Origin: Deltaproteobacteria bacterium
GTDB lineage: Bacteria; Desulfobacterota; Desulfarculia; Desulfarculales; Desulfarculaceae
DNA: 61,010 nucleotides
Reading direction: 5' to 3'
Assembly: GCA_020444205.1 (NCBI GenBank)
Contig: JAHLLJ010000008.1
Coordinates: 1 to 61,010, forward strand
Shown here: positions 1 to 61,010 of the stretch, one piece after another
Position numbering within the stretch: position 1 is the first letter of the stretch
Layout of the letters: each line of letters begins with the position of its first letter
The notes under the pieces: generated by a model
Seen by the model: the letters and a program-made list of their open reading frames with translations, nothing else
What the model was told of the DNA's origin: nothing
Databases searched by the model: none
Position numbers and translations under genes: made by a program

Positions 1-536
1 AGGGCCATGTCGCTCTGGGTGTCCCACACGTAGCCCTGGGTGCCCAGGAAATCTTCGGCCGCCGTGCCGGTTAACACGGCGGTCCACCATTCGATAAGCT
101 CGTACAGGGCGCTGATGGCCAGGCAGATGCTCACCACCACCAAGCTCAGCCAGCCCCGATTGGTCACCACCCGGTTGCGAACCAGCACCTCCCGCGCCAC
201 CATGGCCGGGATAAAGCCTTGGGCAAAGTGGCCCAGCTTGTCGTAGTTGTTGCGGCCCAGGTCCAGGGCTTGGCTCAGCCAGTCGAACAGGGGCACGCGG
301 GCATAGGTGTAGTGCCCGCCGATCACCAGGATGATGGCGTGAATCCAGATGAGCAGATAGACCAAACGGGTAAGGCGGAAGCGGCGATAGGTCAGGGCCA
401 GGGCGGCCAAGCCCATCAGCGCGGGCAGCACCTCCAGCAGCCAAGTGAAGCGGTCATAGGGACTGATGCCCGACCAAATAAGCAGAGCCAGGAAACTCAG
501 CAGATAAAACAGGTTCAGCTTGTTGGTCTTGTCCAT
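1..536 (-). CDS. DUF2238 (YjdF-type) inner-membrane protein, cut by window edge
   Basis: Translating the reverse strand from the ATG at 536 gives an open frame of 178 codons that runs off the window start without a stop, so the C-terminus is missing. The product is hydrophobic with several membrane segments; typical DUF2238/YjdF features are visible: a YDKLGHFAQGF-like segment near residue 107, a VAREVLVR segment, an ALYELIEWW segment near residue 150 and a DFLGTQGYVWDTQSDM segment at the edge. The family is an integral membrane protein of unknown function. It is divergent from the feo operon, with about 480 bases between them. Confidence 0.85.
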   Translation of the reverse strand, partial: MDKTNKLNLFYLLSFLALLIWSGISPYDRFTWLLEVLPALMGLAALALTYRRFRLTRLVYLLIWIHAIILVIGGHYTYARVPLFDWLSQALDLGRNNYDKLGHFAQGFIPAMVAREVLVRNRVVTNRGWLSLVVVSICLAISALYELIEWWTAVLTGTAAEDFLGTQGYVWDTQSDMA

Positions 537-1010
537 AATCCCTCGCTGTAGGAGCGCCGTAGCCAATGGGAGCCCCATGATGCCAAAAAGAAGGGGCCAG
601 GGGAAGGGCGCCGCAGGGGACAAGCCACCACGAGTATTGTGCGGCGGCCAATTGCTCAACGGCCACTGAGGCCGGGCGTGACTGACAAGGTCAGGCCATA
701 GCCCGGCCCGATCCGGCGAAAGAGCACGGCAGGTCTAACCTTTCGTCCCCAAAAACACTTTTGAATCCTGGGGAAACCAAATACCTGTATTGAGGTAAGC
801 ATAAAATAGTTATATGCCCCAAACTATATTATTGACTTATTAGTTTGTCTTGTTATACTCACTTCCAATCCTGCCCTGATACTTTATCTTGTTTTTGAGC
901 CAAACTACGCCCTAGCAGTCCGGGCGAAGCAAACAAAAGCCTTCACCGCCCTGTCCGGCGGGGTTACTTGGCGCGTTAAAGTTAGGTACAGCTTAATTAG
1001 TTGCGGGGCA
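537..1010. other. Intergenic region between DUF2238 gene and feoA
   Basis: I see no gene here. The middle part (about 770-860) is AT-rich and holds a promoter-like sequence for the feo operon. The segment just before feoA contains a short GC-rich hairpin (ccgcc/ggcgg around 949-964), so the transcript may have a structured leader of about 150 nt. No Fur box is obvious by eye. Confidence 0.5.
833..859 (+). promoter_or_regulatory. Candidate promoter for feo operon
   Basis: TTGACT at 833-838 and TATACT at 854-859 resemble sigma-70 -35 and -10 boxes with a short 15-base spacer, in an AT-rich stretch unlike its surroundings. It lies about 155 bases before the feoA start. This is pattern matching only. 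Confidence 0.35.
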
Positions 1011-1016
1011 TTGATA

Positions 1017-1253
1017 ATGAAGCAAAAAGTCACCTTGGATTTCCTGGTTCCCGGGACCCGCGGCAAGGTTTTGGCCCTGACCGCCACCGGTGACCTGGGC
1101 CAGCGTCTCATGGACCTGGGGTTCTACCCTGGAGTGGAATTTCGCGTGATTCGCAACGCGCCCTTGCTGGACCCCTTTGAATTGGAAATGATGGGCTACT
1201 GCATCAGCCTACGCCGCCAGGAGGCTGGTTTCGTGGAAGTGGAACCGCTATGA
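1017..1253 (+). CDS. feoA: Ferrous iron transport protein A (FeoA)
   Basis: This 78-residue SH3-like protein has the family hallmarks: GTRGKVLAL near the start, the LGQRLMDLGFYPGVEFRVI core, a FELEMMGYCISLRRQEA segment and an acidic end. FeoA is a small cytoplasmic partner that supports FeoB-mediated Fe(II) uptake. I chose the ATG at 1017, which has a GCGGGG ribosome-binding sequence about eight bases upstream; a TTG at 1011 is an in-frame alternative. The stop overlaps the feoB ATG (ATGA), showing translational coupling. Confidence 0.93.
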   Translation: MKQKVTLDFLVPGTRGKVLALTATGDLGQRLMDLGFYPGVEFRVIRNAPLLDPFELEMMGYCISLRRQEAGFVEVEPL

Positions 1254-3754
1254 GCGTGCGGGTGTTGGCGGCCCTGGCCGGCCAGCCCAACTCGGGCAAA
1301 TCAACCATCTTCAACCTACTCACCGGAGCGCGCCAGTTCGTGGCCAACTACCCGGGGGTCACGGTGGATAAGAAGGTGGGCTATTTCAGCCAGGACGCGG
1401 CCAAGGTGGAACTGGTGGACTTGCCGGGCACCTACAGCCTTACCTCCTACTCCATGGAGGAGCGGGTGGCCCGCGATTTCATCCTGAACGAGGGCCCCTC
1501 GGTGGTGCTCAACGTGGTGGACGCCTCCAACCTGCGGCGTAGCCTGTACCTAACCATGCAACTGCTGGAGATGGAGATCCCCCTGGTTGTGGATCTCAAC
1601 ATGATCGATGTGGCCCGCAAGAAGGGTTGCGAGATCGACTCCCCGGCCCTGGCCGAACTCCTGGGCGCGCCGGTGGTGGTCACCGACGGCAAGCGCGGGG
1701 TGGGCCGGGAAGAACTGCGCGGACAGTTGGCCCATCCCGGTGGCGGGGGCAGCCCGGACACCTCTTTTCGACCCGATTACGGCCCCCTGGAGCCGGCCAT
1801 CGGCCGCCTCAAGCGGCTCATTAGCCTGGACGCGGGGCTCAATGACCGCTACCCGCCCCGTTGGCTGGCTATTAAGCTATTGGAGGGTGACGAGAACGCC
1901 CTGGCCCTGGCCAAGGAGCAATGCACCGGCTGGGAGGCCTTGAGCAGGCTGCTGGAAAATGAGCGCAACGATTTCGAGCGAGAATACGCCATCTCCCCGG
2001 CCCAGCATATAGCCTTCAGACGCCACGAGGCCGCGGACCGCATCGCCGGGCAGGTGACCCGAGTCAAGCATGCGGGCATGCGCAGCTTTACCGACCGGGT
2101 GGACGCAGTGCTGTGCCATCGCTTCGCCGGCCCCATAATCATGTGCGGAGTGTTTTACTCCCTGTTCGAATTGGCCGTGAACCAGGGCGGCCGCCTGGCG
2201 GCAATGGTCACCCCCTACTTGGGCCAGGCCCAGGCCTTTTTGGAGAGCCTGCTGCCCGCGCCGGGCTATATGCACGAGCCCATGATCACCTCCCTGGGCT
2301 CCTGGTTTATGATCAGCGTCAGCGCCCTGTTGGTCTATATTCCTCAGTTTTTCATCCTGTTCGCGCTCATCGCCATTCTGGAGGATGTGGGCTACATGCC
2401 GCGCATGGCCTTCATGCTGGACCGCATCTTCAAGCGCTTCGGCTTGCACGGCAACTCCACCTTGCCGCTCATACTGGGAGGCATTTACGTGGGCGGATGC
2501 GCGGTGCCCGGGGTGATGGCCTGCCGGGCGGTGCCCGACGAACGGGCCCGTTTGGCCACTATCCTCACCGTACCCCTGATGAACTGCCTAGCCAAAACCG
2601 CTTTTTACATCATGTTGGTGGGAGCCTTTTTCCCCAACCACCAGGCCGGGGCCATGTTCTTCATCTCTACCATCACCCTGATCATGGCCCTGCCCATCGC
2701 CCGGGTGCTTACCATGACCGTGCTCAAAAGGCGCGAGACCGCGCCTTTTATCATGGAGATGCCCACCTATCATCTGCCCACGGTGCGCATAGTGCTAACC
2801 CGGGCCCTGGAGCGCATTTGGATATACATCAAAAAGGTGTTAACCATCGTGGCCGCGGTGGCGGTGGTGGTCTGGGCCTTGCTCCAGTTCCCCGGGGTGG
2901 AGGCCGGCCAGCAGGTGGTCTTTCAGCAGCGGGCCGACGCCGCCCTGGCCAAGTTTGAAAAGGCCATCGCCGGATTGCCTCTGGGACAGGCCGTCAACAA
3001 CGAGGCCGATCTCATGGCCTTGTTCGCTTTCCGGGGGGACTACCGGGCCGAAAAGGCCGGCGCCGCTGGCGATCGTCAAGCTTCCAAAGCGGTGGACGCC
3101 AAGTTCAAAGCTTTGAATCCAGTTTTTTTCGAAGCGGTCAAACAGCGGCGTTCCAAGGCCTATAAAGCCTTCAACCGCCTGCGCAAGGCCAGGGCGGCCA
3201 TCTGGCGCGAACGCCAGCAGGCGCGAATTAACAACAGCCTGTTGGGCCGGGCGGGCAGGTTCTTGGAGCCCATCTCCCAGTACGCGGGCTTTGACTGGCG
3301 GGTGAATGTGGCCATGCTCAGCTCATTCGCCGCCCGCGAGAGCGCCACCGCCACCTTCAAGGTTCTTTACGGCATTGGCAACGATGGACGATACCTGGGT
3401 GCGGCCATGCGTGATAGCGCCGGAGGCGAGCCCATCACCGCCCTCAACGCCACCGCCCTGATGCTGTTCATGGCCCTGTTCCCGCCCTGCCTGGCCACCA
3501 TCATCATGGTGCGCGTGGCCACCCGGCGCTATGGCTGGATGCTCTTCGCTTTCGCCTATCCCAGCCTGCTGGGCATCCTGGTGGCCATCCTGGTCTACAG
3601 CGGTGGTGGGGCCCTGGGTCTTAGCGGTTGGGAGGCCATGTGGGTCTTTTACGGCCTGGCTCTGTTGTTCGCCCTGTTCATGGGCGCCCTGCCGGTGAGT
3701 CAGACCAAACAACCAATCAACCCAACTTTGATAAAAGGAGCATATAACCAATGA
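1250..3754 (+). CDS. feoB: Ferrous iron transporter FeoB with enlarged cytoplasmic/periplasmic insert
   Basis: FeoB is the GTPase-linked inner-membrane Fe(II) importer. The N-terminal G domain shows G1 GQPNSGKST (residues 11-19), G3 VDLPG and G4-like NMID. Polytopic membrane segments follow, with the conserved GCAVPG segment (about 420-430) and a late FDWRVNVAMLSSFAARES segment. At 834 residues it is somewhat longer than the usual 700-780; the excess is a hydrophilic, charged, Lys/Arg/Ala-rich stretch at about residues 555-660 between membrane segments, immediately before the NNSLLGRAGRF segment. It overlaps feoA upstream and the next gene downstream by four bases each, forming a tight operon. 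Confidence 0.95.
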   Translation: MSVRVLAALAGQPNSGKSTIFNLLTGARQFVANYPGVTVDKKVGYFSQDAAKVELVDLPGTYSLTSYSMEERVARDFILNEGPSVVLNVVDASNLRRSLYLTMQLLEMEIPLVVDLNMIDVARKKGCEIDSPALAELLGAPVVVTDGKRGVGREELRGQLAHPGGGGSPDTSFRPDYGPLEPAIGRLKRLISLDAGLNDRYPPRWLAIKLLEGDENALALAKEQCTGWEALSRLLENERNDFEREYAISPAQHIAFRRHEAADRIAGQVTRVKHAGMRSFTDRVDAVLCHRFAGPIIMCGVFYSLFELAVNQGGRLAAMVTPYLGQAQAFLESLLPAPGYMHEPMITSLGSWFMISVSALLVYIPQFFILFALIAILEDVGYMPRMAFMLDRIFKRFGLHGNSTLPLILGGIYVGGCAVPGVMACRAVPDERARLATILTVPLMNCLAKTAFYIMLVGAFFPNHQAGAMFFISTITLIMALPIARVLTMTVLKRRETAPFIMEMPTYHLPTVRIVLTRALERIWIYIKKVLTIVAAVAVVVWALLQFPGVEAGQQVVFQQRADAALAKFEKAIAGLPLGQAVNNEADLMALFAFRGDYRAEKAGAAGDRQASKAVDAKFKALNPVFFEAVKQRRSKAYKAFNRLRKARAAIWRERQQARINNSLLGRAGRFLEPISQYAGFDWRVNVAMLSSFAARESATATFKVLYGIGNDGRYLGAAMRDSAGGEPITALNATALMLFMALFPPCLATIIMVRVATRRYGWMLFAFAYPSLLGILVAILVYSGGGALGLSGWEAMWVFYGLALLFALFMGALPVSQTKQPINPTLIKGAYNQ

Positions 3755-4068
3755 AAAGAGCAACCATCCTCATAGGCGTAGCAATGCTGGTATTGGGCCT
3801 GTCCGCTGGCGCCCTGGCCCATAGCCCTATCTGCACCTGCTACGACAACGGCGACGGCAGCATCTCTTGCGAAGGTGGCTTTAGCGACGGTTCCTCGGCC
3901 GCGGGTGTGAACATGTATGTAAAGCAGGGAGACAAGGAATTGCTCAAGGGAGCCATGAACGCGGACAGCGAGTTTACCTTTAAAAAGCCTAAAGGCGACT
4001 ACAAAGTGGTGTTCGATGCCGGTGAGGGTCACCAGGTGATCATCCAAGGCAAAGACATAGTGGAGTAA
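3751..4068 (+). CDS. Small exported protein coupled to feoB
   Basis: A 105-residue protein with a clear signal peptide (MKRATILIGVAMLVLGL, cleavage expected after ALA near residue 23). The mature part begins HSPICTCYDNGDGSISCEGGF, which carries three cysteines and a histidine, followed by a short beta-rich segment resembling the single-repeat carboxypeptidase-regulatory/transthyretin-like folds. The ATG overlaps the feoB stop (ATGA), so co-translation with FeoB is likely. A periplasmic role in Fe(II) delivery or heme/metal handling is an inference from context; I do not recognise a named family with certainty. Confidence 0.8.
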   Translation: MKRATILIGVAMLVLGLSAGALAHSPICTCYDNGDGSISCEGGFSDGSSAAGVNMYVKQGDKELLKGAMNADSEFTFKKPKGDYKVVFDAGEGHQVIIQGKDIVE

Positions 4069-4073
4069 ACCTA

Positions 4074-4105
4074 GCCCGCCCGCTTCTGACGGCGCGGGTC
4101 TTTTT
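4074..4105 (+). terminator. Imperfect intrinsic terminator after the feoB-coupled gene
   Basis: A GC-rich imperfect hairpin (cccgcc...ggcgcggg) is followed by TCTTTTT. It lies six bases after the stop of the exported protein and before the DUF4198 gene, so it probably attenuates rather than ends the operon. Confidence 0.5.
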
Positions 4106-4165
4106 GCAAGCTTAAAGTTTGCTATGGCAAACATATAACGCCATGACTAAAAAAGGAGAAAAGCA

Positions 4166-4972
4166 ATGAAGCGCATTTTGGGCATCACCACTCTGGCCCT
4201 GATGGCTCTTTTGGCCTTCAGCGGTGCGGCCTTGGCCCATTTCCAAATGATCTACACCCCAGAAGCGGCCATGGCCAAGGGCGGCACCATCCCCCTGGAC
4301 CTGGTGTTCACTCATCCCTTTGAGGCCGGGCACACCATGGACATGGGCCAGCCCCAGCAATTCTTCGTGGTGCACAAAGGCAAAAAAACCGATCTGCTCA
4401 AAACCCTGAAACCCATGGAGTGGACCAGCCTGACCAACAAAGGCAAGGCCTTTGAAACAACCTACAAGCTGCGCGGCATGGGCGACTGGATCTTCGTGCT
4501 GGAGCCCGAGCCATACTATGAGTCCAAGGAGGATTGCTACATCCAGCAGATAACCAAGCTGGTGGTCAATGTGGCTGGCATGCCCACCGATTGGGACAAG
4601 GAGCTGGGCCTGCCCGCGGAGATCGTACCTTTGGACAAGCCCTACGCCCTATGGACCGGCAACGTCTTCCGTGGCGTGGTCAAGTCGAGCGGCAAACCCG
4701 TGCCCTTTGCCGAGCTGGAAGTGGAATACCTGAACCATCCCCCGGTGCCCGGCAAGAAGATGTTTCAGAAAAAGGCTATGGCCGAGGCTCCCCAGGACGC
4801 TTTCGTGACCATGACCATCAAGGCCGACGCCAACGGCGCCTTCACCTACGCCCTTCCCAAGGCCGGCTGGTGGGGATTTTGCGCTCTGGGCGTGGGGCCG
4901 GAGGACAAATACAAAGGTAAGGAAAACTCTCAAGACGCGGTTATTTGGGTAAAGGCGGTGGATATGAAGTAA
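4166..4972 (+). CDS. DUF4198 domain periplasmic protein (CbiK/NikK-like)
   Basis: A 268-residue protein with a signal peptide (cleavage after ALA near residue 24). The mature N-terminus HFQMIYTP, the FTHPFEAGHTMDMGQPQQF segment and the late AGWWGFCALGVG segment are typical of DUF4198 proteins, periplasmic beta-sandwich proteins found beside metal importers. It has an AAAAAAGGAG ribosome-binding region just before the ATG. Position directly after feoAB suggests a role in periplasmic Fe(II) binding; nickel or cobalt is the alternative known for relatives. Confidence 0.85.
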   Translation: MKRILGITTLALMALLAFSGAALAHFQMIYTPEAAMAKGGTIPLDLVFTHPFEAGHTMDMGQPQQFFVVHKGKKTDLLKTLKPMEWTSLTNKGKAFETTYKLRGMGDWIFVLEPEPYYESKEDCYIQQITKLVVNVAGMPTDWDKELGLPAEIVPLDKPYALWTGNVFRGVVKSSGKPVPFAELEVEYLNHPPVPGKKMFQKKAMAEAPQDAFVTMTIKADANGAFTYALPKAGWWGFCALGVGPEDKYKGKENSQDAVIWVKAVDMK

Positions 4973-5040
4973 TGCTCCCTGAGTGACCATGACCCGGGCA
5001 GCCGCCCCGTTCTTTCGCTGCTGGGCGAGGCGGCTGTAAG

Positions 5041-5131
5041 GTGACAAAAAGGGGTTAGCCGGTTTCGGCTAACCCCTTGATTTTGTGATGGGCGATGCGG
5101 GATTGGAACTCGCGGCCTTTGGCTCCGTAGG
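5041..5131 (-). repeat. Copy 1 of tRNA-Arg 3'-end plus terminator repeat
   Basis: On the minus strand this stretch reads as the 3' part of an arginine tRNA: anticodon-loop-like CTACGGA, variable region AAAGGCC, a T arm (GCGAG/CCCGC) with a mutated T loop, a 7-base acceptor strand and TCA in place of CCA. It is followed by a hairpin (5049-5078) and T run that would be the tRNA terminator. The 5' half of the tRNA is absent. It matches the repeat at 6309-6400 with about seven mismatches and one gap, and marks the edge of the stable chromosome. Confidence 0.8.
5049..5078 (-). terminator. tRNA-associated intrinsic terminator, copy 1
   Basis: A near-perfect inverted repeat AAGGGGTTAGCCG/CGGCTAACCCCTT with a four-base loop is followed on the minus strand by TTTTTG. 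It may also end transcription of the DUF4198 gene on the plus strand, though the plus-strand T run is weak. Confidence 0.75.
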
Positions 5132-5152
5132 AAAAATCCTTATCCAATCAGC

Positions 5153-6034
5153 TCAATTGGCGAGCCGGTAAACTTTCTCCGCTGTTGTATGAAACAATTT
5201 CTCGCGTTCGTCGTGGGACAACTCGGAAAAAAGGGCCTCAAAGGCAGACCACACCTTCGAGTAGGTTGATGAGAGCTTTTCTGGCGGGAAATTGCTGCCA
5301 AGCATACACCGTTCAGGTCCGAAGGCACCCAGCACTTCGAGCACAAGGGGTCGAAGACTGTCAACGCTCCAGTGCGCATCTGCTTGAGACAGCCCCGAGA
5401 TCTTCATGAAGGTATTGGGGAGCGCTGCCAGCTCACGCATTCCCTTTAACCAGACCTTGAGCGCCTCGGTATCACCCGCAATCGGTGAGCCAAGATGGTC
5501 GATGATCACCGGGACGTGCGGATGATCGCTCAGAAACGCTGCAAATGGGCCGAGCTGCCAATACCAGCAGGTGAGATCAAAGACCGCACCTACTCGACCT
5601 AACACCTCAAAGCCTCGCCGCCAGTCCGAGCTCGCCAACATATCCTTTTCAAGGATGTCCGGGCGAGGTGATGGCTGTTGCCACCATATCTCCTGACGAA
5701 TGCCCCGGAACACAGCGTATTGCGCGTGGCGCTCAATGACACGCTCTACATCGGGCTGGGAAAGATCCGCGTAAGCCACAAATCCGGCCAGACGATCTCC
5801 CTGTGGGTGATTGTCAACGGTGTGCTGCATCCACTCGGTCTCCTCCACTGGATCAACCGAGTGGTCGACTTCAGCCTGAAGGACCACGAACGCCGCTTCG
5901 GTGGTACCGGCATCAGCGATCGCGTCTTGGAGAAGATAGGTGTTTGGGAGATCAGGGAATGCCCCCAACTCAAACCAGGGGTAGCGAAAGCGTTTTGTGT
6001 CCCAGAGATGCAGATGAGAATCGATATTTTTCAT
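5153..6034 (-). CDS. Amidohydrolase (COG3618, fuconolactonase-like TIM barrel)
   Basis: A 293-residue metal-dependent hydrolase of the amidohydrolase-2 type. The N-terminus has the HxH metal motif (SHLHLW, residues 6-11), a central DHLGSP motif and a late GSNFPPEK motif, with conserved FRGIRQEIWW. Relatives hydrolyse sugar lactones or 2-pyrone-4,6-dicarboxylate; the actual substrate is unknown. The gene stands alone between two copies of a tRNA-Arg 3' end, as the only cargo of a 1.27-kb segment. Its stop lies about 20 bases from copy 1 of the repeat. Confidence 0.87.
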   Translation of the reverse strand: MKNIDSHLHLWDTKRFRYPWFELGAFPDLPNTYLLQDAIADAGTTEAAFVVLQAEVDHSVDPVEETEWMQHTVDNHPQGDRLAGFVAYADLSQPDVERVIERHAQYAVFRGIRQEIWWQQPSPRPDILEKDMLASSDWRRGFEVLGRVGAVFDLTCWYWQLGPFAAFLSDHPHVPVIIDHLGSPIAGDTEALKVWLKGMRELAALPNTFMKISGLSQADAHWSVDSLRPLVLEVLGAFGPERCMLGSNFPPEKLSSTYSKVWSAFEALFSELSHDEREKLFHTTAEKVYRLAN

Positions 6035-6308
6035 TGATCTGATTTGCCGAGCGCCTTTTCAGGCCGTCTGAGAGCATAAACGGGCCGACACCAACAATCA
6101 GGTGCTGCCTGCTTTTCCGACTATGATCCTAGAAAATCAGCTTCTGGGGCAAGAGGAAAGTTCCACCAAGTGTAGAACAAGCGTGCGCTGAAATTGGTCT
6201 GGATAAGACTTCATAGGATAAGTTAAGGCTTAAGCACTCTGACAATGCGAGATATTTAATTCCGGTCCGGGCCCAACCCTCCTTCAAATCCTCGATTGGT
6301 GACAGGTA
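6035..6308. other. Non-coding region upstream of the amidohydrolase
   Basis: No convincing gene. This is the upstream region of the minus-strand amidohydrolase and must hold its promoter; nothing stands out enough to place it. Confidence 0.4.
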
Positions 6309-6410
6309 GTGACAAAAAAGGGGTTAGCCGCGTTCGGCTAACCCCTTGATTTTGTGGTGGGCGATGCGAGATTCGAACTCACGGCCTTTGGCTCCGGAGG
6401 CAAACCCTCC
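6309..6410 (-). repeat. Copy 2 of tRNA-Arg(CCG) 3' half plus terminator
   Basis: On the minus strand: anticodon loop CTCCGGA (anticodon CCG) with 3' stem GCCAA, variable region AAAGGCC, T arm GTGAG-TTCGAAT-CTCGC, acceptor strand ATCGCCC and a full ACCA end, then a perfect hairpin (6318-6347) and TTTTTT. The 5' half of the tRNA does not continue upstream, where unrelated AT-rich sequence begins near 6411. This is the layout left when an integrase uses a tRNA 3' end as attachment site. Confidence 0.83.
6318..6347 (-). terminator. tRNA-associated intrinsic terminator, copy 2
   Basis: Perfect inverted repeat AAGGGGTTAGCCG/CGGCTAACCCCTT with a four-base loop, followed on the minus strand by TTTTTTGTC. 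Confidence 0.8.
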
Positions 6411-6512
6411 TGACTTCCTAACCTCCTCAAAATTTAGGAAGTAATTGAAATGACTGAATATACAAATTATAGCCTTTAGCTAGTTTTTGCCGATTTTGGC
6501 AGTATTTCTTCA

Positions 6513-6560
6513 AAAAGTCCCAGCCAAAGTCCCAGCCAAAGTTGAAGTTACTTTGACAGA
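6513..6560 (-). pseudogene. Remnant of an integrase-like C-terminal tail (TLAG repeat)
   Basis: The minus strand has a tandem 12-base repeat (actttggctggg twice) that reads in frame as VTSTLAGTLAGTF followed by TGA. Tyrosine recombinases that use tRNA sites often end in such TLAQ/TLAG-like repeats and lie next to the tRNA end, as here (100 bases from the tRNA-Arg fragment). The frame does not extend into a recognisable catalytic domain, so only a scar remains. Confidence 0.45.
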
Positions 6561-6670
6561 GTTCAAACTACCTCGCAAGAAAAAACAAAACAGAGAAGCA
6601 TAAGGCGTCTTCCAAAAGAAAGGGCCCAAGAATGCATAAATTGAGATTAAATTTACTGAGTCTAAAAAAT

Positions 6671-6740
6671 CGTGTCTTCAGCATGAGAGAGCGGGATTAG
6701 ATACTCACCCTTCCTGTTTTCAAGCACTTAGCTGCATCTC
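6671..6740 (-). repeat. Decayed tRNA-Glu 3'-side fragment; left copy of 51-bp direct repeat
   Basis: Bases 6671-6721 match 60960-61010 at 45 of 51 positions in the same orientation. In the right copy this sequence is the 3' half of a tRNA-Glu(CTC) and its flank; here the T arm is gone. The adjoining bases (to about 6740, cttagctgcatc) also match the flank of the tRNA-Asp fragment near 8723-8760. This is a candidate attachment-site end. Confidence 0.7.
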
Positions 6741-6940
6741 TCTGCATCAAAAAGGGCCTTTTTGCAGCAATCCGCATATCTTGTTGCTTCCGGATTTACT
6801 TCCTTGTTGTTCTCCCTTCTCTGAGTCCCAGATCGAGGCTGATGCACGGCGTTTGTGCGCTAAAATAGGTTTAACTATTTGATATATTTTACTATAATGC
6901 CTGCAGTTGATAATACTGGAGGCATGAGTTGTCCAATTGA

Positions 6941-7138
6941 TTTGAAAAGCCCGGCATTGGTTTCCTGGACCTGGCGGTTTCTCAGCTGAAAAAGGCCAAG
7001 ACTTTCCTGGATGAGGTGGAGCGGATCGTTGATTGGAGGTCCATCGAGAAGCTTTTGAAGAAAAAGCTTCGTCGTAACCAGGATGCGGTGGGCAATCCCG
7101 CCTACCCTCCGCTGGGCATGTTCAAGGTGCTTCTCTGT
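6941..7138 (+). pseudogene. IS5-like transposase N-terminal fragment (DUF772)
   Basis: An open frame from 6941 encodes a segment with FLDEVERIVDW, IEKLLKKKL and GNPAYPPLGMFKVLL, the typical N-terminus of IS5-family transposases. After MFKVLL the homology stops abruptly and the frame runs into unrelated residues, ending at 7201. The DDE catalytic domain is missing, so this is a dead remnant. Confidence 0.75.
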
Positions 7139-7378
7139 ACGTGGCCGTCAAGCGATTATTTCTTTCCTGGCAGATTCCCCTTCCGCATTTCCTCTCGGTA
7201 GAGATGCTTTCACGCCTTCAGGCTTCTCTTCGGGCTCGACCGCATAGGCCGGCACAGGGATATGGATCGAAGATCAACGCCCCAAATCTCAATTACGTGG
7301 TTGCGTTACGCACACAGACCGTTGCTCTGGTTCGGCGTTGATCCACGATTGGCGTGACAGCATATTGGGAAACCGTAT

Positions 7379-8419
7379 CTACTGGTGGCCCTGGGCCCCA
7401 TAAACTGGGTTGTACACCTCACCGTTCTTCCACAGCCTGTGCGCCAAAATCAATAGCCTGCGGGCGAGCGCTACCACCGCTACTTTCCATCCCTTTTTTA
7501 CGATCAGGATTTTGGCCCACTTTCGTAAGGCCGGCGTCAGGCGGCGGCTTCTCAGCGCAGCCCAAGACGCTTGCACCATCAAATGGCGCAGGGTACTGCT
7601 GCCTTCCCGAGTGATTCTTTCCCGTTGCTGAACACCGCCGCTGTCATGGCTGCTTGGTACCAAGCCTCCGTAGCTGGCCACCTTGGCGCTGCGGGAAAAC
7701 CGATGAGGATCATCAAGATGACCTAAAACCGCCAAGCTGACCAAAGGTCCAAATCCTGGGATCTCATCCAGAATTTCGGCCTCGGGCCAATCATTGAGCT
7801 CTGCCCGAACCATATGGTCAAGCTCCTCGACCCGTCTGCTCAGCTCAAGCCATACCTGACGGTGGGTCAAAAGCAAAGGCTTCATCCAAATGGGGATCGT
7901 CTCTTTATTCAAAACCCTTTCCCAGGCGCTTTCCTTGGCCAAGTCCCGTTTTTTGACCTCCACGCAAACTGAACGCAGCATACCCTGCATGGCGTGAAGG
8001 CTTACCTGTCTCTGCTTGAGCACCGTTTGCCGGGTCCGAATCAGGCTGCGCGAACGCTGGGCCCGCTCACTTGGCGCCACGACCTGGCAGAGATCCAATA
8101 TCCCACAACGTAAAGCGTCCGCCAGGGCCAGGGCATCATGGCGATCATTCTTCTTGCGGCTCTGGGATATCAGTTTGAACTGACGGGCATTGACCACCAA
8201 TGGCTCAATACTAGCGGACCTGATCACCGAAACCGCCCACCAGGTCAGATTGCCGGTCTCGATGGCTATACGGACCTCTCCTCTTGGCCCGGCCTTTGCC
8301 AACTCCAAAAACGCCTCCTGGCTGGTGGCGATCTTACCCCTCTTTGCTATACCTCCCTCGTCCGTCAACGCGCAAAAGGTGCTTGATGATTTGTGAATGT
8401 CGATGCCAATATGGATCAT
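7379..8419 (-). CDS. IS110-family transposase (DEDD)
   Basis: A 346-residue transposase from the ATG at 8419, chosen because GGAGGGAC lies just upstream and the product then starts MIHIGIDIHK as is usual. The N-terminal DEDD_Tnp_IS110 domain shows D in GIDIHKS, E in AIETGN and the D..D pair in KKNDRHDALALADAL; the C-terminal transposase_20 domain shows EIPGFGPLVSLAVL and the ASYGGLVPSSHDSGG segment with its serine. Length is normal, so the element may be active. IS110 elements lack terminal inverted repeats, and I could not define its ends. Confidence 0.93.
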   Translation of the reverse strand: MIHIGIDIHKSSSTFCALTDEGGIAKRGKIATSQEAFLELAKAGPRGEVRIAIETGNLTWWAVSVIRSASIEPLVVNARQFKLISQSRKKNDRHDALALADALRCGILDLCQVVAPSERAQRSRSLIRTRQTVLKQRQVSLHAMQGMLRSVCVEVKKRDLAKESAWERVLNKETIPIWMKPLLLTHRQVWLELSRRVEELDHMVRAELNDWPEAEILDEIPGFGPLVSLAVLGHLDDPHRFSRSAKVASYGGLVPSSHDSGGVQQRERITREGSSTLRHLMVQASWAALRSRRLTPALRKWAKILIVKKGWKVAVVALARRLLILAHRLWKNGEVYNPVYGAQGHQ

Positions 8420-8580
8420 GGTCGTCCCTCCGGTTAAGTTTTCTCCTAACCAGCGACCGTAGCACACGGCCGGGCTGGGGGGACGGCCACGTTCATCCTA
8501 TCTCAGATCGTATTTTCTTTGACAGCAGACCGATCTACTTGGCCTAGAAAAGGTGGAGGCAGAACCGACTGAGAACCTCC

Positions 8581-8598
8581 CTACGTCAATCCTATGTC
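8581..8598 (-). repeat. Integrase-tail repeat, diverged copy
   Basis: Variant of the motif whose minus strand reads GACGTAGGATTGGACGTAG; here it encodes SDIGLT and then TAG. See the four closer copies nearby and at 60857. Confidence 0.5.
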
Positions 8599-8666
8599 TG
8601 ACGGGCGGTTCCAAATGACAAGGATCCAGACCGTCTCAGATAAGAAATTGTCATTATTGCTAAATT

Positions 8667-8715
8667 TGGCGGGAACGACGAAGCTCGAACTCGTGGCCTC
8701 CGGCGTGACAGGACG
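8667..8715 (-). repeat. tRNA-Asp(GTC) 3' half
   Basis: On the minus strand: anticodon loop CTGTCAC (GTC), 3' stem GCCGG, variable AGGCC, T arm ACGAG-TTCGAGC-TTCGT, acceptor CGTTCCC and GCCA, as at the 3' end of tRNA-Asp. The 5' half (D arm, acceptor 5' strand) is absent; upstream is instead a flank (8716-8762) shared with the tRNA-Glu fragments. T-arm substitutions suggest decay. This is a further attachment-site scar. Confidence 0.75.
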
Positions 8716-8722
8716 CGGAAAA

Positions 8723-8762
8723 ATACGCACCTCTCCTGTTTTCAGGTACTTAGCTGCACCAA
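8723..8762 (-). repeat. Shared attachment-site flank (left arm)
   Basis: The stretch tacgcacctctcctgttttc plus aggtacttagctgcacc closely matches 6705-6740 and, as far as the window goes, 60990-61010. It abuts tRNA-Asp here but tRNA-Glu in the other places, so it belongs to the mobile element rather than to the tRNA. Confidence 0.55.
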
Positions 8763-8805
8763 AACGCACCAAAATGTATGAAAATGCACCGCACCGCATA
8801 GCTCC

Positions 8806-8824
8806 CTACGTCAAATCCTACGTC
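8806..8824 (-). repeat. Integrase-tail repeat copy
   Basis: Minus strand GACGTAGGATTTGACGTAG, coding DVGFDVG in the frame that runs on to the attachment-site flank. Confidence 0.55.
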
Positions 8825-8947
8825 ACGTTTTTAGCTCGGCCTCCGGCGAGTTGCGCCGGAGGGCCCAAGGTGAAGGCCAGTTCCCAGGCATTTAAGGCTC
8901 GATTTTGGGCCCGGATGGCCGTACTTGACGCCCGGCTCGGCAAGTCC

Positions 8948-8966
8948 CTACGTCCAATCCTACGTC
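8948..8966 (-). repeat. Integrase-tail repeat copy
   Basis: Minus strand GACGTAGGATTGGACGTAG, coding DVGLDVG. Identical to the copy at 60857-60875. Confidence 0.6.
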
Positions 8967-9170
8967 AATAGACATGAACATTAAATGAGGCAGGGCTTCA
9001 GGCCACTTCAACTATTAACCATCAGTTAATGGTTCATAACTAGGAAAGCTCATGGTTTCTCGGGCGGTTAACTTCCACAACCTGAAAATAGTGCTCGCAC
9101 TGGGACACCGAGTGCGCTCCCTCCGGGGGAACAAATAGAATTTAGAGGTGTGAGAAGCACACACCCTGCG

Positions 9171-9188
9171 TACGTCCAATCCTACGTC
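9171..9188 (-). repeat. Integrase-tail repeat copy next to truncated ATPase
   Basis: Minus strand GACGTAGGATTGGACGTA, coding VLDVGLDV. It lies about 65 bases before the point where the ATPase gene fragment begins, suggesting the junction of an integration event. Confidence 0.6.
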
Positions 9189-9254
9189 CAAAACAGCATA
9201 GTGCGTAATAAGACCATAGCATAACCCATTGTCTACAGGTTCCATTTCGCCTAG

Positions 9255-10244
9255 ATCCTATGTTTAGAAGACTTGCATTGGGCAGACCCTTCTTCTGTGA
9301 AGCTGCTTCGTTTCCTGATTGATGAGATGCGGGAGCCGGTGCTGTTTTTATGCATTTATCGCCCCACATTCAGTCTTTTGGCCAGCCACCAGGCCCAAGC
9401 TCTTGGCGATGCCTATTATGAATTGCGCCTAGAGGATTTGGCTTTATCCGAGGCACAATCAATGGTGGAGTCCCTACTAAACACAGATCAAGTTCCCGCT
9501 GAGTTGAAAAAATTTATCCAAAAAAAGGTCGAGGGTAATCCCTTCTATTTGGAAGAGATGATCAACTCGATGATTGAGTCTGGTGCCTTAATTGAAGGGG
9601 AAAATGGATGGCAGATTACTAGATCAATCCAAGACGCTGAAGTTTCATCAACTATTCAAGGGGTCATCGCGGGCAGGTTAGATCGTCTGGAGAGCAAGAG
9701 CAAACGTATTTTGCAAGAAGCTTCAGTTATCGGCAGAGCATTTCTTTACGATATCTTATATAGCGTAACCAACATGCAGGACAAGCTAGACAAGTGTTTA
9801 AGCGGATTGGAGCGGTTTCAACTTATTAGACCGCGGTCTCTCGAACCCGACCTGGAATATATTTTCAAACATGCTCTTACCCAAGAGGTCGTTTACAATG
9901 GGCTATTGAAAAAGGAGCGCCGGTTGATCCATGAGCGGGTGGGTCGAGTTATAGAAGAAGTATTCCATGATCGGCTGCCCGAATTTTACGAGTCCCTAGC
10001 CCATCATTTTGCGCGCGGTCAATCGATTGACAAGGCAATTGACTACCTAGCGAAGTCAGGCGAAAAGAGCCTAAAACGTTTCGCCTTGGAAGAAGCCGAC
10101 CAAAACTATCGGATTGCTTTTGGCCTTGTTGTAAACCAACTAGATGAGTCAGACAGGAAAAATGAACTTGTCATTGACATCATTCTAAATTGGGCCCTCG
10201 TCTTTAATTGTGGGCTGGAAAGGTGGCTCGGATGGGCTCTATAG
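9255..10244 (+). pseudogene. 5'- and 3'-truncated AAA/STAND ATPase of cyclase/TPR signalling type
   Basis: The frame opens after a stop at 9252 and starts directly within Walker B (LEDLHWADPSS); the P-loop half of the ATPase is missing and no ribosome-binding site or good start exists. The rest (about 320 residues) matches the ATPase and linker of large adenylate-cyclase/TPR proteins: EGNPFYLEEMINSM, IQGVIAGRLDRL, the FKHALTQEVVYNGLL segment and YLAKSGEKSLKRFA, where TPR repeats would begin. It ends in a short unrelated tail. The AT-richer composition differs from the feo region. Confidence 0.8.
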
Positions 10245-10546
10245 CTTGCCCCCGCCAGATCATTGCACCAGTTCAGACGAAGACACAAGACCTCTGGTAA
10301 AACCTGCAAAAGACAGCACACGGGGGAATTTCCGCTTGACAACGGGCGGGGGCAAATTTTAAAAATGTAATACTAGGTACATAATTAAATTAAAATGATT
10401 TATATTGTACAAAATGGATTTGAGGGCGACTGCGTAACCGATAGTTATAAATAATAAAATATATATTAAGGCTTATGAGGGATAAGCAGGCAAGGTCAAT
10501 AAAAAATATTTGTTTCATTCTTAAAATAAAAGGGGTGTCCAGTTCA
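10245..10546. other. AT-rich intergenic region before the RpiR regulator
   Basis: No gene is apparent. The stretch 10350-10500 is strongly AT-rich and probably holds the promoter for the RpiR gene. I cannot place boxes with confidence. Confidence 0.4.
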
Positions 10547-11407
10547 ATGGCTAAAGAAGAGAACCTACTTCAGCGTATCGCCCAGATCGGCAAATTGACT
10601 CGCAGCGAGGCGAAAATCGCCGATCTCTTCCAAAGGGCGTATCCCAAGATCGTCTTTGAAAGCATGGCCTCCATCGGGGAAAAAGCCGGTGTGAGCAAAG
10701 CCACAATAGTCCGCTTCGTTCAGCATTTGGGTTACGAAGGATTCGCTGATTTTCAGGACAACCTTAAGAGGGAGGTGGCGGGGCGCCTGGCCAAACCCAT
10801 TGAGCGCTACTCCCTGAGAAAACATTTAGTCCCCGGCAAGGGGGGCGGGCAGCTTGGCCAGCATATATCGGCGGTGGTGAACAATCTCCACGAAACCCTG
10901 GACCGGATCGATCCTGAAAAATTCATGAAGGCCGCCCAAATGCTGGCCTTCTGCAAAGGAACCCTTTACATAACCGGGCACCTTAGCTCATACGGACTGG
11001 CTCAGAACTTTTGGCATAACGCTAACTTTCTACGTGAACGGGTGGTGCTTCTGGAGAATGAGGGATCTACCCTGCCCAACCGCCTTAGTGACACCAAACC
11101 TGAGGATGTTCTTCTTGCCATTACCCATAGAAGATATGCACTGCAGACCCGTCTAACTATCGAATACTTTGCGAGCATAGGCGCCAAGCTGGTGGCAGTC
11201 ACCGACGGTGAGATGACGCCGATATCCCACTTGACCGATGTGCTGCTTGTGGCCCCCGGAGGAGGCATATCCATCTTCGACAGCTGCAGTGCGGCATTGG
11301 CTGTGCTGGAGGCATTAGTTGCGACCATGGCCGACTTGCTGGCGGATACTTCTTATGAGCAGTTTGACAAAATTGACAAACTTTTCAATTACTTCGGCAC
11401 TTTTTAA
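10547..11407 (+). CDS. MurR/RpiR-family transcriptional regulator
   Basis: A 286-residue regulator starting at ATG 10547 with AGGGGT upstream; an earlier in-frame start at 10475 would add 24 residues unlike the family. N-terminal HTH_6 domain (about 5-80) includes LTRSEAKIADLF, SMASIGEKAGVSKATIVRFVQHLGYEGFADF; a sugar-isomerase-type (SIS) effector domain follows (about 125-260) with ITGHLSSYGLAQNF and LAITHRRYALQT. SIS regulators usually sense phosphosugars or related acids. As first gene of cluster A it is the likely local regulator. Confidence 0.9.
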   Translation: MAKEENLLQRIAQIGKLTRSEAKIADLFQRAYPKIVFESMASIGEKAGVSKATIVRFVQHLGYEGFADFQDNLKREVAGRLAKPIERYSLRKHLVPGKGGGQLGQHISAVVNNLHETLDRIDPEKFMKAAQMLAFCKGTLYITGHLSSYGLAQNFWHNANFLRERVVLLENEGSTLPNRLSDTKPEDVLLAITHRRYALQTRLTIEYFASIGAKLVAVTDGEMTPISHLTDVLLVAPGGGISIFDSCSAALAVLEALVATMADLLADTSYEQFDKIDKLFNYFGTF

Positions 11408-11510
11408 TGGGGAAACGGGGGCGCATTTGTGGAATCCGCACTATCCCTGATTCCAACCAAATGATTCGGCATAAATCTTTAACTACCAATACAAGGTCTG
11501 TTGACAACAA

Positions 11511-12614
11511 ATGGAAAATCGCTTGCGAGAAAGAATAAATGAGCTTCTGGAGGAGCTAACTCAATTAGCGGGCCCTAGCGGTGGAGAAGAGGCGGTGAGG
11601 GAATTCATCGCGGAGGCACTGAAGGACCACTGCACAGGCTTGTGGGAGGATCCCCTGGGAAACTTGGTTGCCAAGGTGGGCCCAGGGGAGGCTTGTAAGG
11701 TTGGCGTCTTGGCTCACATGGATGAGGTGGGCTTTATCGTTAGCGCCATAACAGATGCCGGTCTCATAAAATTCGAGTTAGTCGGCAGCATTGATCCCAG
11801 ATGTTTGCCAGGCTGTGAGGTTGACATCGTTTGCGATGACCATTCTTTGAGGCGTGGCGTCATAGGGCAGGAGAGCCGTCATCTACAAGGCCTGACCAGC
11901 CAAGGTGCAGTATCGACACACAAGTCCATGCTTATAGATGTAGGTGTGTCGTCCTATCAGGAGGTCAGGGAACTCAAAATCGACATCGGAAGCAGGATAG
12001 TCTTCGCGACCAAATTTCATGCCTACCCCAACGGCACCCTCAAGGCCAAGGCGTTGGATGATCGCATCGGCTGCGCTGTGCTTATCGAGGCTTTAACTAG
12101 CCTGGCACACAAGCTGAAGAATACAACATTTTACGGCTATTTCACTATTCAGGAGGAGATAGGGGCCAAGGGAGCTCGCGTGGTGGCCTTTGACACCAGG
12201 CCAGATTTGACCATTACCGTGGATACGGTTCCCACCAAGAACCCCGACCAGATTTGCCCAAGGGATGTGGAAATCAAGCGGGGGCCGGTGATCAGGCTAT
12301 TCGATTGGGTGCCAGGCTACAAATATGGAATGTTTACTCATCGTTTAATTAGAAACCGCTTGCGCGAGGTGGCCGCGGAAGATCAAATCCCCTATCAAAC
12401 GGACGTGCTGACCAGCACATTTTTAGACTCTTCACAGGTCCACTTGACAGCCCAGGGGATTCCCTCGGGTTCAATTTGCATTCCACGGCGATATGCGCAT
12501 GCGCCGGTGGAGTTATGTCATCTGGACGATGTGGTCAATGGGCAAAGGCTGCTGTCGGATTTCATCTTGAGCCTGGACAAGCAGCCTCTTCGATTTGGGA
12601 AAAAGTACATTTAG
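11511..12614 (+). CDS. M42-family metallopeptidase
   Basis: A 367-residue dinuclear-metal aminopeptidase. Ligand motifs are in order: AHMDEVGF (H, about residue 70), LDDRIGCA (D, about 184), QEEIGAKGA (E pair, about 217), TVDTVPTKNP (D, about 240) and a C-terminal PRRYAHAPVE (H, about 330). M42 enzymes cleave N-terminal residues from short peptides or deacylate small amides. No strong ribosome-binding site is visible; the start follows a 100-base gap after the RpiR gene. In this cluster it may process the imported amide-type substrate. Confidence 0.9.
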   Translation: MENRLRERINELLEELTQLAGPSGGEEAVREFIAEALKDHCTGLWEDPLGNLVAKVGPGEACKVGVLAHMDEVGFIVSAITDAGLIKFELVGSIDPRCLPGCEVDIVCDDHSLRRGVIGQESRHLQGLTSQGAVSTHKSMLIDVGVSSYQEVRELKIDIGSRIVFATKFHAYPNGTLKAKALDDRIGCAVLIEALTSLAHKLKNTTFYGYFTIQEEIGAKGARVVAFDTRPDLTITVDTVPTKNPDQICPRDVEIKRGPVIRLFDWVPGYKYGMFTHRLIRNRLREVAAEDQIPYQTDVLTSTFLDSSQVHLTAQGIPSGSICIPRRYAHAPVELCHLDDVVNGQRLLSDFILSLDKQPLRFGKKYI

Positions 12615-12760
12615 GATCATCTCGCTCGGAGACCAGGTGGATTGACAGGTGTTTATATGGCCATCATTGCGCGAAAATTATTTTCCGTGGAGTGATTATC
12701 CGGCAAGGCGCAAATCATCGGAACCAAGATAGCTAGGTTTGCGGTAAGGAGAATTAAGGT

Positions 12761-13921
12761 ATGACCAGAGACAATGAAACTTGGGTACAAAACATATTAG
12801 TCAGGCAGTATGGTATCGAAGCTTTTATGCCAGAAGTTATCGGTTCAATATTGGAAAATGGATGCAAGTTAGCTGACTTGAATAGGGTTATCGGAAGGAC
12901 TAGAGGCCTGCGTTCATTCCCAAAGGCATGGCGGATGGTGGCCGGCCAACAAGAGCAATTCGCCAAAGAGGCCGAGGAAAAAGGCCACTTAGAAACTGCT
13001 GCCATGCTCTACCATCGAGCGGCCATGTACTATGGCAAAGCGCAATTATACTTTCACCAAGACTCTGAAAAAAAACTGTCTATGCATGCGGATTTGGTGC
13101 GCTGCCATGAAAAAGTTTGCCAGTATGTGCCTTACCGGATGGAACGCGTGGTGCTTCCATTTGAGGATAAAAATATTTATGGCGTGCTCCATCTTCCCAA
13201 TATTGAGGGGCCCGTGCCGGCTATCCTATTGGTGCCGGGCATGGACATGATTAAGGAAGACAAGCCCAACCCCTTTGAAAACCATTATTTACAAAGAGGT
13301 ATGGCCGTCTTGGTCATGGACGGCCCAGGCCAGGGAGAAACTCGGGCAAAAGGCCTCAAAGTTACCCTGGACAATTACCAGAAAGCCGGATCAAAGATGC
13401 TGGATTATCTGACGAGTCTGCCCGAAGTTGATTCGGAAAAAATAGGCTTGTTGGGTATAAGCATGGGGTCCTACTGGGGGCCCCTGATCGCGGCCCACGA
13501 TTCCAGGATAAAGGCCGTTGTAGGCGCCTTGGGTGCCTACCTCGAAAAAGATATTTCCTTTAAATCGGCCCAGCCCGGCTTCCGGCGCAATTATATGTAC
13601 ATGAGCGGGATTTACGATGAAGAGGAATTCGACCGGATGGCTAGCCAGATGACCTTGGCCAACGTTGTCGACCAAATTAAAATCCCCATGCTTCTAGCCT
13701 GCGGCGAATTCGACGAACTGTGCCCGCCCGAACAGGTAGAAAAGTTTTTCCAGATGCTCGACTGTCCCAAAGAATTGTGGATGTTCGAAGATGAGTTCCA
13801 TCCCATGGGCGGCGTGGCACCCGAATTTTATCCCTGGGCCATTGATTGGTTGAAGGACTGTCTCACCAAGGGTGTGGATCCCAAACTGGAGAAAAAGATT
13901 TTCTTTGAATCAAGGCAATGA
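12761..13921 (+). CDS. Alpha/beta hydrolase (2,6-dihydroxypseudooxynicotine hydrolase/FrsA-like)
   Basis: A 386-residue serine hydrolase with an N-terminal helical lid region (1-125) and an alpha/beta core. Visible motifs: oxyanion LLVPGMDMIKE, DGPGQGE, nucleophile elbow GISMGS (Ser about 233), acid loop GEFDELCPP (Asp about 313) and EDEFHPMGG (His about 346). The layout resembles 2,6-dihydroxypseudooxynicotine hydrolase and related C-C bond hydrolases, which split beta-diketone-like acyl compounds. It has a GGAG ribosome-binding site and leads into the TRAP genes, so it probably acts on the imported substrate. Confidence 0.87.
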   Translation: MTRDNETWVQNILVRQYGIEAFMPEVIGSILENGCKLADLNRVIGRTRGLRSFPKAWRMVAGQQEQFAKEAEEKGHLETAAMLYHRAAMYYGKAQLYFHQDSEKKLSMHADLVRCHEKVCQYVPYRMERVVLPFEDKNIYGVLHLPNIEGPVPAILLVPGMDMIKEDKPNPFENHYLQRGMAVLVMDGPGQGETRAKGLKVTLDNYQKAGSKMLDYLTSLPEVDSEKIGLLGISMGSYWGPLIAAHDSRIKAVVGALGAYLEKDISFKSAQPGFRRNYMYMSGIYDEEEFDRMASQMTLANVVDQIKIPMLLACGEFDELCPPEQVEKFFQMLDCPKELWMFEDEFHPMGGVAPEFYPWAIDWLKDCLTKGVDPKLEKKIFFESRQ

Positions 13922-13962
13922 GGACTAAAAAAGTCTTGATATTTTAACACGGGAGGAGGTTT

Positions 13963-15009
13963 TTGATGAACAGGAGGGTGTTAAGCGGAAGTTTCATGAG
14001 CCTTGCCATCACGTTGGCCCTGATTTGCGGGCTCGCCCTGTGTCCAGCTGTGGCTATCGGCTCGGATTACAAACCAATGACCATCAAGATTTCTCATGGC
14101 GCCCCTACCGGTGACCCCAGGCATATCGGGGCCCTGAAGATGAAGGAAGTCATTGAAAAGGAATCAGGGGGCAAGATCAAGGTAGACATATACCCATCCC
14201 AGCAATTGGGCAGTGGGCGTGAGACCCTGGAGGCAGGCCAGGGGGGAGCCATTGAAATAAACATTGCGCCATCGCCTTTCCTGGGTGGGTTCCAGCCCCT
14301 TATTACGGTGATGGACGTTCCCTATTTCTTGCCTGATGATAGCGCCGCCGCCAGGAAGATCATTCAAGGTCCGGCGGGCCAGGCTTTGTTGAAGTCCTTG
14401 GAAAAGGCCAATTTCGTGGGTCTAGGCTTCTGGGACAGCGCCTATAAGCACTTTACCTGCAACAGGGCTGCCACGAAGCCATCCGACTTCGAGGGCTTGA
14501 AATTCAGAGTCATGCCTTCCAAGATTTTGATGACCATGATCAAGTCATTGGGCGCCAGCGCGATCACCTTCCCCTACACCGAGGTCTATACTGCTCTGCA
14601 AACAGGCGCCATTGACGGCATCGAGGGTTCCCTCACCTCGATCTACAACATGAAGTTTTATGAGGCCCAGAAGTATGTCATCAAAACCTATCACATCAAG
14701 TCCGAGTTCCTGATTCTGGCAAGCAAGGTCTGGTTCGACAAGTTGAGCCCCAAAGCCCAGAAATTGATGTACCGGGCCACCAGGGAAGCCAGTGACGTCG
14801 AGGCGCCCTACAAGGCCGAGCAGGAGAAGAAGGCGGCGGGCCTGATTGAAAAGGGTGGCACCAAAATTTTGTCATTGACCCCGGCTCAACTGCAAAAGTT
14901 CAAGGACACCATGCAGCCTCCCTGCCTAGAAGTCTTCTTAAAGACCAACGGAGAAAAGGGCAAGGCTATTGTCGAGTTGTTCAAGAAGGAAATGGCAAAG
15001 CTCAAGTAA
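13963..15009 (+). CDS. TRAP transporter substrate-binding protein (DctP family), cluster A
   Basis: A 348-residue periplasmic binding protein with a signal peptide (hydrophobic 8-30). DctP features: KISHGAPTGDPRHIGALKM, DIYPSQQLGSGRETLE, the FRVMPSKILMTMIKSLGA segment with the conserved Arg that binds a carboxylate, and TEVYTALQTGAIDGIEG. It delivers an organic acid to the QM permease encoded next. A strong GGGAGGAGG ribosome-binding site precedes the ATG. Confidence 0.94.
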   Translation: MMNRRVLSGSFMSLAITLALICGLALCPAVAIGSDYKPMTIKISHGAPTGDPRHIGALKMKEVIEKESGGKIKVDIYPSQQLGSGRETLEAGQGGAIEINIAPSPFLGGFQPLITVMDVPYFLPDDSAAARKIIQGPAGQALLKSLEKANFVGLGFWDSAYKHFTCNRAATKPSDFEGLKFRVMPSKILMTMIKSLGASAITFPYTEVYTALQTGAIDGIEGSLTSIYNMKFYEAQKYVIKTYHIKSEFLILASKVWFDKLSPKAQKLMYRATREASDVEAPYKAEQEKKAAGLIEKGGTKILSLTPAQLQKFKDTMQPPCLEVFLKTNGEKGKAIVELFKKEMAKLK

Positions 15010-15035
15010 CAGAGTACAGAAAGAACCCCAAATGC

Positions 15036-15077
15036 AAGGGCTCCGCGCCATTCAACTACCAGGGTGCGGAGCCCTTT
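15036..15077 (+). terminator. Stem-loop between TRAP P and Q genes
   Basis: A perfect 11-base stem, AAGGGCTCCGC/GCGGAGCCCTT, with a 19-base loop lies 27 bases after the binding-protein stop. Such hairpins often stabilise or partly terminate the transcript so the binding protein is made in excess over the permease. Confidence 0.65.
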
Positions 15078-15120
15078 GCCCGCGAAGCAGTTTTTAAGTA
15101 AACGAGGGGTAACAACTATC

Positions 15121-15636
15121 ATGGCGGCATTTAAAAAGATAGACAATTTCATCCACCAAACTGAGAAATACTTCGTTGGGATAGGGACTCTGGTTATCAC
15201 TCTAATGGCATTTATCGGAGTGATAACCCGCTTCTTTTTAAATTTTACATTTTCCTGGATGGAGGAAGCACTTCAATATTTGATGCTTTGGATAGCCGCC
15301 ACGGCAGCCGCTCTTATAGTGCGAACCCAAGAGCATGTCAGCGTAGACATCATTAACTTTATTGTTCCCCAAAAACACCATAAGCGTATGCGCGCGGTAC
15401 TTAATATAGCTTCCGGTATTTTCATGTGTTATTTCGTTTATATTACCTACACTCTTGTCCTAAACGTTTTCCAAAACAACCAAATCAGTGTCTCCATGAC
15501 CTGGCTCCCCATGTACACGGTGTACCTGGGGGCACTAATAGCTTTTGTCCTCATGACATTCGAGTTTTTCAAGTATGGCATACAGTCCTGGGCCTCTGAA
15601 AAACAGCAAAATGGAAAAGCCGGCAATATAGGTTAG
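15121..15636 (+). CDS. TRAP transporter small permease (DctQ family), cluster A
   Basis: A 171-residue membrane protein with four hydrophobic segments. Start chosen at ATG 15121, preceded by GAGGGGT; a longer frame from 15064 overlaps the stem-loop. The family segment FSWMEEALQYLMLWIAATAAALIVRTQEHVSVD is visible near residue 45. It forms the membrane complex with the large permease encoded 11 bases downstream. Confidence 0.92.
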   Translation: MAAFKKIDNFIHQTEKYFVGIGTLVITLMAFIGVITRFFLNFTFSWMEEALQYLMLWIAATAAALIVRTQEHVSVDIINFIVPQKHHKRMRAVLNIASGIFMCYFVYITYTLVLNVFQNNQISVSMTWLPMYTVYLGALIAFVLMTFEFFKYGIQSWASEKQQNGKAGNIG

Positions 15637-15647
15637 GGGCACAAATC

Positions 15648-16916
15648 ATGTTTTCATTTGCAGCGATTTTGATTGGTTGTCTTTTAGTCGGCCTGCCTAT
15701 TTTCATCGCTCTTATTATTCCCAGTATGGGTATCCTGAATTTTTCCCTGGATATGCCGGCCTGGATAGTACCTCAAAGGGTCCTAGCAGGCATGAACAAA
15801 TACACCCTGCTGTGCGTACCGTTTTTTGTCTTGGCAGCCAACGTAATGGCGGAAGGAGAAATCGGCAGGCGTTTGATTGGGTTGGCCAGGTGTTTGGTAG
15901 GCCACGTTTATGGGGGCATGGCCCTGACCGGTATTCTGGCATGTACCATTGTGGGCGCCATCTCTGGAGCCGGCGCAGCCGGCATCATGACCGTTGGCCC
16001 CCTAATGGTCAAGGAACTGGAGCAAGACGGTTACAACAAAAGATTTGCGGTGGGGCTTATTACCAGCATCAGCGATGTGGCCATGCTGATACCGCCAAGC
16101 ATCATATTCATTATCTATGCCTTGGTAACCAACCAGTCTATAGCCAAGCTTTTTCTGGCTGGCATGGGCGGGGGCTTGGTGTTTGCATCGGTTTTTGTGG
16201 TTTACAGTTACGTATACGCCAGACGGCACAAGGTCGCCCTCAGGGACAGAGCGTCACTCAGGGAACTGGGAGCCAGCATCAAGGAATCATCCTGGGCGCT
16301 CGGCCTGCCGGTAATCATTCTGGGAGGAATTTATTCCGGAATATTCAGCCCTACGGAAGCCGCCGGCGCGGCAGCCGTTTACGCGATTGTGATCGAAATG
16401 GTGGTTTACAAAACCCTAAATCTCAAGGGCCTCTTCAATATATCGGTAAAAACTGCCGGCAATGTGGCAATGATTTACGTGCTGCTGGGGGCTGGTTTGC
16501 TCTTGGCCTATGCCATGACCCTATCCAAGCTTCCTCTGGTTGTATTGCAGTTTTTGGGGGGAACATCACCCCTTGCTTTCCTGGTGGTGGTTAACCTGGC
16601 CTTCTTGGCCATCGGATGCTTTGTCGGACCGGGTTCGGCCATCGTGATTTTGATGCCTTTGTTCATGCCGACCGCCCAAGCTCTGGGCGTAGATCCAATG
16701 CACTTGGCGGTGGTGGTGGTCACCAACCTTGCAATAGGTATGGACACGCCACCATTTGGAATCGATCTGTTTGTTTCCAGCGGGGTCCTAAAGGTCGAAT
16801 ACAGCTTCGTGGTCAGGGCCATCGTACCATTCATGATCGCCAACTTCACCGCTTTGATCATCATCACCTTGTTCCCGTTCATTTCCACCTGGCTGCCCAG
16901 CTTGATCATGGGGTGA
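15648..16916 (+). CDS. TRAP transporter large permease (DctM family), cluster A
   Basis: A 422-residue permease with about 12 membrane segments, the sodium-coupled transport subunit. Conserved segments: CVPFFVLAANVMAEGEIGRRLI, GGMALTGILACTIVGAISGAGAA, LIPPSIIFIIYALVTNQSIAKLF, SPTEAAGAAAVYA and a late DTPPFGIDLFV motif. Full length for the family. Confidence 0.94.
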   Translation: MFSFAAILIGCLLVGLPIFIALIIPSMGILNFSLDMPAWIVPQRVLAGMNKYTLLCVPFFVLAANVMAEGEIGRRLIGLARCLVGHVYGGMALTGILACTIVGAISGAGAAGIMTVGPLMVKELEQDGYNKRFAVGLITSISDVAMLIPPSIIFIIYALVTNQSIAKLFLAGMGGGLVFASVFVVYSYVYARRHKVALRDRASLRELGASIKESSWALGLPVIILGGIYSGIFSPTEAAGAAAVYAIVIEMVVYKTLNLKGLFNISVKTAGNVAMIYVLLGAGLLLAYAMTLSKLPLVVLQFLGGTSPLAFLVVVNLAFLAIGCFVGPGSAIVILMPLFMPTAQALGVDPMHLAVVVVTNLAIGMDTPPFGIDLFVSSGVLKVEYSFVVRAIVPFMIANFTALIIITLFPFISTWLPSLIMG

Positions 16917-16982
16917 GGAAACCGTGGATTTGGCAGTAATTGAAAATACCTGCATCATGCAAAGATGTCGCGAGGGTGATAA

Positions 16983-18224
16983 ATGGACGTTGATGAGGTG
17001 GTAACGGTTGTTTCTGCAGAGATCGAAAAAAGGTCTCCTGAATTCCTCGAATTTGCAGCGGATATGATCAAGGTGCCCAGCTTCAATCCGCCGGGCAACT
17101 ACGAAAAAATTGCGCCCTTGGTGGTGGAAAGGCTCGCTTCCTTTGGCCTGCAGGCCAAAGAAATTATCACCCCGCCCGAGTTGGTCGCACAAGCCGGCTT
17201 TGAATTTCCCCGCCGCAATGTGCTTGCCACATTGCCTGGAGCCTCTCCCAAAAACAAAGCAGTTCTCATGGTGCACCTGGATACGGTCCCCGTTGAAGAT
17301 GAATCTCTTTGGGAACACGAACCTTTCAGCGGAAAATTCGATGACGGGAGGCTGTGGGGCCGTGGTGCTTGTGACTGCAAGGGGCGCTTGGCGTGTTTCG
17401 CGCTGGCCCTCGGGGCCATCAAAAGTGCAGGCGTCGTTTTACAGGGAGACGCAGTTTTGGCTGCCACCGCCGATGAAGAGATAGGCGGCGAACTGGGAGC
17501 CGGCTACTTGGCCGCTCAAGGGGAGTTGGACTGCGATTTTTGCATTGTGGAGGGGTTCATCAACCAGATGTTCCATGGTTATGGCGGGTCTCTCTCGGCT
17601 CAAATCACAACTATTGGCAAATCCGCCCATACTGCGGTGCCCTGGCGAGGCGTCAATGCCATAGAAAAAATGCAAGAAGTTTTACGAGCGGTTGGGCAAG
17701 CCCAGATTGAACTGGAAAGCCGCCCTTCGGTTGACAAGGAAATGAGGTTTTCGACATTGAACATAGGGACGATCAGTGGCGGCAGCAAATCGACGATCGT
17801 TCCCGATCGATGCGCCATTGAGATCGATGGAAGGCTGGCTACCGAGGATCATCCGGATTTCGTTATCGAACTACTGAGGAAAAAGCTTTCAAAGGCATCG
17901 CTGGATAACCCTGATCTCATATTTGAGATGGAGATAAATAAAAAGGAGGAGGCCTACGTATCGGATCCGGATTCAGATTTGGTCAATTGCCTCCAGGAAT
18001 CAATCCGTTTGATTGGAATGCCAACGGTTCCCGTAACCATGTCGCGCGGCGGCAGCGATATGAAATATATGATTGCAAGAGGAATACCCTGCGTAGCTTA
18101 TGGCCCTGGCCACAGACCCAACTCAAACATACACGGAGTGAATGAGAATATAGCGTTGGCCGATTTTGTAAATTGCGCTAAAGCAACTGCGGTCACATTG
18201 ATCAACCTACTGGGGATAACATGA
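16983..18224 (+). CDS. M20-family metallohydrolase (ArgE/DapE/ACY1 type)
   Basis: A 413-residue dinuclear-metal hydrolase. Ligands: HLDTVP (H and D, about 94-96), GRGACDCKG (D about 127), ADEEIGG (E pair, about 162), and NSNIHGVNE near the C-terminus (H about 386). A dimerisation domain occupies roughly 200-310. Enzymes of this fold remove N-acyl, N-carbamoyl or N-succinyl groups from amino acids. Placed between the TRAP genes and the MoaD-AOR unit, it may cleave the C-N bond of the imported compound. Confidence 0.92.
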   Translation: MDVDEVVTVVSAEIEKRSPEFLEFAADMIKVPSFNPPGNYEKIAPLVVERLASFGLQAKEIITPPELVAQAGFEFPRRNVLATLPGASPKNKAVLMVHLDTVPVEDESLWEHEPFSGKFDDGRLWGRGACDCKGRLACFALALGAIKSAGVVLQGDAVLAATADEEIGGELGAGYLAAQGELDCDFCIVEGFINQMFHGYGGSLSAQITTIGKSAHTAVPWRGVNAIEKMQEVLRAVGQAQIELESRPSVDKEMRFSTLNIGTISGGSKSTIVPDRCAIEIDGRLATEDHPDFVIELLRKKLSKASLDNPDLIFEMEINKKEEAYVSDPDSDLVNCLQESIRLIGMPTVPVTMSRGGSDMKYMIARGIPCVAYGPGHRPNSNIHGVNENIALADFVNCAKATAVTLINLLGIT

Positions 18225-18257
18225 GCCTGATTAACAACTTTTTTGTCGACTTCCCCA

Positions 18258-18539
18258 ATGGAAATTGAAGTCGTACGCATTGCCGTGTGCGAAGACATCT
18301 TGCCCAGTCGAATGAAGATTCCTTATGAAGGTCTGCCTCAGGTCGGTTTATTTTTGGAATATCTGGTCCAACAGTACGGCCCCCGATTACGGGAGGCAAT
18401 TTGGGAGGCGGATCAATTGAGCCAAAGTTTGGTCGTCCTGCTAAATGGAAAGAACCTGCGCAGCTTGCCGCGCGGTCTGGAGACCGAACTGTGCCACGGG
18501 GATAGCCTGGTGATTTCGATCCCCTTGATGGGTGGCTAA
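18258..18539 (+). CDS. MoaD/ThiS-like beta-grasp protein, cluster A
   Basis: A 93-residue protein ending in MGG, the exposed Gly-Gly of sulfur-carrier proteins of the MoaD/ThiS/AorE type. Also typical: LVVLLNGKNLRSLPRGLETELCHGDSLVISIPL. The ATG at 18258 fits the family better than a TTG at 18243. The stop directly abuts the AOR start (TAAATG). MoaD-like proteins beside AOR genes are thought to supply sulfur for the molybdopterin of the tungsten cofactor; that role is inferred from context. Confidence 0.85.
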   Translation: MEIEVVRIAVCEDILPSRMKIPYEGLPQVGLFLEYLVQQYGPRLREAIWEADQLSQSLVVLLNGKNLRSLPRGLETELCHGDSLVISIPLMGG

Positions 18540-20387
18540 ATGTATAGAGGATATACGGGAAAAATTCTGAAGGTGGATTTGAGCACCGGGGATGTCCGCT
18601 TCTGGGCCTGGCCGCCCTCATGGCAAGACCAATACATGGGCGGCCGTGGCCTGGGCGCCAGGTTGATGCTGGATTCGGCCGCCTCCGATGTCAGCCCTTT
18701 GGAGCCCGCCAATCTACTCTATTTTCTGACCGGTCCCATCACGGGCACTCTTTTGCCCGGAGCCTCCAAGTTCGTGGTTGTCACCAAGTCTCCGGCTTCC
18801 GGAGGATTCTGCGACTCCTATTCCAGCGGGCGCTTCGCGTTGGAACTCAAATACGCAGGCTTAGACGGCATGGCGGTCACCGGCAAGGCAGAGGGACCGA
18901 GCATCTTGGTCATCAACAACCAATCGGTCAGGCTGGTGCCCGCAGTAGAGTTCTGGGGATCGGACACCTTGTCGACGGAAAGACGGCTAAAAGAGCTTTA
19001 TGGCCAGGACTCCGGGGTGGTCTGCATCGGACCGGCGGGCGAGAACCTGGTCCGGTTCGCCTCCATAAACAGCGACTATTACCGGCAGGCCGCCCGTGGC
19101 GGAGTCGGGGCTGTGATGGGTTCCAAGAACCTGAAGGCCATCGTCGTGCGGGGGAACATGGGGGTTGGATGTGCCGATCCGGCCGGGGTGATGGAACTAG
19201 TGCTGGAGTACCGCGACCTTTTGCTGGCCAGTGAAGTCGCCCGCAAGCGAATGAAATATGGCACGCCCCTTTCCCTGGACATCACCAACGCCTTGGGCAT
19301 GCTGCCAACTCGCAATTTTCAAGAGACTCATTTCCCTGAGGCAGAAGGACAAATCGATGGTGACGGTTTCCTAAAGGACGTGGTTGCCAACCAGTCCTGT
19401 CTGGGGTGCATGGTGGCCTGTTCCAAGATCAGCAAGACGGGCAACGGGCCCTTCGCGGGGGATGTGTTGGAGGGGCCTGAATATGAAGCCTTCGCCTTGT
19501 TGGGTTCCAACCTGGGCGTCAGTGACCGCGCCACAGTCATCAGGGCTAATCTGGTTTGCGACGAGTTGGGTATGGACGTGATATCTGCGGGTGGCGTCAT
19601 AGGTTTCTATTTTGAGTGCCTTAAAAAAGGGCTGGTGGACACTGGCCCCGATGAGGACCCAGAAACCGGCTTCGGAAACGGCGAGGCCATGCTCAACCTA
19701 CTGAAACTCATCGCCCATAAGCGCGGGGTGGGAAAGATACTGGCCGAGGGCGTGTCCGGCGCGGCCGAGGTGTTTGGAAGCCCGACAAAGCTTTTGGCCC
19801 ACCACGTCAAGGGCCTGGAACTGCCCGGCTATGATCCTCGCGGGGGCTACGGCGTTGCCCTGTCCTACGCGGTTTGCGCTCGAGGCGGCTGCCACCGGAG
19901 GGCTTGGCCACCCCGGATCGAGTTGCTCAAAAACATTCCAGCCGACACCAGCGACGGCAAGGCCGCAATGGTCAAGGAGATGTCGGACGAAAACAACGTC
20001 TTCCATTCCCTGCTGGCCTGCGATTTCCCCTTCAAGTTGGCTGGACTGGGGATGGGGCATTGCCGGAGATATCTGAAAGCGGTCACTGGCCAGGATTACT
20101 CGGAGGAGGATCTGTGGCGGACCGCCGGGCGCATCGAGACCGCCATACGGCTCTACAACCTCGCCCAAGGCCTTGGCAGGGATGATGACACCTTGCCGCC
20201 GCGTTTTTTGAAGGAAAAAGCCCCTTCCGGACCCAATCAAGGCATGGTGATACCGGCCCGATCGCTGGATGAAATGCTTGATGAATACTACGAACTCCGA
20301 GGCTGGGACAGCAAAGGAATTCCCAGGGCCGAAACCCTTGCGGCCCTTAAGCTAGATGATTACGGCTCTTTTGCGGTCTCAGGATGA
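18540..20387 (+). CDS. Aldehyde:ferredoxin oxidoreductase-family tungstoenzyme, cluster A
   Basis: A 615-residue AOR-family protein. Motifs: N-terminal GGRGLGARLML, the YSSGRFALELKYAGLDG segment, the pterin-binding GVGAVMGSKNLKAIVVRG, the [4Fe-4S] ligands CLGCMVAC (about 291-298) plus a late Cys in LLACDFPF (about 496), and a CARGGCHRRAWP motif shared with its cluster B paralogue. Family members oxidise aldehydes to acids with ferredoxin as acceptor, or in the BamB branch reduce aromatic rings. Which applies here cannot be told. It overlaps the ferredoxin gene by four bases, so both proteins likely form a complex. Confidence 0.93.
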   Translation: MYRGYTGKILKVDLSTGDVRFWAWPPSWQDQYMGGRGLGARLMLDSAASDVSPLEPANLLYFLTGPITGTLLPGASKFVVVTKSPASGGFCDSYSSGRFALELKYAGLDGMAVTGKAEGPSILVINNQSVRLVPAVEFWGSDTLSTERRLKELYGQDSGVVCIGPAGENLVRFASINSDYYRQAARGGVGAVMGSKNLKAIVVRGNMGVGCADPAGVMELVLEYRDLLLASEVARKRMKYGTPLSLDITNALGMLPTRNFQETHFPEAEGQIDGDGFLKDVVANQSCLGCMVACSKISKTGNGPFAGDVLEGPEYEAFALLGSNLGVSDRATVIRANLVCDELGMDVISAGGVIGFYFECLKKGLVDTGPDEDPETGFGNGEAMLNLLKLIAHKRGVGKILAEGVSGAAEVFGSPTKLLAHHVKGLELPGYDPRGGYGVALSYAVCARGGCHRRAWPPRIELLKNIPADTSDGKAAMVKEMSDENNVFHSLLACDFPFKLAGLGMGHCRRYLKAVTGQDYSEEDLWRTAGRIETAIRLYNLAQGLGRDDDTLPPRFLKEKAPSGPNQGMVIPARSLDEMLDEYYELRGWDSKGIPRAETLAALKLDDYGSFAVSG

Positions 20388-20797
20388 AGGAAGCAACCAG
20401 TGTGACCAAGCTTTTGGTAAAAAGCAGTCGTTGCGTACGCTGCAGGGCATGTGAACTAGCCTGCTCGTTGCGCCAATGCGGCGAGTTCAACTTAAAACGC
20501 AGCGCCATCAAGGCACCGCTCGAGCCCCTTTCGAGAGAAAAGGTGGCCGTCTGCCGCCAGTGTGCCCGGCCAGCGTGCGTCCAAGCTTGTCCCGAAGGGG
20601 CTCTGAGCCAGGGGACCCTCGTGGTGTTGCTTGACAGGGATCTTTGTACGGGCTGCCGGGAATGCGTGCTTGCCTGCCCGTTGGGAGCTATTTTCGTGGA
20701 CGAAACAGATGGCCTGCCGCGCAAGTGCGACCTTTGCGGTGGGCAGCCTCTTTGCGCTCAGGTGTGTGCAAAGCAAGCCTTGGTGGTTATTGAATAA
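20384..20797 (+). CDS. Four-cluster [4Fe-4S] ferredoxin (AorA/CooF-like), cluster A
   Basis: A 137-residue electron carrier with sixteen cysteines in four groups: CVRCRACELAC, CRQCARPACVQAC, CTGCRECVLAC and CDLCGGQPLCAQVC. This spacing matches the polyferredoxin subunit of multi-subunit AORs and CooF-like proteins. It overlaps the AOR stop (ATGA) and very probably takes electrons from it. Confidence 0.92.
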   Translation: MKEATSVTKLLVKSSRCVRCRACELACSLRQCGEFNLKRSAIKAPLEPLSREKVAVCRQCARPACVQACPEGALSQGTLVVLLDRDLCTGCRECVLACPLGAIFVDETDGLPRKCDLCGGQPLCAQVCAKQALVVIE

Positions 20798-20902
20798 TGC
20801 TCCAGTTTCTGGCCCGCAAGGGCAGCGTCGAACTTGGACAGTTTTTTGATTTCCAGATTTGGGGAGCCCTCTTGGCTCCGCCGATCAAAAGGAGGACAGT
20901 GT

Positions 20903-21757
20903 ATGTGGGGTGATAAAGGTCGTTGCGCGGTGGCCTTGGGTTTCGATCTAGATGTGGAAACGCTTTGGCTTTCTCGGGGTCTCACCACTCCCAGCCCCCT
21001 GTCACGGGGGAAATATGGCGCCTATGTGAGCATGCCCCGTATTCTCAATTTCCTAGCAAAGAGAAACATCCCCGCTACCTTCTTCATCCCTGGCTGGGTA
21101 GCGGACTTATACAGGCCGTTGGTCAAGGAGATAATCGAAGCCGGGCATGAAGTGGCACATCACGGTTGGTTACACGATGACCCAAACTCCATGCCCATAG
21201 AGCAGGAGCGGGAAGAATTTATCAGGGGTGTTGAAGTCCTCCGGGAGTTGGGCGCCAACCCACGGGGGTATCGTTCGCCGGCATTTGACTTGGGGCCCAA
21301 TACGCTCAATCTACTCAAAGAGTTTGATTACTTGTATGACACCAGCATGATGGCTCATGAGACCCCATATTACATCGTCGATAATGGCGAGAATTCAGGG
21401 GTGATAGAGCTTCCGGTTTGTTGGGAGTTGGACGACGCTCCTTTCTATCTTTTCGCCTTCAAACCTGCTTATCGTCAGGGTCTGCAGGACCCTGATTCGG
21501 TCGTTAAGGTATGGCAGGCCGAGTTCAATTACGCATACAGGGAAAGCGGTTTCTATCTTTTGACCTTGCACCCGCAGCTCACTGGAAGGGGCTATCGGCT
21601 CGATGCCCTGGGAAGAGTGCTGGATTACATCGAAAAACATCCACAGGTGTGGTTTGCAACCCACGAGGATATAGCCAAGGCCTACAACGAAGTCGTCGAT
21701 CCCAAAAACAAATTGAAAATCGAACTGGCGCCTGGTTGGCACGATCCCGCCTTTTAG
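20903..21757 (+). CDS. Polysaccharide deacetylase-fold hydrolase (PuuE/PgdA-like)
   Basis: A 284-residue NodB-type protein. The start at 20903 is set by GGAGGACAG; an upstream start at 20834 would add 23 unlikely residues. Motifs: GFDLDVE (catalytic and metal Asp, about 15), GHEVAHHGWLHDD (metal His pair, about 83-95), YRSPAFDLG (about 130). Cytoplasmic members without signal peptide, such as PuuE allantoinases and cyclic-imidase-like enzymes, cut C-N bonds in small molecules rather than polysaccharides, which fits this neighbourhood better. Exact substrate unknown. Confidence 0.85.
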   Translation: MWGDKGRCAVALGFDLDVETLWLSRGLTTPSPLSRGKYGAYVSMPRILNFLAKRNIPATFFIPGWVADLYRPLVKEIIEAGHEVAHHGWLHDDPNSMPIEQEREEFIRGVEVLRELGANPRGYRSPAFDLGPNTLNLLKEFDYLYDTSMMAHETPYYIVDNGENSGVIELPVCWELDDAPFYLFAFKPAYRQGLQDPDSVVKVWQAEFNYAYRESGFYLLTLHPQLTGRGYRLDALGRVLDYIEKHPQVWFATHEDIAKAYNEVVDPKNKLKIELAPGWHDPAF

Positions 21758-21780
21758 CCTTGAGTCCGAAAGAGAGAAAC

Positions 21781-22431
21781 ATGGACCCTCAATCGACCGC
21801 TTTAGTTGTAGTGGACATGGTCCGTTCCCATTTGGACATGGATATAGGCCACCTCCCATTGGCGCCAGAAGACGCCAAAAGGGTGCTGAAAAACGTGGCC
21901 GAAACCGTCATACCGGTTTTCCGCAAACACGGGCGCCCAATAATATTCATTCAAACCTATAACCGCATTGACCATGGCCGTAACGGGACCTTCGCCATGG
22001 CCAACCCCTTTTGGAACTACCAAATGGAAAACTCCAGCGTGCCTGGTGTGGGGCGAAAGCGGACTAGCAAGGCGGTGGAAGGATCCCCGGTCATCGAGCT
22101 CATGCCGCCGCTTGAGGCAGGGCCCCAGGATTACATAGTGGTCAAAAGGCGCTACTCTCCGTTTCTCAATACGGACATGGAATCCATCATCCAGGTACTT
22201 GGGCTCAAGAGCCTGGTAGTCGTGGGTATTAATACCAACAATTGCGTGTTGTGCACCTCGTTCGAGGCCTTCAATCGCGATTTAGAGGTCATTGTGGCTG
22301 AGGATTGCTGCGCCAGCATGAACGGCTCCGAATACCATGATGCAGCAATAATGATTATTAAAACTGCTTTAGGCTGGGTCATTGGTTCCGAGCAGATTGA
22401 CGGAATCCTGTCAGGCCGCGAGTCGTTATAA
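21781..22431 (+). CDS. Isochorismatase-family cysteine hydrolase, cluster A
   Basis: A 216-residue hydrolase starting at ATG 21781 (ribosome-binding GAAAGAGAG). The catalytic triad of the family is visible: Asp in VVVDMVRSH (about 12), Lys in IVVKRRYSPF (about 122) and Cys in GINTNNCVL (about 156), with the cis-peptide-like VVGINT before it. Relatives cleave amides and carbamoyl amides such as N-carbamoylsarcosine, ureidoacrylate or maleamate. A paralogue sits in cluster B. Confidence 0.92.
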   Translation: MDPQSTALVVVDMVRSHLDMDIGHLPLAPEDAKRVLKNVAETVIPVFRKHGRPIIFIQTYNRIDHGRNGTFAMANPFWNYQMENSSVPGVGRKRTSKAVEGSPVIELMPPLEAGPQDYIVVKRRYSPFLNTDMESIIQVLGLKSLVVVGINTNNCVLCTSFEAFNRDLEVIVAEDCCASMNGSEYHDAAIMIIKTALGWVIGSEQIDGILSGRESL

Positions 22432-22446
22432 CTGGAGGAATTTGTA

Positions 22447-23409
22447 ATGGCAATTGATTTGCACAGCCACTTGATCCCGCAAATCTTGCTGCAATCGGAA
22501 AAGTGGGGTCTGACATACGAGGAAGACAGCGAGGGTGTAGGTACTGTCTTAGCTTGGGGACTCGCGGTGGCGCCTGTGGGGCCGAATCTTTTTTCGCCCG
22601 ATTTGCAATTGGCCGAGATGGACAGGGATGGCTTGGAGAAAAAACTCATTGCACTGCCTCCCTTCTTGTTCGGTTATCACCGAGACAAGGAATGGGCAGT
22701 ATCCTGGTCCCGGGCTTCCAACGATGCCTTGGCCGCAGTAACACGCGGCTTCCCTCATAAATTCATTCCGTTTGGAAGCGTCGCCCTACAGGACCCGGAG
22801 ACGGCGAGTGAGGAGATGCGACGTTGTCTGTTGGAACTGGGCTTCCCGGGTTTGACTATTGGCACCAACGTGGGTGGGCTGGATTTGGACCATCAGAACT
22901 TCACAGAATTCTTCGAGACAGCAAACCGATTGGGTTGCCTAATACTTATTCACCCCAACAATGTGATGGCCGGGGAGCGGCTGTCTTCTTATTATCTGCG
23001 CAACTTGCTGGGGAATGCCTTTGAAACCACCACTTGCCTATCTCGGCTTCTCTCATCCGGTTTTTTTGAAAAACACCCCAAGATTAAGATCTGCTTTTCT
23101 CATGGCGGCGGAGCCTTTCCGTACCTGCTGGGGCGCCTGCAAAAAGGGGGGGAAGTGAGGCCGGAACTGGGCGGCGGAGAAGCATTTGACCTGCCCCCTA
23201 ACGTTTATTTCGACACTGTGGTGCACGATCAGCAGACCTTGCAGTTCTTGGCTGGAAAAGTTGGGATGCGAAAAGTGGTTTTGGGCAGCGACTACCCCTT
23301 TGACATGGGTCAACCTGACCCGGCTGGTTTTGTCGCGCAAGCCATGCCCAAGGATCAATGTCAGGCAATCCTGAAAAACAATGCAGAGGAATTCCTGCAA
23401 GGGGAATGA
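22447..23409 (+). CDS. Amidohydrolase-2 (ACMSD-like decarboxylase/hydrolase), cluster A
   Basis: A 320-residue TIM-barrel protein. Metal and catalytic motifs: HSHL (residues 6-9), LILIHPNN (His about 174), FSHGGGAFPYLLGR (His about 219) and LGSDYPFDMGQ (Asp about 283). This pattern is that of aminocarboxymuconate-semialdehyde decarboxylase relatives, which decarboxylate or hydrate (hetero)aromatic and unsaturated acids. It follows the isochorismatase gene by 15 bases and is paralogous to the gene at 50943. Confidence 0.9.
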   Translation: MAIDLHSHLIPQILLQSEKWGLTYEEDSEGVGTVLAWGLAVAPVGPNLFSPDLQLAEMDRDGLEKKLIALPPFLFGYHRDKEWAVSWSRASNDALAAVTRGFPHKFIPFGSVALQDPETASEEMRRCLLELGFPGLTIGTNVGGLDLDHQNFTEFFETANRLGCLILIHPNNVMAGERLSSYYLRNLLGNAFETTTCLSRLLSSGFFEKHPKIKICFSHGGGAFPYLLGRLQKGGEVRPELGGGEAFDLPPNVYFDTVVHDQQTLQFLAGKVGMRKVVLGSDYPFDMGQPDPAGFVAQAMPKDQCQAILKNNAEEFLQGE

Positions 23410-23467
23410 GCTTGGTCCATTTAAACGGCGGCGCGTCTGCCGCCGGTTTGTCCGGGAGGTGCCAAGG

Positions 23468-24766
23468 ATGACTGTGCAGCAACTATGGGAGCGCCGGGAC
23501 GCGGCAATTCCCAGGGGCGTGGGCAACGTGACCCCGCTGGTGTTGGCCAAGGCTGAGGGCGCCTTGGTTTGGGACCCTGACGGCAACCAGTACATCGACT
23601 TCGTTGGTGGCATCGGGGTTAACAATGTGGGACACCGCCACCCCAAAGTTGTGGCGGCCATCAGACGGCAACTGGATGAGTACCTACACGGCTGCTTCCA
23701 CGTATCCATCTATGAGCCCTACGTGGCCCTGGCCGAAAAGATCAACGCCATCGCGCCCTGCCCGGGCCCCAAGAAGACCATGCTGGCCAATTCCGGGGCC
23801 GAGGCGGTGGAGAACGCGGTCAAGATCGCCCGCTACGCCACCGGCAAGCCGGGTGTGATCTGCTTTGAGGGCGGCTTCCACGGCCGCACCCTGCTGGGCA
23901 TGGCCCTGACCAGCAAGGTGCTGCCTTATAAGTACAAGCTTGGGGCTCACCTGCAGGCCATCTACCGGGCGCAGTACCCTTACTGCTACCGCTGCCCTTG
24001 GGGCAAGGAGTACCCTTCTTGCGGGGTGTCCTGCGGCCGGGAGTACTTTGAGGACTACTTCAAATACAACACCCACCCGGACGAGGTGGCAGCCATAATC
24101 ATTGAGCCCATCCTGGGCGAGGGTGGCTTCATCGCACCTCCGTTTGAGTATATGCATCAGCTACGCCAGCTATGCGAAGAGCACGGCATCGTGCTGATTG
24201 CCGACGAGGTCCAGAGCGGCATCGGCCGCACCGGCAAGATGTTCGCTCTGGAGCACTTTGGGGTGCAGGCGGACATCGTGACCATGGCCAAGAGCCTGGG
24301 CGGGGGCATGCCTCTGAGCGCCATCTGCGGTAAGGCAGCCTTGATGGACAGCGTGCATCCCGGCGGGCTGGGCGGCACCTACGGCGGCAACCCGGTGGCC
24401 TGCGCCGCGGCTTTGGCCGTGCTGGAGGTGATCGAACAAGAGGACATCCTGGCCCGGGCCGAGGATCTAGGGATCAATGCCAGGCGGACCCTGCTGGCCC
24501 TGCAGGACCGTTTCCCGGCTATCGGCCAGATGCGGGGCCTGGGGCCCATGCTGGCTATTGAACTGGTGAGCGACCCGGTTTCCAAACAGCCTGCGCCCGA
24601 ACTGGCCAAGCAGCTAACCGCCTATTGCCACGCCCACGGCCTGCTGGTGCTGGACTGTGGAACCTTGGGCAACAACGTGCGCACCCTCATGCCCCTGGTC
24701 ATCACCGACGAACAACTCCAGCAGGGCATGGACATCCTGGCAGAGGGCATGGAACAACTTGGATAA
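23468..24766 (+). CDS. Class III aminotransferase (4-aminobutyrate-type)
   Basis: A 432-residue PLP enzyme. Features: GGIGVNNVGHRHP, ANSGAEAVENAVKIAR, GGFHGRT, LIADEVQSGIGRTGKMFA and the PLP lysine in TMAKSLGGGMPLSA. It transfers an amino group from an omega-amino acid to 2-oxoglutarate or pyruvate, making a semialdehyde, a plausible substrate for the AOR. The codon usage is clearly more GC-rich (CTG, GGC, GCC) than the genes before it, hinting at separate ancestry. The start at 23468 has AGGTGCCAAGG upstream. Confidence 0.92.
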   Translation: MTVQQLWERRDAAIPRGVGNVTPLVLAKAEGALVWDPDGNQYIDFVGGIGVNNVGHRHPKVVAAIRRQLDEYLHGCFHVSIYEPYVALAEKINAIAPCPGPKKTMLANSGAEAVENAVKIARYATGKPGVICFEGGFHGRTLLGMALTSKVLPYKYKLGAHLQAIYRAQYPYCYRCPWGKEYPSCGVSCGREYFEDYFKYNTHPDEVAAIIIEPILGEGGFIAPPFEYMHQLRQLCEEHGIVLIADEVQSGIGRTGKMFALEHFGVQADIVTMAKSLGGGMPLSAICGKAALMDSVHPGGLGGTYGGNPVACAAALAVLEVIEQEDILARAEDLGINARRTLLALQDRFPAIGQMRGLGPMLAIELVSDPVSKQPAPELAKQLTAYCHAHGLLVLDCGTLGNNVRTLMPLVITDEQLQQGMDILAEGMEQLG

Positions 24767-24777
24767 GGAGAGAGGCA

Positions 24778-24984
24778 ATGCCTGAAAATGCCAAGTGCTA
24801 CAGGTCCAATGTCTGGGTGGTGGAAGTGAAGTCGCCTTGCACAGCGGGCCACCGTGTGGGCAATGAAGTCATTTTTGAATACAACCAGGTGGTCGGAAAG
24901 CTTTGCTTCGACTCAATGTGTACGATGATGGCCGAGGTGCATAGACTGCGCTATGGGGGCCAATCCCCCTGGTTGGCCCCTTGA
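24778..24984 (+). CDS. TIGR04076-family small protein
   Basis: A 68-residue protein with the pattern VKSPCTAGHRVGNEVIF, two later cysteines (LCFDSMC) and an end HRLRYGG, as in TIGR04076 proteins. Function unknown; such proteins often accompany metabolic enzymes in anaerobes. It follows the aminotransferase by 11 bases with a GGAGAGAGG ribosome-binding site. Confidence 0.75.
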   Translation: MPENAKCYRSNVWVVEVKSPCTAGHRVGNEVIFEYNQVVGKLCFDSMCTMMAEVHRLRYGGQSPWLAP

Positions 24985-25008
24985 CCTGCATGGCCATCTC
25001 AGGGGTTC

Positions 25009-25545
25009 CTATTCGCCCGATTCGTAGCTCTCGACCTTGTCCTGGAAGAATTGGTGGATGAGCTGGCGGTCGAATTCGTAAAAGTCTGCAAGCATGCGGT
25101 CCATTTCTTCCCGGCTGAAGTACTCCATAACCGGAAAGAAAAAGTGCTTATCCTCTTTTTTAATGTGCTCAGGATAAAAGACGGCAAGCTTTTCCAATAA
25201 GCGAATCATATCTTGGGTGCCGGTGTCTGAGTCGTTGTAGGTTCGGTTGGCCTCATGCAGCCTTTTCACCATGGCGCGGCCCTGTTTGTGCTCCTGAATC
25301 AACTCATCAGTTATGGCCGATAGCTCGGAAGGGAGTTCTTTGTTACGCAACTCCCGGAAAAGCAAATCTTCTTCCTTGCCGTGGTGGCAGCGATCGGCAT
25401 AGACACGAAAAAACTCTACAGCATCGGCTATGAACTCCGAATCCGGCTCAGCGCCGTCCCGAAGTTGGTTGGCTTGTTTTTGGATTATGGCCACCATGCG
25501 TTCAATCAAGCGGTGTTCATGCATCAAGGGACCTATTGGTTGCAT
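25009..25545 (-). CDS. Hemerythrin-domain protein
   Basis: A 178-residue HHE-domain protein with the iron-binding His/Glu set: MHEHRLIER, CHHGKEEDLLF, IQEHKQGR, PEHIKKEDKHFFFP. Single-domain hemerythrins bind O2 or sense oxygen/iron and protect anaerobes. Convergent with cluster A. Its start overlaps the tail of a broken EamA gene upstream. Confidence 0.9.
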   Translation of the reverse strand: MQPIGPLMHEHRLIERMVAIIQKQANQLRDGAEPDSEFIADAVEFFRVYADRCHHGKEEDLLFRELRNKELPSELSAITDELIQEHKQGRAMVKRLHEANRTYNDSDTGTQDMIRLLEKLAVFYPEHIKKEDKHFFFPVMEYFSREEMDRMLADFYEFDRQLIHQFFQDKVESYESGE

Positions 25546-25960
25546 CTTGGCCTCCCCAAAGCCAGAGTTGTGGGCGCTCTGGCTGATTTGATTTGTTCAT
25601 GCTTGTCTTATGCCCTCTACATAGCAGGTAGCTGCGGGCTACGTTGGTGAACACCATGCCCGGATAGAGGACACCAAATTCGGCGCCAAATAAAAAACCC
25701 AGCACCAGTCCGTGCGCAACCACCACCCGGCTCGGAAATACCGGCACCCCCTTGGCCACCATCCACACCCACAGGCAGTCCGCGGCAACCACCGAGCGAA
25801 CTCCGGCCTGGAAAATGGGAGGTAATTGGCCCGCGGCCAACTTGACCACGGCCATGTTGGTGCCCCAGATAAGGGCCAGGACAAGCATGGTCAGGACCAC
25901 GCCTATGCTCAGGCTTTCCTCGGTTTGTGCTCCCGTAGATGCTGCTGCCGCCTGTTTCAT
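25517..25960 (-). pseudogene. Truncated EamA-type (DMT) transporter
   Basis: From ATG 25960 the product shows the first EamA half: LALIWGTNMAVVKLAAGQLPP, FQAGVRSVVAADCLWVW and a third membrane segment. At about residue 105 (ARSYLLCRGHK) homology ends and the frame runs through hydrophilic sequence to a stop at 25517. About seven membrane segments are missing, so this is a broken exporter fused to the hemerythrin upstream region. Confidence 0.75.
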
Positions 25961-26016
25961 CACATTACGCCGCGGGATGAGATTAACTTGGACCGGACCA
26001 GGAAAATGGTATTCAC

Positions 26017-26038
26017 AAATTATGCGGCAACCGCCGCC
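26017..26038 (-). promoter_or_regulatory. Repeated upstream element with small palindrome
   Basis: The sequence aaattatgcggca-ac-cgccgc here is almost the same as 29838-29860, in both cases upstream of a minus-strand start (25960 and 29820). The GCGGC/GCCGC arms form a small palindrome. It could be a shared operator or leader hairpin. Confidence 0.35.
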
Positions 26039-26134
26039 TTCCACTTCGTTTTGAGCCCTCCGACGCTCCTGATGCCAATCGTTCCTTCATCTGAGAATCT
26101 GTCAGATTTTCTTGTAAGAGTCATTCCGCCTGAA

Positions 26135-26150
26135 GTCTAGTCCTACGTCC
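26135..26150 (-). repeat. Integrase-tail-like repeat, isolated copy
   Basis: Minus strand GGACGTAGGACTAGAC reads MDVGLDFRRN and continues 15 codons to a stop, like the DVGLDVG tails at 8.6-9.2 and 60.9 kb. The surrounding 26045-26382 has no gene. Confidence 0.45.
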
Positions 26151-26382
26151 ATGCTGCCATTTGTAGGCTGTCCTCAAAGAGTATAACAAATTGGTTTAAT
26201 CAGAATTTCTGTTCCGCATATGAATGTGTAGCTAGTGCAATTTACATTTAACATCGACTACAAAAGGATTTTGACCAGAACTATGAGCCCTCACACCCGT
26301 ACCCCTGGGCGCGGTGGGTTGACCTGTACCCCTTAAAGTGAGCCAGACTTTAGTTGGGATTTTGGGCAGAAAGCATGGTGGG

Positions 26383-27264
26383 CTAATCCAGGACCTTGGT
26401 TTTGACCCGGCGACTAAGACCCGCCCCGCCGGCAAGGATCAGCACCCCGCCCAGAATAAGGTGCCAGGTCAGTGGCTCGCCAAAAAACAGCACCCCCCAC
26501 GCGCCGGCAATGATGACCTGGCTCATGAGGACCACCCCGCCTTCGGCGGCTGGCAGGTGATAAAAACCCTGGTTCATCAGCACCTGACCGATGGTGGCCA
26601 CCGCGCCGATGGAGGCCAGGTACAGCAGGCCAATGCCCGAAGGTAGCAGGGGCTCCACGCCCAAGGTTAGTGGCCAGATGGATACCACAGCCGCAGCCAG
26701 GCAGAAGAAGAAGTAAATGCAATAGGGGCTGTGCTGACCGGCCAAGCGCCGCACCAAGGCCATGTTAAGGCCGGCCACCACGCTGGTGATCAGCGCGCAG
26801 AGGTGGCCCAGGCGCAGGTGCATATCCCCACCTGGGGACAGAACCACAACCGTGCCCGAAAAGGCCAGGGCGATGAGCAGCCAGTCTCGTCTGGCCACCC
26901 GCTCGTCGTTCAACCAGGGTGAGAAGATGGCCGCGAAGGCCGGAAAGAGGAAAAACAGCACCATTACCTCGGTCAAAGGAATCTGACGCATGGCCACTAC
27001 CAGGCATAGAAAGCCGATGGTGCCCAACAGTCCACGGATGATCAAAAGCCTCAAGTTGGGGCCCAGGATGGCCACCCGGAAGCAGCCAGAGAGTCCCAGC
27101 ATGAACACTATACCGAACAGGGACCGGTAGAAACTGATCTGCCATACGCCGACCGCTTGGCCAGCTAGCTTGATAAACACCCCTACCAAGGCGAAGAAAA
27201 AGGCGGATAAAACCATGCACCCCGCCCCGACGAGCAGGTTGCGATTTCCACTGGAGTTGATCAA
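26383..27264 (-). CDS. EamA/DMT-family transporter
   Basis: A 293-residue protein with ten hydrophobic segments in two EamA repeats. Typical segments: FFFALVGVFIKLAG, VWQISFYRSLFGIVFML, MRQIPLTEVMVLFFLFPAFAAIFSPWL, FYHLPAAEGGVVLMSQVI and a basic C-terminus. The family mainly exports metabolites or amino acids. It is complete, in contrast to the broken paralogue at 25517-25960. Confidence 0.9.
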   Translation of the reverse strand: MINSSGNRNLLVGAGCMVLSAFFFALVGVFIKLAGQAVGVWQISFYRSLFGIVFMLGLSGCFRVAILGPNLRLLIIRGLLGTIGFLCLVVAMRQIPLTEVMVLFFLFPAFAAIFSPWLNDERVARRDWLLIALAFSGTVVVLSPGGDMHLRLGHLCALITSVVAGLNMALVRRLAGQHSPYCIYFFFCLAAAVVSIWPLTLGVEPLLPSGIGLLYLASIGAVATIGQVLMNQGFYHLPAAEGGVVLMSQVIIAGAWGVLFFGEPLTWHLILGGVLILAGGAGLSRRVKTKVLD

Positions 27265-27342
27265 GCGTTACTCCTAGACCCTGGGACGTGCGCTGGCAGG
27301 GAGGCGTATGGCTTATGTCCTGAACAAGGTAACCGCAACGCC

Positions 27343-27597
27343 TTAAAGATATAACAGGAGCGGTCCATCTGCGACCCCTGGGGCCGGCTTGGTGGCCCGT
27401 CGCCAGCTTTTTGGTTCGTTCGCCGCAGTCAGTGGGTGCATTTCACTTACATATCTGAAAACCATGCCCCGTGACAGATCCAACTGCTTGGCCGCACCGG
27501 CTGCCCTTACCTGCTCTGTCAAACCCAATGCCTCGGCCCTGAATTCCGGCAAGTAGCGCCTGTGGGAAAACTTCTGACCATTTGATTGCTTGCTCAT
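27343..27597 (-). pseudogene. IS3-type transposase orfA remnant
   Basis: The first 45 residues (RRYLPEFRAEALGLTEQ, AAGAAKQLDLSRG) match the helix-turn-helix N-terminus of IS3 OrfA proteins. After that the frame diverges and no OrfB follows, so it is a dead scrap. Confidence 0.7.
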
Positions 27598-27719
27598 GGA
27601 TCATCTCTCTCGCAAAATTTACTCGCTTAGCAAAGTGTCCGTCAAAACTGAGCAGGATCACCCCCTTGCCGATCCGAAAAACGGTCTCGCCGAGGAGGTG
27701 AATCAGTCAGCTATTAGTA

Positions 27720-27893
27720 AACACCGACGTCTATCTCCACACCCGCACTCAATACAGTCTGCTGGACGAGACCACCGGACTGCCAGGCCTTATGACGCGG
27801 GCCAAGGATCTAGGCATGGGCCACAACCTGGGGCTGGGGCCCCTAAACGAAGAGGTGATCAGGCCTGAGGTCTACAGGGAATGTGTCCATTAG
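27720..27893 (+). pseudogene. Fragment resembling the PHP N-terminus of DNA polymerase III alpha
   Basis: An open stretch of 57 codons reads VYLHTRTQYSLLD, LPGLMTRAKDLGM, closely resembling the start of DnaE (HLHTQYSLLDG...LxxRAKxxGM). The following residues (LGLGPLNEEVIRPEVYRE) do not fit DnaE and I do not recognise them. No start or ribosome-binding site is seen. Probably a scrap of a duplicated dnaE joined to other sequence. Confidence 0.45.
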
Positions 27894-28092
27894 CAAAAAC
27901 CGAATCTTGTCCCAAACGCCTTGACGACGTAAAATCATTGGTCTCAACCCTCATGGAGCACATTGCATGGAATACCGCCACGCCGTTTTTCACTATCTGA
28001 AAGTTTCTGACTGGTCGCGGCCTGACCGCGGTTTTCCCCCCCCGCTAAGCTCCGAGACCAGCACTTCCATTTGACCTACCGAGGAGGCAGTA

Positions 28093-28917
28093 ATGAGCCT
28101 GTTGACCATAGATGATTCCAAGTGCAAACGGGATGGTATATGCACCAAGGTGTGCCCCCGGCAACTGATAAGCCAGAAAACCGACGATGCCCTGCCAGCC
28201 ATTGCCCCCGAGAAGGAGGTTTTGTGCTTGGCCTGCGGGCAATGCGTGGTAGTATGCCCCCATGGGGCCTTGAACAACCGCAAGGCGCCCTTGGAGGACT
28301 GTCTCCCGCTGGACAAAAGCCTGGATGTTTCCTGGGATCAGGCCCGGCAGTTCCTGCGCTCTCGGCGCTCCATCCGGGCCTATAAGGCCCAAACCCTGGA
28401 GCGGGCCACCCTGCAAGAGTTGATCGACAATGCACGCTACGCACCCACGGGCGGCAACTCCCAGACCGTTCATTGGGTGGTCATCAACGGGCGTGACAAG
28501 CTGCGGCAACTTTCCGAGAGGACCATTGCCTGGATGCGCCAAGTGGTGGAGCAGCAAAGCGATCCGGTGCTGGCAAGCTATTACGGGCCGGTGGTGGAGA
28601 GTTGGGACACCGGACACGACAGCATCCTGCGGTCAGCCCCCGCCTTACTGATCGCCTCCTCACCCGGCCAAAACCGCAATGGCCTGGTGGATACCAGTAT
28701 CGCCCTCAGCTACCTGGAGTTGTTGGCCCTGACCCTAGGGCTGGGCACCTGTTGGGCCGGCCTGCTTCGGGGGGCGATGCTTAACCTGGAGGGCATGGCC
28801 CGGGAAATGGGGGTGCCGGAAGGTAACACGTGGTTCTACCCCATGATGATCGGCTATCCTCAGTTCAAATACCAGCGCCTGCCGGAACGCAAAAAACCCA
28901 GCATAGTCTGGGTATAG
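28093..28917 (+). CDS. Ferredoxin-nitroreductase fusion protein
   Basis: A 274-residue flavoprotein. N-terminal 2x[4Fe-4S] domain (CKRDGICTKVCP and CLACGQCVVVCP, residues 10-56) followed by a nitroreductase fold (about 90-270) with SRRSIRAYKAQ, ARYAPTGGNSQTVHWVVI and LGLGTCWAGLLRGA. Members reduce enones, nitro groups or other small electrophiles with electrons from ferredoxin. Strong GAGGAGG ribosome-binding site; apparently a single-gene unit. Confidence 0.92.
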   Translation: MSLLTIDDSKCKRDGICTKVCPRQLISQKTDDALPAIAPEKEVLCLACGQCVVVCPHGALNNRKAPLEDCLPLDKSLDVSWDQARQFLRSRRSIRAYKAQTLERATLQELIDNARYAPTGGNSQTVHWVVINGRDKLRQLSERTIAWMRQVVEQQSDPVLASYYGPVVESWDTGHDSILRSAPALLIASSPGQNRNGLVDTSIALSYLELLALTLGLGTCWAGLLRGAMLNLEGMAREMGVPEGNTWFYPMMIGYPQFKYQRLPERKKPSIVWV

Positions 28918-29001
28918 ATCCGGCCCTGCCGAATCTGTGGGCCATTCCGGCAGGAATCGGGAAAACAGCGCCGCCTGGCCCGGCCTCCCGGCCAGGGCCG
29001 C

Positions 29002-29820
29002 TCAGCCCGCGCAGGTAGCCGTCCGGTAGGTGTCCGAGAATTTTTCCCCATGCTCCTGGCGGCCCAGAAAGCCCAGCAGGATGCGCAGATAGTCCTGGGG
29101 GCGGTGGTCGTAGGAATTGTGCCCGCAGGCCGGGATCACGGCCAACTCGCCCTGGGGCAGGCCGCGGTACATGGCCAACCCCTCCTCCACCGGGAACAGG
29201 GCGCTGCGGTCGGGGTAGAGCACAAGGGCCGGGGCCGCCGCCTCGGGAAGCTGGGGCCGGAGGTCGAACATCCCGCAGCCGTAGGAGCCGCCCATGTAGC
29301 TGTAGAGGTCAAAGCGCTCTTCGGCCTTTTCCGGCCCATGCCATTTGATCATCTTGTCCTTGACCGCCTGATCAAGCTGGGCATAGGGAAGGGGGAACTT
29401 GGCCTGGTTCAGTTCGGGCATGGGCACCGAGGAGTAACACTGGGTGCTGGCCGCCACCAGGCTCTTGACCGATTCGGGGTGCAGGCGGGCCATATCCAGG
29501 GCAACCACACCGCCCTCGCACTGGCCCACCAGATGGGCCGGTCCCAACTCCAGGGCGGCCATGAGCCCGGTCAGTTCGGCCACCGCCGCGTCGCGGAAGC
29601 CCTCGCTAAAGTAGAACTCCCGGTAATCCTCGCCCTGCTCGCTTTGGCCGTAGCAGCGGCGGTCGTAAGTCACCACTCGGTAGCCGGCCATGACTAGGTG
29701 GGGTAGCACCCCCCGCCACATCTCGCTGCTCCCGAAGCCGTGGTGCAGCAGGATCACCAGAGGCCCCTCGCCGTGCTGCTCAAAATAGACCTGCCGCCCG
29801 ACCAGTTCCAAAAACGCCAT
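29002..29820 (-). CDS. Alpha/beta hydrolase with cysteine at the nucleophile position
   Basis: A 272-residue alpha/beta hydrolase: oxyanion loop LLHHGFGSSEMW, VTYDRRCYGQSE, nucleophile elbow VGQCEGG (residues about 118-124), acid YPDRSALFP and His in ACGHNSYDHRP. The nucleophile elbow holds Cys where Ser is usual (GxCxG). Dienelactone hydrolase is a known Cys case, but the rest looks like the haloperoxidase/lactonase branch. Substrate unknown. A GGAGAGG ribosome-binding site precedes the ATG. Confidence 0.9.
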   Translation of the reverse strand: MAFLELVGRQVYFEQHGEGPLVILLHHGFGSSEMWRGVLPHLVMAGYRVVTYDRRCYGQSEQGEDYREFYFSEGFRDAAVAELTGLMAALELGPAHLVGQCEGGVVALDMARLHPESVKSLVAASTQCYSSVPMPELNQAKFPLPYAQLDQAVKDKMIKWHGPEKAEERFDLYSYMGGSYGCGMFDLRPQLPEAAAPALVLYPDRSALFPVEEGLAMYRGLPQGELAVIPACGHNSYDHRPQDYLRILLGFLGRQEHGEKFSDTYRTATCAG

Positions 29821-29837
29821 GCCCTCTCCTGCTAACC

Positions 29838-29860
29838 GAAATTATGCGGCAGACGCCGCG
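29838..29860 (-). promoter_or_regulatory. Second copy of the repeated upstream element
   Basis: Sequence gaaattatgcggcagacgccgcg, matching 26017-26038 at about 18 of 20 shared positions. It ends 18 bases before the hydrolase start, so it would lie in the leader or promoter. Confidence 0.35.
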
Positions 29861-30358
29861 CTCCTCATTTTCAATTTTTCCGACATTCCTGTCCAACCCT
29901 GGGGGCTCACTCAGGTGGCATCCGAAGGCCTCACAACCAATTTCCTTAGGCGATTTGCCACTGAAAACAGGATGGACATTGCAGTCACCTTGATTTTGGG
30001 CATAGTAGCCCTTATCTGTTTTGGCGGTCAATCGTGTGTCCGCCTTCAACCCGTACACAGCATTTCCCGGCACTGGTGGGCCAGTAGTGGGAACGACGAA
30101 GCCACATGTACTCACAAACGCCGGTCATGGTAGAGCCTTTGTGATCCTAATGATTTGATACTTCATGGACGGCTTCACGTCTTAACCCATTCGCGCCAGG
30201 TCTGCCCTCATGGGCAGGCAAGGGGCAGGGGAGGGACATCTTCGGCCACAAAATGAAGCCCCCGATCGCGCGGAAGGCAATAAATCAAGGAGAAAACAGG
30301 AGACTCCTACCGGCTTCGCCTTTGTGTAATATGGTCTTATTTGGGGGGCAACCTGGGA
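29861..30358. other. Gene-free region between hydrolase and ABC operon end
   Basis: About 500 bases with only spurious short frames. Apart from the likely promoter of the minus-strand hydrolase I see nothing definable. Confidence 0.5.
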
Positions 30359-30396
30359 TCAAAAAAGGGCCCGCCCGACAAACCACGGGCGGGCCC
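30359..30396 (-). terminator. Intrinsic terminator of the amide/Liv operon
   Basis: A perfect 11-base stem GGGCCCGCCCG/CGGGCGGGCCC with an 8-base loop followed on the minus strand by TTTTTT. It lies 30 bases after the stop of the binding-protein gene. Confidence 0.9.
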
Positions 30397-30426
30397 TGAT
30401 GCGAGCCTGCTATCAGATTGCGGGTT

Positions 30427-31587
30427 TTAGTCGTTTACGACCTTCTCACCCTGGGCACGACCCAAAATCTCGTACTTACCGTCCTTGACCTGAATCAGGA
30501 ATTCATCCAATACGATTTGGTTGTTTTTATCGAAGTAGATCTCTCGGCCCTGCACGCTGGGATATTTCACCTTGGTCAGTGCGTCGCGCACTGCTGCCGG
30601 AGCGGTGCTCTTGGCCATCTTAACGGCCTGGGCCACAATGTACACCGTCTCATAGCCACTCATGGCGAACTTGTCCGGTACCTGCTTGTAAGCCTTTTCG
30701 TAAGCCGCCACGAACTTCTTGTTGGCCGGGGTATCGATGTTAGGCACGTAGCGGGTGGGGCCGGCCATACCATTGGAGTTGGCCCCGGTAAGCTTCATGA
30801 AGTCGGGGTTGAAATAGGCGCTGGTGGGATCTAACAGGCGCACTTCCTTGGTCAGGCCGATCTCGGCCATCTGGTTGGTGGCCACTGAGTGTTCAGCGGT
30901 GTTGGCGATGAGGGCAATTCCATCGGGCTTCTTGGCCCTAATCTTGGTGAGCAGGGTGTAGTAGTCGGTGGCGCCTTGGGGATGATACTCCACCGCCACG
31001 ACCTCGCCGCCTTCCTTTTTCACCAGTGAGCTAAGCGACTCCACGCCGCCCCGGCCGTAGTCGTCGTTGCGGGCCAGGAAAGCCCAGCGCTTAATCTTCA
31101 GGCTGTTGATGGCTTCCTTGACGAATGCGCGGGCCATCATGTCGGAGTTGTCACAGTTGCGGAAAATCCACTTGTTGCCCTGCTTAGTGATAGGCGGGGC
31201 AATAGAGATGGGGGTGACCTGGGGCACCTTATTGCGCTTAGCCACCTCGGCATCGGCCAGGGTGGAGGTGCTGCAGAAGTCGCCGATTACCACGGAAACC
31301 TTGTCCCGGGTCATGAGCTTTTCCACCGCGGCCACTGACATGCGCGGGTTGCAGGTGCTGTCTTCCTTGACGATCTCAATTGGCATCTTCTGGCCGTTAA
31401 AATCAATGCCGCCGGCAGCGTTGATTTGCTTGACCGCCAAATCAATACCGTTGAATGTGCGGGTGCCATCGGAGCCCACCGGCCCGGAAAAGGGCAGAAC
31501 CACGCCCACCTTCACCGGCCCTGCGGCCCAGGCCGCTGTGGCCATGAGAGCCACTATGGCTGCAGCCATTATCATTATTTTTTTCAT
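30427..31587 (-). CDS. livJ: Branched-chain-type ABC substrate-binding protein
   Basis: A 386-residue periplasmic binding protein with signal peptide (cleavage after AWA near 21). Type-1 binding-protein features: VGVVLPFSGPVGSDGTRTFNGIDLAVKQINAAGG, VIGDFCSTSTLADAEV and RAFVKEAINSLK. Family ligands are amino acids, amides, urea or aromatic acids. Given the amidases in this operon, a small amide or its acid is a reasonable guess. It is last in the operon before the terminator. Confidence 0.93.
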   Translation of the reverse strand: MKKIMIMAAAIVALMATAAWAAGPVKVGVVLPFSGPVGSDGTRTFNGIDLAVKQINAAGGIDFNGQKMPIEIVKEDSTCNPRMSVAAVEKLMTRDKVSVVIGDFCSTSTLADAEVAKRNKVPQVTPISIAPPITKQGNKWIFRNCDNSDMMARAFVKEAINSLKIKRWAFLARNDDYGRGGVESLSSLVKKEGGEVVAVEYHPQGATDYYTLLTKIRAKKPDGIALIANTAEHSVATNQMAEIGLTKEVRLLDPTSAYFNPDFMKLTGANSNGMAGPTRYVPNIDTPANKKFVAAYEKAYKQVPDKFAMSGYETVYIVAQAVKMAKSTAPAAVRDALTKVKYPSVQGREIYFDKNNQIVLDEFLIQVKDGKYEILGRAQGEKVVND

Positions 31588-31677
31588 GTATCCATCTCCT
31601 TTGTCACATGGGTTCTATATGAACCAAGGTTTCCTAGTAACGAAACACTACCCGCCGCAAATCACCGATGGGTGAGG

Positions 31678-32085
31678 CTATAAAAGTAGCGACATCTTCT
31701 GGATACGGACGCTAAGAGGAGTCAGGGGGATTATCCGCCCCTTGGCTAACTCCACCCGCCAGGGTACCTCAACCGGATCAAGCCCGATCTCCTGGTAGGC
31801 GTAGACGACCCGGTAAACGCCTTGTCCTGTTTTTTTGGCTCGCCAGCCCAACACGCCAATGCCTCGGTTGGACTGGGGTTTCCATTGGCGCATGTTTAGC
31901 TCCATCAGGCTGCCGATGGTTTCAGGACCCCCTTGACCACCACCATATTGCTCCACCAGGCGGCAGGCTCGAGTACTTTCGTCGTCCTGGGAGGGCACGG
32001 AGGTGCGCCCTGAAGTCCACGCTGGGATGCCCAAAAGAAGGTAGCAACAAAGCAGGCTATAGGCCCATATACGCTTCACGCACAT
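31678..32085 (-). CDS. Hypothetical exported protein in the Liv operon
   Basis: A 135-residue protein with an N-terminal hydrophobic stretch ending in a signal-like PAWTSG. The rest shows a RACRLVEQYGGGQ segment and QSNRGIGVLGWRAKKTGQGVYRVVYAYQE, a beta-rich pattern with no family I recognise. Its start overlaps the livF stop by 29 bases, and it lies between livF and the binding-protein gene, so it is probably co-transcribed and periplasmic. Confidence 0.65.
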   Translation of the reverse strand: MCVKRIWAYSLLCCYLLLGIPAWTSGRTSVPSQDDESTRACRLVEQYGGGQGGPETIGSLMELNMRQWKPQSNRGIGVLGWRAKKTGQGVYRVVYAYQEIGLDPVEVPWRVELAKGRIIPLTPLSVRIQKMSLLL

Positions 32086-32761
32086 ACTCGTCGTTCAAAA
32101 GGTCGCTGGAGAGGCCAGAGGCGCCAATTTTGCCGTTTTCAATCACATAGGCCCGGCTGGAGTTCTCGAGGGCCATGTAGGCGTTCTGCTCTACCAAAAG
32201 GATGGAGATGCCTTCCTGATTGATAGTGCGGATCATCTCGAAAATGCCCTCCACTAGGATGGGAGCTAAACCCATAGAGGGCTCGTCAAGCATCAAAAGC
32301 TTTGGATCTGCCATCAGAGCCCGTCCAATGGCCAGCATTTGTTGCTCCCCTCCGGAAAGGCTGCCGGCCATCTGGCGGCGGCGTTCGGCTAAACGGGGAA
32401 AGCGCTCATATACGTATTCGGTGAGTTGTCGTTTACGCTGGGCGTCGTCCAGCACCATACCGCCCATGTTAAGGTTTTCGGCGATGGTCATATCCGGGAA
32501 GACCTGGCGGCCTTCGGGACAGTGGGCGATTCCCAGACGCACCACCTTGTGGGATGGTGCTCCAGTGATTTTCTGACCCTTCCAAAGCACCTCGCCGCTT
32601 TTAATTTTCATCATGCCCTGGACCGCCCGCAGGGTGGTGGACTTGCCTGCTCCGTTGGCTCCGATGAGCGATACAATTTCCCCTTCGTCCACGGTGAGCG
32701 ATACACCACGCAAGGCGGGGACGTTGTCGTAGGAGACACGGACGTCATTAAGGTCAAGCAC
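32057..32761 (-). CDS. livF: ABC transporter ATP-binding protein LivF
   Basis: A 234-residue ATPase: Walker A GANGAGKST (about 36-44), signature LSGGEQQML, Walker B LLMLDEPSMGLAP and a switch-region H replaced by VEQNAYM as usual for LivF. Overlaps livG by eight bases. Confidence 0.94.
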   Translation of the reverse strand: MLDLNDVRVSYDNVPALRGVSLTVDEGEIVSLIGANGAGKSTTLRAVQGMMKIKSGEVLWKGQKITGAPSHKVVRLGIAHCPEGRQVFPDMTIAENLNMGGMVLDDAQRKRQLTEYVYERFPRLAERRRQMAGSLSGGEQQMLAIGRALMADPKLLMLDEPSMGLAPILVEGIFEMIRTINQEGISILLVEQNAYMALENSSRAYVIENGKIGASGLSSDLLNDEYVREAYMGL

Positions 32762-33521
32762 TGGCCTGCCTCCCTAGATACACCTCGATCACCTTGGAGT
32801 TAGCGCGAATCTCCTCGGGCTTGCCTTCGGCGATTAGTTCTCCATAGTCCAAGACGAAGATGCGCTCGGATATGTTCATCACCAGGCGCATGTTGTGCTC
32901 CACCAGGCCTACAGTGATCCCAGTCTCCTGGATTTTGCGGATGGTTCCAAGCATGCGCATCGACTCCATGGGGTTCATGCCCGCGGCGGGCTCGTCCAAA
33001 AGCAGCAGATTGGGCTTCACTGCCAAGGCGATGGCAATGTTCAACAGCTTCTGCTCTCCGTAAGGCAGGTTTTGGGTGATGAGATCCTTCTTATCGGCCA
33101 TACCCATAAATTCCAAAATCTCTAGAGCGTGCTCGCGTTTTTTCTCACGCTGCTCGCAGGCAGCGCGGGTTGCCAGAAATGACTGCCACAGTGAGGTGTG
33201 GTCATGCAGGTGATTACCGATCATCACTGCTTCCAGCACGGTGAGATCGCGGAAAATTTTGGTTTGCTGAAAGGTACGCACCACACCTAGCTTGGCGATA
33301 TCAGAGGTATGCATGTGGTTCATCTCTGCACCCTGGAACTTCACAGATCCCGAGTCGGCCCTAGTCACCCCGGTGATGAGATCGAACAGGGTGGTCTTGC
33401 CTGCTCCATTGGGGCCAATGATGCTGACGATCTCGCCTTTCTCAATGCTCAGGCTGATGTCGCTGTTGGCACTGACGCCGCCGTATGACTTTGACAAATT
33501 GCTGATCGTTAAAAAATCCAT
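32754..33521 (-). CDS. livG: ABC transporter ATP-binding protein LivG
   Basis: A 255-residue ATPase: Walker A GPNGAGKTT (about 37-45), the long LivG insert with VVRTFQQTKIFRDLTVLEAVMIGNH, a degenerate signature LPYGEQKLL, Walker B LLLLDEPAAGMNP and VEHNMRLVM. Pairs with LivF on the LivHM permease. Confidence 0.94.
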   Translation of the reverse strand: MDFLTISNLSKSYGGVSANSDISLSIEKGEIVSIIGPNGAGKTTLFDLITGVTRADSGSVKFQGAEMNHMHTSDIAKLGVVRTFQQTKIFRDLTVLEAVMIGNHLHDHTSLWQSFLATRAACEQREKKREHALEILEFMGMADKKDLITQNLPYGEQKLLNIAIALAVKPNLLLLDEPAAGMNPMESMRMLGTIRKIQETGITVGLVEHNMRLVMNISERIFVLDYGELIAEGKPEEIRANSKVIEVYLGRQASA

Positions 33522-33536
33522 GCTGCCTTACACCAT

Positions 33537-34514
33537 CTAACTTTCCAGCGACGCGCTGCGCTGCTTGAACTGATCCACCAGGCCCACAATGCCCTTGGGG
33601 AAAAAGATCACCACTAGCATGAGCATAAGACCATAGATGACGAACTGCAGGTCTCCGGCAAAGCGCAAAACTTCAGGAAGGGCGGTGAGTATCATCGCAC
33701 CTACAAGCGGTCCCACTATGGTGCCCCTACCCCCAATGATAACCATGGTCACCAGATAGATAGATTCGCCAAGGCTGAAGGAGTCCGGACTGATGAACAT
33801 GGTGTAGTGCGCGTAGAGGCTGCCGGCGGCACCGGCCAGGGCAGTGCTAATGACAAAGGCCGTCATGCGGCAGTCACGCGGCTGCACCCCGATAGATGAG
33901 GCCAGTAAGGGGTCCTCCCGGGTGGCGATAAAGGCCTCGCCGAACTTGTATCGCAGCAGGTTGCGCACCAAAATCAGAATTACTATCATCACCGCGAAGG
34001 CTAGGTAGTAGAAAGCCAGCTTGTCGCCAAAGGAAATATTAAGTCCGAAGAAGTCAAAGGTACCCGGCGAGGGTATGCCTGGTAGACCCATGGGACCGCG
34101 GGTGAGGTCTACCAGGTTGATGATAAGAAGCACCACGATTCCCTGGAAGCCAAGGGTAGCTATGGCGAAGTAGTGCCCGCTCAGGCGCAGGGCAGGAATG
34201 CCGATGATAAATCCCATGAATCCAGCAGCTGCGATGGCCAGTGGGAAGGCCGCGGCAAAGGGCAGGCCCAGCTTGACCATGAGCAGTGCCGAAGTGTAGG
34301 CCCCAATTCCGTAGAATGCGGCGTGCCCGAGGGATAACTCACCGATGTAGCCCACGATGATGCCCAGGCTTACTGCAAGGATAATGTTGATCACCGCACT
34401 GATCATGATGTGCTGGTAAAAAGCTTCGTTAAAAATCAGGGGCAGAACCAGCGCCGCGAGCACTAGCCCTCCTTGGGGAGCTAACTTACGCACGGGCGCC
34501 CCCTTTGCTGCCAA
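33537..34514 (-). CDS. livM: ABC transporter permease LivM
   Basis: A 325-residue membrane protein with about nine hydrophobic segments and the family segments GYIGELSLGHAAFYGIGAYTSALL, YFAIATLGFQGIV, GPMGLPGIPSPG and MVIIGGRGTIVGPLVGA. Overlaps livH by 29 bases. Confidence 0.93.
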   Translation of the reverse strand: MAAKGAPVRKLAPQGGLVLAALVLPLIFNEAFYQHIMISAVINIILAVSLGIIVGYIGELSLGHAAFYGIGAYTSALLMVKLGLPFAAAFPLAIAAAGFMGFIIGIPALRLSGHYFAIATLGFQGIVVLLIINLVDLTRGPMGLPGIPSPGTFDFFGLNISFGDKLAFYYLAFAVMIVILILVRNLLRYKFGEAFIATREDPLLASSIGVQPRDCRMTAFVISTALAGAAGSLYAHYTMFISPDSFSLGESIYLVTMVIIGGRGTIVGPLVGAMILTALPEVLRFAGDLQFVIYGLMLMLVVIFFPKGIVGLVDQFKQRSASLES

Positions 34515-35370
34515 AGAGGCCAGTGGGTTTGGTCAGCAGCACCAGGATCATGATGGAAAAGCCGATGATATCCAAAAACTCGGCGGGCATCACCGCCCCA
34601 GCCACGGTTTCCAAAAGGCCTAGGCCCAGTCCCGCCACAATGGAGCCGATGATGCTGCCCATGCCTCCCACGATAACTACGATGAAGGCCTTGACGATGA
34701 TGTGGATGCCCATGGCTGGCTCGGTGACGAACATGGCTCCCACCAGGGCCCCGGCGATGCCTGCCAGCATGGAACCGATAATGAAAGTTGATGCAAATAC
34801 CCGGTCGGTATTGACTCCGACGATCCGCGCGGCCGTAAAATTTTGGGCTGTGGCCCGCATCTGATTGCCCAGGGATGAGTACTTGACAAAGTAGGACAGC
34901 AAGGCCACAAGCAAAAAGGCTACCACCACCACCAGAAGACGCTGGGTGGTGAGGTAAACGTCGGCGAAGTGGATCAACTGCTTCATGTAGGGGGAGGGGA
35001 TGCGCCTGAGGTCCGGGCCGAAGATGAAGTTGATGCCGTAGAGTAGGAAGGTGGACAGACCGACGGTGACCAGCACGTAGTTGATGGGGTGCGGGTCCCG
35101 CCGTCTAAGGGAGCGAATGATGAGCTTTTCGGTAATGAAGCCAAAGATGCCCACAATAACCGCTGTAGCCACGATGGCCACCGGGTAAGGCAACCCCAGG
35201 TTGCTCACGCACAAAAAGGCCACAAATGCACCGACCATGTAGAACTCGCCGTGAGCGAAGTTGACCACGTCGATGATGCCGAAGATCAGGGTTAGCCCCA
35301 AAGCCACCAGCACGTAGATGCTGCCCAGGACTATCCCGTTGGCCACCAGTTGAGGGATAAACTCAAGCAT
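34486..35370 (-). CDS. livH: ABC transporter permease LivH
   Basis: A 294-residue permease with segments GIVLGSIYVLVALGLTLIFG, VVNFAHGEFYMVGAF, SSLGNQMRATAQN, GVNTDRVFASTFIIGSMLAGIAGAL and VIVGGMGSIIGSIVAGLGLGLLE. Its start overlaps the nitrilase stop by eight bases, tying transport to amide hydrolysis. Confidence 0.93.
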   Translation of the reverse strand: MLEFIPQLVANGIVLGSIYVLVALGLTLIFGIIDVVNFAHGEFYMVGAFVAFLCVSNLGLPYPVAIVATAVIVGIFGFITEKLIIRSLRRRDPHPINYVLVTVGLSTFLLYGINFIFGPDLRRIPSPYMKQLIHFADVYLTTQRLLVVVVAFLLVALLSYFVKYSSLGNQMRATAQNFTAARIVGVNTDRVFASTFIIGSMLAGIAGALVGAMFVTEPAMGIHIIVKAFIVVIVGGMGSIIGSIVAGLGLGLLETVAGAVMPAEFLDIIGFSIMILVLLTKPTGLFGSKGGARA

Positions 35371-36187
35371 TCTCTTCCCCTCGTGTCACCGCGCGATAAA
35401 GGGACGGACGGCGGTCCCGCCAAAGATCCACCTCGTATTCGCCCGGCTTTTTGACCAGGCGCTTGTTTCGCGCAAGCGTTAGATCAATTTCGCCTAAGGC
35501 CACGCCTTCCTCACGCCCGTCCAGGGCACAGAGAGTCTCGCCGTCGGGGGAGATGATGGCCGATCGGCCGATGAACTCAACGCCTCGTTCGGTGCCCACC
35601 CGGTTGGAGGACACGATCCAAACCCGGTTTTCCGCCGCCCGCGCGGGTAGCAGCACGGAGGGGATCACCTGGGCACCGTCGGGCCAGTTGCTGAGGCCTA
35701 TGAGCAGGTCCGCCCCCTGGAGAGCCAGGCTGCGTGCCAATTCTGGGAAGCGCCAGTCGTAACAGATGGCCAGGCCCACCTTGCCCAGGGGGGAGTCAAA
35801 CAGGTCCAGGCGGTCGCCGGGCGACAAAAAACGATCAAGCCCTATGTAGGGCATATGGGTCTTGCGATAAAGATGCAACTGGCCCTGGCTGGTTATTAAC
35901 GCCGCCGAGTTGTAAAGCGTATCGCCGTCCTTTTCCAACAAACCCACGGCCAGACAGCGGTTGCACTCTTTGGCCACGGCCGCCAATTGTTCCACAAAGG
36001 GGCCGGGCACGCTATCGGCATAGGGCAAGGCTTCCTGGGCCGAGGTGAAGACGTATCCCGAGTTGGCGCACTCGGGAAACACCACTAAGTCCGCCTCGGT
36101 TTCCCGGGCCAGCTTCAGAATCCTGTCCTTGTTTTCTTCTGGACGGGCCAAAACCACGTCCATTTGGACGGCAGCGGCTTTCACCAT
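35363..36187 (-). CDS. Carbon-nitrogen hydrolase (nitrilase superfamily amidase)
   Basis: A 274-residue nitrilase-fold enzyme with the Glu-Lys-Cys triad: VVFPECANSGY (Glu about 39), YRKTHMPY (Lys about 109) and GLAICYDWRFPE (Cys about 142). Members hydrolyse amides, carbamoyl amides or nitriles in the cytoplasm. It overlaps the formamidase-like gene upstream by seven bases and livH downstream by eight, so it belongs to the same operon. Confidence 0.92.
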   Translation of the reverse strand: MVKAAAVQMDVVLARPEENKDRILKLARETEADLVVFPECANSGYVFTSAQEALPYADSVPGPFVEQLAAVAKECNRCLAVGLLEKDGDTLYNSAALITSQGQLHLYRKTHMPYIGLDRFLSPGDRLDLFDSPLGKVGLAICYDWRFPELARSLALQGADLLIGLSNWPDGAQVIPSVLLPARAAENRVWIVSSNRVGTERGVEFIGRSAIISPDGETLCALDGREEGVALGEIDLTLARNKRLVKKPGEYEVDLWRDRRPSLYRAVTRGEENA

Positions 36188-37056
36188 GACAGAATCTCCT
36201 TGGACAGCTCGAAGGCGGCGGTGACGTCGCCGTTGACCACCTGGCAGATGCGGGCGTTGCCCGCGATGGAGGCGTACATGTAGGCGTCTCCCTCGCTTAT
36301 GCCGTTACGCTCCACCTGGGCCTGTACCGCCCGCTGCAAAGCGGCGCGCACCGCCTGGTCCAGCGTGGGGGCCGAGGCCAGGAACAGGGTCTTGTGAGGC
36401 GCGATGATAACCGGGCCGGCCAACGCGGTGTTGGGCATCAGCTCTATGCTCAGGGTCACCTCTGCGTCTATTTCCACCCCGGACCCGCTGACCTCGCCCT
36501 CGCCCATGGCCGCATGTACGTCGCCCAGTGACAGGTTGCCTCCCGGCACCAGCACCGGCAGCAGGAGCTTGTGGCCTTGGGTCAAATCCACACAGTCTAG
36601 ATTACCGCCGTGTACTCCAGGGGAGCGTGTGGCAATCTCTTCGGGGGTGGCTACACCCACAATGCCCACCATGGGGCGCAGGGGAACGTGCAGACCGGGA
36701 GCCAATTCCACGTTCTTGTCCACTTTGAACTCGCGCACGTAGACGGGAGTCTCGGTTTCCACGCTGAGAATGCCCAGGCCGGGGCGTATCCAGGCGTGAC
36801 CGGCAGGGGCTAAGTCAATACGCCTTATGTTTACGGCCAGTGCGTCCCCGGGCTTGGCTCCTTCCACTGCCACCGGGCCGGTGACCGGCAACAGACGGGA
36901 GCGATCCACCGGGGCGCTCAGACCGGGGCGCATCTGGCCGTTGGACGCGTCGCGAGTTTCTACCATTATGTCTTCGCCGGGCTGAACCGTGAGTACTGGG
37001 GCCACAGACGGTGAAAATTTATAGTGGGTATGCTCCTCAATTCGAGTAAGTTTCAT
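36181..37056 (-). CDS. Acetamidase/formamidase family protein
   Basis: A 291-residue FmdA_AmdA-family metallo-amidase. Family signs: KFSPSVAPVLTVQPGEDI, TGPVAVEGAKPGDALAV, NLDCVDLTQGHKLLLPV, LSLGDVHAAMGEGEVSG and a C-terminal VAAALQRA-like helix (AVRAALQRAVQAQVE). It releases ammonia from short amides. Sits directly after the IclR gene as first enzyme of the Liv operon. Confidence 0.92.
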   Translation of the reverse strand: MKLTRIEEHTHYKFSPSVAPVLTVQPGEDIMVETRDASNGQMRPGLSAPVDRSRLLPVTGPVAVEGAKPGDALAVNIRRIDLAPAGHAWIRPGLGILSVETETPVYVREFKVDKNVELAPGLHVPLRPMVGIVGVATPEEIATRSPGVHGGNLDCVDLTQGHKLLLPVLVPGGNLSLGDVHAAMGEGEVSGSGVEIDAEVTLSIELMPNTALAGPVIIAPHKTLFLASAPTLDQAVRAALQRAVQAQVERNGISEGDAYMYASIAGNARICQVVNGDVTAAFELSKEILSW

Positions 37057-37062
37057 CTGTGT

Positions 37063-37857
37063 CTAGCCTCCGTGACCCAGGTTGGCCGAGATTTCCGCGG
37101 CTGTTTTATTGAGTAGCTTGCCCAACTCGCTTATGCGGCGGGCAGTCATTTTTACGTGCAGGGTGCCGATAGCCATACTGGCAGCAGGCTGGCCCTGCGC
37201 ATCCAACACGCAGGCACCCACGGCAGAGACGCCGGTGTCCACCTCCTGGTTGCTGTAGGAGTATCCCTTCTTAAGGATGCTGAGTCTATCTTCGCGGATT
37301 TTGTCAGCGGACGTGATGGTGTATGGGCTCACCTCCACCGGCGTGAAGCCCTCTAGGTAGCGCTCAAACTTCTCCTCGGGCAAATACGCCAAGAGAGCCT
37401 TGGCCGCAGCGCCCACGTGCAGGGGCAACCGACGTCCCACGTCACAGAAAAAGCTGATACGCGATCCGCCGCTCAGGCGATCCACGAAAACTACCTCTCT
37501 CTGATTTTCGTCCATTACAGCTACGGTGATGTCCTCACCCACCTCTAAGGCAAGGTCCTGGAGAACGTCGTGGGCGATGGTATGCACCGTCTGACCGCTT
37601 TGGAACTTACGTGCCAAGGCCAGTACCGAGTAGTGGAGGCGGTACTGTTTAGTCTTGGGGTTTTGAAAGATAAAACCACCGGCTGCCAGGGTCTGCAGGG
37701 CGCGGTGGGCCTTCATCTTGGGGATTTCCACAGTCTGAGCTATTTCGGTCAAACTGGCTTCGCCGGGCATCTCGGAAAAAGCACGCAAGACCATTAGGAC
37801 AGTCTGGGCCGATTTGAGTATGCCGGCATCGGATTTTTTGGTGTTTTTTTGTATCAT
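37063..37857 (-). CDS. IclR-family transcriptional regulator
   Basis: A 264-residue regulator: N-terminal winged helix (about 15-80: VLRAFSEMPGEASLTEIAQTVEIPKMKAHRALQTL, FIFQNPKTKQYRL) and an IclR effector domain (about 95-260) with FVDRLSGG, LPLHVGAAAKALLAYLP and VGACVLDAQGQP. First gene of the minus-strand amide operon and its probable regulator. Confidence 0.93.
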   Translation of the reverse strand: MIQKNTKKSDAGILKSAQTVLMVLRAFSEMPGEASLTEIAQTVEIPKMKAHRALQTLAAGGFIFQNPKTKQYRLHYSVLALARKFQSGQTVHTIAHDVLQDLALEVGEDITVAVMDENQREVVFVDRLSGGSRISFFCDVGRRLPLHVGAAAKALLAYLPEEKFERYLEGFTPVEVSPYTITSADKIREDRLSILKKGYSYSNQEVDTGVSAVGACVLDAQGQPAASMAIGTLHVKMTARRISELGKLLNKTAAEISANLGHGG

Positions 37858-37870
37858 ATGCCGTTACGTC

Positions 37871-37887
37871 ATAACCATATTTGTTAT
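37871..37887 (-). promoter_or_regulatory. Candidate IclR operator
   Basis: An inverted repeat ATAAC-7-GTTAT lies 14 bases before the IclR start in an AT-rich stretch, where an autoregulatory operator would be expected. Confidence 0.4.
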
Positions 37888-38348
37888 AGGCTAGAGGGGT
37901 CTCTAAATCATGTCAAGCCAAAAAATTTTTGTTAAATAGCGTATGCGGTTTTAATTACTTACATATTTGAATTTACCTTGGTGTGGTAGGTTTTTATTAA
38001 CAAAATAGCTAATTTAATTTTTTGTTTAATGAAAGTGGAAAACCAGCACTAATTATCCTGTTCGATTGGATATTCCGGAGGCGGATGGGGTCGCACAGCT
38101 GGGCCTTTTCCACCTTTTAGGTAGGTTATTTATAAGTAGCCAGAACATACCGAAACGTATGAAACAGAAAATTTTTTGATGCGCTTGCCCCGACCTTCTT
38201 AACCCTTTACATATTTTAAGTTAGGATTTGGGCCAAGAGAGAGGGTGATTTTTATGAGAATCCCGACTTCCCTTGACGGATATGGGAAAGTAGATGTTTT
38301 CAAGCAAGGGAGGTCGTGTGATGATTCAGTCCCCAAAAACATCCCTGA
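37888..38348. other. AT-rich gene-free stretch
   Basis: Unusually AT-rich for the window and without convincing genes; followed by a transposase scrap. It probably contains the iclR promoter at its left end. Confidence 0.45.
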
Positions 38349-38477
38349 ACCTGTGACTTGGACTTGAACCGAAAACTGGTCGAATGGGAAGATTTCTACA
38401 ACTACTGCCGGCCCCATAGATCGCTCAAGGGAAAAATCCCTTACGAAGTGCTCAGGGAAAAGCTACAATCTGCATGA
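38349..38477 (+). pseudogene. C-terminal fragment of an IS481/IS3-type transposase
   Basis: After a stop at 38346 the frame encodes about 40 residues with LVEWEDFYNYCRPHRSL and GKIPYEVLREKL then TGA, the typical end of rve_3 DDE transposases. The catalytic core is missing. Confidence 0.75.
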
Positions 38478-38742
38478 TCAATGTGTGGCGAGGTCTAAGT
38501 CCTCACATTCACCCGCCTGTACACCTCAGTAGACAGGCAAATCAAATTCATTTTTCAATCGCCATCCACAGTAGACCCAAATCCCAGCTTAAAAATTTGA
38601 GCACTTTCAGGAGGGCAGGTCGATTTTCACCACCGAAATATCTCTACTTCTTGGTGGCTTGTATTGCTGCGATGCAATTATGCTCTGGGGTGTGCTCGTC
38701 AATTTCTCCGCTATCTTTATTGACACAGCCCCCTTCGTAGAA

Positions 38743-40239
38743 CTAGTTCTCGAAAAGTTTACGGACCGCCGGTTTGGTCACCTTGCCCATGGCGTTGCGC
38801 GGCAGTTCCTGGAACGGGAGCAAAACACTGGGCAATTTGTAGGGAGCCAATCTTTTTTTACCCCAGTCGCGCAGTTCCTCCAAGGAAAGGGTCTCCTGGG
38901 GAGCGAGCACCAGCGCGGCTGCCACGCGCTCTCCCCATTCAAGGTCATCCACACCTACCACGGCGCATTCCGCGATAGCGGGATGTTCAAGTAAGACATC
39001 CTCAATTTCCAGGGCGGAAACCTTGTAGCCTCCGGTTTTGATAATATCGGTGCTTTTGCGGCCCAGGATTCGCCAAGACCCCCGCTCCACAACCGCCATA
39101 TCGCCGGTTATGAACCATCCGTCGCGGAAGGACTTTTCTGTTTCCTCCGGTCTTTGCCAATATTCACTGAATACCGCCGGCCCGCTTACAAAGATTTCAC
39201 CGGGCTGACCTTCGGGCACCTGGGTGTTGGACTCGTCAGCCAGGCGGACTTGCACACCGGGCAAGGGCGTGCCGACGAACCCGGCCCGCCTCTCCCCTAC
39301 CAGGGGGTTGGATAAAGCCATGCCGATTTCAGTCATGCCGTAACGTTCCAACAAAGCGTGGCCGCTGATGTCCCGCCATTTTTCCCAGACGCTGACAGGC
39401 AGGGCGGCCGACCCTGACACCATCAAACGCATTTTTCGGCAAGCTTGAGACATTTCACCTCGCTGTTCGGGCGTGGCCGTTTGCCAGGCTCCGATCAGCT
39501 TCACGTATATGGTGGGCACGGCCATGAAAATAGTCAGCGGGCTATCTACAAACTTGCGCCAGACCTCTTCTGCGTCGAAACGCGGCAGAAACTCGCAGCA
39601 GGCACCAGCATAAAGGGCGCAACTAAGCGCATTGATGATGCCGTGTACATGATGCAGAGGCAGCACATGTAAAATGCGGTCGTCTCGTGACCAGCCCCAG
39701 GCTTCGACCAGGGCGTTGATCTGGGCCTCCAAATTTGCATGCGTGCTTACGACGCCTTTGGGTTTGCCGGTAGTGCCGCTGGTGTAGAAGATCATGGCTC
39801 GACGGGCGAGGTCCACCGTCGGCAAGGCACCCTTTTCAATTTCAAGGAGTTGGTCCTTGGTGGACAAAGGCAGTTGGGAGGCGTCGGCTAAGGATTGCAT
39901 CCGATCTTGAAAGTCGGGGTGGGTCACCAGGTGGGCGGCCTGGCTGTCGCGGACGACATATTCCATCTCCTGCTGGGGATGTAATTCCGAGAGCGGCACG
40001 GCAATCCCCCCCGCCCGCCATATCCCCCATTGCAGCGCTGTCCAGGAAAAACCCCGTGGCGCCAGAAAACACACCCGCTCTTGGTCCAGATCAGAACGGC
40101 CCTGAAGCAACCCGGCGGCTATGCGGCCCGAGGCGTCCAACAGGTCTCCGTAGGTGTAGTCACCTTGCGAGGTGCTGATTGCGGTTCGTGCCCCGAACGT
40201 TTCGGCCCGCTTAAATATACATGGTGTGCTGGGATTCAT
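38743..40239 (-). CDS. Acyl-CoA synthetase (AMP-forming; malonyl-CoA synthetase-like)
   Basis: A 498-residue adenylate-forming enzyme. Motifs: FYTSGTTGKPKG (about 149-160), HVLPLHHVHGI, YGMTEIGMALSNP, TGDMAV, KTGGYKVSALEIE and the catalytic Lys in MGKVTKPAVR near the end. Size and the HHVHGI segment resemble malonyl-CoA/dicarboxylate ligases; the substrate is uncertain. It would activate the acid produced by the hydrolytic steps. Divergent from the class V aminotransferase. Confidence 0.88.
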   Translation of the reverse strand: MNPSTPCIFKRAETFGARTAISTSQGDYTYGDLLDASGRIAAGLLQGRSDLDQERVCFLAPRGFSWTALQWGIWRAGGIAVPLSELHPQQEMEYVVRDSQAAHLVTHPDFQDRMQSLADASQLPLSTKDQLLEIEKGALPTVDLARRAMIFYTSGTTGKPKGVVSTHANLEAQINALVEAWGWSRDDRILHVLPLHHVHGIINALSCALYAGACCEFLPRFDAEEVWRKFVDSPLTIFMAVPTIYVKLIGAWQTATPEQRGEMSQACRKMRLMVSGSAALPVSVWEKWRDISGHALLERYGMTEIGMALSNPLVGERRAGFVGTPLPGVQVRLADESNTQVPEGQPGEIFVSGPAVFSEYWQRPEETEKSFRDGWFITGDMAVVERGSWRILGRKSTDIIKTGGYKVSALEIEDVLLEHPAIAECAVVGVDDLEWGERVAAALVLAPQETLSLEELRDWGKKRLAPYKLPSVLLPFQELPRNAMGKVTKPAVRKLFEN

Positions 40240-40474
40240 ATAGCGCTTCTCCGTGCCTAATTGAGAGAAGGTTGATGCCGGTAAAGTTTTGTGGGCTCTC
40301 CATGGGTGATTGATCCATGCCTAATAGTTGCAACATTATAAATGGTTACGCACTGTCGTTTCATTGTGGGTTTGCGCAGGGTTCTGATATGAGTTAACTT
40401 CGTCATCCATTACACGATGGCGGTCGATAAAGACACGTAGCATCGTATCCTCATTGTTCAAAGGGAGTCAATCA

Positions 40475-41587
40475 ATGGTGTCTCAACTAAAACCCAGCAC
40501 TCGGCTTTTATTAGGCCCTGGCCCCAGTAATGTCTCCTACCGCGTGTTAAGGGCTATGTGCACTCCTCTGGTGGGACATTTGGATCCGCAGTTTCTAGAG
40601 ATCATGGACGAAACCTGCCAAATGGTGCGCGATGTCTACCAGACCAGCAACCAGATGACCTTTCCGGTCAGCGGTACGGGCTCCGCGGGCATGGAAGCCA
40701 GTTTCGTGAACATCCTGGAGCCGGGCGACAAGGTTATCATCGGCGTCAATGGCGTCTTCGGCATGCGCATGAAGGACGTGGCCGCCCGCTGCGGCGCTCA
40801 GGTGATAGAGGTGGAGGCCGAATGGGGCCAGCCGCTGGATGTGCAGCAACTTATCGAAACCTGCCAGGCCAACCCCGACGCCAAGGCCTGTGCCGTGGTT
40901 TTTGCCGAAACCAGCACCGGCGTTCGCCAGCCGCTGGAAGAGTTGGGCGCCCATCTTAAAAACACCGAAATCCTTTTCCTGGTTGATGCGGTTACCGCCC
41001 TGGGGGCCATAGACCTGCAAGTAGACAACTGGGGCATTGACATTTGTTATGCCTGCACCCAAAAGGGCCTGTCGGTTCCGCCGGGTTTGTCCCCGGTGAC
41101 TTTCAGCCCCAAGGCGATGAACGTTGTCAACAACCGCAAAAGCAAGGTGCAGTCCTGGTACCTGGATTTGTCCATGCTGGGCAAGTATTGGGGGGAGGAG
41201 CGCGTCTACCATCACACCGCGCCCATCTCCATGATCTACGCCCTCAACGAGGGGTTGCGCGTGATCTTCGAAGAAGGTCTCGCCAAGCGGTTCGAGCGCC
41301 ACGCCGCGGCCAGCCGGAGCCTGGCCGCGGGTCTGGGGAAGTTGGGCTTCAGCTTCTTCGCGGCGGAAGGCTACAGGTTGCCCCAGTTGATGGCCGTCTA
41401 CCTGCCCGACGGCGTGGCCGAGGGGAACTTGCGCAATACCCTGCTCACCAAATATGACATCGAGGTGGGTGGCGGTTTGGGCCCGGTGGCCGGCAAGATC
41501 TGGCGCATCGGCCTGTTGGGCGAAAACGCCCGCTCCCAAGCGGTGGCCGCCCTTCTGTACGCCTTGAACCAAGAGTTGGCCGCCTGA
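40475..41587 (+). CDS. Class V aminotransferase (alanine/ureidoglycine-glyoxylate type)
   Basis: A 370-residue PLP enzyme from ATG 40475 (AAGGGAG upstream). Features: [10 protein letters not shown], the [19 protein letters not shown] segment, [19 protein letters not shown] and the PLP lysine in [14 protein letters not shown]. This resembles AGXT and PucG, the ureidoglycine-glyoxylate aminotransferase of purine breakdown. Next to many C-N hydrolases the ureide option is attractive but unproven. Confidence 0.88.
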
Positions 41588-41652
41588 GCCAACCCTGCTT
41601 CACCGCAAAGGCTGCCTTTCCGCAACCTATCGAGAAGCCTTTGGCGAATAAT

Positions 41653-41685
41653 TTCCGGCCTCCCGCCTCGGGCGGGGGGCCGGAA
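41653..41685. terminator. Bidirectional intrinsic terminator
   Basis: A 15-base stem (TTCCGGCC TCCCGCC / GGCGGGG GGCCGGAA, one G-T pair) with a 3-base loop, followed by AAAATTT and preceded by AATAATTT. It separates the converging aminotransferase and MFS genes. Confidence 0.85.
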
Positions 41686-41715
41686 AATTTAGGCGGGAAG
41701 GAAAATGACGCCGGC

Positions 41716-42933
41716 CTAGTCTTGCGCCTCGTCCGGGAGGTTGCGGCAGGCAAGGTTGGCGGCGCCGCGCCGCAGCAAGGCTCGGCTAAAGGCGAAGATG
41801 GCTACGCCCAACAGACTCATGACCCCAAAGGCGGTGGTGAACTCGCCGGTGCCTTCCCTTACCCACCCCAACAAAATGGTCAAGAAGATGGCGCCCAAAT
41901 TGGCTATCAGATTGATCATGCCCAGGGTACCCCCCAGCCAGGCGGGTTCGCTGTATTGGTAGGCCAGTTGGAAGATGGCGGCGAAGTTGACCGAGATGGT
42001 TATAACCGCCAGCAACAGCAACACTATGGTGGGCACCGTTCCTGGGGCGCAAAACAGGCCCAGGTATATCGCCGCCACCACCAGCATGCTCCCCAGGGCG
42101 ACCCGCTTGGGCCGAATCCCGGCCAGAGCGTAGCCTCCTGCACCCCGGGCGATTCCGCTAAGGCCCATGGCCGCCGCCCCCACCCAGGAATATTGACCCG
42201 TGGCCGTGGAATGAAACGAGTCGGCGATCAAGGCGGGTATCCAGTTGCCCAGGGTGATGATGGAGCCCCAGGAAAGGCTGTGCACCAGGCCCAAGGCCAA
42301 GGGGGTGGGGCTGACTAGTACCTTGGCCAGGCCCCTCCATTGGGCGGGGGCGGTACTGCCGCTCGCGCCGGGCAGCATGAGGATGCCCAGCAGCAGGAGC
42401 AGGCTGGTCCCCGCGGGCAGCCAGTAAGGCCATCGCCAGTCCAGGGCGGCCAAACAGGGCAGCAGCAGGAAGGAAACGATGCTGCCCAGGGCCAGTGACC
42501 CGCCAAAATAGGCCTGGCTTACCCCGGCCCGGCCCGCGGAGGATTCCAGCGCCGCCAGTTTCAGCCCCGCCACATAGGTGATGCCGGTGCCCATGCCCGT
42601 TACCACCCGGCAAAACAGGGCCCAGGACAGCGGACCGCCCAGGGCTCCGGCCAGGTTGCCCGCCGCTGCCAGGCTTAACCCCACGCCTAGGGAACGTTTG
42701 AGACCCAAGCGGTCGGACAACAGCCCCCCTGGTAGCTGCAACAGAGCATGAGACCAGAAAAGGGCGCTAATCAGAGAGGAAAGCCCCAGGTAGTCGATCC
42801 GGTAATGGGCCGCCAATATGTCCATGGCTGGGGGTAGGTTCATGGTGGCTATGCCCAGGCCCAAGCCGATCCCTAAACAATATAGCAGCTTAAAGTTCAT
42901 TAGCACCCAGAGAACTTTGAAAACAGCGGGCAT
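41716..42933 (-). CDS. MFS transporter
   Basis: A 405-residue protein with twelve hydrophobic segments. The MFS loop motif appears as GGLLSDRLGLKRSLG (about 74-88) and there is an equivalent GGYALAGIRPKRVALG in the second half. It may start at an internal Met 12. Divergent from the GntR gene with only 48 bases between, so probably under GntR control; substrate unknown. Confidence 0.9.
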   Translation of the reverse strand: MPAVFKVLWVLMNFKLLYCLGIGLGLGIATMNLPPAMDILAAHYRIDYLGLSSLISALFWSHALLQLPGGLLSDRLGLKRSLGVGLSLAAAGNLAGALGGPLSWALFCRVVTGMGTGITYVAGLKLAALESSAGRAGVSQAYFGGSLALGSIVSFLLLPCLAALDWRWPYWLPAGTSLLLLLGILMLPGASGSTAPAQWRGLAKVLVSPTPLALGLVHSLSWGSIITLGNWIPALIADSFHSTATGQYSWVGAAAMGLSGIARGAGGYALAGIRPKRVALGSMLVVAAIYLGLFCAPGTVPTIVLLLLAVITISVNFAAIFQLAYQYSEPAWLGGTLGMINLIANLGAIFLTILLGWVREGTGEFTTAFGVMSLLGVAIFAFSRALLRRGAANLACRNLPDEAQD

Positions 42934-42945
42934 CCTGAATTTCCG

Positions 42946-42973
42946 TTGACAAGATATATCATATACGTATATG
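42946..42973 (+). promoter_or_regulatory. Promoter and palindromic operator between MFS and GntR genes
   Basis: TTGACA (42946-42951) and TATATG (42968-42973) form a 16-base-spaced promoter. The -10 lies in a perfect 14-base palindrome CATATACGTATATG (42960-42973), a good candidate binding site for the adjacent GntR regulator. The gene's ATG is only nine bases downstream, so its mRNA would be nearly leaderless. Confidence 0.6.
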
Positions 42974-42981
42974 TTTGAGCC

Positions 42982-43683
42982 ATGGAAACAAACACACCAT
43001 CCTTGGCCTTAGGGCCGCCCGTAAAACAGCAGGGTCTCCAGCGGACCGTTTATCAACGGATTCGCAAGGGAATTCTCACCGGCGCCATCGCTCCGGGAGG
43101 CCAGCTCAAAATCGGCGAGTTGGCCAGCGCTTTGAACGTAAGCGCCAATCCCGTTCGCGAAGCCCTTCGGCAATTGGAAGCCGAGGGAATGGTGCACTTC
43201 TCCAAAAACCGCAAAATCGAAGTGGTGCGGCTTTCCCAGGAGGATCTCAAGGATATCTACTCCATCATGACTCCCTTGGAAGAGATCGGCCTGGAGAAGT
43301 GCTTCAAGCTGATCGACGCCCAAACATTGGAAAAGCTGGAAACCATTTGCGCCGAGATGAAGAGGGAAGACCTCTCCAGCCAGGAATGGGTGAGCTTAAA
43401 CCGTCGTTATCACACTATGTTGCATAAGGCGGCCGGCTCTCCCCGCCTGGCCGAGATTTTGGGGAGGCTCCGTGACCACGTAACCCCCTATCTCAATATT
43501 TCCTTTAATGACCCCGATCGCATTGCCCAGGCGGTGCTCGAACATGATGGCTTGCTGGCATGTTTCAAGGATGGCGACCTGGCCAAGGCCAAGGAAATAA
43601 TGCACAGCCACCTTAACAACGGCTGCGAGGCCATTGAGATCTTGTTGGAAGCAGAGAAGAAGCCGGGGCTAGCGGAATTGTAG
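42982..43683 (+). CDS. GntR-family regulator (FCD domain)
   Basis: A 233-residue regulator: winged helix (about 15-85: VYQRIRKGILTGAIAPGGQLKIGELASALNVSANPVREALRQLEAEGMV) and FCD effector domain (about 95-220) with the metal/ligand pattern RRYHTMLHKAAGSP and a late MHSHLNNG. It begins cluster B and probably controls it and the divergent MFS gene. Confidence 0.93.
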   Translation: METNTPSLALGPPVKQQGLQRTVYQRIRKGILTGAIAPGGQLKIGELASALNVSANPVREALRQLEAEGMVHFSKNRKIEVVRLSQEDLKDIYSIMTPLEEIGLEKCFKLIDAQTLEKLETICAEMKREDLSSQEWVSLNRRYHTMLHKAAGSPRLAEILGRLRDHVTPYLNISFNDPDRIAQAVLEHDGLLACFKDGDLAKAKEIMHSHLNNGCEAIEILLEAEKKPGLAEL

Positions 43684-43789
43684 ACGAAACGACCCGTATC
43701 CTGCCGTGTTGGCGAGGATCGGAAAATTCTAATGGTTGGTTGGAGTTACATCCCAAAATTTACAACCAGCCCCCACCCGGGAGAGGATT

Positions 43790-44140
43790 ATGTCAATTCT
43801 GAAAAACGCTGAGTTGCCCGTCGAGCAGATGTACCCCAAAGTTCAGCGCAAAGAGTTAATCGGCAAGAACATGGGCGCTACCGGGCTGAGCATGGGTGAG
43901 ATAACCATAGAGCCAGGCGGAGAGATCCCTTTGCACTATCACAGCATGGAGGACTGCATTTTATTGCGCCAAGGTAGCGGAGAGGTCCACATCGAGGGAA
44001 AGGTGCACAAAGTGACCGCCCCTATGACGTTGCTTATCGAGCCTAATTTGCAGCACAAGGTTGTTAACACGGGCAACGAAGACATTCGCATCATTTACGG
44101 TTTTCCTGGAGTGGACGTCGATCGTCATCTGGTGGGCTGA
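43790..44140 (+). CDS. Single-domain cupin protein
   Basis: A 116-residue cupin from ATG 43790 (GAGAGGA upstream). Cupin motif 1 is visible as IPLHYHSMEDCILLRQGSGEVHIEG and motif 2 as LIEPNLQHKVVNTGNEDIRIIYGF, giving HxH, E and H metal ligands. Role unknown; it lies 12 bases before the AOR gene and may be an isomerase, a small-molecule binder or an AOR accessory. Confidence 0.88.
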   Translation: MSILKNAELPVEQMYPKVQRKELIGKNMGATGLSMGEITIEPGGEIPLHYHSMEDCILLRQGSGEVHIEGKVHKVTAPMTLLIEPNLQHKVVNTGNEDIRIIYGFPGVDVDRHLVG

Positions 44141-44152
44141 AAGGATATTAAC

Positions 44153-45994
44153 ATGATTCCGGGTTTCAAGGGCAAACTACTCCAGATCAACCTGACCGAT
44201 CAGACATCGAGTGTCATTGATCTGCCGGATGAAATACTGAAAAAATATGTCGGGGGACGCGCACTTGGGGCCAAGTTGTATTGGGACCTCCTTCCAGTAG
44301 AGGCAGGTCCCTTGGATCCGGAAAACCTATTTATGGTTCTTACCGGCCCGCTCACTGGCACCATGGCCCCTTGCGCCTGTAAGCACGTGATAATCACCCG
44401 GTCCCCCGCCACGGGAGGCTGGACGGACTCCTATTCCAGCGGACGCTTTGCCCCGGAGTTGAAGTATGCCGGCTACGACGGCCTGATCATAACCGGCAAG
44501 GCCGCTAAGCCGTCCTACCTGCTCATCGAGGATCACGACGTTCGCTTTGGGGACGCCGGCCATCTCTGGGGCAAGGGCTCTTTTCATGCTGAAAATTTTT
44601 TGAAAGAGCATTTTCACCCTGATGCCGGCTATCTGACCATAGGCCAAGCCGGGGAAAATCTCCTTAAATGCGCCTGCGTTGGGAGCGAGTTCTTCCGCAA
44701 GGCCGGCCGGGGCGGCGTGGGCGCGGTGATGGGCTCCAAGAATTTGAAGTCCATCGGCGTCAAGGGTAGTGGCGGGGTAGAGTGCGCCGACCTGCAGGGC
44801 ATATACGACCTCATCAAAAAGCATTATGCTGTGTACCTTGAAAGCCCTATCGGCACGGCCCGCCATCGTTTCGGCACGCCTTTGACTCTCAACATCACCA
44901 ATCCCGCAGGTATGCTGCCAACGCGCAACTTCTCCGACGGCCAGTTCGACCGGGCCATCGGTCGGCTGGACAAAGATGGAGTGGCCGATCACACCATAGC
45001 CGACCGAGCCTGTTTCGGCTGCTTCGTGGCCTGCAGCAAGCTGACTTATGTCAAGGATGGCGTGTTCGCAGGGACCAAGCTGGAGGGGCCAGAGTACGAG
45101 AGCATAGGGCTGTTGGGATCCAACCTGGAAATCGACTATCTTCCGGCGGTGATCAAGTCCAACTACCTTTGCGACGATCTAGGCATGGATACCATCAGCG
45201 CAGGCGGTGCCATCGGTTTCGCCATGGAGTGCTACGAAAAAGGGCTGATTACCAAAGAGGACACCGGCGGCATCGAATTGAATTTCGGCAACTACATGGC
45301 CGCGGTGGAAGTGTTGGAACTGATGGCTTTACGCAAGGGCTTCGGAGCTTTTTTGGCCAAAGGCGTGCGAGATATGGCCCGCGAGTTGGGACCGGAAGCC
45401 GAGGCATTCGCGATCCACAGCAAGGGGCTGGAGTTCCCCGCCTACGACCCCAGGGCCGGCTGGGGCAGCCTGGTCACTTACTCCACCACCGCGCGAGGTG
45501 GTTGCCACCGCCGGGCTTGGCCACCCCTCAAGGAGGTTCTTGGTGGGGTAGATCCCTTCACCACCGTGAACAAGGACCACGTGGTGGTGGACATGATGAA
45601 CGAGAACTGCATCATGCACTCCATATTGGTCTGCGATTTCCCGGGCAAGTTCATTCCCTTGTCAAACCAGGACTGGGCAGATTATTTCAACGCGGTTACC
45701 GGCCTGGGCTACCAAGAGGCCGACTTGGTTGAAATGGCCGAGATGGCCGAGACCTTGATTCGCAAGATCAACATGCGCCACGGCTTCACCTCCGCGGACG
45801 ATGATTTGCCCAAGCGGATTCTCAAGGAAGCCCTTTTCTCCGGCCCGCCGGCGGGCAAGGTGGTCGGGCGCGAGCGCTTTTTGCAAATGCGCGGGGATTA
45901 CTACCGGCTGCGAGGCTGGGACGAGAAGGGGGTCCCCACCCTCGAGACGTGGAACCGCTTCAATTTTGAGCAGGACCCAACGATCCATATGTGA
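44153..45994 (+). CDS. Aldehyde:ferredoxin oxidoreductase-family tungstoenzyme, cluster B
   Basis: A 613-residue AOR-family protein, clearly paralogous to the cluster A enzyme. Motifs: GGRALGAKLYWD, PCACKHVIITRSPATGGWTDSYSSGRFAPELKYAG (shared pattern), GVGAVMGSKNLKSIGVKG, cluster ligands CFGCFVAC (about 287-294) and a late Cys in ILVCDFPG, and TARGGCHRRAWP. It has an AAAGGA ribosome-binding site and is followed after three bases by the MoaD-like gene. Confidence 0.93.
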   Translation: MIPGFKGKLLQINLTDQTSSVIDLPDEILKKYVGGRALGAKLYWDLLPVEAGPLDPENLFMVLTGPLTGTMAPCACKHVIITRSPATGGWTDSYSSGRFAPELKYAGYDGLIITGKAAKPSYLLIEDHDVRFGDAGHLWGKGSFHAENFLKEHFHPDAGYLTIGQAGENLLKCACVGSEFFRKAGRGGVGAVMGSKNLKSIGVKGSGGVECADLQGIYDLIKKHYAVYLESPIGTARHRFGTPLTLNITNPAGMLPTRNFSDGQFDRAIGRLDKDGVADHTIADRACFGCFVACSKLTYVKDGVFAGTKLEGPEYESIGLLGSNLEIDYLPAVIKSNYLCDDLGMDTISAGGAIGFAMECYEKGLITKEDTGGIELNFGNYMAAVEVLELMALRKGFGAFLAKGVRDMARELGPEAEAFAIHSKGLEFPAYDPRAGWGSLVTYSTTARGGCHRRAWPPLKEVLGGVDPFTTVNKDHVVVDMMNENCIMHSILVCDFPGKFIPLSNQDWADYFNAVTGLGYQEADLVEMAEMAETLIRKINMRHGFTSADDDLPKRILKEALFSGPPAGKVVGRERFLQMRGDYYRLRGWDEKGVPTLETWNRFNFEQDPTIHM

Positions 45995-45997
45995 GCA

Positions 45998-46279
45998 ATG
46001 GGAGTGATGATTAAAACGGTCGGCGCGCTTTTAAATGGTTTGCCGCAGGGTTTCGACCAGTTGGAAAGCGCCGGCATGAGTGTTTCAGAGGCCTTGGACC
46101 AATTAGTGGCCAGGCACGGCGAGAAGTTGGCCTCGGAGTTGTACAAGGACGGGGAACTTAGACCAGGCCTAGCTTTTTTGGTAAATGGCCGCAACGTGCT
46201 CAGCCTGCCACGTAAGTTTGCCACCCAGCTCGACCACGGAGATGAGCTGATCATAGCCACTTTGATGGCAGGGGGCTAA
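45998..46279 (+). CDS. MoaD/ThiS-like beta-grasp protein, cluster B
   Basis: A 93-residue protein ending in MAGG with LAFLVNGRNVLSLPRKFATQLDHGDELIIATL, the same pattern as the cluster A protein at 18258 but placed after rather than before the AOR. Likely a sulfur carrier for the pterin cofactor of the neighbouring tungstoenzyme. Confidence 0.85.
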   Translation: MGVMIKTVGALLNGLPQGFDQLESAGMSVSEALDQLVARHGEKLASELYKDGELRPGLAFLVNGRNVLSLPRKFATQLDHGDELIIATLMAGG

Positions 46280-46294
46280 AAACAGAGCGAAACT

Positions 46295-46855
46295 ATGAGC
46301 AATCGAGTCCTCACTATAAAAGCCGAAAATTGCACTGGCTGTCGCCTATGCCAGTTGGCCTGCTCCTCTTCCAAAGAGGGCATGTTCATACCGGATCATG
46401 CCCGCGTAAAGGTGGTGCACGACGCCTTGGAGGGCTGGTCCCGCCCCACGATCTGCCTGCAGTGCGAAGAGCCCATGTGCCTCAAGGTTTGTCCCGTGGA
46501 GGCCATCAGTCATACTCATACCGCGGCGGGCGACCACGTGGTGCTGGTGGACCAGGACAAGTGTGTCGCCTGCCAGCGTTGCGTGGCGGCTTGCCCCTTT
46601 GGGGCCATGGACTTTTTCAAAAAGAGCTTGGCCACCAAGTGCGACCTGTGTGGGGGTGACCCCATGTGCGTGCAGTTTTGTTTTTACGACTGTCTGCATT
46701 TCGAGGAATTAAGCGAAGAGCAAGAAGGCAAGCGGCGCAAGCGGATGGAAGGGCTATACCGCAAGGCCTGCAAGGATATCGGGCAAAGGGAGTTGTATCA
46801 GCGGCGAGAGGCCATTTCTCTGGACGTGGCCAAGAAGACCAGGCTGGACGGCTAA
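46295..46855 (+). CDS. Four-cluster [4Fe-4S] ferredoxin (AorA/CooF-like), cluster B
   Basis: A 186-residue protein with sixteen cluster cysteines in CTGCRLCQLAC, CLQCEEPMCLKVC, CVACQRCVAAC and CDLCGGDPMCVQFC, plus a charged C-terminal helix (about 140-186) that the cluster A protein lacks. Probable electron acceptor of the AOR encoded 300 bases upstream. Confidence 0.92.
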   Translation: MSNRVLTIKAENCTGCRLCQLACSSSKEGMFIPDHARVKVVHDALEGWSRPTICLQCEEPMCLKVCPVEAISHTHTAAGDHVVLVDQDKCVACQRCVAACPFGAMDFFKKSLATKCDLCGGDPMCVQFCFYDCLHFEELSEEQEGKRRKRMEGLYRKACKDIGQRELYQRREAISLDVAKKTRLDG

Positions 46856-46946
46856 GGGATCGCAAGCCCAGGGGAATGTTTTATTTCCTCCTTGACGCCG
46901 GCTGCGTATCTAAACCTCAACACTCAAGGACAAGAGGAAATCTATA

Positions 46947-47663
46947 ATGAGTTCTATCGAGATTGTTGATCGTTCGGATATGGTCGCAAAGCTCAATTCC
47001 ATGTTGACCATAGACCCCGGGAGCACTGCCATCGTGGCGGTGGACATGCACCGGGGACACCTGGACCCCGTCGTGGCCACCATGCCCGCCGCCCCCGAGG
47101 ACTGCCAGAGCGTCATCGCCCACACCCAGGATTTGTTCGACTGGGCCCGCGCCCGCAAGATCCCTATCATCCACGTCATCTTGATTCAACGGGACATTCC
47201 CGGCTATGGGGCGGAAGGGCTGAACCTTAAGTTCTGGAAGGCGCTGCATGAGATCGCCGATGAACAAAACCGCCTCACTCCCGGGCGCAAAAGCACGGCG
47301 GCCGATCATAACTTGGAAGGCATGCCCGGTACCCAAATCATCCCCGAACTTCTGGGCCCCGGTGACTATGTGATCAACAACAAGAAACGCCTGGACTGCT
47401 TTTACGGTACCGACCTGGAAATTCTGCTTCGTGTACTGGGTACTGAAACGGTGGTTCTCACCGGCATCAACACCAACACCTGCGTATTAAACACCGCTTT
47501 CACGGCCTGCAACCGCGACTTCCAGGTGGTGGTCATTTCCGATTGCGTGGCCAGTATGTACGGCAAGGATTTGCATGTCTTGGGGCTGGAGAACGTCAAG
47601 CGGTGCTTGGGATACGTGCTGAGCGTTGAAGAATTCAAGCAGAAGGCTCAACAGGCCTCTTGA
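46947..47663 (+). CDS. Isochorismatase-family cysteine hydrolase, cluster B
   Basis: A 238-residue hydrolase with the triad Asp in VAVDMHRGH (about 32), Lys in VINNKKRLDCF (about 145) and Cys in GINTNTCVL (about 178). Paralogous to the enzyme at 21781, with the same AFTACNRD/FEAFNRD-type segment after the Cys. Expected reaction: hydrolysis of an amide, ureide or imine bond. GAGGAAA precedes the start. Confidence 0.92.
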   Translation: MSSIEIVDRSDMVAKLNSMLTIDPGSTAIVAVDMHRGHLDPVVATMPAAPEDCQSVIAHTQDLFDWARARKIPIIHVILIQRDIPGYGAEGLNLKFWKALHEIADEQNRLTPGRKSTAADHNLEGMPGTQIIPELLGPGDYVINNKKRLDCFYGTDLEILLRVLGTETVVLTGINTNTCVLNTAFTACNRDFQVVVISDCVASMYGKDLHVLGLENVKRCLGYVLSVEEFKQKAQQAS

Positions 47664-47795
47664 AGGTAAGAATTTACTTTTGCAGACAACTTTCAAACTT
47701 CATTCCGGACCCCTTTCGCTACCGGCGGGGCCGCATGTCAATAGAGGTGTGAGGCAGCCAATTTACCCCCAACAATATCTTCATGAGAAACTGAC

Positions 47796-49109
47796 ATGGA
47801 TCCCCTCTACTTAGGTTTTATAGGTGTTTTTGCCCTTGTACTCCTGATCATCATCAGGGTGCCGATAGCCTTCGCATTGGCCGGAGTGGGAGTGCTGGGC
47901 TTAACTTTTATGATGGGCATTTCCCATGTAATTTCTTTTGTTCCTCATCAAATTTATTCACGCACCGCTGACTTTACCTTCACCGCAGTGCCCCTGTTCC
48001 TGCTAATGGGATACTTCGCTTATTATGCTGGCATAACCGATGAGGCCTACGATGTGGCCAGAGCCTGGGTGGGCCGGGTACCAGGTGGTTTGGGCCTGGC
48101 CACGGTAGCCGGTTGCGCCCTGTTCGCTGCCAGTGCTGGTTCCAGCCTTGGCGAGTGTGCCGCCATGAGCAAGATCGCGGTCCCAGAGATGCGCAAGAGC
48201 GGCTATAGTGCCAAATTGGCCACCGGTCTGGTGGCTTCAGCTGGAGGCCTGGCTGTGGTCATACCGCCAAGCGTGATTATGGTCATTTATGGGGTGCTTA
48301 CCGAGCAGTCGGTGGGCAAGCTTCTCGTGGCCGGTATCCTACCGGGCGCACTTTATTTCGCTGTATTTGCTGTAGCAATTATGCTTTTCGCAATGATCTG
48401 GCCCAATATGGCGCCCCTGGAGAGCACTCGAATTTCTTCTTGGAGCCAGCGCTTTCGCAGTTTGGGCAAGATTTGGGAAATCTCTGCCCTGTTTGCGATA
48501 GCCATAGGCGGTATCTATGCCGGCTTGGTGACTCCCACAGAAGGTGCAGCATTGGGAGCATTTGCAGCGATTTTGCTGACAGCTATAAAGAGACGTTTAT
48601 CCTGGTCCATTTTCAAGCTTGCAGTGTTAGAGACAGTGTCGGCCTCCGCAGTAATTTTCATGCTCTTTGTCTCGGCTGATGTCTTCACCATGTTCCTAAA
48701 CTTGAGCGGTGTCCTGCAGAATACTACCAATTGGCTACTGGACCTTAACCTAAGCAGGGACCTTCTTTTCTGGGCGCTAGTTCTGCTTTTCGTGATAATG
48801 GGATCTTTTTTAGACGCCATCAGTATTATGCTTGTTACGCTTCCTCTCGTGATGCCCATTATTGAGGCTCAGAATCTAAGCCCCGTCTGGTTCGGAGTAA
48901 TCATGTGCATGATCGTAGAGATCGGTTGCATCACTCCCCCTATGGGTCTCAACGTGTACGTGATGAAGGCGGCAATGGGCAAGTCGATAGAGTTAAACGA
49001 CATATTTATGGGAGCCTTGCCCTTCGTGGTTCTTGAACTGATTATCGTGGGCATATTGTTTTACTTCCCAGAAATAGCCCTTTGGCTGCCAAGTTTAATG
49101 GTCAAATAA
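47796..49109 (+). CDS. TRAP transporter large permease (DctM family), cluster B
   Basis: A 437-residue permease with about twelve membrane segments: RVPIAFALAGVGVLGL, TFTAVPLFLLMGYFAYYAGITDEAYD, AASAGSSLGECAAMSKIAVPEM, VIPPSVIMVIYGVLTEQSVGKLLVAG, VTPTEGAALGAFAA and ITPPMGLNVYVMK. Gene order here is M-Q-P, the reverse of cluster A. Confidence 0.93.
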   Translation: MDPLYLGFIGVFALVLLIIIRVPIAFALAGVGVLGLTFMMGISHVISFVPHQIYSRTADFTFTAVPLFLLMGYFAYYAGITDEAYDVARAWVGRVPGGLGLATVAGCALFAASAGSSLGECAAMSKIAVPEMRKSGYSAKLATGLVASAGGLAVVIPPSVIMVIYGVLTEQSVGKLLVAGILPGALYFAVFAVAIMLFAMIWPNMAPLESTRISSWSQRFRSLGKIWEISALFAIAIGGIYAGLVTPTEGAALGAFAAILLTAIKRRLSWSIFKLAVLETVSASAVIFMLFVSADVFTMFLNLSGVLQNTTNWLLDLNLSRDLLFWALVLLFVIMGSFLDAISIMLVTLPLVMPIIEAQNLSPVWFGVIMCMIVEIGCITPPMGLNVYVMKAAMGKSIELNDIFMGALPFVVLELIIVGILFYFPEIALWLPSLMVK

Positions 49110-49163
49110 CATGATTAATAATAAAGATAACTTGAGGACCCATTCGCTGGAGAGATTGTTCTG

Positions 49164-49694
49164 ATGCTTGGCTTAGTCAACAGGGCTATTAGGTTAATGG
49201 ACAAAATTTCTCTGTGGATGATTGGTTTTGCTGCGCTTTCCCTTGTCCTGATCATGGTAGACGAGGTGATCAACGCCATAGGACGCAAATTCGGCGTCCC
49301 CTTACCTTGCGCCTTAGAACTTGCGGTCTCATTGATGATCTCAAGCATATTTTTGGCGGTTTCCCGCGTGGCTTCGATAGAGGAACATACTTTCGTGACC
49401 ATGACCACTCGCATGTTGCCACGTCCCATAAAAAGAGGGATGGACTGTTTTGGCTACCTTTTGGGCGTGATCGTCTTCGGAATCATATCAGTAGGGGCCT
49501 GGGAAATTGCCTATGATTCATTGCTTAAAATGGAAATGCAAATTGGGGTTTTTCGTTTTCCAATATGGCCTTTTCGCATAATTTTTGCTTTGGGAGTTAG
49601 CCTTTTGTCCTTGCAACTATTGGCAAACGCAGTCCGCGCGGCCATACAGATAGCACAAGGCAATTATCCTGAGGAGACAGTAGGAGGCATTTAA
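49164..49694 (+). CDS. TRAP transporter small permease (DctQ family), cluster B
   Basis: A 176-residue protein with four hydrophobic segments, a GRKFGVPLPCALELAVSLMISSIFLAVSRVASIEEHTFV segment at the DctQ signature position and a late FPIWPFRIIFALG. The ATG follows the large permease by 54 bases. Confidence 0.9.
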   Translation: MLGLVNRAIRLMDKISLWMIGFAALSLVLIMVDEVINAIGRKFGVPLPCALELAVSLMISSIFLAVSRVASIEEHTFVTMTTRMLPRPIKRGMDCFGYLLGVIVFGIISVGAWEIAYDSLLKMEMQIGVFRFPIWPFRIIFALGVSLLSLQLLANAVRAAIQIAQGNYPEETVGGI

Positions 49695-49756
49695 CTAATC
49701 AAGATTGTGTCTGTCACCTTAACATTTACAACCATATCGTTAACGGAGGAGGAGTC

Positions 49757-50833
49757 ATGGCTAACAAATTGAGGAATCTTTTCTGCGCGGCTATCGGCTT
49801 GATGGTGCTATTTGCAACGATGGTGCCCCTTAAGGCAGATGCCAAAACTATCACCCTGAAGTTTGTATCACCTGTACCACCAAAATCTTGGCTGGGCAAA
49901 CAGCAAAAGTGGTGGGCTCAGCAACTGGAAAAACGTACCAATGGCGAAGTCAAGGTTCAATTTTTCTGGATGAGTTCCTTGGTGAAGTGGAAAGATGCCT
50001 TACACGGCGTGGCTTCGGGCGTGACTGATATAGCTTGCCCTTGCTCCACATACCATCCCAGCGAGTATCCGTTGTATGTGGTGTTGGATATGCCTTACAA
50101 CGGCACGGATTACTGGTCTGCCATGATGGCTACGATTGATACCGTGGAGAATCAGCCGGACCTAAAGGCAGAATTCAAGAAGAACGGAGTCAAACTCCTG
50201 ATGAACTGGATGAGCGGAAACTTCCTCCCCGGAACGGCCAAATTGGTGGACGGCATCAAGGGCATGAAGGGCAAGACTTTCCGTAGCTTCGGCGGTGCCC
50301 GTATAAAATGGATGGAGAACTTGGGCATAAACCCTGTTTTCATGAGCTACGCGGACATTTACGAGGCATTGGATAGGGGTACCATTGATGGTGTGGAATT
50401 AGTGTTAATGCTTAGCGACGCCTTCAAGCACTACGAAGTAGTCAAAGATTTGTATTTGGCGAAGACTGGTTTCGTAGTCACCTGCGCGGCGGCAATAAAC
50501 CTCAAGGTTTGGAATAGCCTGCCCAAAAATGTGCAGGATGTGATGATGAAACTTAGAGCGGACTATGCCGCCCACTACGCTGAGCAACTAATGGCGTTGG
50601 AATCAAATATCATCAAGAAGTGGAAGGAAAAGTACGGCGTTCGGATTCAGCCCCTTTCGCCTTCGGATGCCAAACTCTCCGAAGAAGCTGGGTTGAAAGC
50701 GCAAGAGTACTTCCTGAAAAAGCAGGAATCTACTGGTCATCCAGCACGTAAAGTGTGGGACTACTTCCAAAAGCGCCAAGAGTTCTATGAAAACCAAGTC
50801 AAGCAGCAGGGCTATCCTTGGCAAAAAAAGTAA
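49757..50833 (+). CDS. TRAP transporter substrate-binding protein (DctP family), cluster B
   Basis: A 358-residue binding protein with signal peptide (cleavage after ADA near 28). Family signs: KFVSPVPPKSWLGKQQKWWAQQLEKRTNGEVKVQFFW, MSYADIYEALDRGTIDGVE. The conserved carboxylate-binding Arg region reads GKTFRSFGGARIKWME. Strong GGAGGAGG ribosome-binding site; a terminator follows. Confidence 0.92.
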   Translation: MANKLRNLFCAAIGLMVLFATMVPLKADAKTITLKFVSPVPPKSWLGKQQKWWAQQLEKRTNGEVKVQFFWMSSLVKWKDALHGVASGVTDIACPCSTYHPSEYPLYVVLDMPYNGTDYWSAMMATIDTVENQPDLKAEFKKNGVKLLMNWMSGNFLPGTAKLVDGIKGMKGKTFRSFGGARIKWMENLGINPVFMSYADIYEALDRGTIDGVELVLMLSDAFKHYEVVKDLYLAKTGFVVTCAAAINLKVWNSLPKNVQDVMMKLRADYAAHYAEQLMALESNIIKKWKEKYGVRIQPLSPSDAKLSEEAGLKAQEYFLKKQESTGHPARKVWDYFQKRQEFYENQVKQQGYPWQKK

Positions 50834-50854
50834 CTTAATGTGGTTTTGAACTCG

Positions 50855-50888
50855 AGATGGTCCGGCGGCCTCAGCCGGACCATCTTTT
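50855..50888 (+). terminator. Intrinsic terminator after cluster B TRAP genes
   Basis: A perfect 12-base stem AGATGGTCCGGC/GCCGGACCATCT with a 7-base loop followed by TTTT, 22 bases after the binding-protein stop. Confidence 0.9.
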
Positions 50889-50942
50889 CTGAAGGAGCGG
50901 ATCGAATGATCCGTTAGAACATCAACAGGGAGATGGGCAGCT

Positions 50943-51947
50943 TTGATTTTCGATGCACACTGGCACCTCATTTGTCCCCAAGCCGCACAACGCTGCGCTG
51001 CGATCGACCCGGTAAAGGCCGGGGATTACGCCTGCGGGGTTAATGAGCAGACCGCCCGCATCAACCAAAAGCGTAGTGTGGTGTGGTCGCGCAAGATGAG
51101 CAACCCCGATGAGCAGTTGCAAGATATGGAAAAGGCCGGCATTGACATTGCAATGCTGCAGCCCCCGCCCATTGGCTATTACTACTGGACCGAGCCACAG
51201 TTGGGCAGCGGATTGTCCCGCATGGTCAACGAAAACACGGCTGGTTTCATAGCCAAATACCCCGAGCGTTTTTATGGCTGGGCCACGGTTCCCTTGCAGG
51301 ACCCAATAATGGCCGCAGCCGAGGTCCGCTTCGCGGTTGAGGAACTAAAGCTCAGCGGCATCACCCTGACCTCCAATGTAAATGGGCACGGTTTGGATGA
51401 GGAGAGGTTCGACCCCTTTTGGGAAGCAGTTCAGGATCTGGACGTACCCCTGTTCATTCATCCCGGCAATCCCCCCGGGGCCGAGCGGCTGGCCAACTAT
51501 TACTTGACCAATTTTTTGGGCTTTCCCGTGGAGACCACCTTGGCGGCGGTTTCCATGGTCTTTGGGGGAGTCTTCGACCGCTTTCCGCGCCTGAAGCTTT
51601 GCCTCGCCCACGCTGGGGGGGTGCTACCTTTCCTGCTGGGGCGTTTTGAGCACGGCCAAGCTCAACGTCCCGAGGCCCGCGAGAAGTGCCGACACCCCTT
51701 TAGCCATTATTTGAAAAACATCTATGTGGATACAGTCACCTTCAGCGTCCCCACCCTGCGCTATGTGATTTCCATGCTGCCGCCCGGGCATGTTTTTTTT
51801 GGCACCGACTACCCCTTTGACATGGCCGACATGGAGGGAGTTGCCCTCGTCAAGGAGGCCGTGGGGGATGATTCGGCGCTGAGCGAGGAGATATTCTACG
51901 GGGTCATGGCCAAACTTGTGGGGCTGCCCCCACGCGTCGGCGTATAG
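50943..51947 (+). CDS. Amidohydrolase-2 (ACMSD-like), cluster B
   Basis: A 334-residue TIM-barrel enzyme, paralogue of the gene at 22447. Motifs: DAHWHL (HxH, about 6-8), LFIHPGNPPGAERLANYYL (His about 176), LAHAGGVLPFLLGRF (His about 222) and FGTDYPFDMADM (Asp about 288). The only in-frame start that includes the HxH strand is a TTG at 50943, with AGGGAG about nine bases upstream. Predicted decarboxylase or hydrolase of an unsaturated or cyclic acid. Confidence 0.9.
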   Translation: MIFDAHWHLICPQAAQRCAAIDPVKAGDYACGVNEQTARINQKRSVVWSRKMSNPDEQLQDMEKAGIDIAMLQPPPIGYYYWTEPQLGSGLSRMVNENTAGFIAKYPERFYGWATVPLQDPIMAAAEVRFAVEELKLSGITLTSNVNGHGLDEERFDPFWEAVQDLDVPLFIHPGNPPGAERLANYYLTNFLGFPVETTLAAVSMVFGGVFDRFPRLKLCLAHAGGVLPFLLGRFEHGQAQRPEAREKCRHPFSHYLKNIYVDTVTFSVPTLRYVISMLPPGHVFFGTDYPFDMADMEGVALVKEAVGDDSALSEEIFYGVMAKLVGLPPRVGV

Positions 51948-52040
51948 GGTGGGAGCGGCGATGTTACCTCCCTTCCCCATGGGGTGCATTGCGAAAGGTG
52001 GACCGCCGCAAAATCGCACCAAAGAATAGGCAGGGGAAAC

Positions 52041-53783
52041 ATGGAACCAGAAAGCGAACTGAAAGACGGAATGCTGATAAATTGGGATGTTCCCATCGAG
52101 ATGGACGACGGCCTAATTTTGCGGGCCGACGTCTACATGCCTCCCGAGCCGGGGCAATACCCCGTGCTGTTGTCCTACGGCCCCTATGCCAAGGGGCTTT
52201 CCTTCCAAGAGGGCTATCCCAGCGCCTGGCAACGCATGGCCGAGAAACATCCGGACGTGACCGCCGGTTCGAGCAATAAATATCAGAGTTGGGAGGTGGT
52301 CGATCCGGAGAAATGGGTGCCCCACGAATACGTTTGCGTGCGGGTAGACTCGCGGGGCACTGGCCGCTCGCCCGGCTATGTCGACCACTTCTCACCCCGG
52401 GAAACCAAGGATTTTTACGACTGCATCGAGTGGGCGGGGGTGCAGCCCTGGAGCAACGGTAGGGTAGGCCTGGCCGGCATCTCCTATTACGCCATAAACC
52501 AGTGGCACGTGGCCGCTATGCAGCCGCCGCACCTGGCTGCCATCTGCCCCTGGGAGGGCGCGGCGGACTGGTACCGGGACATGACCCATCACGGTGGCAT
52601 CCTTTGCACCTTCTGGGACAACTGGTACGACATGCAGGTCAAGACAGTGCAGCATGGATTGGGGGACCGAGGACCGGTCAACCACAACACCGGTCAACCG
52701 GTGGCGGGTCCGGAAAACCTCTCCGAGGATGAGTTGGCCGCCAACCGCTGCGATTTCGGTCGGGACATCCTGGACCACGCCCTGGATGATGAGTATCACC
52801 GGGATCGCTCAACGGACTGGTCACGCGTGAAAACGCCATTGCTGTCGGCGGGCAACTGGGGTGGTCAGGGCCTGCACCTCAGAGGGAACACCGAAGGTTT
52901 CGTGCGGGCCGCTTCCGAGCAGAAGTGGCTGGAGATGCACGGTTTAGAGCACTGGACCGAGTTCTACACCGATTACGGCCGCGAGTTGCAGAAGCGGTTT
53001 TTCGACTATTTCCTCAAGGGGGAAAACAATGGTTGGGACCGGCAACCCCGGGTGCAGCTGCAGGTGCGTAAAGTGGACGGCTTCGAGTTGCGTCATGCCG
53101 ACGATTGGCCACTACCGGGCACGCAATGGGAGCGTTTATACCTGGACTTGGACAACAACCGGCTGACCTCCCGGCCCAACCTCGCCGAGACCGCCCTCTC
53201 TTTTGAGTCCATGGGCGAGGGGATTCGCCTCCTGGCCGAACCATTGGAACAGGAGCTCAATCTCATCGGGCCGGTGACCGCCCACCTCTTTGCTTCCTCC
53301 AGCACTGACGACCTGGACCTGTTCGTCACGCTGCAGGTATTCGACCCGGATGGAAAGGAAGTGGTCTTCCAGGGAGCCATCGACCCGCATACGCCCATCG
53401 CGCAGGGATGGCTGCGGGCCTCCCACCGAAAGCTGGACCCAGAGTTGAGCCTGGAATACCGTCCCTACCACACCCACGATCAGAAACAGCCCCTGACCCC
53501 GGGTCAGGTTTATCAGTTGAATGTGGAGCTGTGGCCCACCTGCCTGGTGGTCCCGGCGGGATACCGCTTGGGCCTGTCGGTGCGGGGCAGCGACTATGTT
53601 TGCCAAGAGGCAGACAGCAGTGATCGGCTCTCCAACTTTAAAAACGACCTGACTGGTTGCGGACCATTCCTGCACAACGACCCTCGGGACCGGCCGGGGG
53701 CGGTATTCAGTAACAACTGCCGCCTGCATGCCGGCCCCGAACAGGGGGGATATTTGCTGCTTCCCTCGGCGCCTAGAGGCTAA
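52041..53783 (+). CDS. CocE/NonD-family serine hydrolase
   Basis: A 580-residue hydrolase from ATG 52041 (AGGGGAAAC upstream). Order: alpha/beta domain with LILRADVYMP, LLSYGPYAKG, VDSRGTGRSPGY and nucleophile elbow LAGISYYAINQWHVA (Ser about 154), a helical cap, GLEHWTEFY (His about 312), and a C-terminal jelly-roll (about 365-570). Relatives are X-Pro dipeptidyl peptidases, cocaine esterase and glutaryl-7-ACA acylase; an ester or amide substrate is expected. No signal peptide. Confidence 0.9.
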   Translation: MEPESELKDGMLINWDVPIEMDDGLILRADVYMPPEPGQYPVLLSYGPYAKGLSFQEGYPSAWQRMAEKHPDVTAGSSNKYQSWEVVDPEKWVPHEYVCVRVDSRGTGRSPGYVDHFSPRETKDFYDCIEWAGVQPWSNGRVGLAGISYYAINQWHVAAMQPPHLAAICPWEGAADWYRDMTHHGGILCTFWDNWYDMQVKTVQHGLGDRGPVNHNTGQPVAGPENLSEDELAANRCDFGRDILDHALDDEYHRDRSTDWSRVKTPLLSAGNWGGQGLHLRGNTEGFVRAASEQKWLEMHGLEHWTEFYTDYGRELQKRFFDYFLKGENNGWDRQPRVQLQVRKVDGFELRHADDWPLPGTQWERLYLDLDNNRLTSRPNLAETALSFESMGEGIRLLAEPLEQELNLIGPVTAHLFASSSTDDLDLFVTLQVFDPDGKEVVFQGAIDPHTPIAQGWLRASHRKLDPELSLEYRPYHTHDQKQPLTPGQVYQLNVELWPTCLVVPAGYRLGLSVRGSDYVCQEADSSDRLSNFKNDLTGCGPFLHNDPRDRPGAVFSNNCRLHAGPEQGGYLLLPSAPRG

Positions 53784-53873
53784 AAGAACCGACTTTGCAT
53801 GACTGGCTAGGGTGGCTTGAGCGCCGAAATGCCAATGCCCGGCCCCCTGGCCCCTTATTTTGGAGGAGTTGAG

Positions 53874-54575
53874 GTGTTCAAGGGACAAATAATTGATTTA
53901 TCGCAGGAGATATATTCGGGCATGCCGGTGTACCCTGGCCACCTGAAGACGGTGGTTTGGACGCATCTTTCCCACGAGGAATGCCAGAGGAACCTGGGGA
54001 CGGGCTTTTCCTATGAGACGCGCGGTCTACTGCTTTGCGACCATGGTCCCACCCATATCGATTCGGTGAGCCACCTTTCGCGGGACCCGGAGGCGGAGAG
54101 CATCGACCAGTTGAGCCTGGACAAGTGCATTACCGAGGCCTTGTGCATCGACGTGAGCGACGTGGCGCGCAAGAGCCAGTTCGGTGCGGACAAGATCAAG
54201 GCCGAGTTAGACAAGCAGGGTCAGTCGATCCAGCCGGGGGACACTCTTTTATTCTACACCGCACACTACGACCGCTACTACGGCCAACCCGAGTACATGA
54301 CCGACTACCCCGGCCTCACCCGTGAAGCCACGGAGTACATCATTGACCAGGGGGTGGTCAATTTCGGAGTGGACTCCCCCAGCCCGGACATGCTGGGTGA
54401 TAAGACCTACCCCTGCCACACGGTGTGCGCGGAGCGCCAGGTGACCCATGTGGAGAATCTTTGCAACCTGGACAAGCTTCTGGGGCAACGATTCACTTTC
54501 ATCGCTTTGCCCTTGAAGATTCGCGAGGGCACGGGTTCGCCGGTGCGGGCCGTGGCCATTTTGGGACAGGACTAA
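53874..54575 (+). CDS. Cyclase-family protein (kynurenine formamidase-like)
   Basis: A 233-residue protein starting at GTG 53874, set by GGAGGAG five bases before; an upstream frame from 53817 adds unlikely residues. The metal motif DHGPTHIDSVSHL (about 55-67) corresponds to the HxGTHxDxxxH of the family, and GVDSPSPD is also typical. Members hydrolyse N-formyl amides, lactams or cyclic imides (for example arylformamidase, isatin hydrolase). Confidence 0.87.
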   Translation: MFKGQIIDLSQEIYSGMPVYPGHLKTVVWTHLSHEECQRNLGTGFSYETRGLLLCDHGPTHIDSVSHLSRDPEAESIDQLSLDKCITEALCIDVSDVARKSQFGADKIKAELDKQGQSIQPGDTLLFYTAHYDRYYGQPEYMTDYPGLTREATEYIIDQGVVNFGVDSPSPDMLGDKTYPCHTVCAERQVTHVENLCNLDKLLGQRFTFIALPLKIREGTGSPVRAVAILGQD

Positions 54576-54626
54576 CCAGGGGAGCCTCTCACAGGCTCGA
54601 CAACCGAATTTACAGAGGTTATAGAC

Positions 54627-55898
54627 ATGGCGCTTTACTTGAAACAGGCCAAGGAAAAGCCTGTAGAAGATCTCACAGCGGTGCGCGAGACGGTGCGCGC
54701 CATCATCGACAAGGTGCGATCCGAGGGAGAGTCGGGCGTTCGTTTTTATTCGGAGAAGTTCGACAACTGGACTCCCAAGAGCTTCAAGATTTCTCCCGAA
54801 AAAATGGCCGCTGCCAAGGATTTGTTGCCCACCAGCATGATCGAAGACATCGCCTTCTGCCAGCAGCAGATTCGCAACTTCGCCGCTGAGCAGATGAAGC
54901 GCCTGGTGGACTTCGAGGTGGAGACGATCCCCGGGGTGCACCTGGGTCAGAAGGTCATTCCCGTGGCCTCCAACGGTTCCTACGTGCCCGGCGGCCGCTA
55001 TCCTATGCTGGCCTCTGCCCACATGACGGTGGTCACTCCCAAGGTAGCCGGGGTCAAGCGGGTGGTGGCCTGCTCGCCGCCGGTCAAGGGGCAGGGCATG
55101 TATCCGGCCACGCTCTACTCCATGGCTGCCGCGGGAGCGGACGAGATCTACTGCATGGGCGGGGTCCATGCCCTGGCGGCGCTGGTCTACGGCATGGAAG
55201 GTTTGGAGCCGGTGGACATGATCGTGGGAGCGGGCAACAAGTTCGTGGCCGAGGCCAAGCGGCAGCTCTTCGGTGACGTGGGCATCGACCTGCTGGCCGG
55301 CCCCACCGAGATTCTGGTCATCGCCGACGACGAGGCTGATCCGGTCATCGTGGCCGCCGACATACTGGGCCAGGCCGAGCACGATCCCAACGCCCGCCAG
55401 TGCCTGGTCACCCTTTCTAAAGGGTTCGCCGAGAAGTGCGTGGCAGAGCTGGATAAACAGCTAGCCGTGCTGCCCACCAAGGACGTGGCCGAGGTGGCGT
55501 GGCGCGACAACGGTGAGGTGGTGGTAGTGGACAACCGAGACGAGGCGATCGCCTTCAGCGACGCCTGGGCTCCGGAGCACTTGGAGGTGCAGACCTCGGA
55601 CTGGCGCTACTACCTGGAAAATTGCACCAACTACGGCTCGTTGTTCTGCGGCGAGGAAACCACCGTGGCCTACGGCGACAAGACCATCGGCACCAACCAT
55701 GTGCTGCCTACCATGGGCGCGGCGCGTTACACCGGTGGGTTGTCTGTGGGCAAATTTGTCAAGACCGTCACCTACCAGTACGCCGACACGGCAGGCTCAT
55801 TCAAGATCGCCGAGGTGTGTGAGCGCTCCTGCAACTACGAGAACATGCTGGCCCACGGTCTGAGCTGCAAGGTGCGGGTGGAGAAGTACGGAAAATGA
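54627..55898 (+). CDS. Histidinol dehydrogenase-like NAD-dependent dehydrogenase
   Basis: A 423-residue HisD-family protein. Zinc ligands fit: GQAEHDPNARQ (Gln and His, about 251-254), GDKTIGTNHVLPT (Asp about 350) and LAHGLSCKVR (His about 411); APEHLEV is also present. There are no other histidine genes around, and the SNGSYVPGGRYPMLASAHM segment fits catabolic HisD-like enzymes such as sulfopropanediol dehydrogenase. So it probably oxidises a hydroxy-acid or diol rather than histidinol. Its last 20 codons are repeated at 58206. Confidence 0.88.
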   Translation: MALYLKQAKEKPVEDLTAVRETVRAIIDKVRSEGESGVRFYSEKFDNWTPKSFKISPEKMAAAKDLLPTSMIEDIAFCQQQIRNFAAEQMKRLVDFEVETIPGVHLGQKVIPVASNGSYVPGGRYPMLASAHMTVVTPKVAGVKRVVACSPPVKGQGMYPATLYSMAAAGADEIYCMGGVHALAALVYGMEGLEPVDMIVGAGNKFVAEAKRQLFGDVGIDLLAGPTEILVIADDEADPVIVAADILGQAEHDPNARQCLVTLSKGFAEKCVAELDKQLAVLPTKDVAEVAWRDNGEVVVVDNRDEAIAFSDAWAPEHLEVQTSDWRYYLENCTNYGSLFCGEETTVAYGDKTIGTNHVLPTMGAARYTGGLSVGKFVKTVTYQYADTAGSFKIAEVCERSCNYENMLAHGLSCKVRVEKYGK

Positions 55899-55948
55899 GC
55901 AAACCATGCTTTGATCTTGAAGGAAAAACCGCCCTGGTCTGTGGGGCC
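55838..55948 (+). repeat. 111-bp direct repeat, copy 1 (HisD end/SDR start)
   Basis: Covers the last 20 codons of the HisD-like gene and the first 18 of an SDR gene. It matches 58206-58316 at 110 of 111 bases; the single change turns a Ser codon into Asn. Confidence 0.97.
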
Positions 55949-55954
55949 TATTGA
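55895..55954 (+). pseudogene. 5' fragment of the SDR gene
   Basis: Starts ATGAGC overlapping the HisD stop, encodes MSKPCFDLEGKTALVCGA exactly as the intact SDR gene at 58263, then one Tyr codon and TGA. Homology ends sharply at 55948. Confidence 0.9.
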
Positions 55955-56042
55955 GAATGGTCCATCAGATAATCGGATGGGTCCTGCCGCGCGGTCCAAA
56001 AGGTCGGAGCCCGCAAGACTTTACCTTTATGGAGGAAATGAT

Positions 56043-57650
56043 ATGTCACCCGTGAATGATGAGCGTTACTTCTTCCTTGACGAGGAAGTGCCTGTCGATC
56101 CCATCAGTGGTGAGCGGCCCAATAAATTAAAATATCACGCTGGCGGTGAGTGGAAGGTATCTTCCAGTGAGACCTACATGCCCTGCTACAACCCCTCCAC
56201 CGGCGCAGTGATTGCCTTGGCTCCCCAGTGCTCGTCCCAAGAGGTGGAAGACGCGGTGCAGGCGGCGGTGAAGGCCTTCCCGGAGTGGTCCACCACTCCG
56301 GTCAGCAAGCGGGTGCAAATCCTTTACAAGATGAAGGCCCTGCTGGACGAGCACCTGGATGAGCTGACCGTCCTGTTGGCCAAGGAGATGGGCAAGAAGT
56401 ACCAGGAGGCCATGGGCGACGTCCTCAAGGTCACCGAGGTGGTGGAATTTGCCTGCGGAGCCCCCCATCTGATGAAGGGAGAGGCCCTGATGCAAGTTTC
56501 CAGCGGCTACGACACTGCCCTGTACCGCGAGCCGGTCGGGGTATTCGCGGGTATTCCGCCCTGGAACTTCCCGGCCATGATCCCCCACGGCTGGATGACC
56601 CCAATCTGCATAGCCACTGGCAACTGCATGGTGCTCAAGGTCGCCAGCTTCGTACCCCAGTCCGCCATGCGCATCATGGAGTTGTGGCAAGAGGCGGGCA
56701 TCCCCGATGGGGTAATCAATGTGGTCACCGCGGGGCGCGACCAGGCCGAACTGCTGCTCAGGCACCCGAACATCAAGGGCATAACCTTTGTGGGCTCCAC
56801 CAAGGTAGGGATGCATATCTACTCCACCGCCGCGGCCAACGGCAAGCGGGTGCAGGCCCTGTGCGAGGCCAAGAACCATGCCTTGGTGCTGCGTGACTGC
56901 AAACTGGAGCGTACCGCCAGCGGGATCATGAATGCCTTCACCGGTTGCGCTGGGCAACGCTGCATGGCTCTACCGGTGATCGTAGTGGAAAATGCCATTG
57001 CGGACGATCTTGTGGCCTTGCTCAAAAAGGAGGCCGCCCAGATCAACTTGGGCAAGGCCTGGCTGCCCCAGACTGGAATGGGCCCGGTGGTCAACCAGGG
57101 CCACCAGCAGTTCGTCACCGGTTGGATCGACAAGGCCGAGCAGGAGGGCGCCACCATCGTCTTGGACGGCCGCGAACCCGCACCTCCCGAAGGCTGCGAC
57201 AAAGGTTTCTGGGTGGGCCCCACCATTATCGACCATGTGACCGAGGAGATGTCCTGCGGCCGCGAGGAGATATTCGGTCCGGTGCTTTGTGTGAAACGGG
57301 TGGAAGACTTTGAGGAAGGCATCACCCTGATGAACAATAGCCCCTTTGGCAACGGCTCAGTGATCTACACCCAGAACGGCTACTTCGCCCGCCAGTTCGC
57401 CTACCGCACCCAGGCGGGCATGGTGGGGGTGAATGTGGGTATCCCGGTGCCTTTGGGCATCTTCGGCTTTACTGGCCACAAGCAGTCGTTCTTCGGTGAC
57501 CTGCACGTAATGGGCCGCGACGGCTTCAACTTCTTCACTGAGAGCAAGTGCGTGACCCAGACCTGGTTCCCTGAAACCGAAGAGGAGATGGCTTCCTGCA
57601 AGGTGGACACCTGGGACGGGACCATCACCTCCCTGCCTCAGGACAAGTGA
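56043..57650 (+). CDS. CoA-acylating (methylmalonate-)semialdehyde dehydrogenase-type ALDH
   Basis: A 535-residue aldehyde dehydrogenase of the MmsA branch. Signs: PPWNFPAMIPHGW, KVASFVPQSAMRIMEL, CEAKNHALVL (Lys-Asn-His in place of the general-base Glu of hydrolytic ALDHs), catalytic Cys in GCAGQRCMAL, GIPVPLGIFGFTGHKQSFFGDLHVMG. These mark enzymes that make acyl-CoA from a semialdehyde. A start at 56043 has TATGGAGGAAATG. It lies inside the segment bracketed by the 111-bp repeats. The N-terminal ~35 residues are longer than usual. Confidence 0.92.
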   Translation: MSPVNDERYFFLDEEVPVDPISGERPNKLKYHAGGEWKVSSSETYMPCYNPSTGAVIALAPQCSSQEVEDAVQAAVKAFPEWSTTPVSKRVQILYKMKALLDEHLDELTVLLAKEMGKKYQEAMGDVLKVTEVVEFACGAPHLMKGEALMQVSSGYDTALYREPVGVFAGIPPWNFPAMIPHGWMTPICIATGNCMVLKVASFVPQSAMRIMELWQEAGIPDGVINVVTAGRDQAELLLRHPNIKGITFVGSTKVGMHIYSTAAANGKRVQALCEAKNHALVLRDCKLERTASGIMNAFTGCAGQRCMALPVIVVENAIADDLVALLKKEAAQINLGKAWLPQTGMGPVVNQGHQQFVTGWIDKAEQEGATIVLDGREPAPPEGCDKGFWVGPTIIDHVTEEMSCGREEIFGPVLCVKRVEDFEEGITLMNNSPFGNGSVIYTQNGYFARQFAYRTQAGMVGVNVGIPVPLGIFGFTGHKQSFFGDLHVMGRDGFNFFTESKCVTQTWFPETEEEMASCKVDTWDGTITSLPQDK

Positions 57651-57876
57651 GACTAACTCTGGTTACGTTTGGATCGAAGCAACCGGGTTGGCATGTGGAT
57701 CAATTTCAGATAGGCAGGCCGGGGCGTTGACCCAAATAAAAGGCATGGTAAGGGGGGCGATTGAACACCAAACGCTCCCTTTACCAGCCGACTGTTCGTG
57801 AGATATTTGTCGATTTAGTAAATCGTTTAAATTGGTGTGCGGCTGATCCATGTGATCTGTCGATTGGGGTCCAATT

Positions 57877-58266
57877 ATGAGTCAAGTCACCATAAAGGAC
57901 ATCGCCCGGATTGCCCAAGCGTCGCCGGCTACCGTTTCATTGGTGCTCAACAACAGGCAGGGGGTTGGCAAGCAAGCCCGCTACCGGGTATTACGAGTGG
58001 CCCGTGAACTCAACTACACTCCCAGCCTAGTCGCACGTTCCCTGGTGCGCAAGCAATCCGACTCGGTGGCCCTTATGATCACCAACACCAAGAACCCGAT
58101 CTTTCCGGAGATCGGTGCTGGGATGGAGGAGGTTCTCTTGAGGGCGGGGGGGTCGCTCAACATTTTGTCCACCTTCGATGATCCGGATATTGGGGGCAAG
58201 AAGATCGAGAACATGCTGGCCCACGGTCTGAACTGCAAGGTGCGGGTGGAGAAGTACGGAAAATGA
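57877..58266 (+). pseudogene. Truncated LacI-family regulator fused to HisD C-terminal peptide
   Basis: Residues 1-110 are a LacI regulator: HTH VTIKDIARIAQASPATVSLVLNN, hinge PSLVARSLVRKQS and the start of the ligand domain (VALMITNTKNPIFPEIGAGMEE). After DPDIGGKKI it continues in frame into ENMLAHGLNCKVRVEKYGK, the C-terminus of the HisD-like protein, and stops. The effector domain is lost, so it can at most bind DNA as a short peptide. The fusion is created by the 111-bp repeat. Confidence 0.9.
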
Positions 58267-58316
58267 GCAAACCATGCTTTGATCTTGAAGGAAAAACCGC
58301 CCTGGTCTGTGGGGCC
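58206..58316 (+). repeat. 111-bp direct repeat, copy 2
   Basis: Second copy, 2368 bases from the first. Here the HisD piece ends the LacI fusion and the SDR piece begins the intact SDR gene. Confidence 0.97.
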
Positions 58317-59027
58317 AGCGGCGGTCTGGGTGCGGCTTGTGCCCGGCTCATGGCGCGGGCAGGAGCCAAGCTGGTGATCTCCGGCACTCGGGACGAAAAG
58401 CTGGATCCCCTAACCGAAGAAGTTAATACCTTGGGTGGTGGTTGCAGCCAAGTGGCGGTGGACCTTTCCAAGGAGGGAGAGCCGCAACGGTTGGTCGATG
58501 TCGCCGTGGAAAGGCTCGGAAGGCTGGACATCCTGGTCAACGCCCAGGGTATCAACCGGCCGCAAAAAGCGGAGGAAGTTACGGCCGAGAACTGGGACGC
58601 GGTGATGAACATAAACCTGCGTTCGTTGTTTTTCGTGTGCCAGGCCGCAGGCAGGCAGATGATCAAGCAGAACTACGGCCGCATCGTAAGCATATCCTCG
58701 CAGACTGGCACCGTGGCTCTGCCCTTGCGCGCGGCTTACTGCAGCTCCAAAGCCGCGGTGGACAGCGTGAGTCGGTCGCTGGCCCTGGAGTGGGCCCCTT
58801 ACAACATCACGGTCAACACCGTGGCCCCCACCTTCGTGGAGACCGACTTGGTGGCTGGCATGTTTAAGGATCCTGCCTTCAAGCAATACGTGCTGGACAA
58901 CATTATTTTAGGGCGCATGGCCGCTCCCGAGGAAGTCGGCTACGCCGTGCTTTATTTGGTTACGGACTTGGCGGCCATGATAACCGGCCACGTGTTGATG
59001 GTCGATGGAGGATGGACCATTAAATAA
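58263..59027 (+). CDS. SDR-family oxidoreductase
   Basis: A 254-residue classical short-chain dehydrogenase: NAD(P)-binding GASGGLGAACARL (about 17-29), NAQG (about 97), catalytic Ser in SISSQTG (about 144), YCSSKAA (Tyr about 160, Lys 164) and a C-terminal GHVLMVDGGWT. Overlaps the LacI-HisD fusion stop (ATGA). In the ancestral order it was coupled to the HisD-like gene, so both dehydrogenases probably act in one pathway. Confidence 0.93.
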   Translation: MSKPCFDLEGKTALVCGASGGLGAACARLMARAGAKLVISGTRDEKLDPLTEEVNTLGGGCSQVAVDLSKEGEPQRLVDVAVERLGRLDILVNAQGINRPQKAEEVTAENWDAVMNINLRSLFFVCQAAGRQMIKQNYGRIVSISSQTGTVALPLRAAYCSSKAAVDSVSRSLALEWAPYNITVNTVAPTFVETDLVAGMFKDPAFKQYVLDNIILGRMAAPEEVGYAVLYLVTDLAAMITGHVLMVDGGWTIK

Positions 59028-59044
59028 GGTTCAAAACCCTGGGA

Positions 59045-59362
59045 ATGAAAGCGGGGCTGCACCCGGCCATGATTCTCAAAGTGGTGGGCGACGGTGCGGG
59101 TATCTCTCGCATGTTCGAGGTGCGCGGCCCCCTTATGGTGGCCGACGAATATGAGCTGGCTATCATGAAGGTGGACGTGTGGCAAAAGGATATGAAAATT
59201 ATCGGTGAGTTTGCTCGGGAGCTACAGGTGGCCACCCCCCTGTTTGCTGCCGCAGCGTAGGTCTACGACAGCGCTATGGCCCAAGGCTTGGCCAAAAAGG
59301 ACACAGCAAGCGTTTGTTCCGTGCTGGAACACATGGTTAGCTTTCAGCGCCCTAAGCAATAA
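59045..59362 (+). pseudogene. 3-hydroxyisobutyrate dehydrogenase-like remnant
   Basis: The frame encodes only the C-terminal helical domain of beta-hydroxyacid dehydrogenases (AGLHPAMILKVVGDGAG, FEVRGPLMVADEYELAIMKVDVWQKDMKIIGEFAREL). A TAG at 59258 interrupts it, after which the same frame continues with VYDSAMAQGLAKKD as in intact proteins, to TAA at 59360. The whole NAD-binding domain is missing. Its kinship to the MmsA-type ALDH suggests a former valine-like hydroxyacid route. Confidence 0.82.
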
Positions 59363-59417
59363 CTTGTACGGTGGGAGAGTGGTTAGTTTCATTTGGCGAA
59401 AAAACTGAAAGATAGCT

Positions 59418-60599
59418 ATGTCAAGCTCAACTGAGCAACCGGCTCCGAACATCGGTCTCCGCCCCGACCAGGTGATCGCCGCCTCGACCGGGCACATGGT
59501 GCACGACATCTTCACTGCTTTTTTGCCTCCACTGCTCCCCCTGATCATTGCCGAGTTTTCCCTGAGCATGTTCCAGGCCGGGGTGCTTAACGTCTTCGCG
59601 GTGCTGGCCTTCTACTTCAACCCCCTGCTGGGCGTGCTGGTGGACCGGGTGAACCTGCGCCTGCTGTTCGTAGCCGCGCCCGGCCTGGTGGCGGTGTGCA
59701 TGAGCCTCATAGGCGCGGCCCCGTCCTATTGGGCGGTATGCCTGCTCCTGCTGTTCACCGGCATCGGCTCGGCGGCCTACCACACCATAGGGCCGGTGTT
59801 CATCACCCGGGCTGCGGGTAGCCAGCTGGGCCGGGGCATGAGCTTTTTCATGGTGGGCGGCGAGGCGGCCCGCACCCTGGGGCCCCTGGCCGCGGTGGGC
59901 GCCCTGACCTGGCTGGGCTTCGGCCATATGTGGCCCCTCATGACAGTGGGACTAGCCTGCTCGCTTTATCTGTGGTTGGTGTTCCGCCGCGCCTCCACCG
60001 TGGGGGCCACCGGCCGCGATCCCGAGTCGCTGGTCAAGGTGTGGCGGGCCTTGAAGGGCCTCCTGCTGCCCCTGCTGGGCCTGGTGGCCTGCCGCAGCTT
60101 CGTACTGTGGACCCTGATGATCTATCTGCCGGTGTATCTGGTGGGGCGGGGTTACAGCGTGGCCCTGGGTGGCACCGGCCTGGCCGTACTGGAGTTGGCC
60201 GGGGTGGGTGGCGCCTTCTTGGGTGGCTGGCTCTCCGACCGGGTGGGCCGCCGTCCTGTGCTGGTGGCGGTGATGCTGGTGGCCCCCCTTGCTATGCTGG
60301 CCTTCAACTACAGCTCCGGCTGGCTGCTATGGCCGCTGCTGGCCGTGCTGGGCCTTAGCGTCTTCGCCTCCAACCCGGTGATCCTGGCCCTGGTGCAGGA
60401 TCACTCCGCCGGGCGGCGGGGTGCGGCCAACGGCCTGTACATGGGCATGGCCTTCGCCACCTCCTCAGGTGTGCTGGTGCTGGTGGGCTGGCTGGTGGAC
60501 ATGCTGGGCTTTCAGACCGCCTTTGCCATCGCCGCCTGCCTGGGCCTCATCGGCACGCCCTTCGCCCTGCGCTTGCCCCTGAGCGCGCCGGACAAATAG
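59418..60599 (+). CDS. MFS transporter
   Basis: A 393-residue protein with twelve hydrophobic segments. MFS loop motifs: NPLLGVLVDRVNLRLLF and GGWLSDRVGRRPVL (second half, classical). N-terminal segment HMVHDIFTAFLPPLLPLI resembles fosmidomycin-resistance/oxalate-type MFS proteins. Its codons are much richer in G and C than those of cluster A. Last gene before the right-hand scar region. Confidence 0.9.
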   Translation: MSSSTEQPAPNIGLRPDQVIAASTGHMVHDIFTAFLPPLLPLIIAEFSLSMFQAGVLNVFAVLAFYFNPLLGVLVDRVNLRLLFVAAPGLVAVCMSLIGAAPSYWAVCLLLLFTGIGSAAYHTIGPVFITRAAGSQLGRGMSFFMVGGEAARTLGPLAAVGALTWLGFGHMWPLMTVGLACSLYLWLVFRRASTVGATGRDPESLVKVWRALKGLLLPLLGLVACRSFVLWTLMIYLPVYLVGRGYSVALGGTGLAVLELAGVGGAFLGGWLSDRVGRRPVLVAVMLVAPLAMLAFNYSSGWLLWPLLAVLGLSVFASNPVILALVQDHSAGRRGAANGLYMGMAFATSSGVLVLVGWLVDMLGFQTAFAIAACLGLIGTPFALRLPLSAPDK

Positions 60600-60821
60600 G
60601 GCTCGAGCCCCGGAGGTGCCGTGCTTGAATCGCTTTAATTGGTAGGGAATAAAACTGTTACCAAGTTCAATAGCATATCTGCTTGAAAATATAAATAAAC
60701 ATGGTCTTAGGCTTGATTTGTGTCTCCGGCCCAATTAAACGAAGATATTTGGCTCAAAGACAGTATGAGCAGGTGACTTATCTCCCTGCAAATACAGGTA
60801 AATGCAAAAATGAACTACAGT

Positions 60822-60890
60822 TCATGGTCTCGTCCTAATTGGCCGAAGACACTTCCCTACGTCCAATCCTACGTCCAGGACCTCAAATCA
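60822..60890 (-). pseudogene. Integrase-like tail with DVGLDVG repeat
   Basis: On the minus strand the frame reads LDVGLDVGKCLRPIRTRP then TGA (60822-60824), containing the exact 19-base repeat (60857-60875) found at 8948-8966. No catalytic domain upstream; between it and the tRNA fragment lies only a terminator. Likely the leftover end of a tRNA-site recombinase or a sequence passed on with the attachment site. Confidence 0.5.
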
Positions 60891-60897
60891 CAAAAAT

Positions 60898-60924
60898 GGG
60901 AGTTAGGCGACACACCTAACTCCC
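60898..60924 (-). terminator. Intrinsic terminator after the tRNA-Glu fragment
   Basis: Perfect 10-base stem GGGAGTTAGG/CCTAACTCCC with 7-base loop, followed on the minus strand by ATTTTTG. Placed 10 bases after the tRNA-Glu 3' end as a tRNA terminator. Confidence 0.85.
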
Positions 60925-60934
60925 TGATATAACT

Positions 60935-61010
60935 TGGCAGTCCCAACGGGGTTCAAACCCGTGTCTTCGGCGTGAGAGGGCGGGACTAGATACGCACCCT
61001 TCCTATTTTC
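60935..61010 (-). repeat. tRNA-Glu(CTC) 3' half; right copy of 51-bp direct repeat
   Basis: On the minus strand: anticodon loop CTCTCAC (CTC), variable region, T arm ACGGG-TTTGAAC-CCCGT, acceptor TGGGACT and GCCA. The 3' side of the anticodon stem pairs poorly with the upstream bases, which instead match the element flank at 6705-6740. Bases 60960-61010 match 6671-6721 at 45 of 51 positions. The window stops inside this flank, so the 5' half may or may not follow. Confidence 0.75.

Follow-up and report, generated by a model that had tools for sequence, protein, structure and literature searches.

The window, a 61,010-nucleotide stretch of contig JAHLLJ010000008.1 from a member of the Desulfarculaceae, raises the question of which pathway, if any, joins the AOR-family enzymes of two gene clusters, A and B, to the genes around them. 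All six part types, namely an AOR, a MoaD-like protein, a four-cluster ferredoxin, an isochorismatase-fold amidase (ISO), an ACMSD-type amidohydrolase (AH2) and a TRAP transporter, are present in both (Table 1). Profile matches and coordinates confirm the claim of the initial annotation that the same six parts occur twice, and Pfam matches confirm its differing regulators (RpiR in A, GntR in B). For cluster A it gave a range of 18.3-23.4 kb, and the TRAP genes are located before this range; the ferredoxins, described there as 16-Cys, have 17 (A) and 18 (B) cysteines, 16 of these in four cluster motifs. Intergenic gaps are -4 to 36 bp from MoaD through AH2 in A, with ISO A counted from 21769 (the gap before ISO A is 23 bp if counted to the likely ATG at 21781), and 3 to 132 bp from GntR through the aldehyde dehydrogenase in B. 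Beyond the six parts, A has a PuuE-like deacetylase and a GABA-type transaminase, and B a cupin, a CocE-type hydrolase, a cyclase-family hydrolase, a histidinol-dehydrogenase-family (HDH) enzyme and an aldehyde dehydrogenase.

Table 1. Genes of clusters A and B and of the tail downstream of B.
Feature	Coordinates	Strand	Evidence
RpiR-type regulator (HTH_6 + SIS), A	10475..11407	+	Pfam PF01418, PF01380
M42-type aminopeptidase-like protein, A run	11511..12614	+	NCBIfam best match PRK09961, 187.1 bits, < 412 cut-off
FrsA-like alpha/beta hydrolase, A run	12761..13921	+	Pfam PF06500
TRAP transporter DctP, DctQ, DctM, A	13963..16916	+	Pfam PF03480, PF04290, PF06808
M20 ArgE/DapE-type deacylase, A run	16983..18224	+	TIGR01910, 239.9 bits, > 217.6 cut-off
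MoaD/ThiS-like protein, GG end, A	18243..18539	+	TIGR01687 36.7 bits, ThiS 19 bits, both < cut-off
AOR-family large subunit, A	18540..20387	+	AFOR_N and AFOR_C > cut-off; best PDB match 1aor
Four-cluster ferredoxin, A, 17 Cys	20384..20797	+	Fer4 families; Cys count
Polysaccharide-deacetylase-fold protein, nearest allantoinase PuuE, A	20834..21757	+	PF01522 > cut-off; TIGR03212 85.4 bits, < 424.6
Isochorismatase-fold cysteine amidohydrolase ISO A	21781..22431	+	PF00857; D-K-C triad kept; ATG at 21781
ACMSD-type amidohydrolase AH2 A	22447..23409	+	PF04909; best PDB match an ACMSD chain, 210 bits
Class III aminotransferase, GABA type, A	23468..24766	+	TIGR00700 537.5 bits, > 506.65 cut-off, scored on whole ORF 23381-24766; 23468 is the likely ATG inside
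GntR/FCD regulator, B	42982..43683	+	PF00392, PF07729
Small cupin, B	43736..44140	+	Weak ectoine-synthase-type match, 23.5 bits, < cut-off; conserved in L095
AOR-family large subunit, B	44153..45994	+	AFOR_N > cut-off; tree and residues; best PDB match 1aor
MoaD/ThiS-like protein, GG end, B	45998..46279	+	PF02597 30.8 bits, > cut-off
Four-cluster ferredoxin, B, 18 Cys	46295..46855	+	Fer4 families; Cys count
Isochorismatase-fold cysteine amidohydrolase ISO B	46947..47663	+	PF00857; tree group with ISO A and Haladaptatus homologue, 95/94
TRAP transporter DctM, DctQ, DctP, B	47796..50833	+	Pfam
ACMSD-type amidohydrolase AH2 B	50943..51947	+	PF04909; best in PDB ACMSD chains, about 181 bits
CocE/NonD-type alpha/beta hydrolase, B	51984..53783	+	TIGR00976 237.6 bits, > 66.3 cut-off; conserved in L095
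Cyclase-family (KynB-like) hydrolase, tail downstream of B	53817..54575	+	PF04199
HDH-family enzyme, tail downstream of B	54627..55898	+	TIGR00069 443.9 bits, > cut-off
Aldehyde dehydrogenase, methylmalonate-semialdehyde type, tail downstream of B	55911..57650	+	TIGR01722 527.8 bits, > 448.5 cut-off

Together with a partnership partly kept in distant AOR relatives, the two clusters point to an undescribed anaerobic breakdown of nitrogen-containing compounds; in the literature searched, no work connecting the AOR, ISO and AH2 parts was found. With slightly less than even confidence, we read A and B as divergent copies of one module that would break down imported acids of amide or cyclic-ureide type without oxygen, with AORs of a single ferredoxin-linked, tungsten-type clade at its core. 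The AORs are 46% identical, and local alignments give 37% for ISO, 34% for AH2, 40% for the ferredoxin and 39% for MoaD. AORs are found at eight places in the host genome, two of these being clusters A and B; neither ISO nor AH2 is present in the stretches scanned at the other six (10-20 kb each; one AOR is partial, at a contig end).

The AOR sample comprises 114 rows, eight from the clade of A and B (two from the window, one from the window's genus) and 106 others. The initial annotation had set a split of the two AORs into separate clades as a check; A and B instead fall together in the single eight-member clade, with an SH-aLRT of 99 in the 114-row tree and support of 100/99 in a careful 47-row tree. 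The CHRRAWP motif that had been noted as common to both is moreover diagnostic of this clade: [GA]CHRRAWPP is found in seven of the eight rows, and CHRRAWP in none of the other 106. An AH2 lies within 10 kb of the AOR in 6/8 clade rows vs. 0/106 other AOR rows, and in 0/59 of the controls for which 5 kb or more of sequence flanks the AOR on each side. Besides the window and its genus, such a neighbor is present at L009 (a Clostridiales MAG), L108 (G661) and L129 (G793), the last from another family within the window's phylum. At L102 and L103 no AH2 is present in the stretch scanned; the L102 sequence breaks off on one side of the AOR after 1.2 kb. ISO is within 10 kb in three rows (the two window clusters and one genome of the same genus), and a four-cluster ferredoxin in five (none within 10 kb at L102, L103 or L129). 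The earlier six-part association, put to a neighborhood check, holds for the AOR + AH2 pair, which recurs and is seen in two phyla, but the six-part set is not widespread. AOR, ferredoxin and MoaD form an ordinary AOR set in the portions of PMC6365974 consulted here, and Azospirillum also has the three together.

What could the AH2 contribute? His6, His8, His174, His224 and Asp291 of ACMSD, which we take to be the residues of the metal site and of catalysis, are all retained in AH2 A and B, as are Arg235 and Arg243. At two positions presumably belonging to the substrate pocket the residues differ: Trp188 is Tyr in both, and the Arg47 column has Ala in AH2 A and Val in AH2 B (with Arg in none of the six AOR-linked AH2s). 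AH2 is probably a CO2-releasing enzyme. The DYPFDM motif, pointed out earlier in both AH2s, is indeed common to them but not specific, since a Novosphingobium homologue with no AOR among its annotated neighbors carries it too. In 3-hydroxyanthranilate breakdown, ACMSD has an aldehyde dehydrogenase as partner. Clusters A and B likewise put a decarboxylating amidohydrolase fold, with its metal-site residues kept, beside an aldehyde-oxidizing enzyme, but with an AOR instead of the dehydrogenase and with Arg47 and Trp188 lost. An aldehyde dehydrogenase follows AH2 directly in Bosea and Agrobacterium; of the seven aerobic AH2 neighborhoods opened, only two have such a gene adjoining. The Bosea and Agrobacterium AH2s form a group with the one near the AOR of L108 (94/96); the AH2 tree resolves little else, so that AH2 was possibly recruited more than once.

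A different order of steps has to be weighed here. AH2 could act after the AOR, which would convert a ring- or chain-borne formyl group into a carboxylate that AH2 then removes as CO2, the pair trimming one carbon. The thymine/5-carboxyuracil route is a model for a carboxylate that is formed and then removed in this way. The carboxylate needed by such a decarboxylase is the product of AOR chemistry, the HDH-family and SDR dehydrogenases after B could turn an alcohol into the aldehyde, and each AH2 has uracil-5-carboxylate decarboxylases in the weaker part of its PDB matches. ACMSD is, however, the far stronger match (210 vs. 46 bits for AH2 A, 181 vs. 97 bits for AH2 B), no methyl-hydroxylating enzyme was recognized among the proteins scanned, and no counterpart of B's dehydrogenase tail was found beside the G002 cluster. 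There, the CocE-type hydrolase is the last gene in common with B and the cluster ends; a 19.6 kb stretch (L174) gives no match to HDH or aldehyde dehydrogenase beyond it, which places the semialdehyde dehydrogenase of B outside the conserved unit. We consider this C1-removing order unlikely.

Equally, the AOR could be a general aldehyde scavenger, serving detoxification or redox balance, with neighbors that reflect recruitment to degradation islands and no common pathway. For the AOR of Aromatoleum, avoidance of toxic aldehydes is the assumed role in the portions of PMC6365974 consulted, cluster B has an aldehyde dehydrogenase as well, and the clade neighbors are variable, apart from AH2 and MoaD. 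With such a role, neither the restriction of AH2 to the clade (6/8 vs. 0/106) nor a clade-specific motif beside the catalytic His is expected, and we regard it as improbable.

The chemistry of the AORs themselves is suggested by their residues. Thr243, Glu313, Tyr427 and His448 (PfAOR numbering), given for most aldehyde-oxidizing members (PMC13328260), are present with the four cluster Cys in 8/8 clade rows. The same set occurs in 88/106 other rows, and therefore backs aldehyde chemistry and not the A/B pathway specifically. The residue set supports AOR A and B as putative tungsten-type aldehyde oxidizers; of the two chemistries proposed initially, the set agrees with aldehyde oxidation and speaks against ring reduction. 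AOR B aligns with 1aor over 590 residues. Among the nine PDB matches of AOR A, 1aor is at 409 bits and the lowest score, 183 bits, belongs to 4z3w, a putative benzoyl-CoA reductase; for AOR A, an identity as class II benzoyl-CoA reductase (BamB) was rejected on these scores. An AOR run in reverse, as a BamB-like ring reductase or an acid reductase, is very unlikely on the same comparison and on the intact aldehyde-oxidizer residues, both still compatible with acid reduction; given low-potential donors, AORs are able to reduce acids (PMC9295118, in part). Also very unlikely is a sampling artefact, with few and biased rows behind the AOR-AH2 linkage: such AORs are rarely found, and three of the eight clade rows come from the window or its genus, but L009, L108 and L129 have the AH2 too, against none of the 106 controls.

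We return to the catabolic module as the preferred reading. In A, the TRAP transporter would take up the substrate, and the M20 deacylase and the PuuE-like protein would deacylate it or open a ring. ISO would take off an amide or carbamoyl group, and the GABA-type transaminase of A would yield a semialdehyde. The AOR, with its pterin cofactor matured by MoaD, would oxidize the semialdehyde to the acid and pass electrons via the four-cluster subunit to ferredoxin, and AH2 would decarboxylate an intermediate before or after this step. In some aerobic relatives of ISO and AH2, an aldehyde dehydrogenase would stand in place of the AOR. The PuuE-like protein is found in 2/8 clade rows and a class III transaminase in 1/8 (also near 17/106 other AORs), so conservation in the clade does not extend to the whole pathway of A. 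At L129, the neighbors include a PuuE-like protein, an NCS2 nucleobase permease and a creatininase-family protein. An identity as PuuE allantoinase was rejected (TIGR03212 at 136.1 bits for L129, and in A likewise below the cut-off of 424.6).

The D-K-C catalytic triad is kept in ISO A and ISO B, and both it and the fold are as in ureido-cleaving amidases of the isochorismatase fold such as RutB. Where ISO A, ISO B and a Haladaptatus homologue have NTNxCV, the E. coli RutB sequence reads ATNVCV; RutB (ureidoacrylate amidohydrolase) as an identity for the ISOs was rejected (TIGR03614 at 82.7 and 52.1 bits, cut-off 377.95). The three form a separate group (95/94), and the Haladaptatus protein is the top match of each ISO among the matches listed from 72,556 plasmid records. 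Its cluster contains an aldehyde dehydrogenase, an M24 protein, a PF04909 amidohydrolase, an NMT1/THI5 binding protein and a cyclic-ureide amidohydrolase of the dihydroorotase/allantoinase/dihydropyrimidinase type. Ring opening, ureido cleavage and amine release, as proposed for A and B, is likewise the logic of the reductive pyrimidine pathway. The portions of PMC12507026 consulted describe it for reductive uric acid breakdown, where the M20 enzyme YgeY cleaves a ureido group; the main text has zero mentions of "ferredoxin oxidoreductase" or "isochorismatase". No ring reductase was recognized among the window proteins scanned, which are some of its ORFs.

The AorABCDE system of Aromatoleum aromaticum combines in a single operon the genes for a four-cluster small subunit, a large subunit with tungsten and MoaD-like proteins (PMC6365974, in part), and A and B have counterparts of all three; their AOR genes are embedded with ISO, AH2 and TRAP genes. 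No FAD subunit (AorC) was recognized among the A and B proteins scanned, which is consistent with ferredoxin as the electron carrier. An AOR with a four-cluster ferredoxin also fits the class II WORs (WorL with a four-[4Fe-4S] WorS), of which the characterized PfASOR and CbGOR have sulfonates and glyceraldehyde-3-phosphate as substrates; the main text of that classification (PMC13328260) mentions no amidohydrolase, isochorismatase or decarboxylase. A more specific version of the module is possible but rather doubtful: the CHRRAWPP-marked clade may serve specifically to degrade cyclic ureides or N-heterocycles without oxygen, replacing the aldehyde dehydrogenase that partners the same type of ACMSD-like decarboxylase in some aerobes. 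Electrons would be saved as low-potential ferredoxin in a host that presumably lives without oxygen, and two Arg by the catalytic His may bind the semialdehyde carboxylate.

According to the abstract of the 2026 classification, only 5 of 92 tungsten-oxidoreductase clades include a member whose physiological role is defined (PMC13328260). Here, the signature motif of one clade, together with the enzyme that recurs beside it, leads to a testable function, possibly the oxidation of a semialdehyde with ferredoxin as carrier. If true, anaerobic catabolism of amides or N-heterocycles would join tungsten biology, and a dehydrogenase and a ferredoxin-linked enzyme would be interchangeable at one pathway step.

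The AORs (tungsten-type aldehyde oxidoreductases) of clusters A and B form, with six others, a single clade in a 114-row AOR tree (SH-aLRT 99), and in a careful tree of 47 of these rows the support for the clade is 100/99, so that both window enzymes do share one clade. The eight members are A, B, L095 (genome G002, of the window's genus), L102 (G118), L103 (G201), L129 (G793), L108 (G661, found through a phylum search centred on Desulfofundulus), and L009 (a Clostridiales MAG locus from a contig search in which the best 80 of 520 matches were taken as a sample). In the 47-row tree, A is outermost and B stands beside G002; a recent duplication within the genome is ruled out by A being the outermost branch (96/81) and by the grouping of B with G002. 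The tree set is without short duplicate loci (L001–L008, L096–L101, L105–L107, L111–L128) and without frames shorter than 400 aa, which leaves out a partial AOR of the window's own genome (G000:C284); G1097 (L161; 49% identity to B; 4.4 kb contig) is outside the trees and counts.

The CHRRAWP motif, noted in both window AORs by the initial annotation, turns out to mark this clade. At the catalytic His, [GA]CHRRAWPP is present in seven of the eight rows and CHRRSSPV in the remaining one. As a motif common across AORs it is ruled out, since none of the 106 non-clade rows has CHRRAWP (one has CHRRARPL). Residues Thr243, Glu313, Tyr427, and His448, together with the four cluster cysteines, are intact in 8/8 clade rows and in 88/106 others; the same four residues are printed in section 5 of PMC13328260 for most aldehyde-oxidising WOR members. 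Ring reduction by a BamB-like enzyme, which had been offered as an alternative to aldehyde oxidation, is disfavoured by this residue set and by the comparison of PDB matches.

Within 10 kb of the AOR, a gene for AH2 (the ACMSD-type amidohydrolase) occurs in 6/8 clade rows versus 0/106 others (0/59 among those flanked on each side by 5 kb or more; Fisher p ~1e-8, with the relatedness of rows ignored), which rules out chance co-location. On the 114-row tree, the AH2 label requires a minimum of three changes. The isochorismatase-fold amidase (ISO) is found near 3/8 clade AORs versus 0/106 others, the MoaD-like protein near 7/8 versus 31/106, the ferredoxin near 5/8 versus 62/106, and TRAP DctM near 4/8 versus 2/106. 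Among other neighbours, M24 and PuuE-like proteins each occur in 2/8 clade rows versus 0/106, class III transaminases in 1/8 versus 17/106, and aldehyde dehydrogenases (ALDH) in 1/8 versus 5/106. One further type, which we take to be a Gfo/Idh-type protein, has 3/8 versus 2/106. Because three of the eight rows are the two clusters of one genome and a same-genus relative, AH2 accompanies about five AOR lineages, in two phyla (A, B with G002, L108, L009, L129). It follows from the AH2 and ISO counts that AOR plus AH2 is the recurring core of the module. The initial annotation had proposed a six-part module, which was not found to be widespread: its AOR–AH2 part recurs in two phyla, but the six-part set is confined to the window's genus. 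With ISO B as query against 21 AOR-holding genomes, there were two matches; the stretches scanned at these matches contain no AOR or AH2, and one of them has a cyclase-family match. The AOR–amidohydrolase association is real and phylogenetically coherent, and it extends past the evidence of the initial annotation.

The clade is rare and patchy. At E <= 1e-140, unless given otherwise, AOR matches occur in 2/40 relatives (at 1e-120) and in 5/395 genomes of the window's phylum (four in the clade), the window's genome being included in both. There is 1/348 in the phylum of Desulfofundulus (1/20 in the class of that match), 3/17 in the family of G118 (two in the clade), 5/23 in the class of G201 (G327 lies outside the clade and G1097 has no tree placement), and 1/22 in the order to which the Clostridiales MAG belongs. 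At 1e-130, the sample around that MAG, which repeats most genomes of the Desulfofundulus-phylum sample at a laxer threshold, gives 14/348, with only G418 and G661 in the clade; the sample around a Chloroflexota MAG gives 1/301, outside the clade. A second draw from the window's phylum gives 12/395 at 1e-130: the three closest places share coordinates with G002, G118, and G201, and the nine weaker matches (39%–41% identity) include one with the coordinates of G327. The tool's total of 1931 genomes includes repeats, since these samples overlap.

By ORF and profile scans, all six part types are indeed present twice in the window, each run on one strand. For cluster A, initially bounded at 18.3–23.4 kb, the six parts are present, but its TRAP genes lie outside that span; likewise, both ferredoxins exist, but with 17 and 18 cysteines instead of 16. 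Between A and B, identities are 46% (AOR), 37% (ISO), 34% (AH2), 40% (ferredoxin), and 39% (MoaD). G002 keeps the run GntR, cupin, AOR, MoaD, ferredoxin, ISO, TRAP, AH2, and CocE. The tail of B with a histidinol-dehydrogenase-family enzyme (HDH) and ALDH is not a piece of the conserved unit, as no HDH or ALDH match follows CocE in the next stretch of G002 (L174). The enzyme set downstream of B resembles, we presume, sulfopropanediol-type alcohol oxidation. Either recombination or misassembly would account for the 111-nt direct repeat (99% identical), which copies the 3′ end of the HDH-type gene behind a LacI-type HTH. At the left edge of cluster A, G+C drops to 0.49–0.52 versus 0.54–0.62 elsewhere (except at 38–40 and 48–50 kb) and, with an ORF presumed to be transposase-like, suggests acquired DNA.

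Coordinates of the clusters and of other features in the window and in other loci
Feature	Location	Coordinates	Content
Cluster A run	window	10475–24766	RpiR (start), TRAP genes, GABA-type transaminase (end)
Cluster B run	window	42982–57650	GntR (start), AOR, MoaD, ferredoxin, ISO, TRAP, AH2, ALDH (end)
Low G+C stretch	window	6001–18000	
ORF	window	7379–8467	presumably transposase-like
Third amide-type cluster	window, minus strand	30427–37857	formamidase/acetamidase-family, nitrilase-family, branched-chain-amino-acid or urea-type ABC transporter, IclR-type regulator (labels in part assigned from the sequence itself)
Downstream of B	window	54627–59027	HDH-type enzyme, semialdehyde dehydrogenase, SDR
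Direct repeat	window	55838–55948; 58206–58316	
Short chimeric ORF	window	57877–58266	
AOR-linked amidohydrolase	L108 (G661)	5841–6979	last ~50 residues, including DYPFDM, in a different reading frame
Non-clade AOR	L104 (G327)	5714–16633	AOR and ferredoxin amid LamB/YcsF and creatininase-family genes
AOR locus	L148 (Azospirillum lipoferum 4B plasmid AZO_p2)	9525–18719	ferredoxin, AOR, MoaD-like, then complex-I-like subunits and nickel-dependent hydrogenase large subunit

The best solved-structure matches of AH2 A and B are ACMSD chains (210 and 181 bits). With roles assigned by assumption to the ACMSD residues, the metal site, His224, Arg235, and Arg243 are retained in both, while Arg47 is replaced by Ala in A and Val in B, and Trp188 by Tyr in both. 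By sequence, the two enzymes are ACMSD-type and not ACMSD itself. The DYPFDM motif is common to A and B, as first noted, but it is no signature of AOR-linked amidohydrolases: it is present in Novosphingobium L162 and absent in L129. The frame split in L108 reflects a broken gene or an assembly error. In the AH2 tree, mostly unresolved, the L108 enzyme (a shortened open frame) clusters with those of Bosea and Agrobacterium (94/96), in which ALDH is the next gene after AH2. Relatives of AH2 B occur in 516 plasmid records, from which seven neighbourhoods were inspected. Six of these are annotated: in two, ALDH is the gene immediately after the matched AH2; in one it adjoins a second amidohydrolase, in another it sits 4–5 kb off with gabT, and in the remaining two it is missing from the annotation. 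In the seventh (Halostella, unannotated), a scan gave a class III transaminase match adjoining AH2 and no ALDH.

The D-K-C triad is intact in ISO A and B. With a Haladaptatus protein, the top-listed plasmid match of both (147 and 157 bits), they form a group separate from RutB (95/94), and both the curated score and the tree rule out RutB. The Haladaptatus cluster contains ALDH, an M24 protein, asparaginase, SDR, an NMT1/THI5 binding protein, a PF04909 amidohydrolase weakly similar to AH2 (52 bits), and an amidohydrolase of cyclic-ureide type (dihydroorotase 335, allantoinase 330, dihydropyrimidinase 305 bits, all below cut-off); no annotated AOR occurs in the 24.6 kb shown. The cyclic-ureide reading comes chiefly from this cluster. 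At L129, where AOR and AH2 occur together, a PuuE-like protein, an NCS2 nucleobase permease, and a creatininase-family protein are present as well. The setting of L104 is a further hint of AORs in cyclic-amide clusters. Azospirillum L148 possibly represents an AOR coupled to a membrane hydrogenase.

The AOR–ferredoxin–MoaD trio is already known: in PMC6365974, aorABC is accompanied by MoaD-like aorD and aorE. The WOR classification in PMC13328260 is built from gene neighbourhoods (92 clades), and its main text has no mention of amidohydrolase, isochorismatase, or decarboxylase. Among open-licence PMC papers, searched with fixed spellings, none joins aldehyde ferredoxin oxidoreductase with isochorismatase (with or without amidohydrolase) or with the spelled-out name of ACMSD; ferredoxin oxidoreductase with isochorismatase and amidohydrolase; tungsten, aldehyde, and oxidoreductase with isochorismatase; or isochorismatase and amidohydrolase with aldehyde dehydrogenase and catabolic gene cluster. 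Among the titles and abstract beginnings listed by broader searches of these papers, no such link appears.

The GABA-type transaminase of A scores above its family cut-off and the ALDH of B above the methylmalonate-semialdehyde cut-off; both point to C3–C4 semialdehydes, yet conservation of the module does not extend to either gene. The best-supported account, for which we infer the substrate, the order of steps, and the metal, leads from uptake to decarboxylation. After uptake, the substrate would undergo deacylation or ring opening, ISO would take off an amide or carbamoyl group, and a semialdehyde would be formed; the AOR would oxidise it with transfer of electrons to ferredoxin, and AH2 would carry out a decarboxylation.
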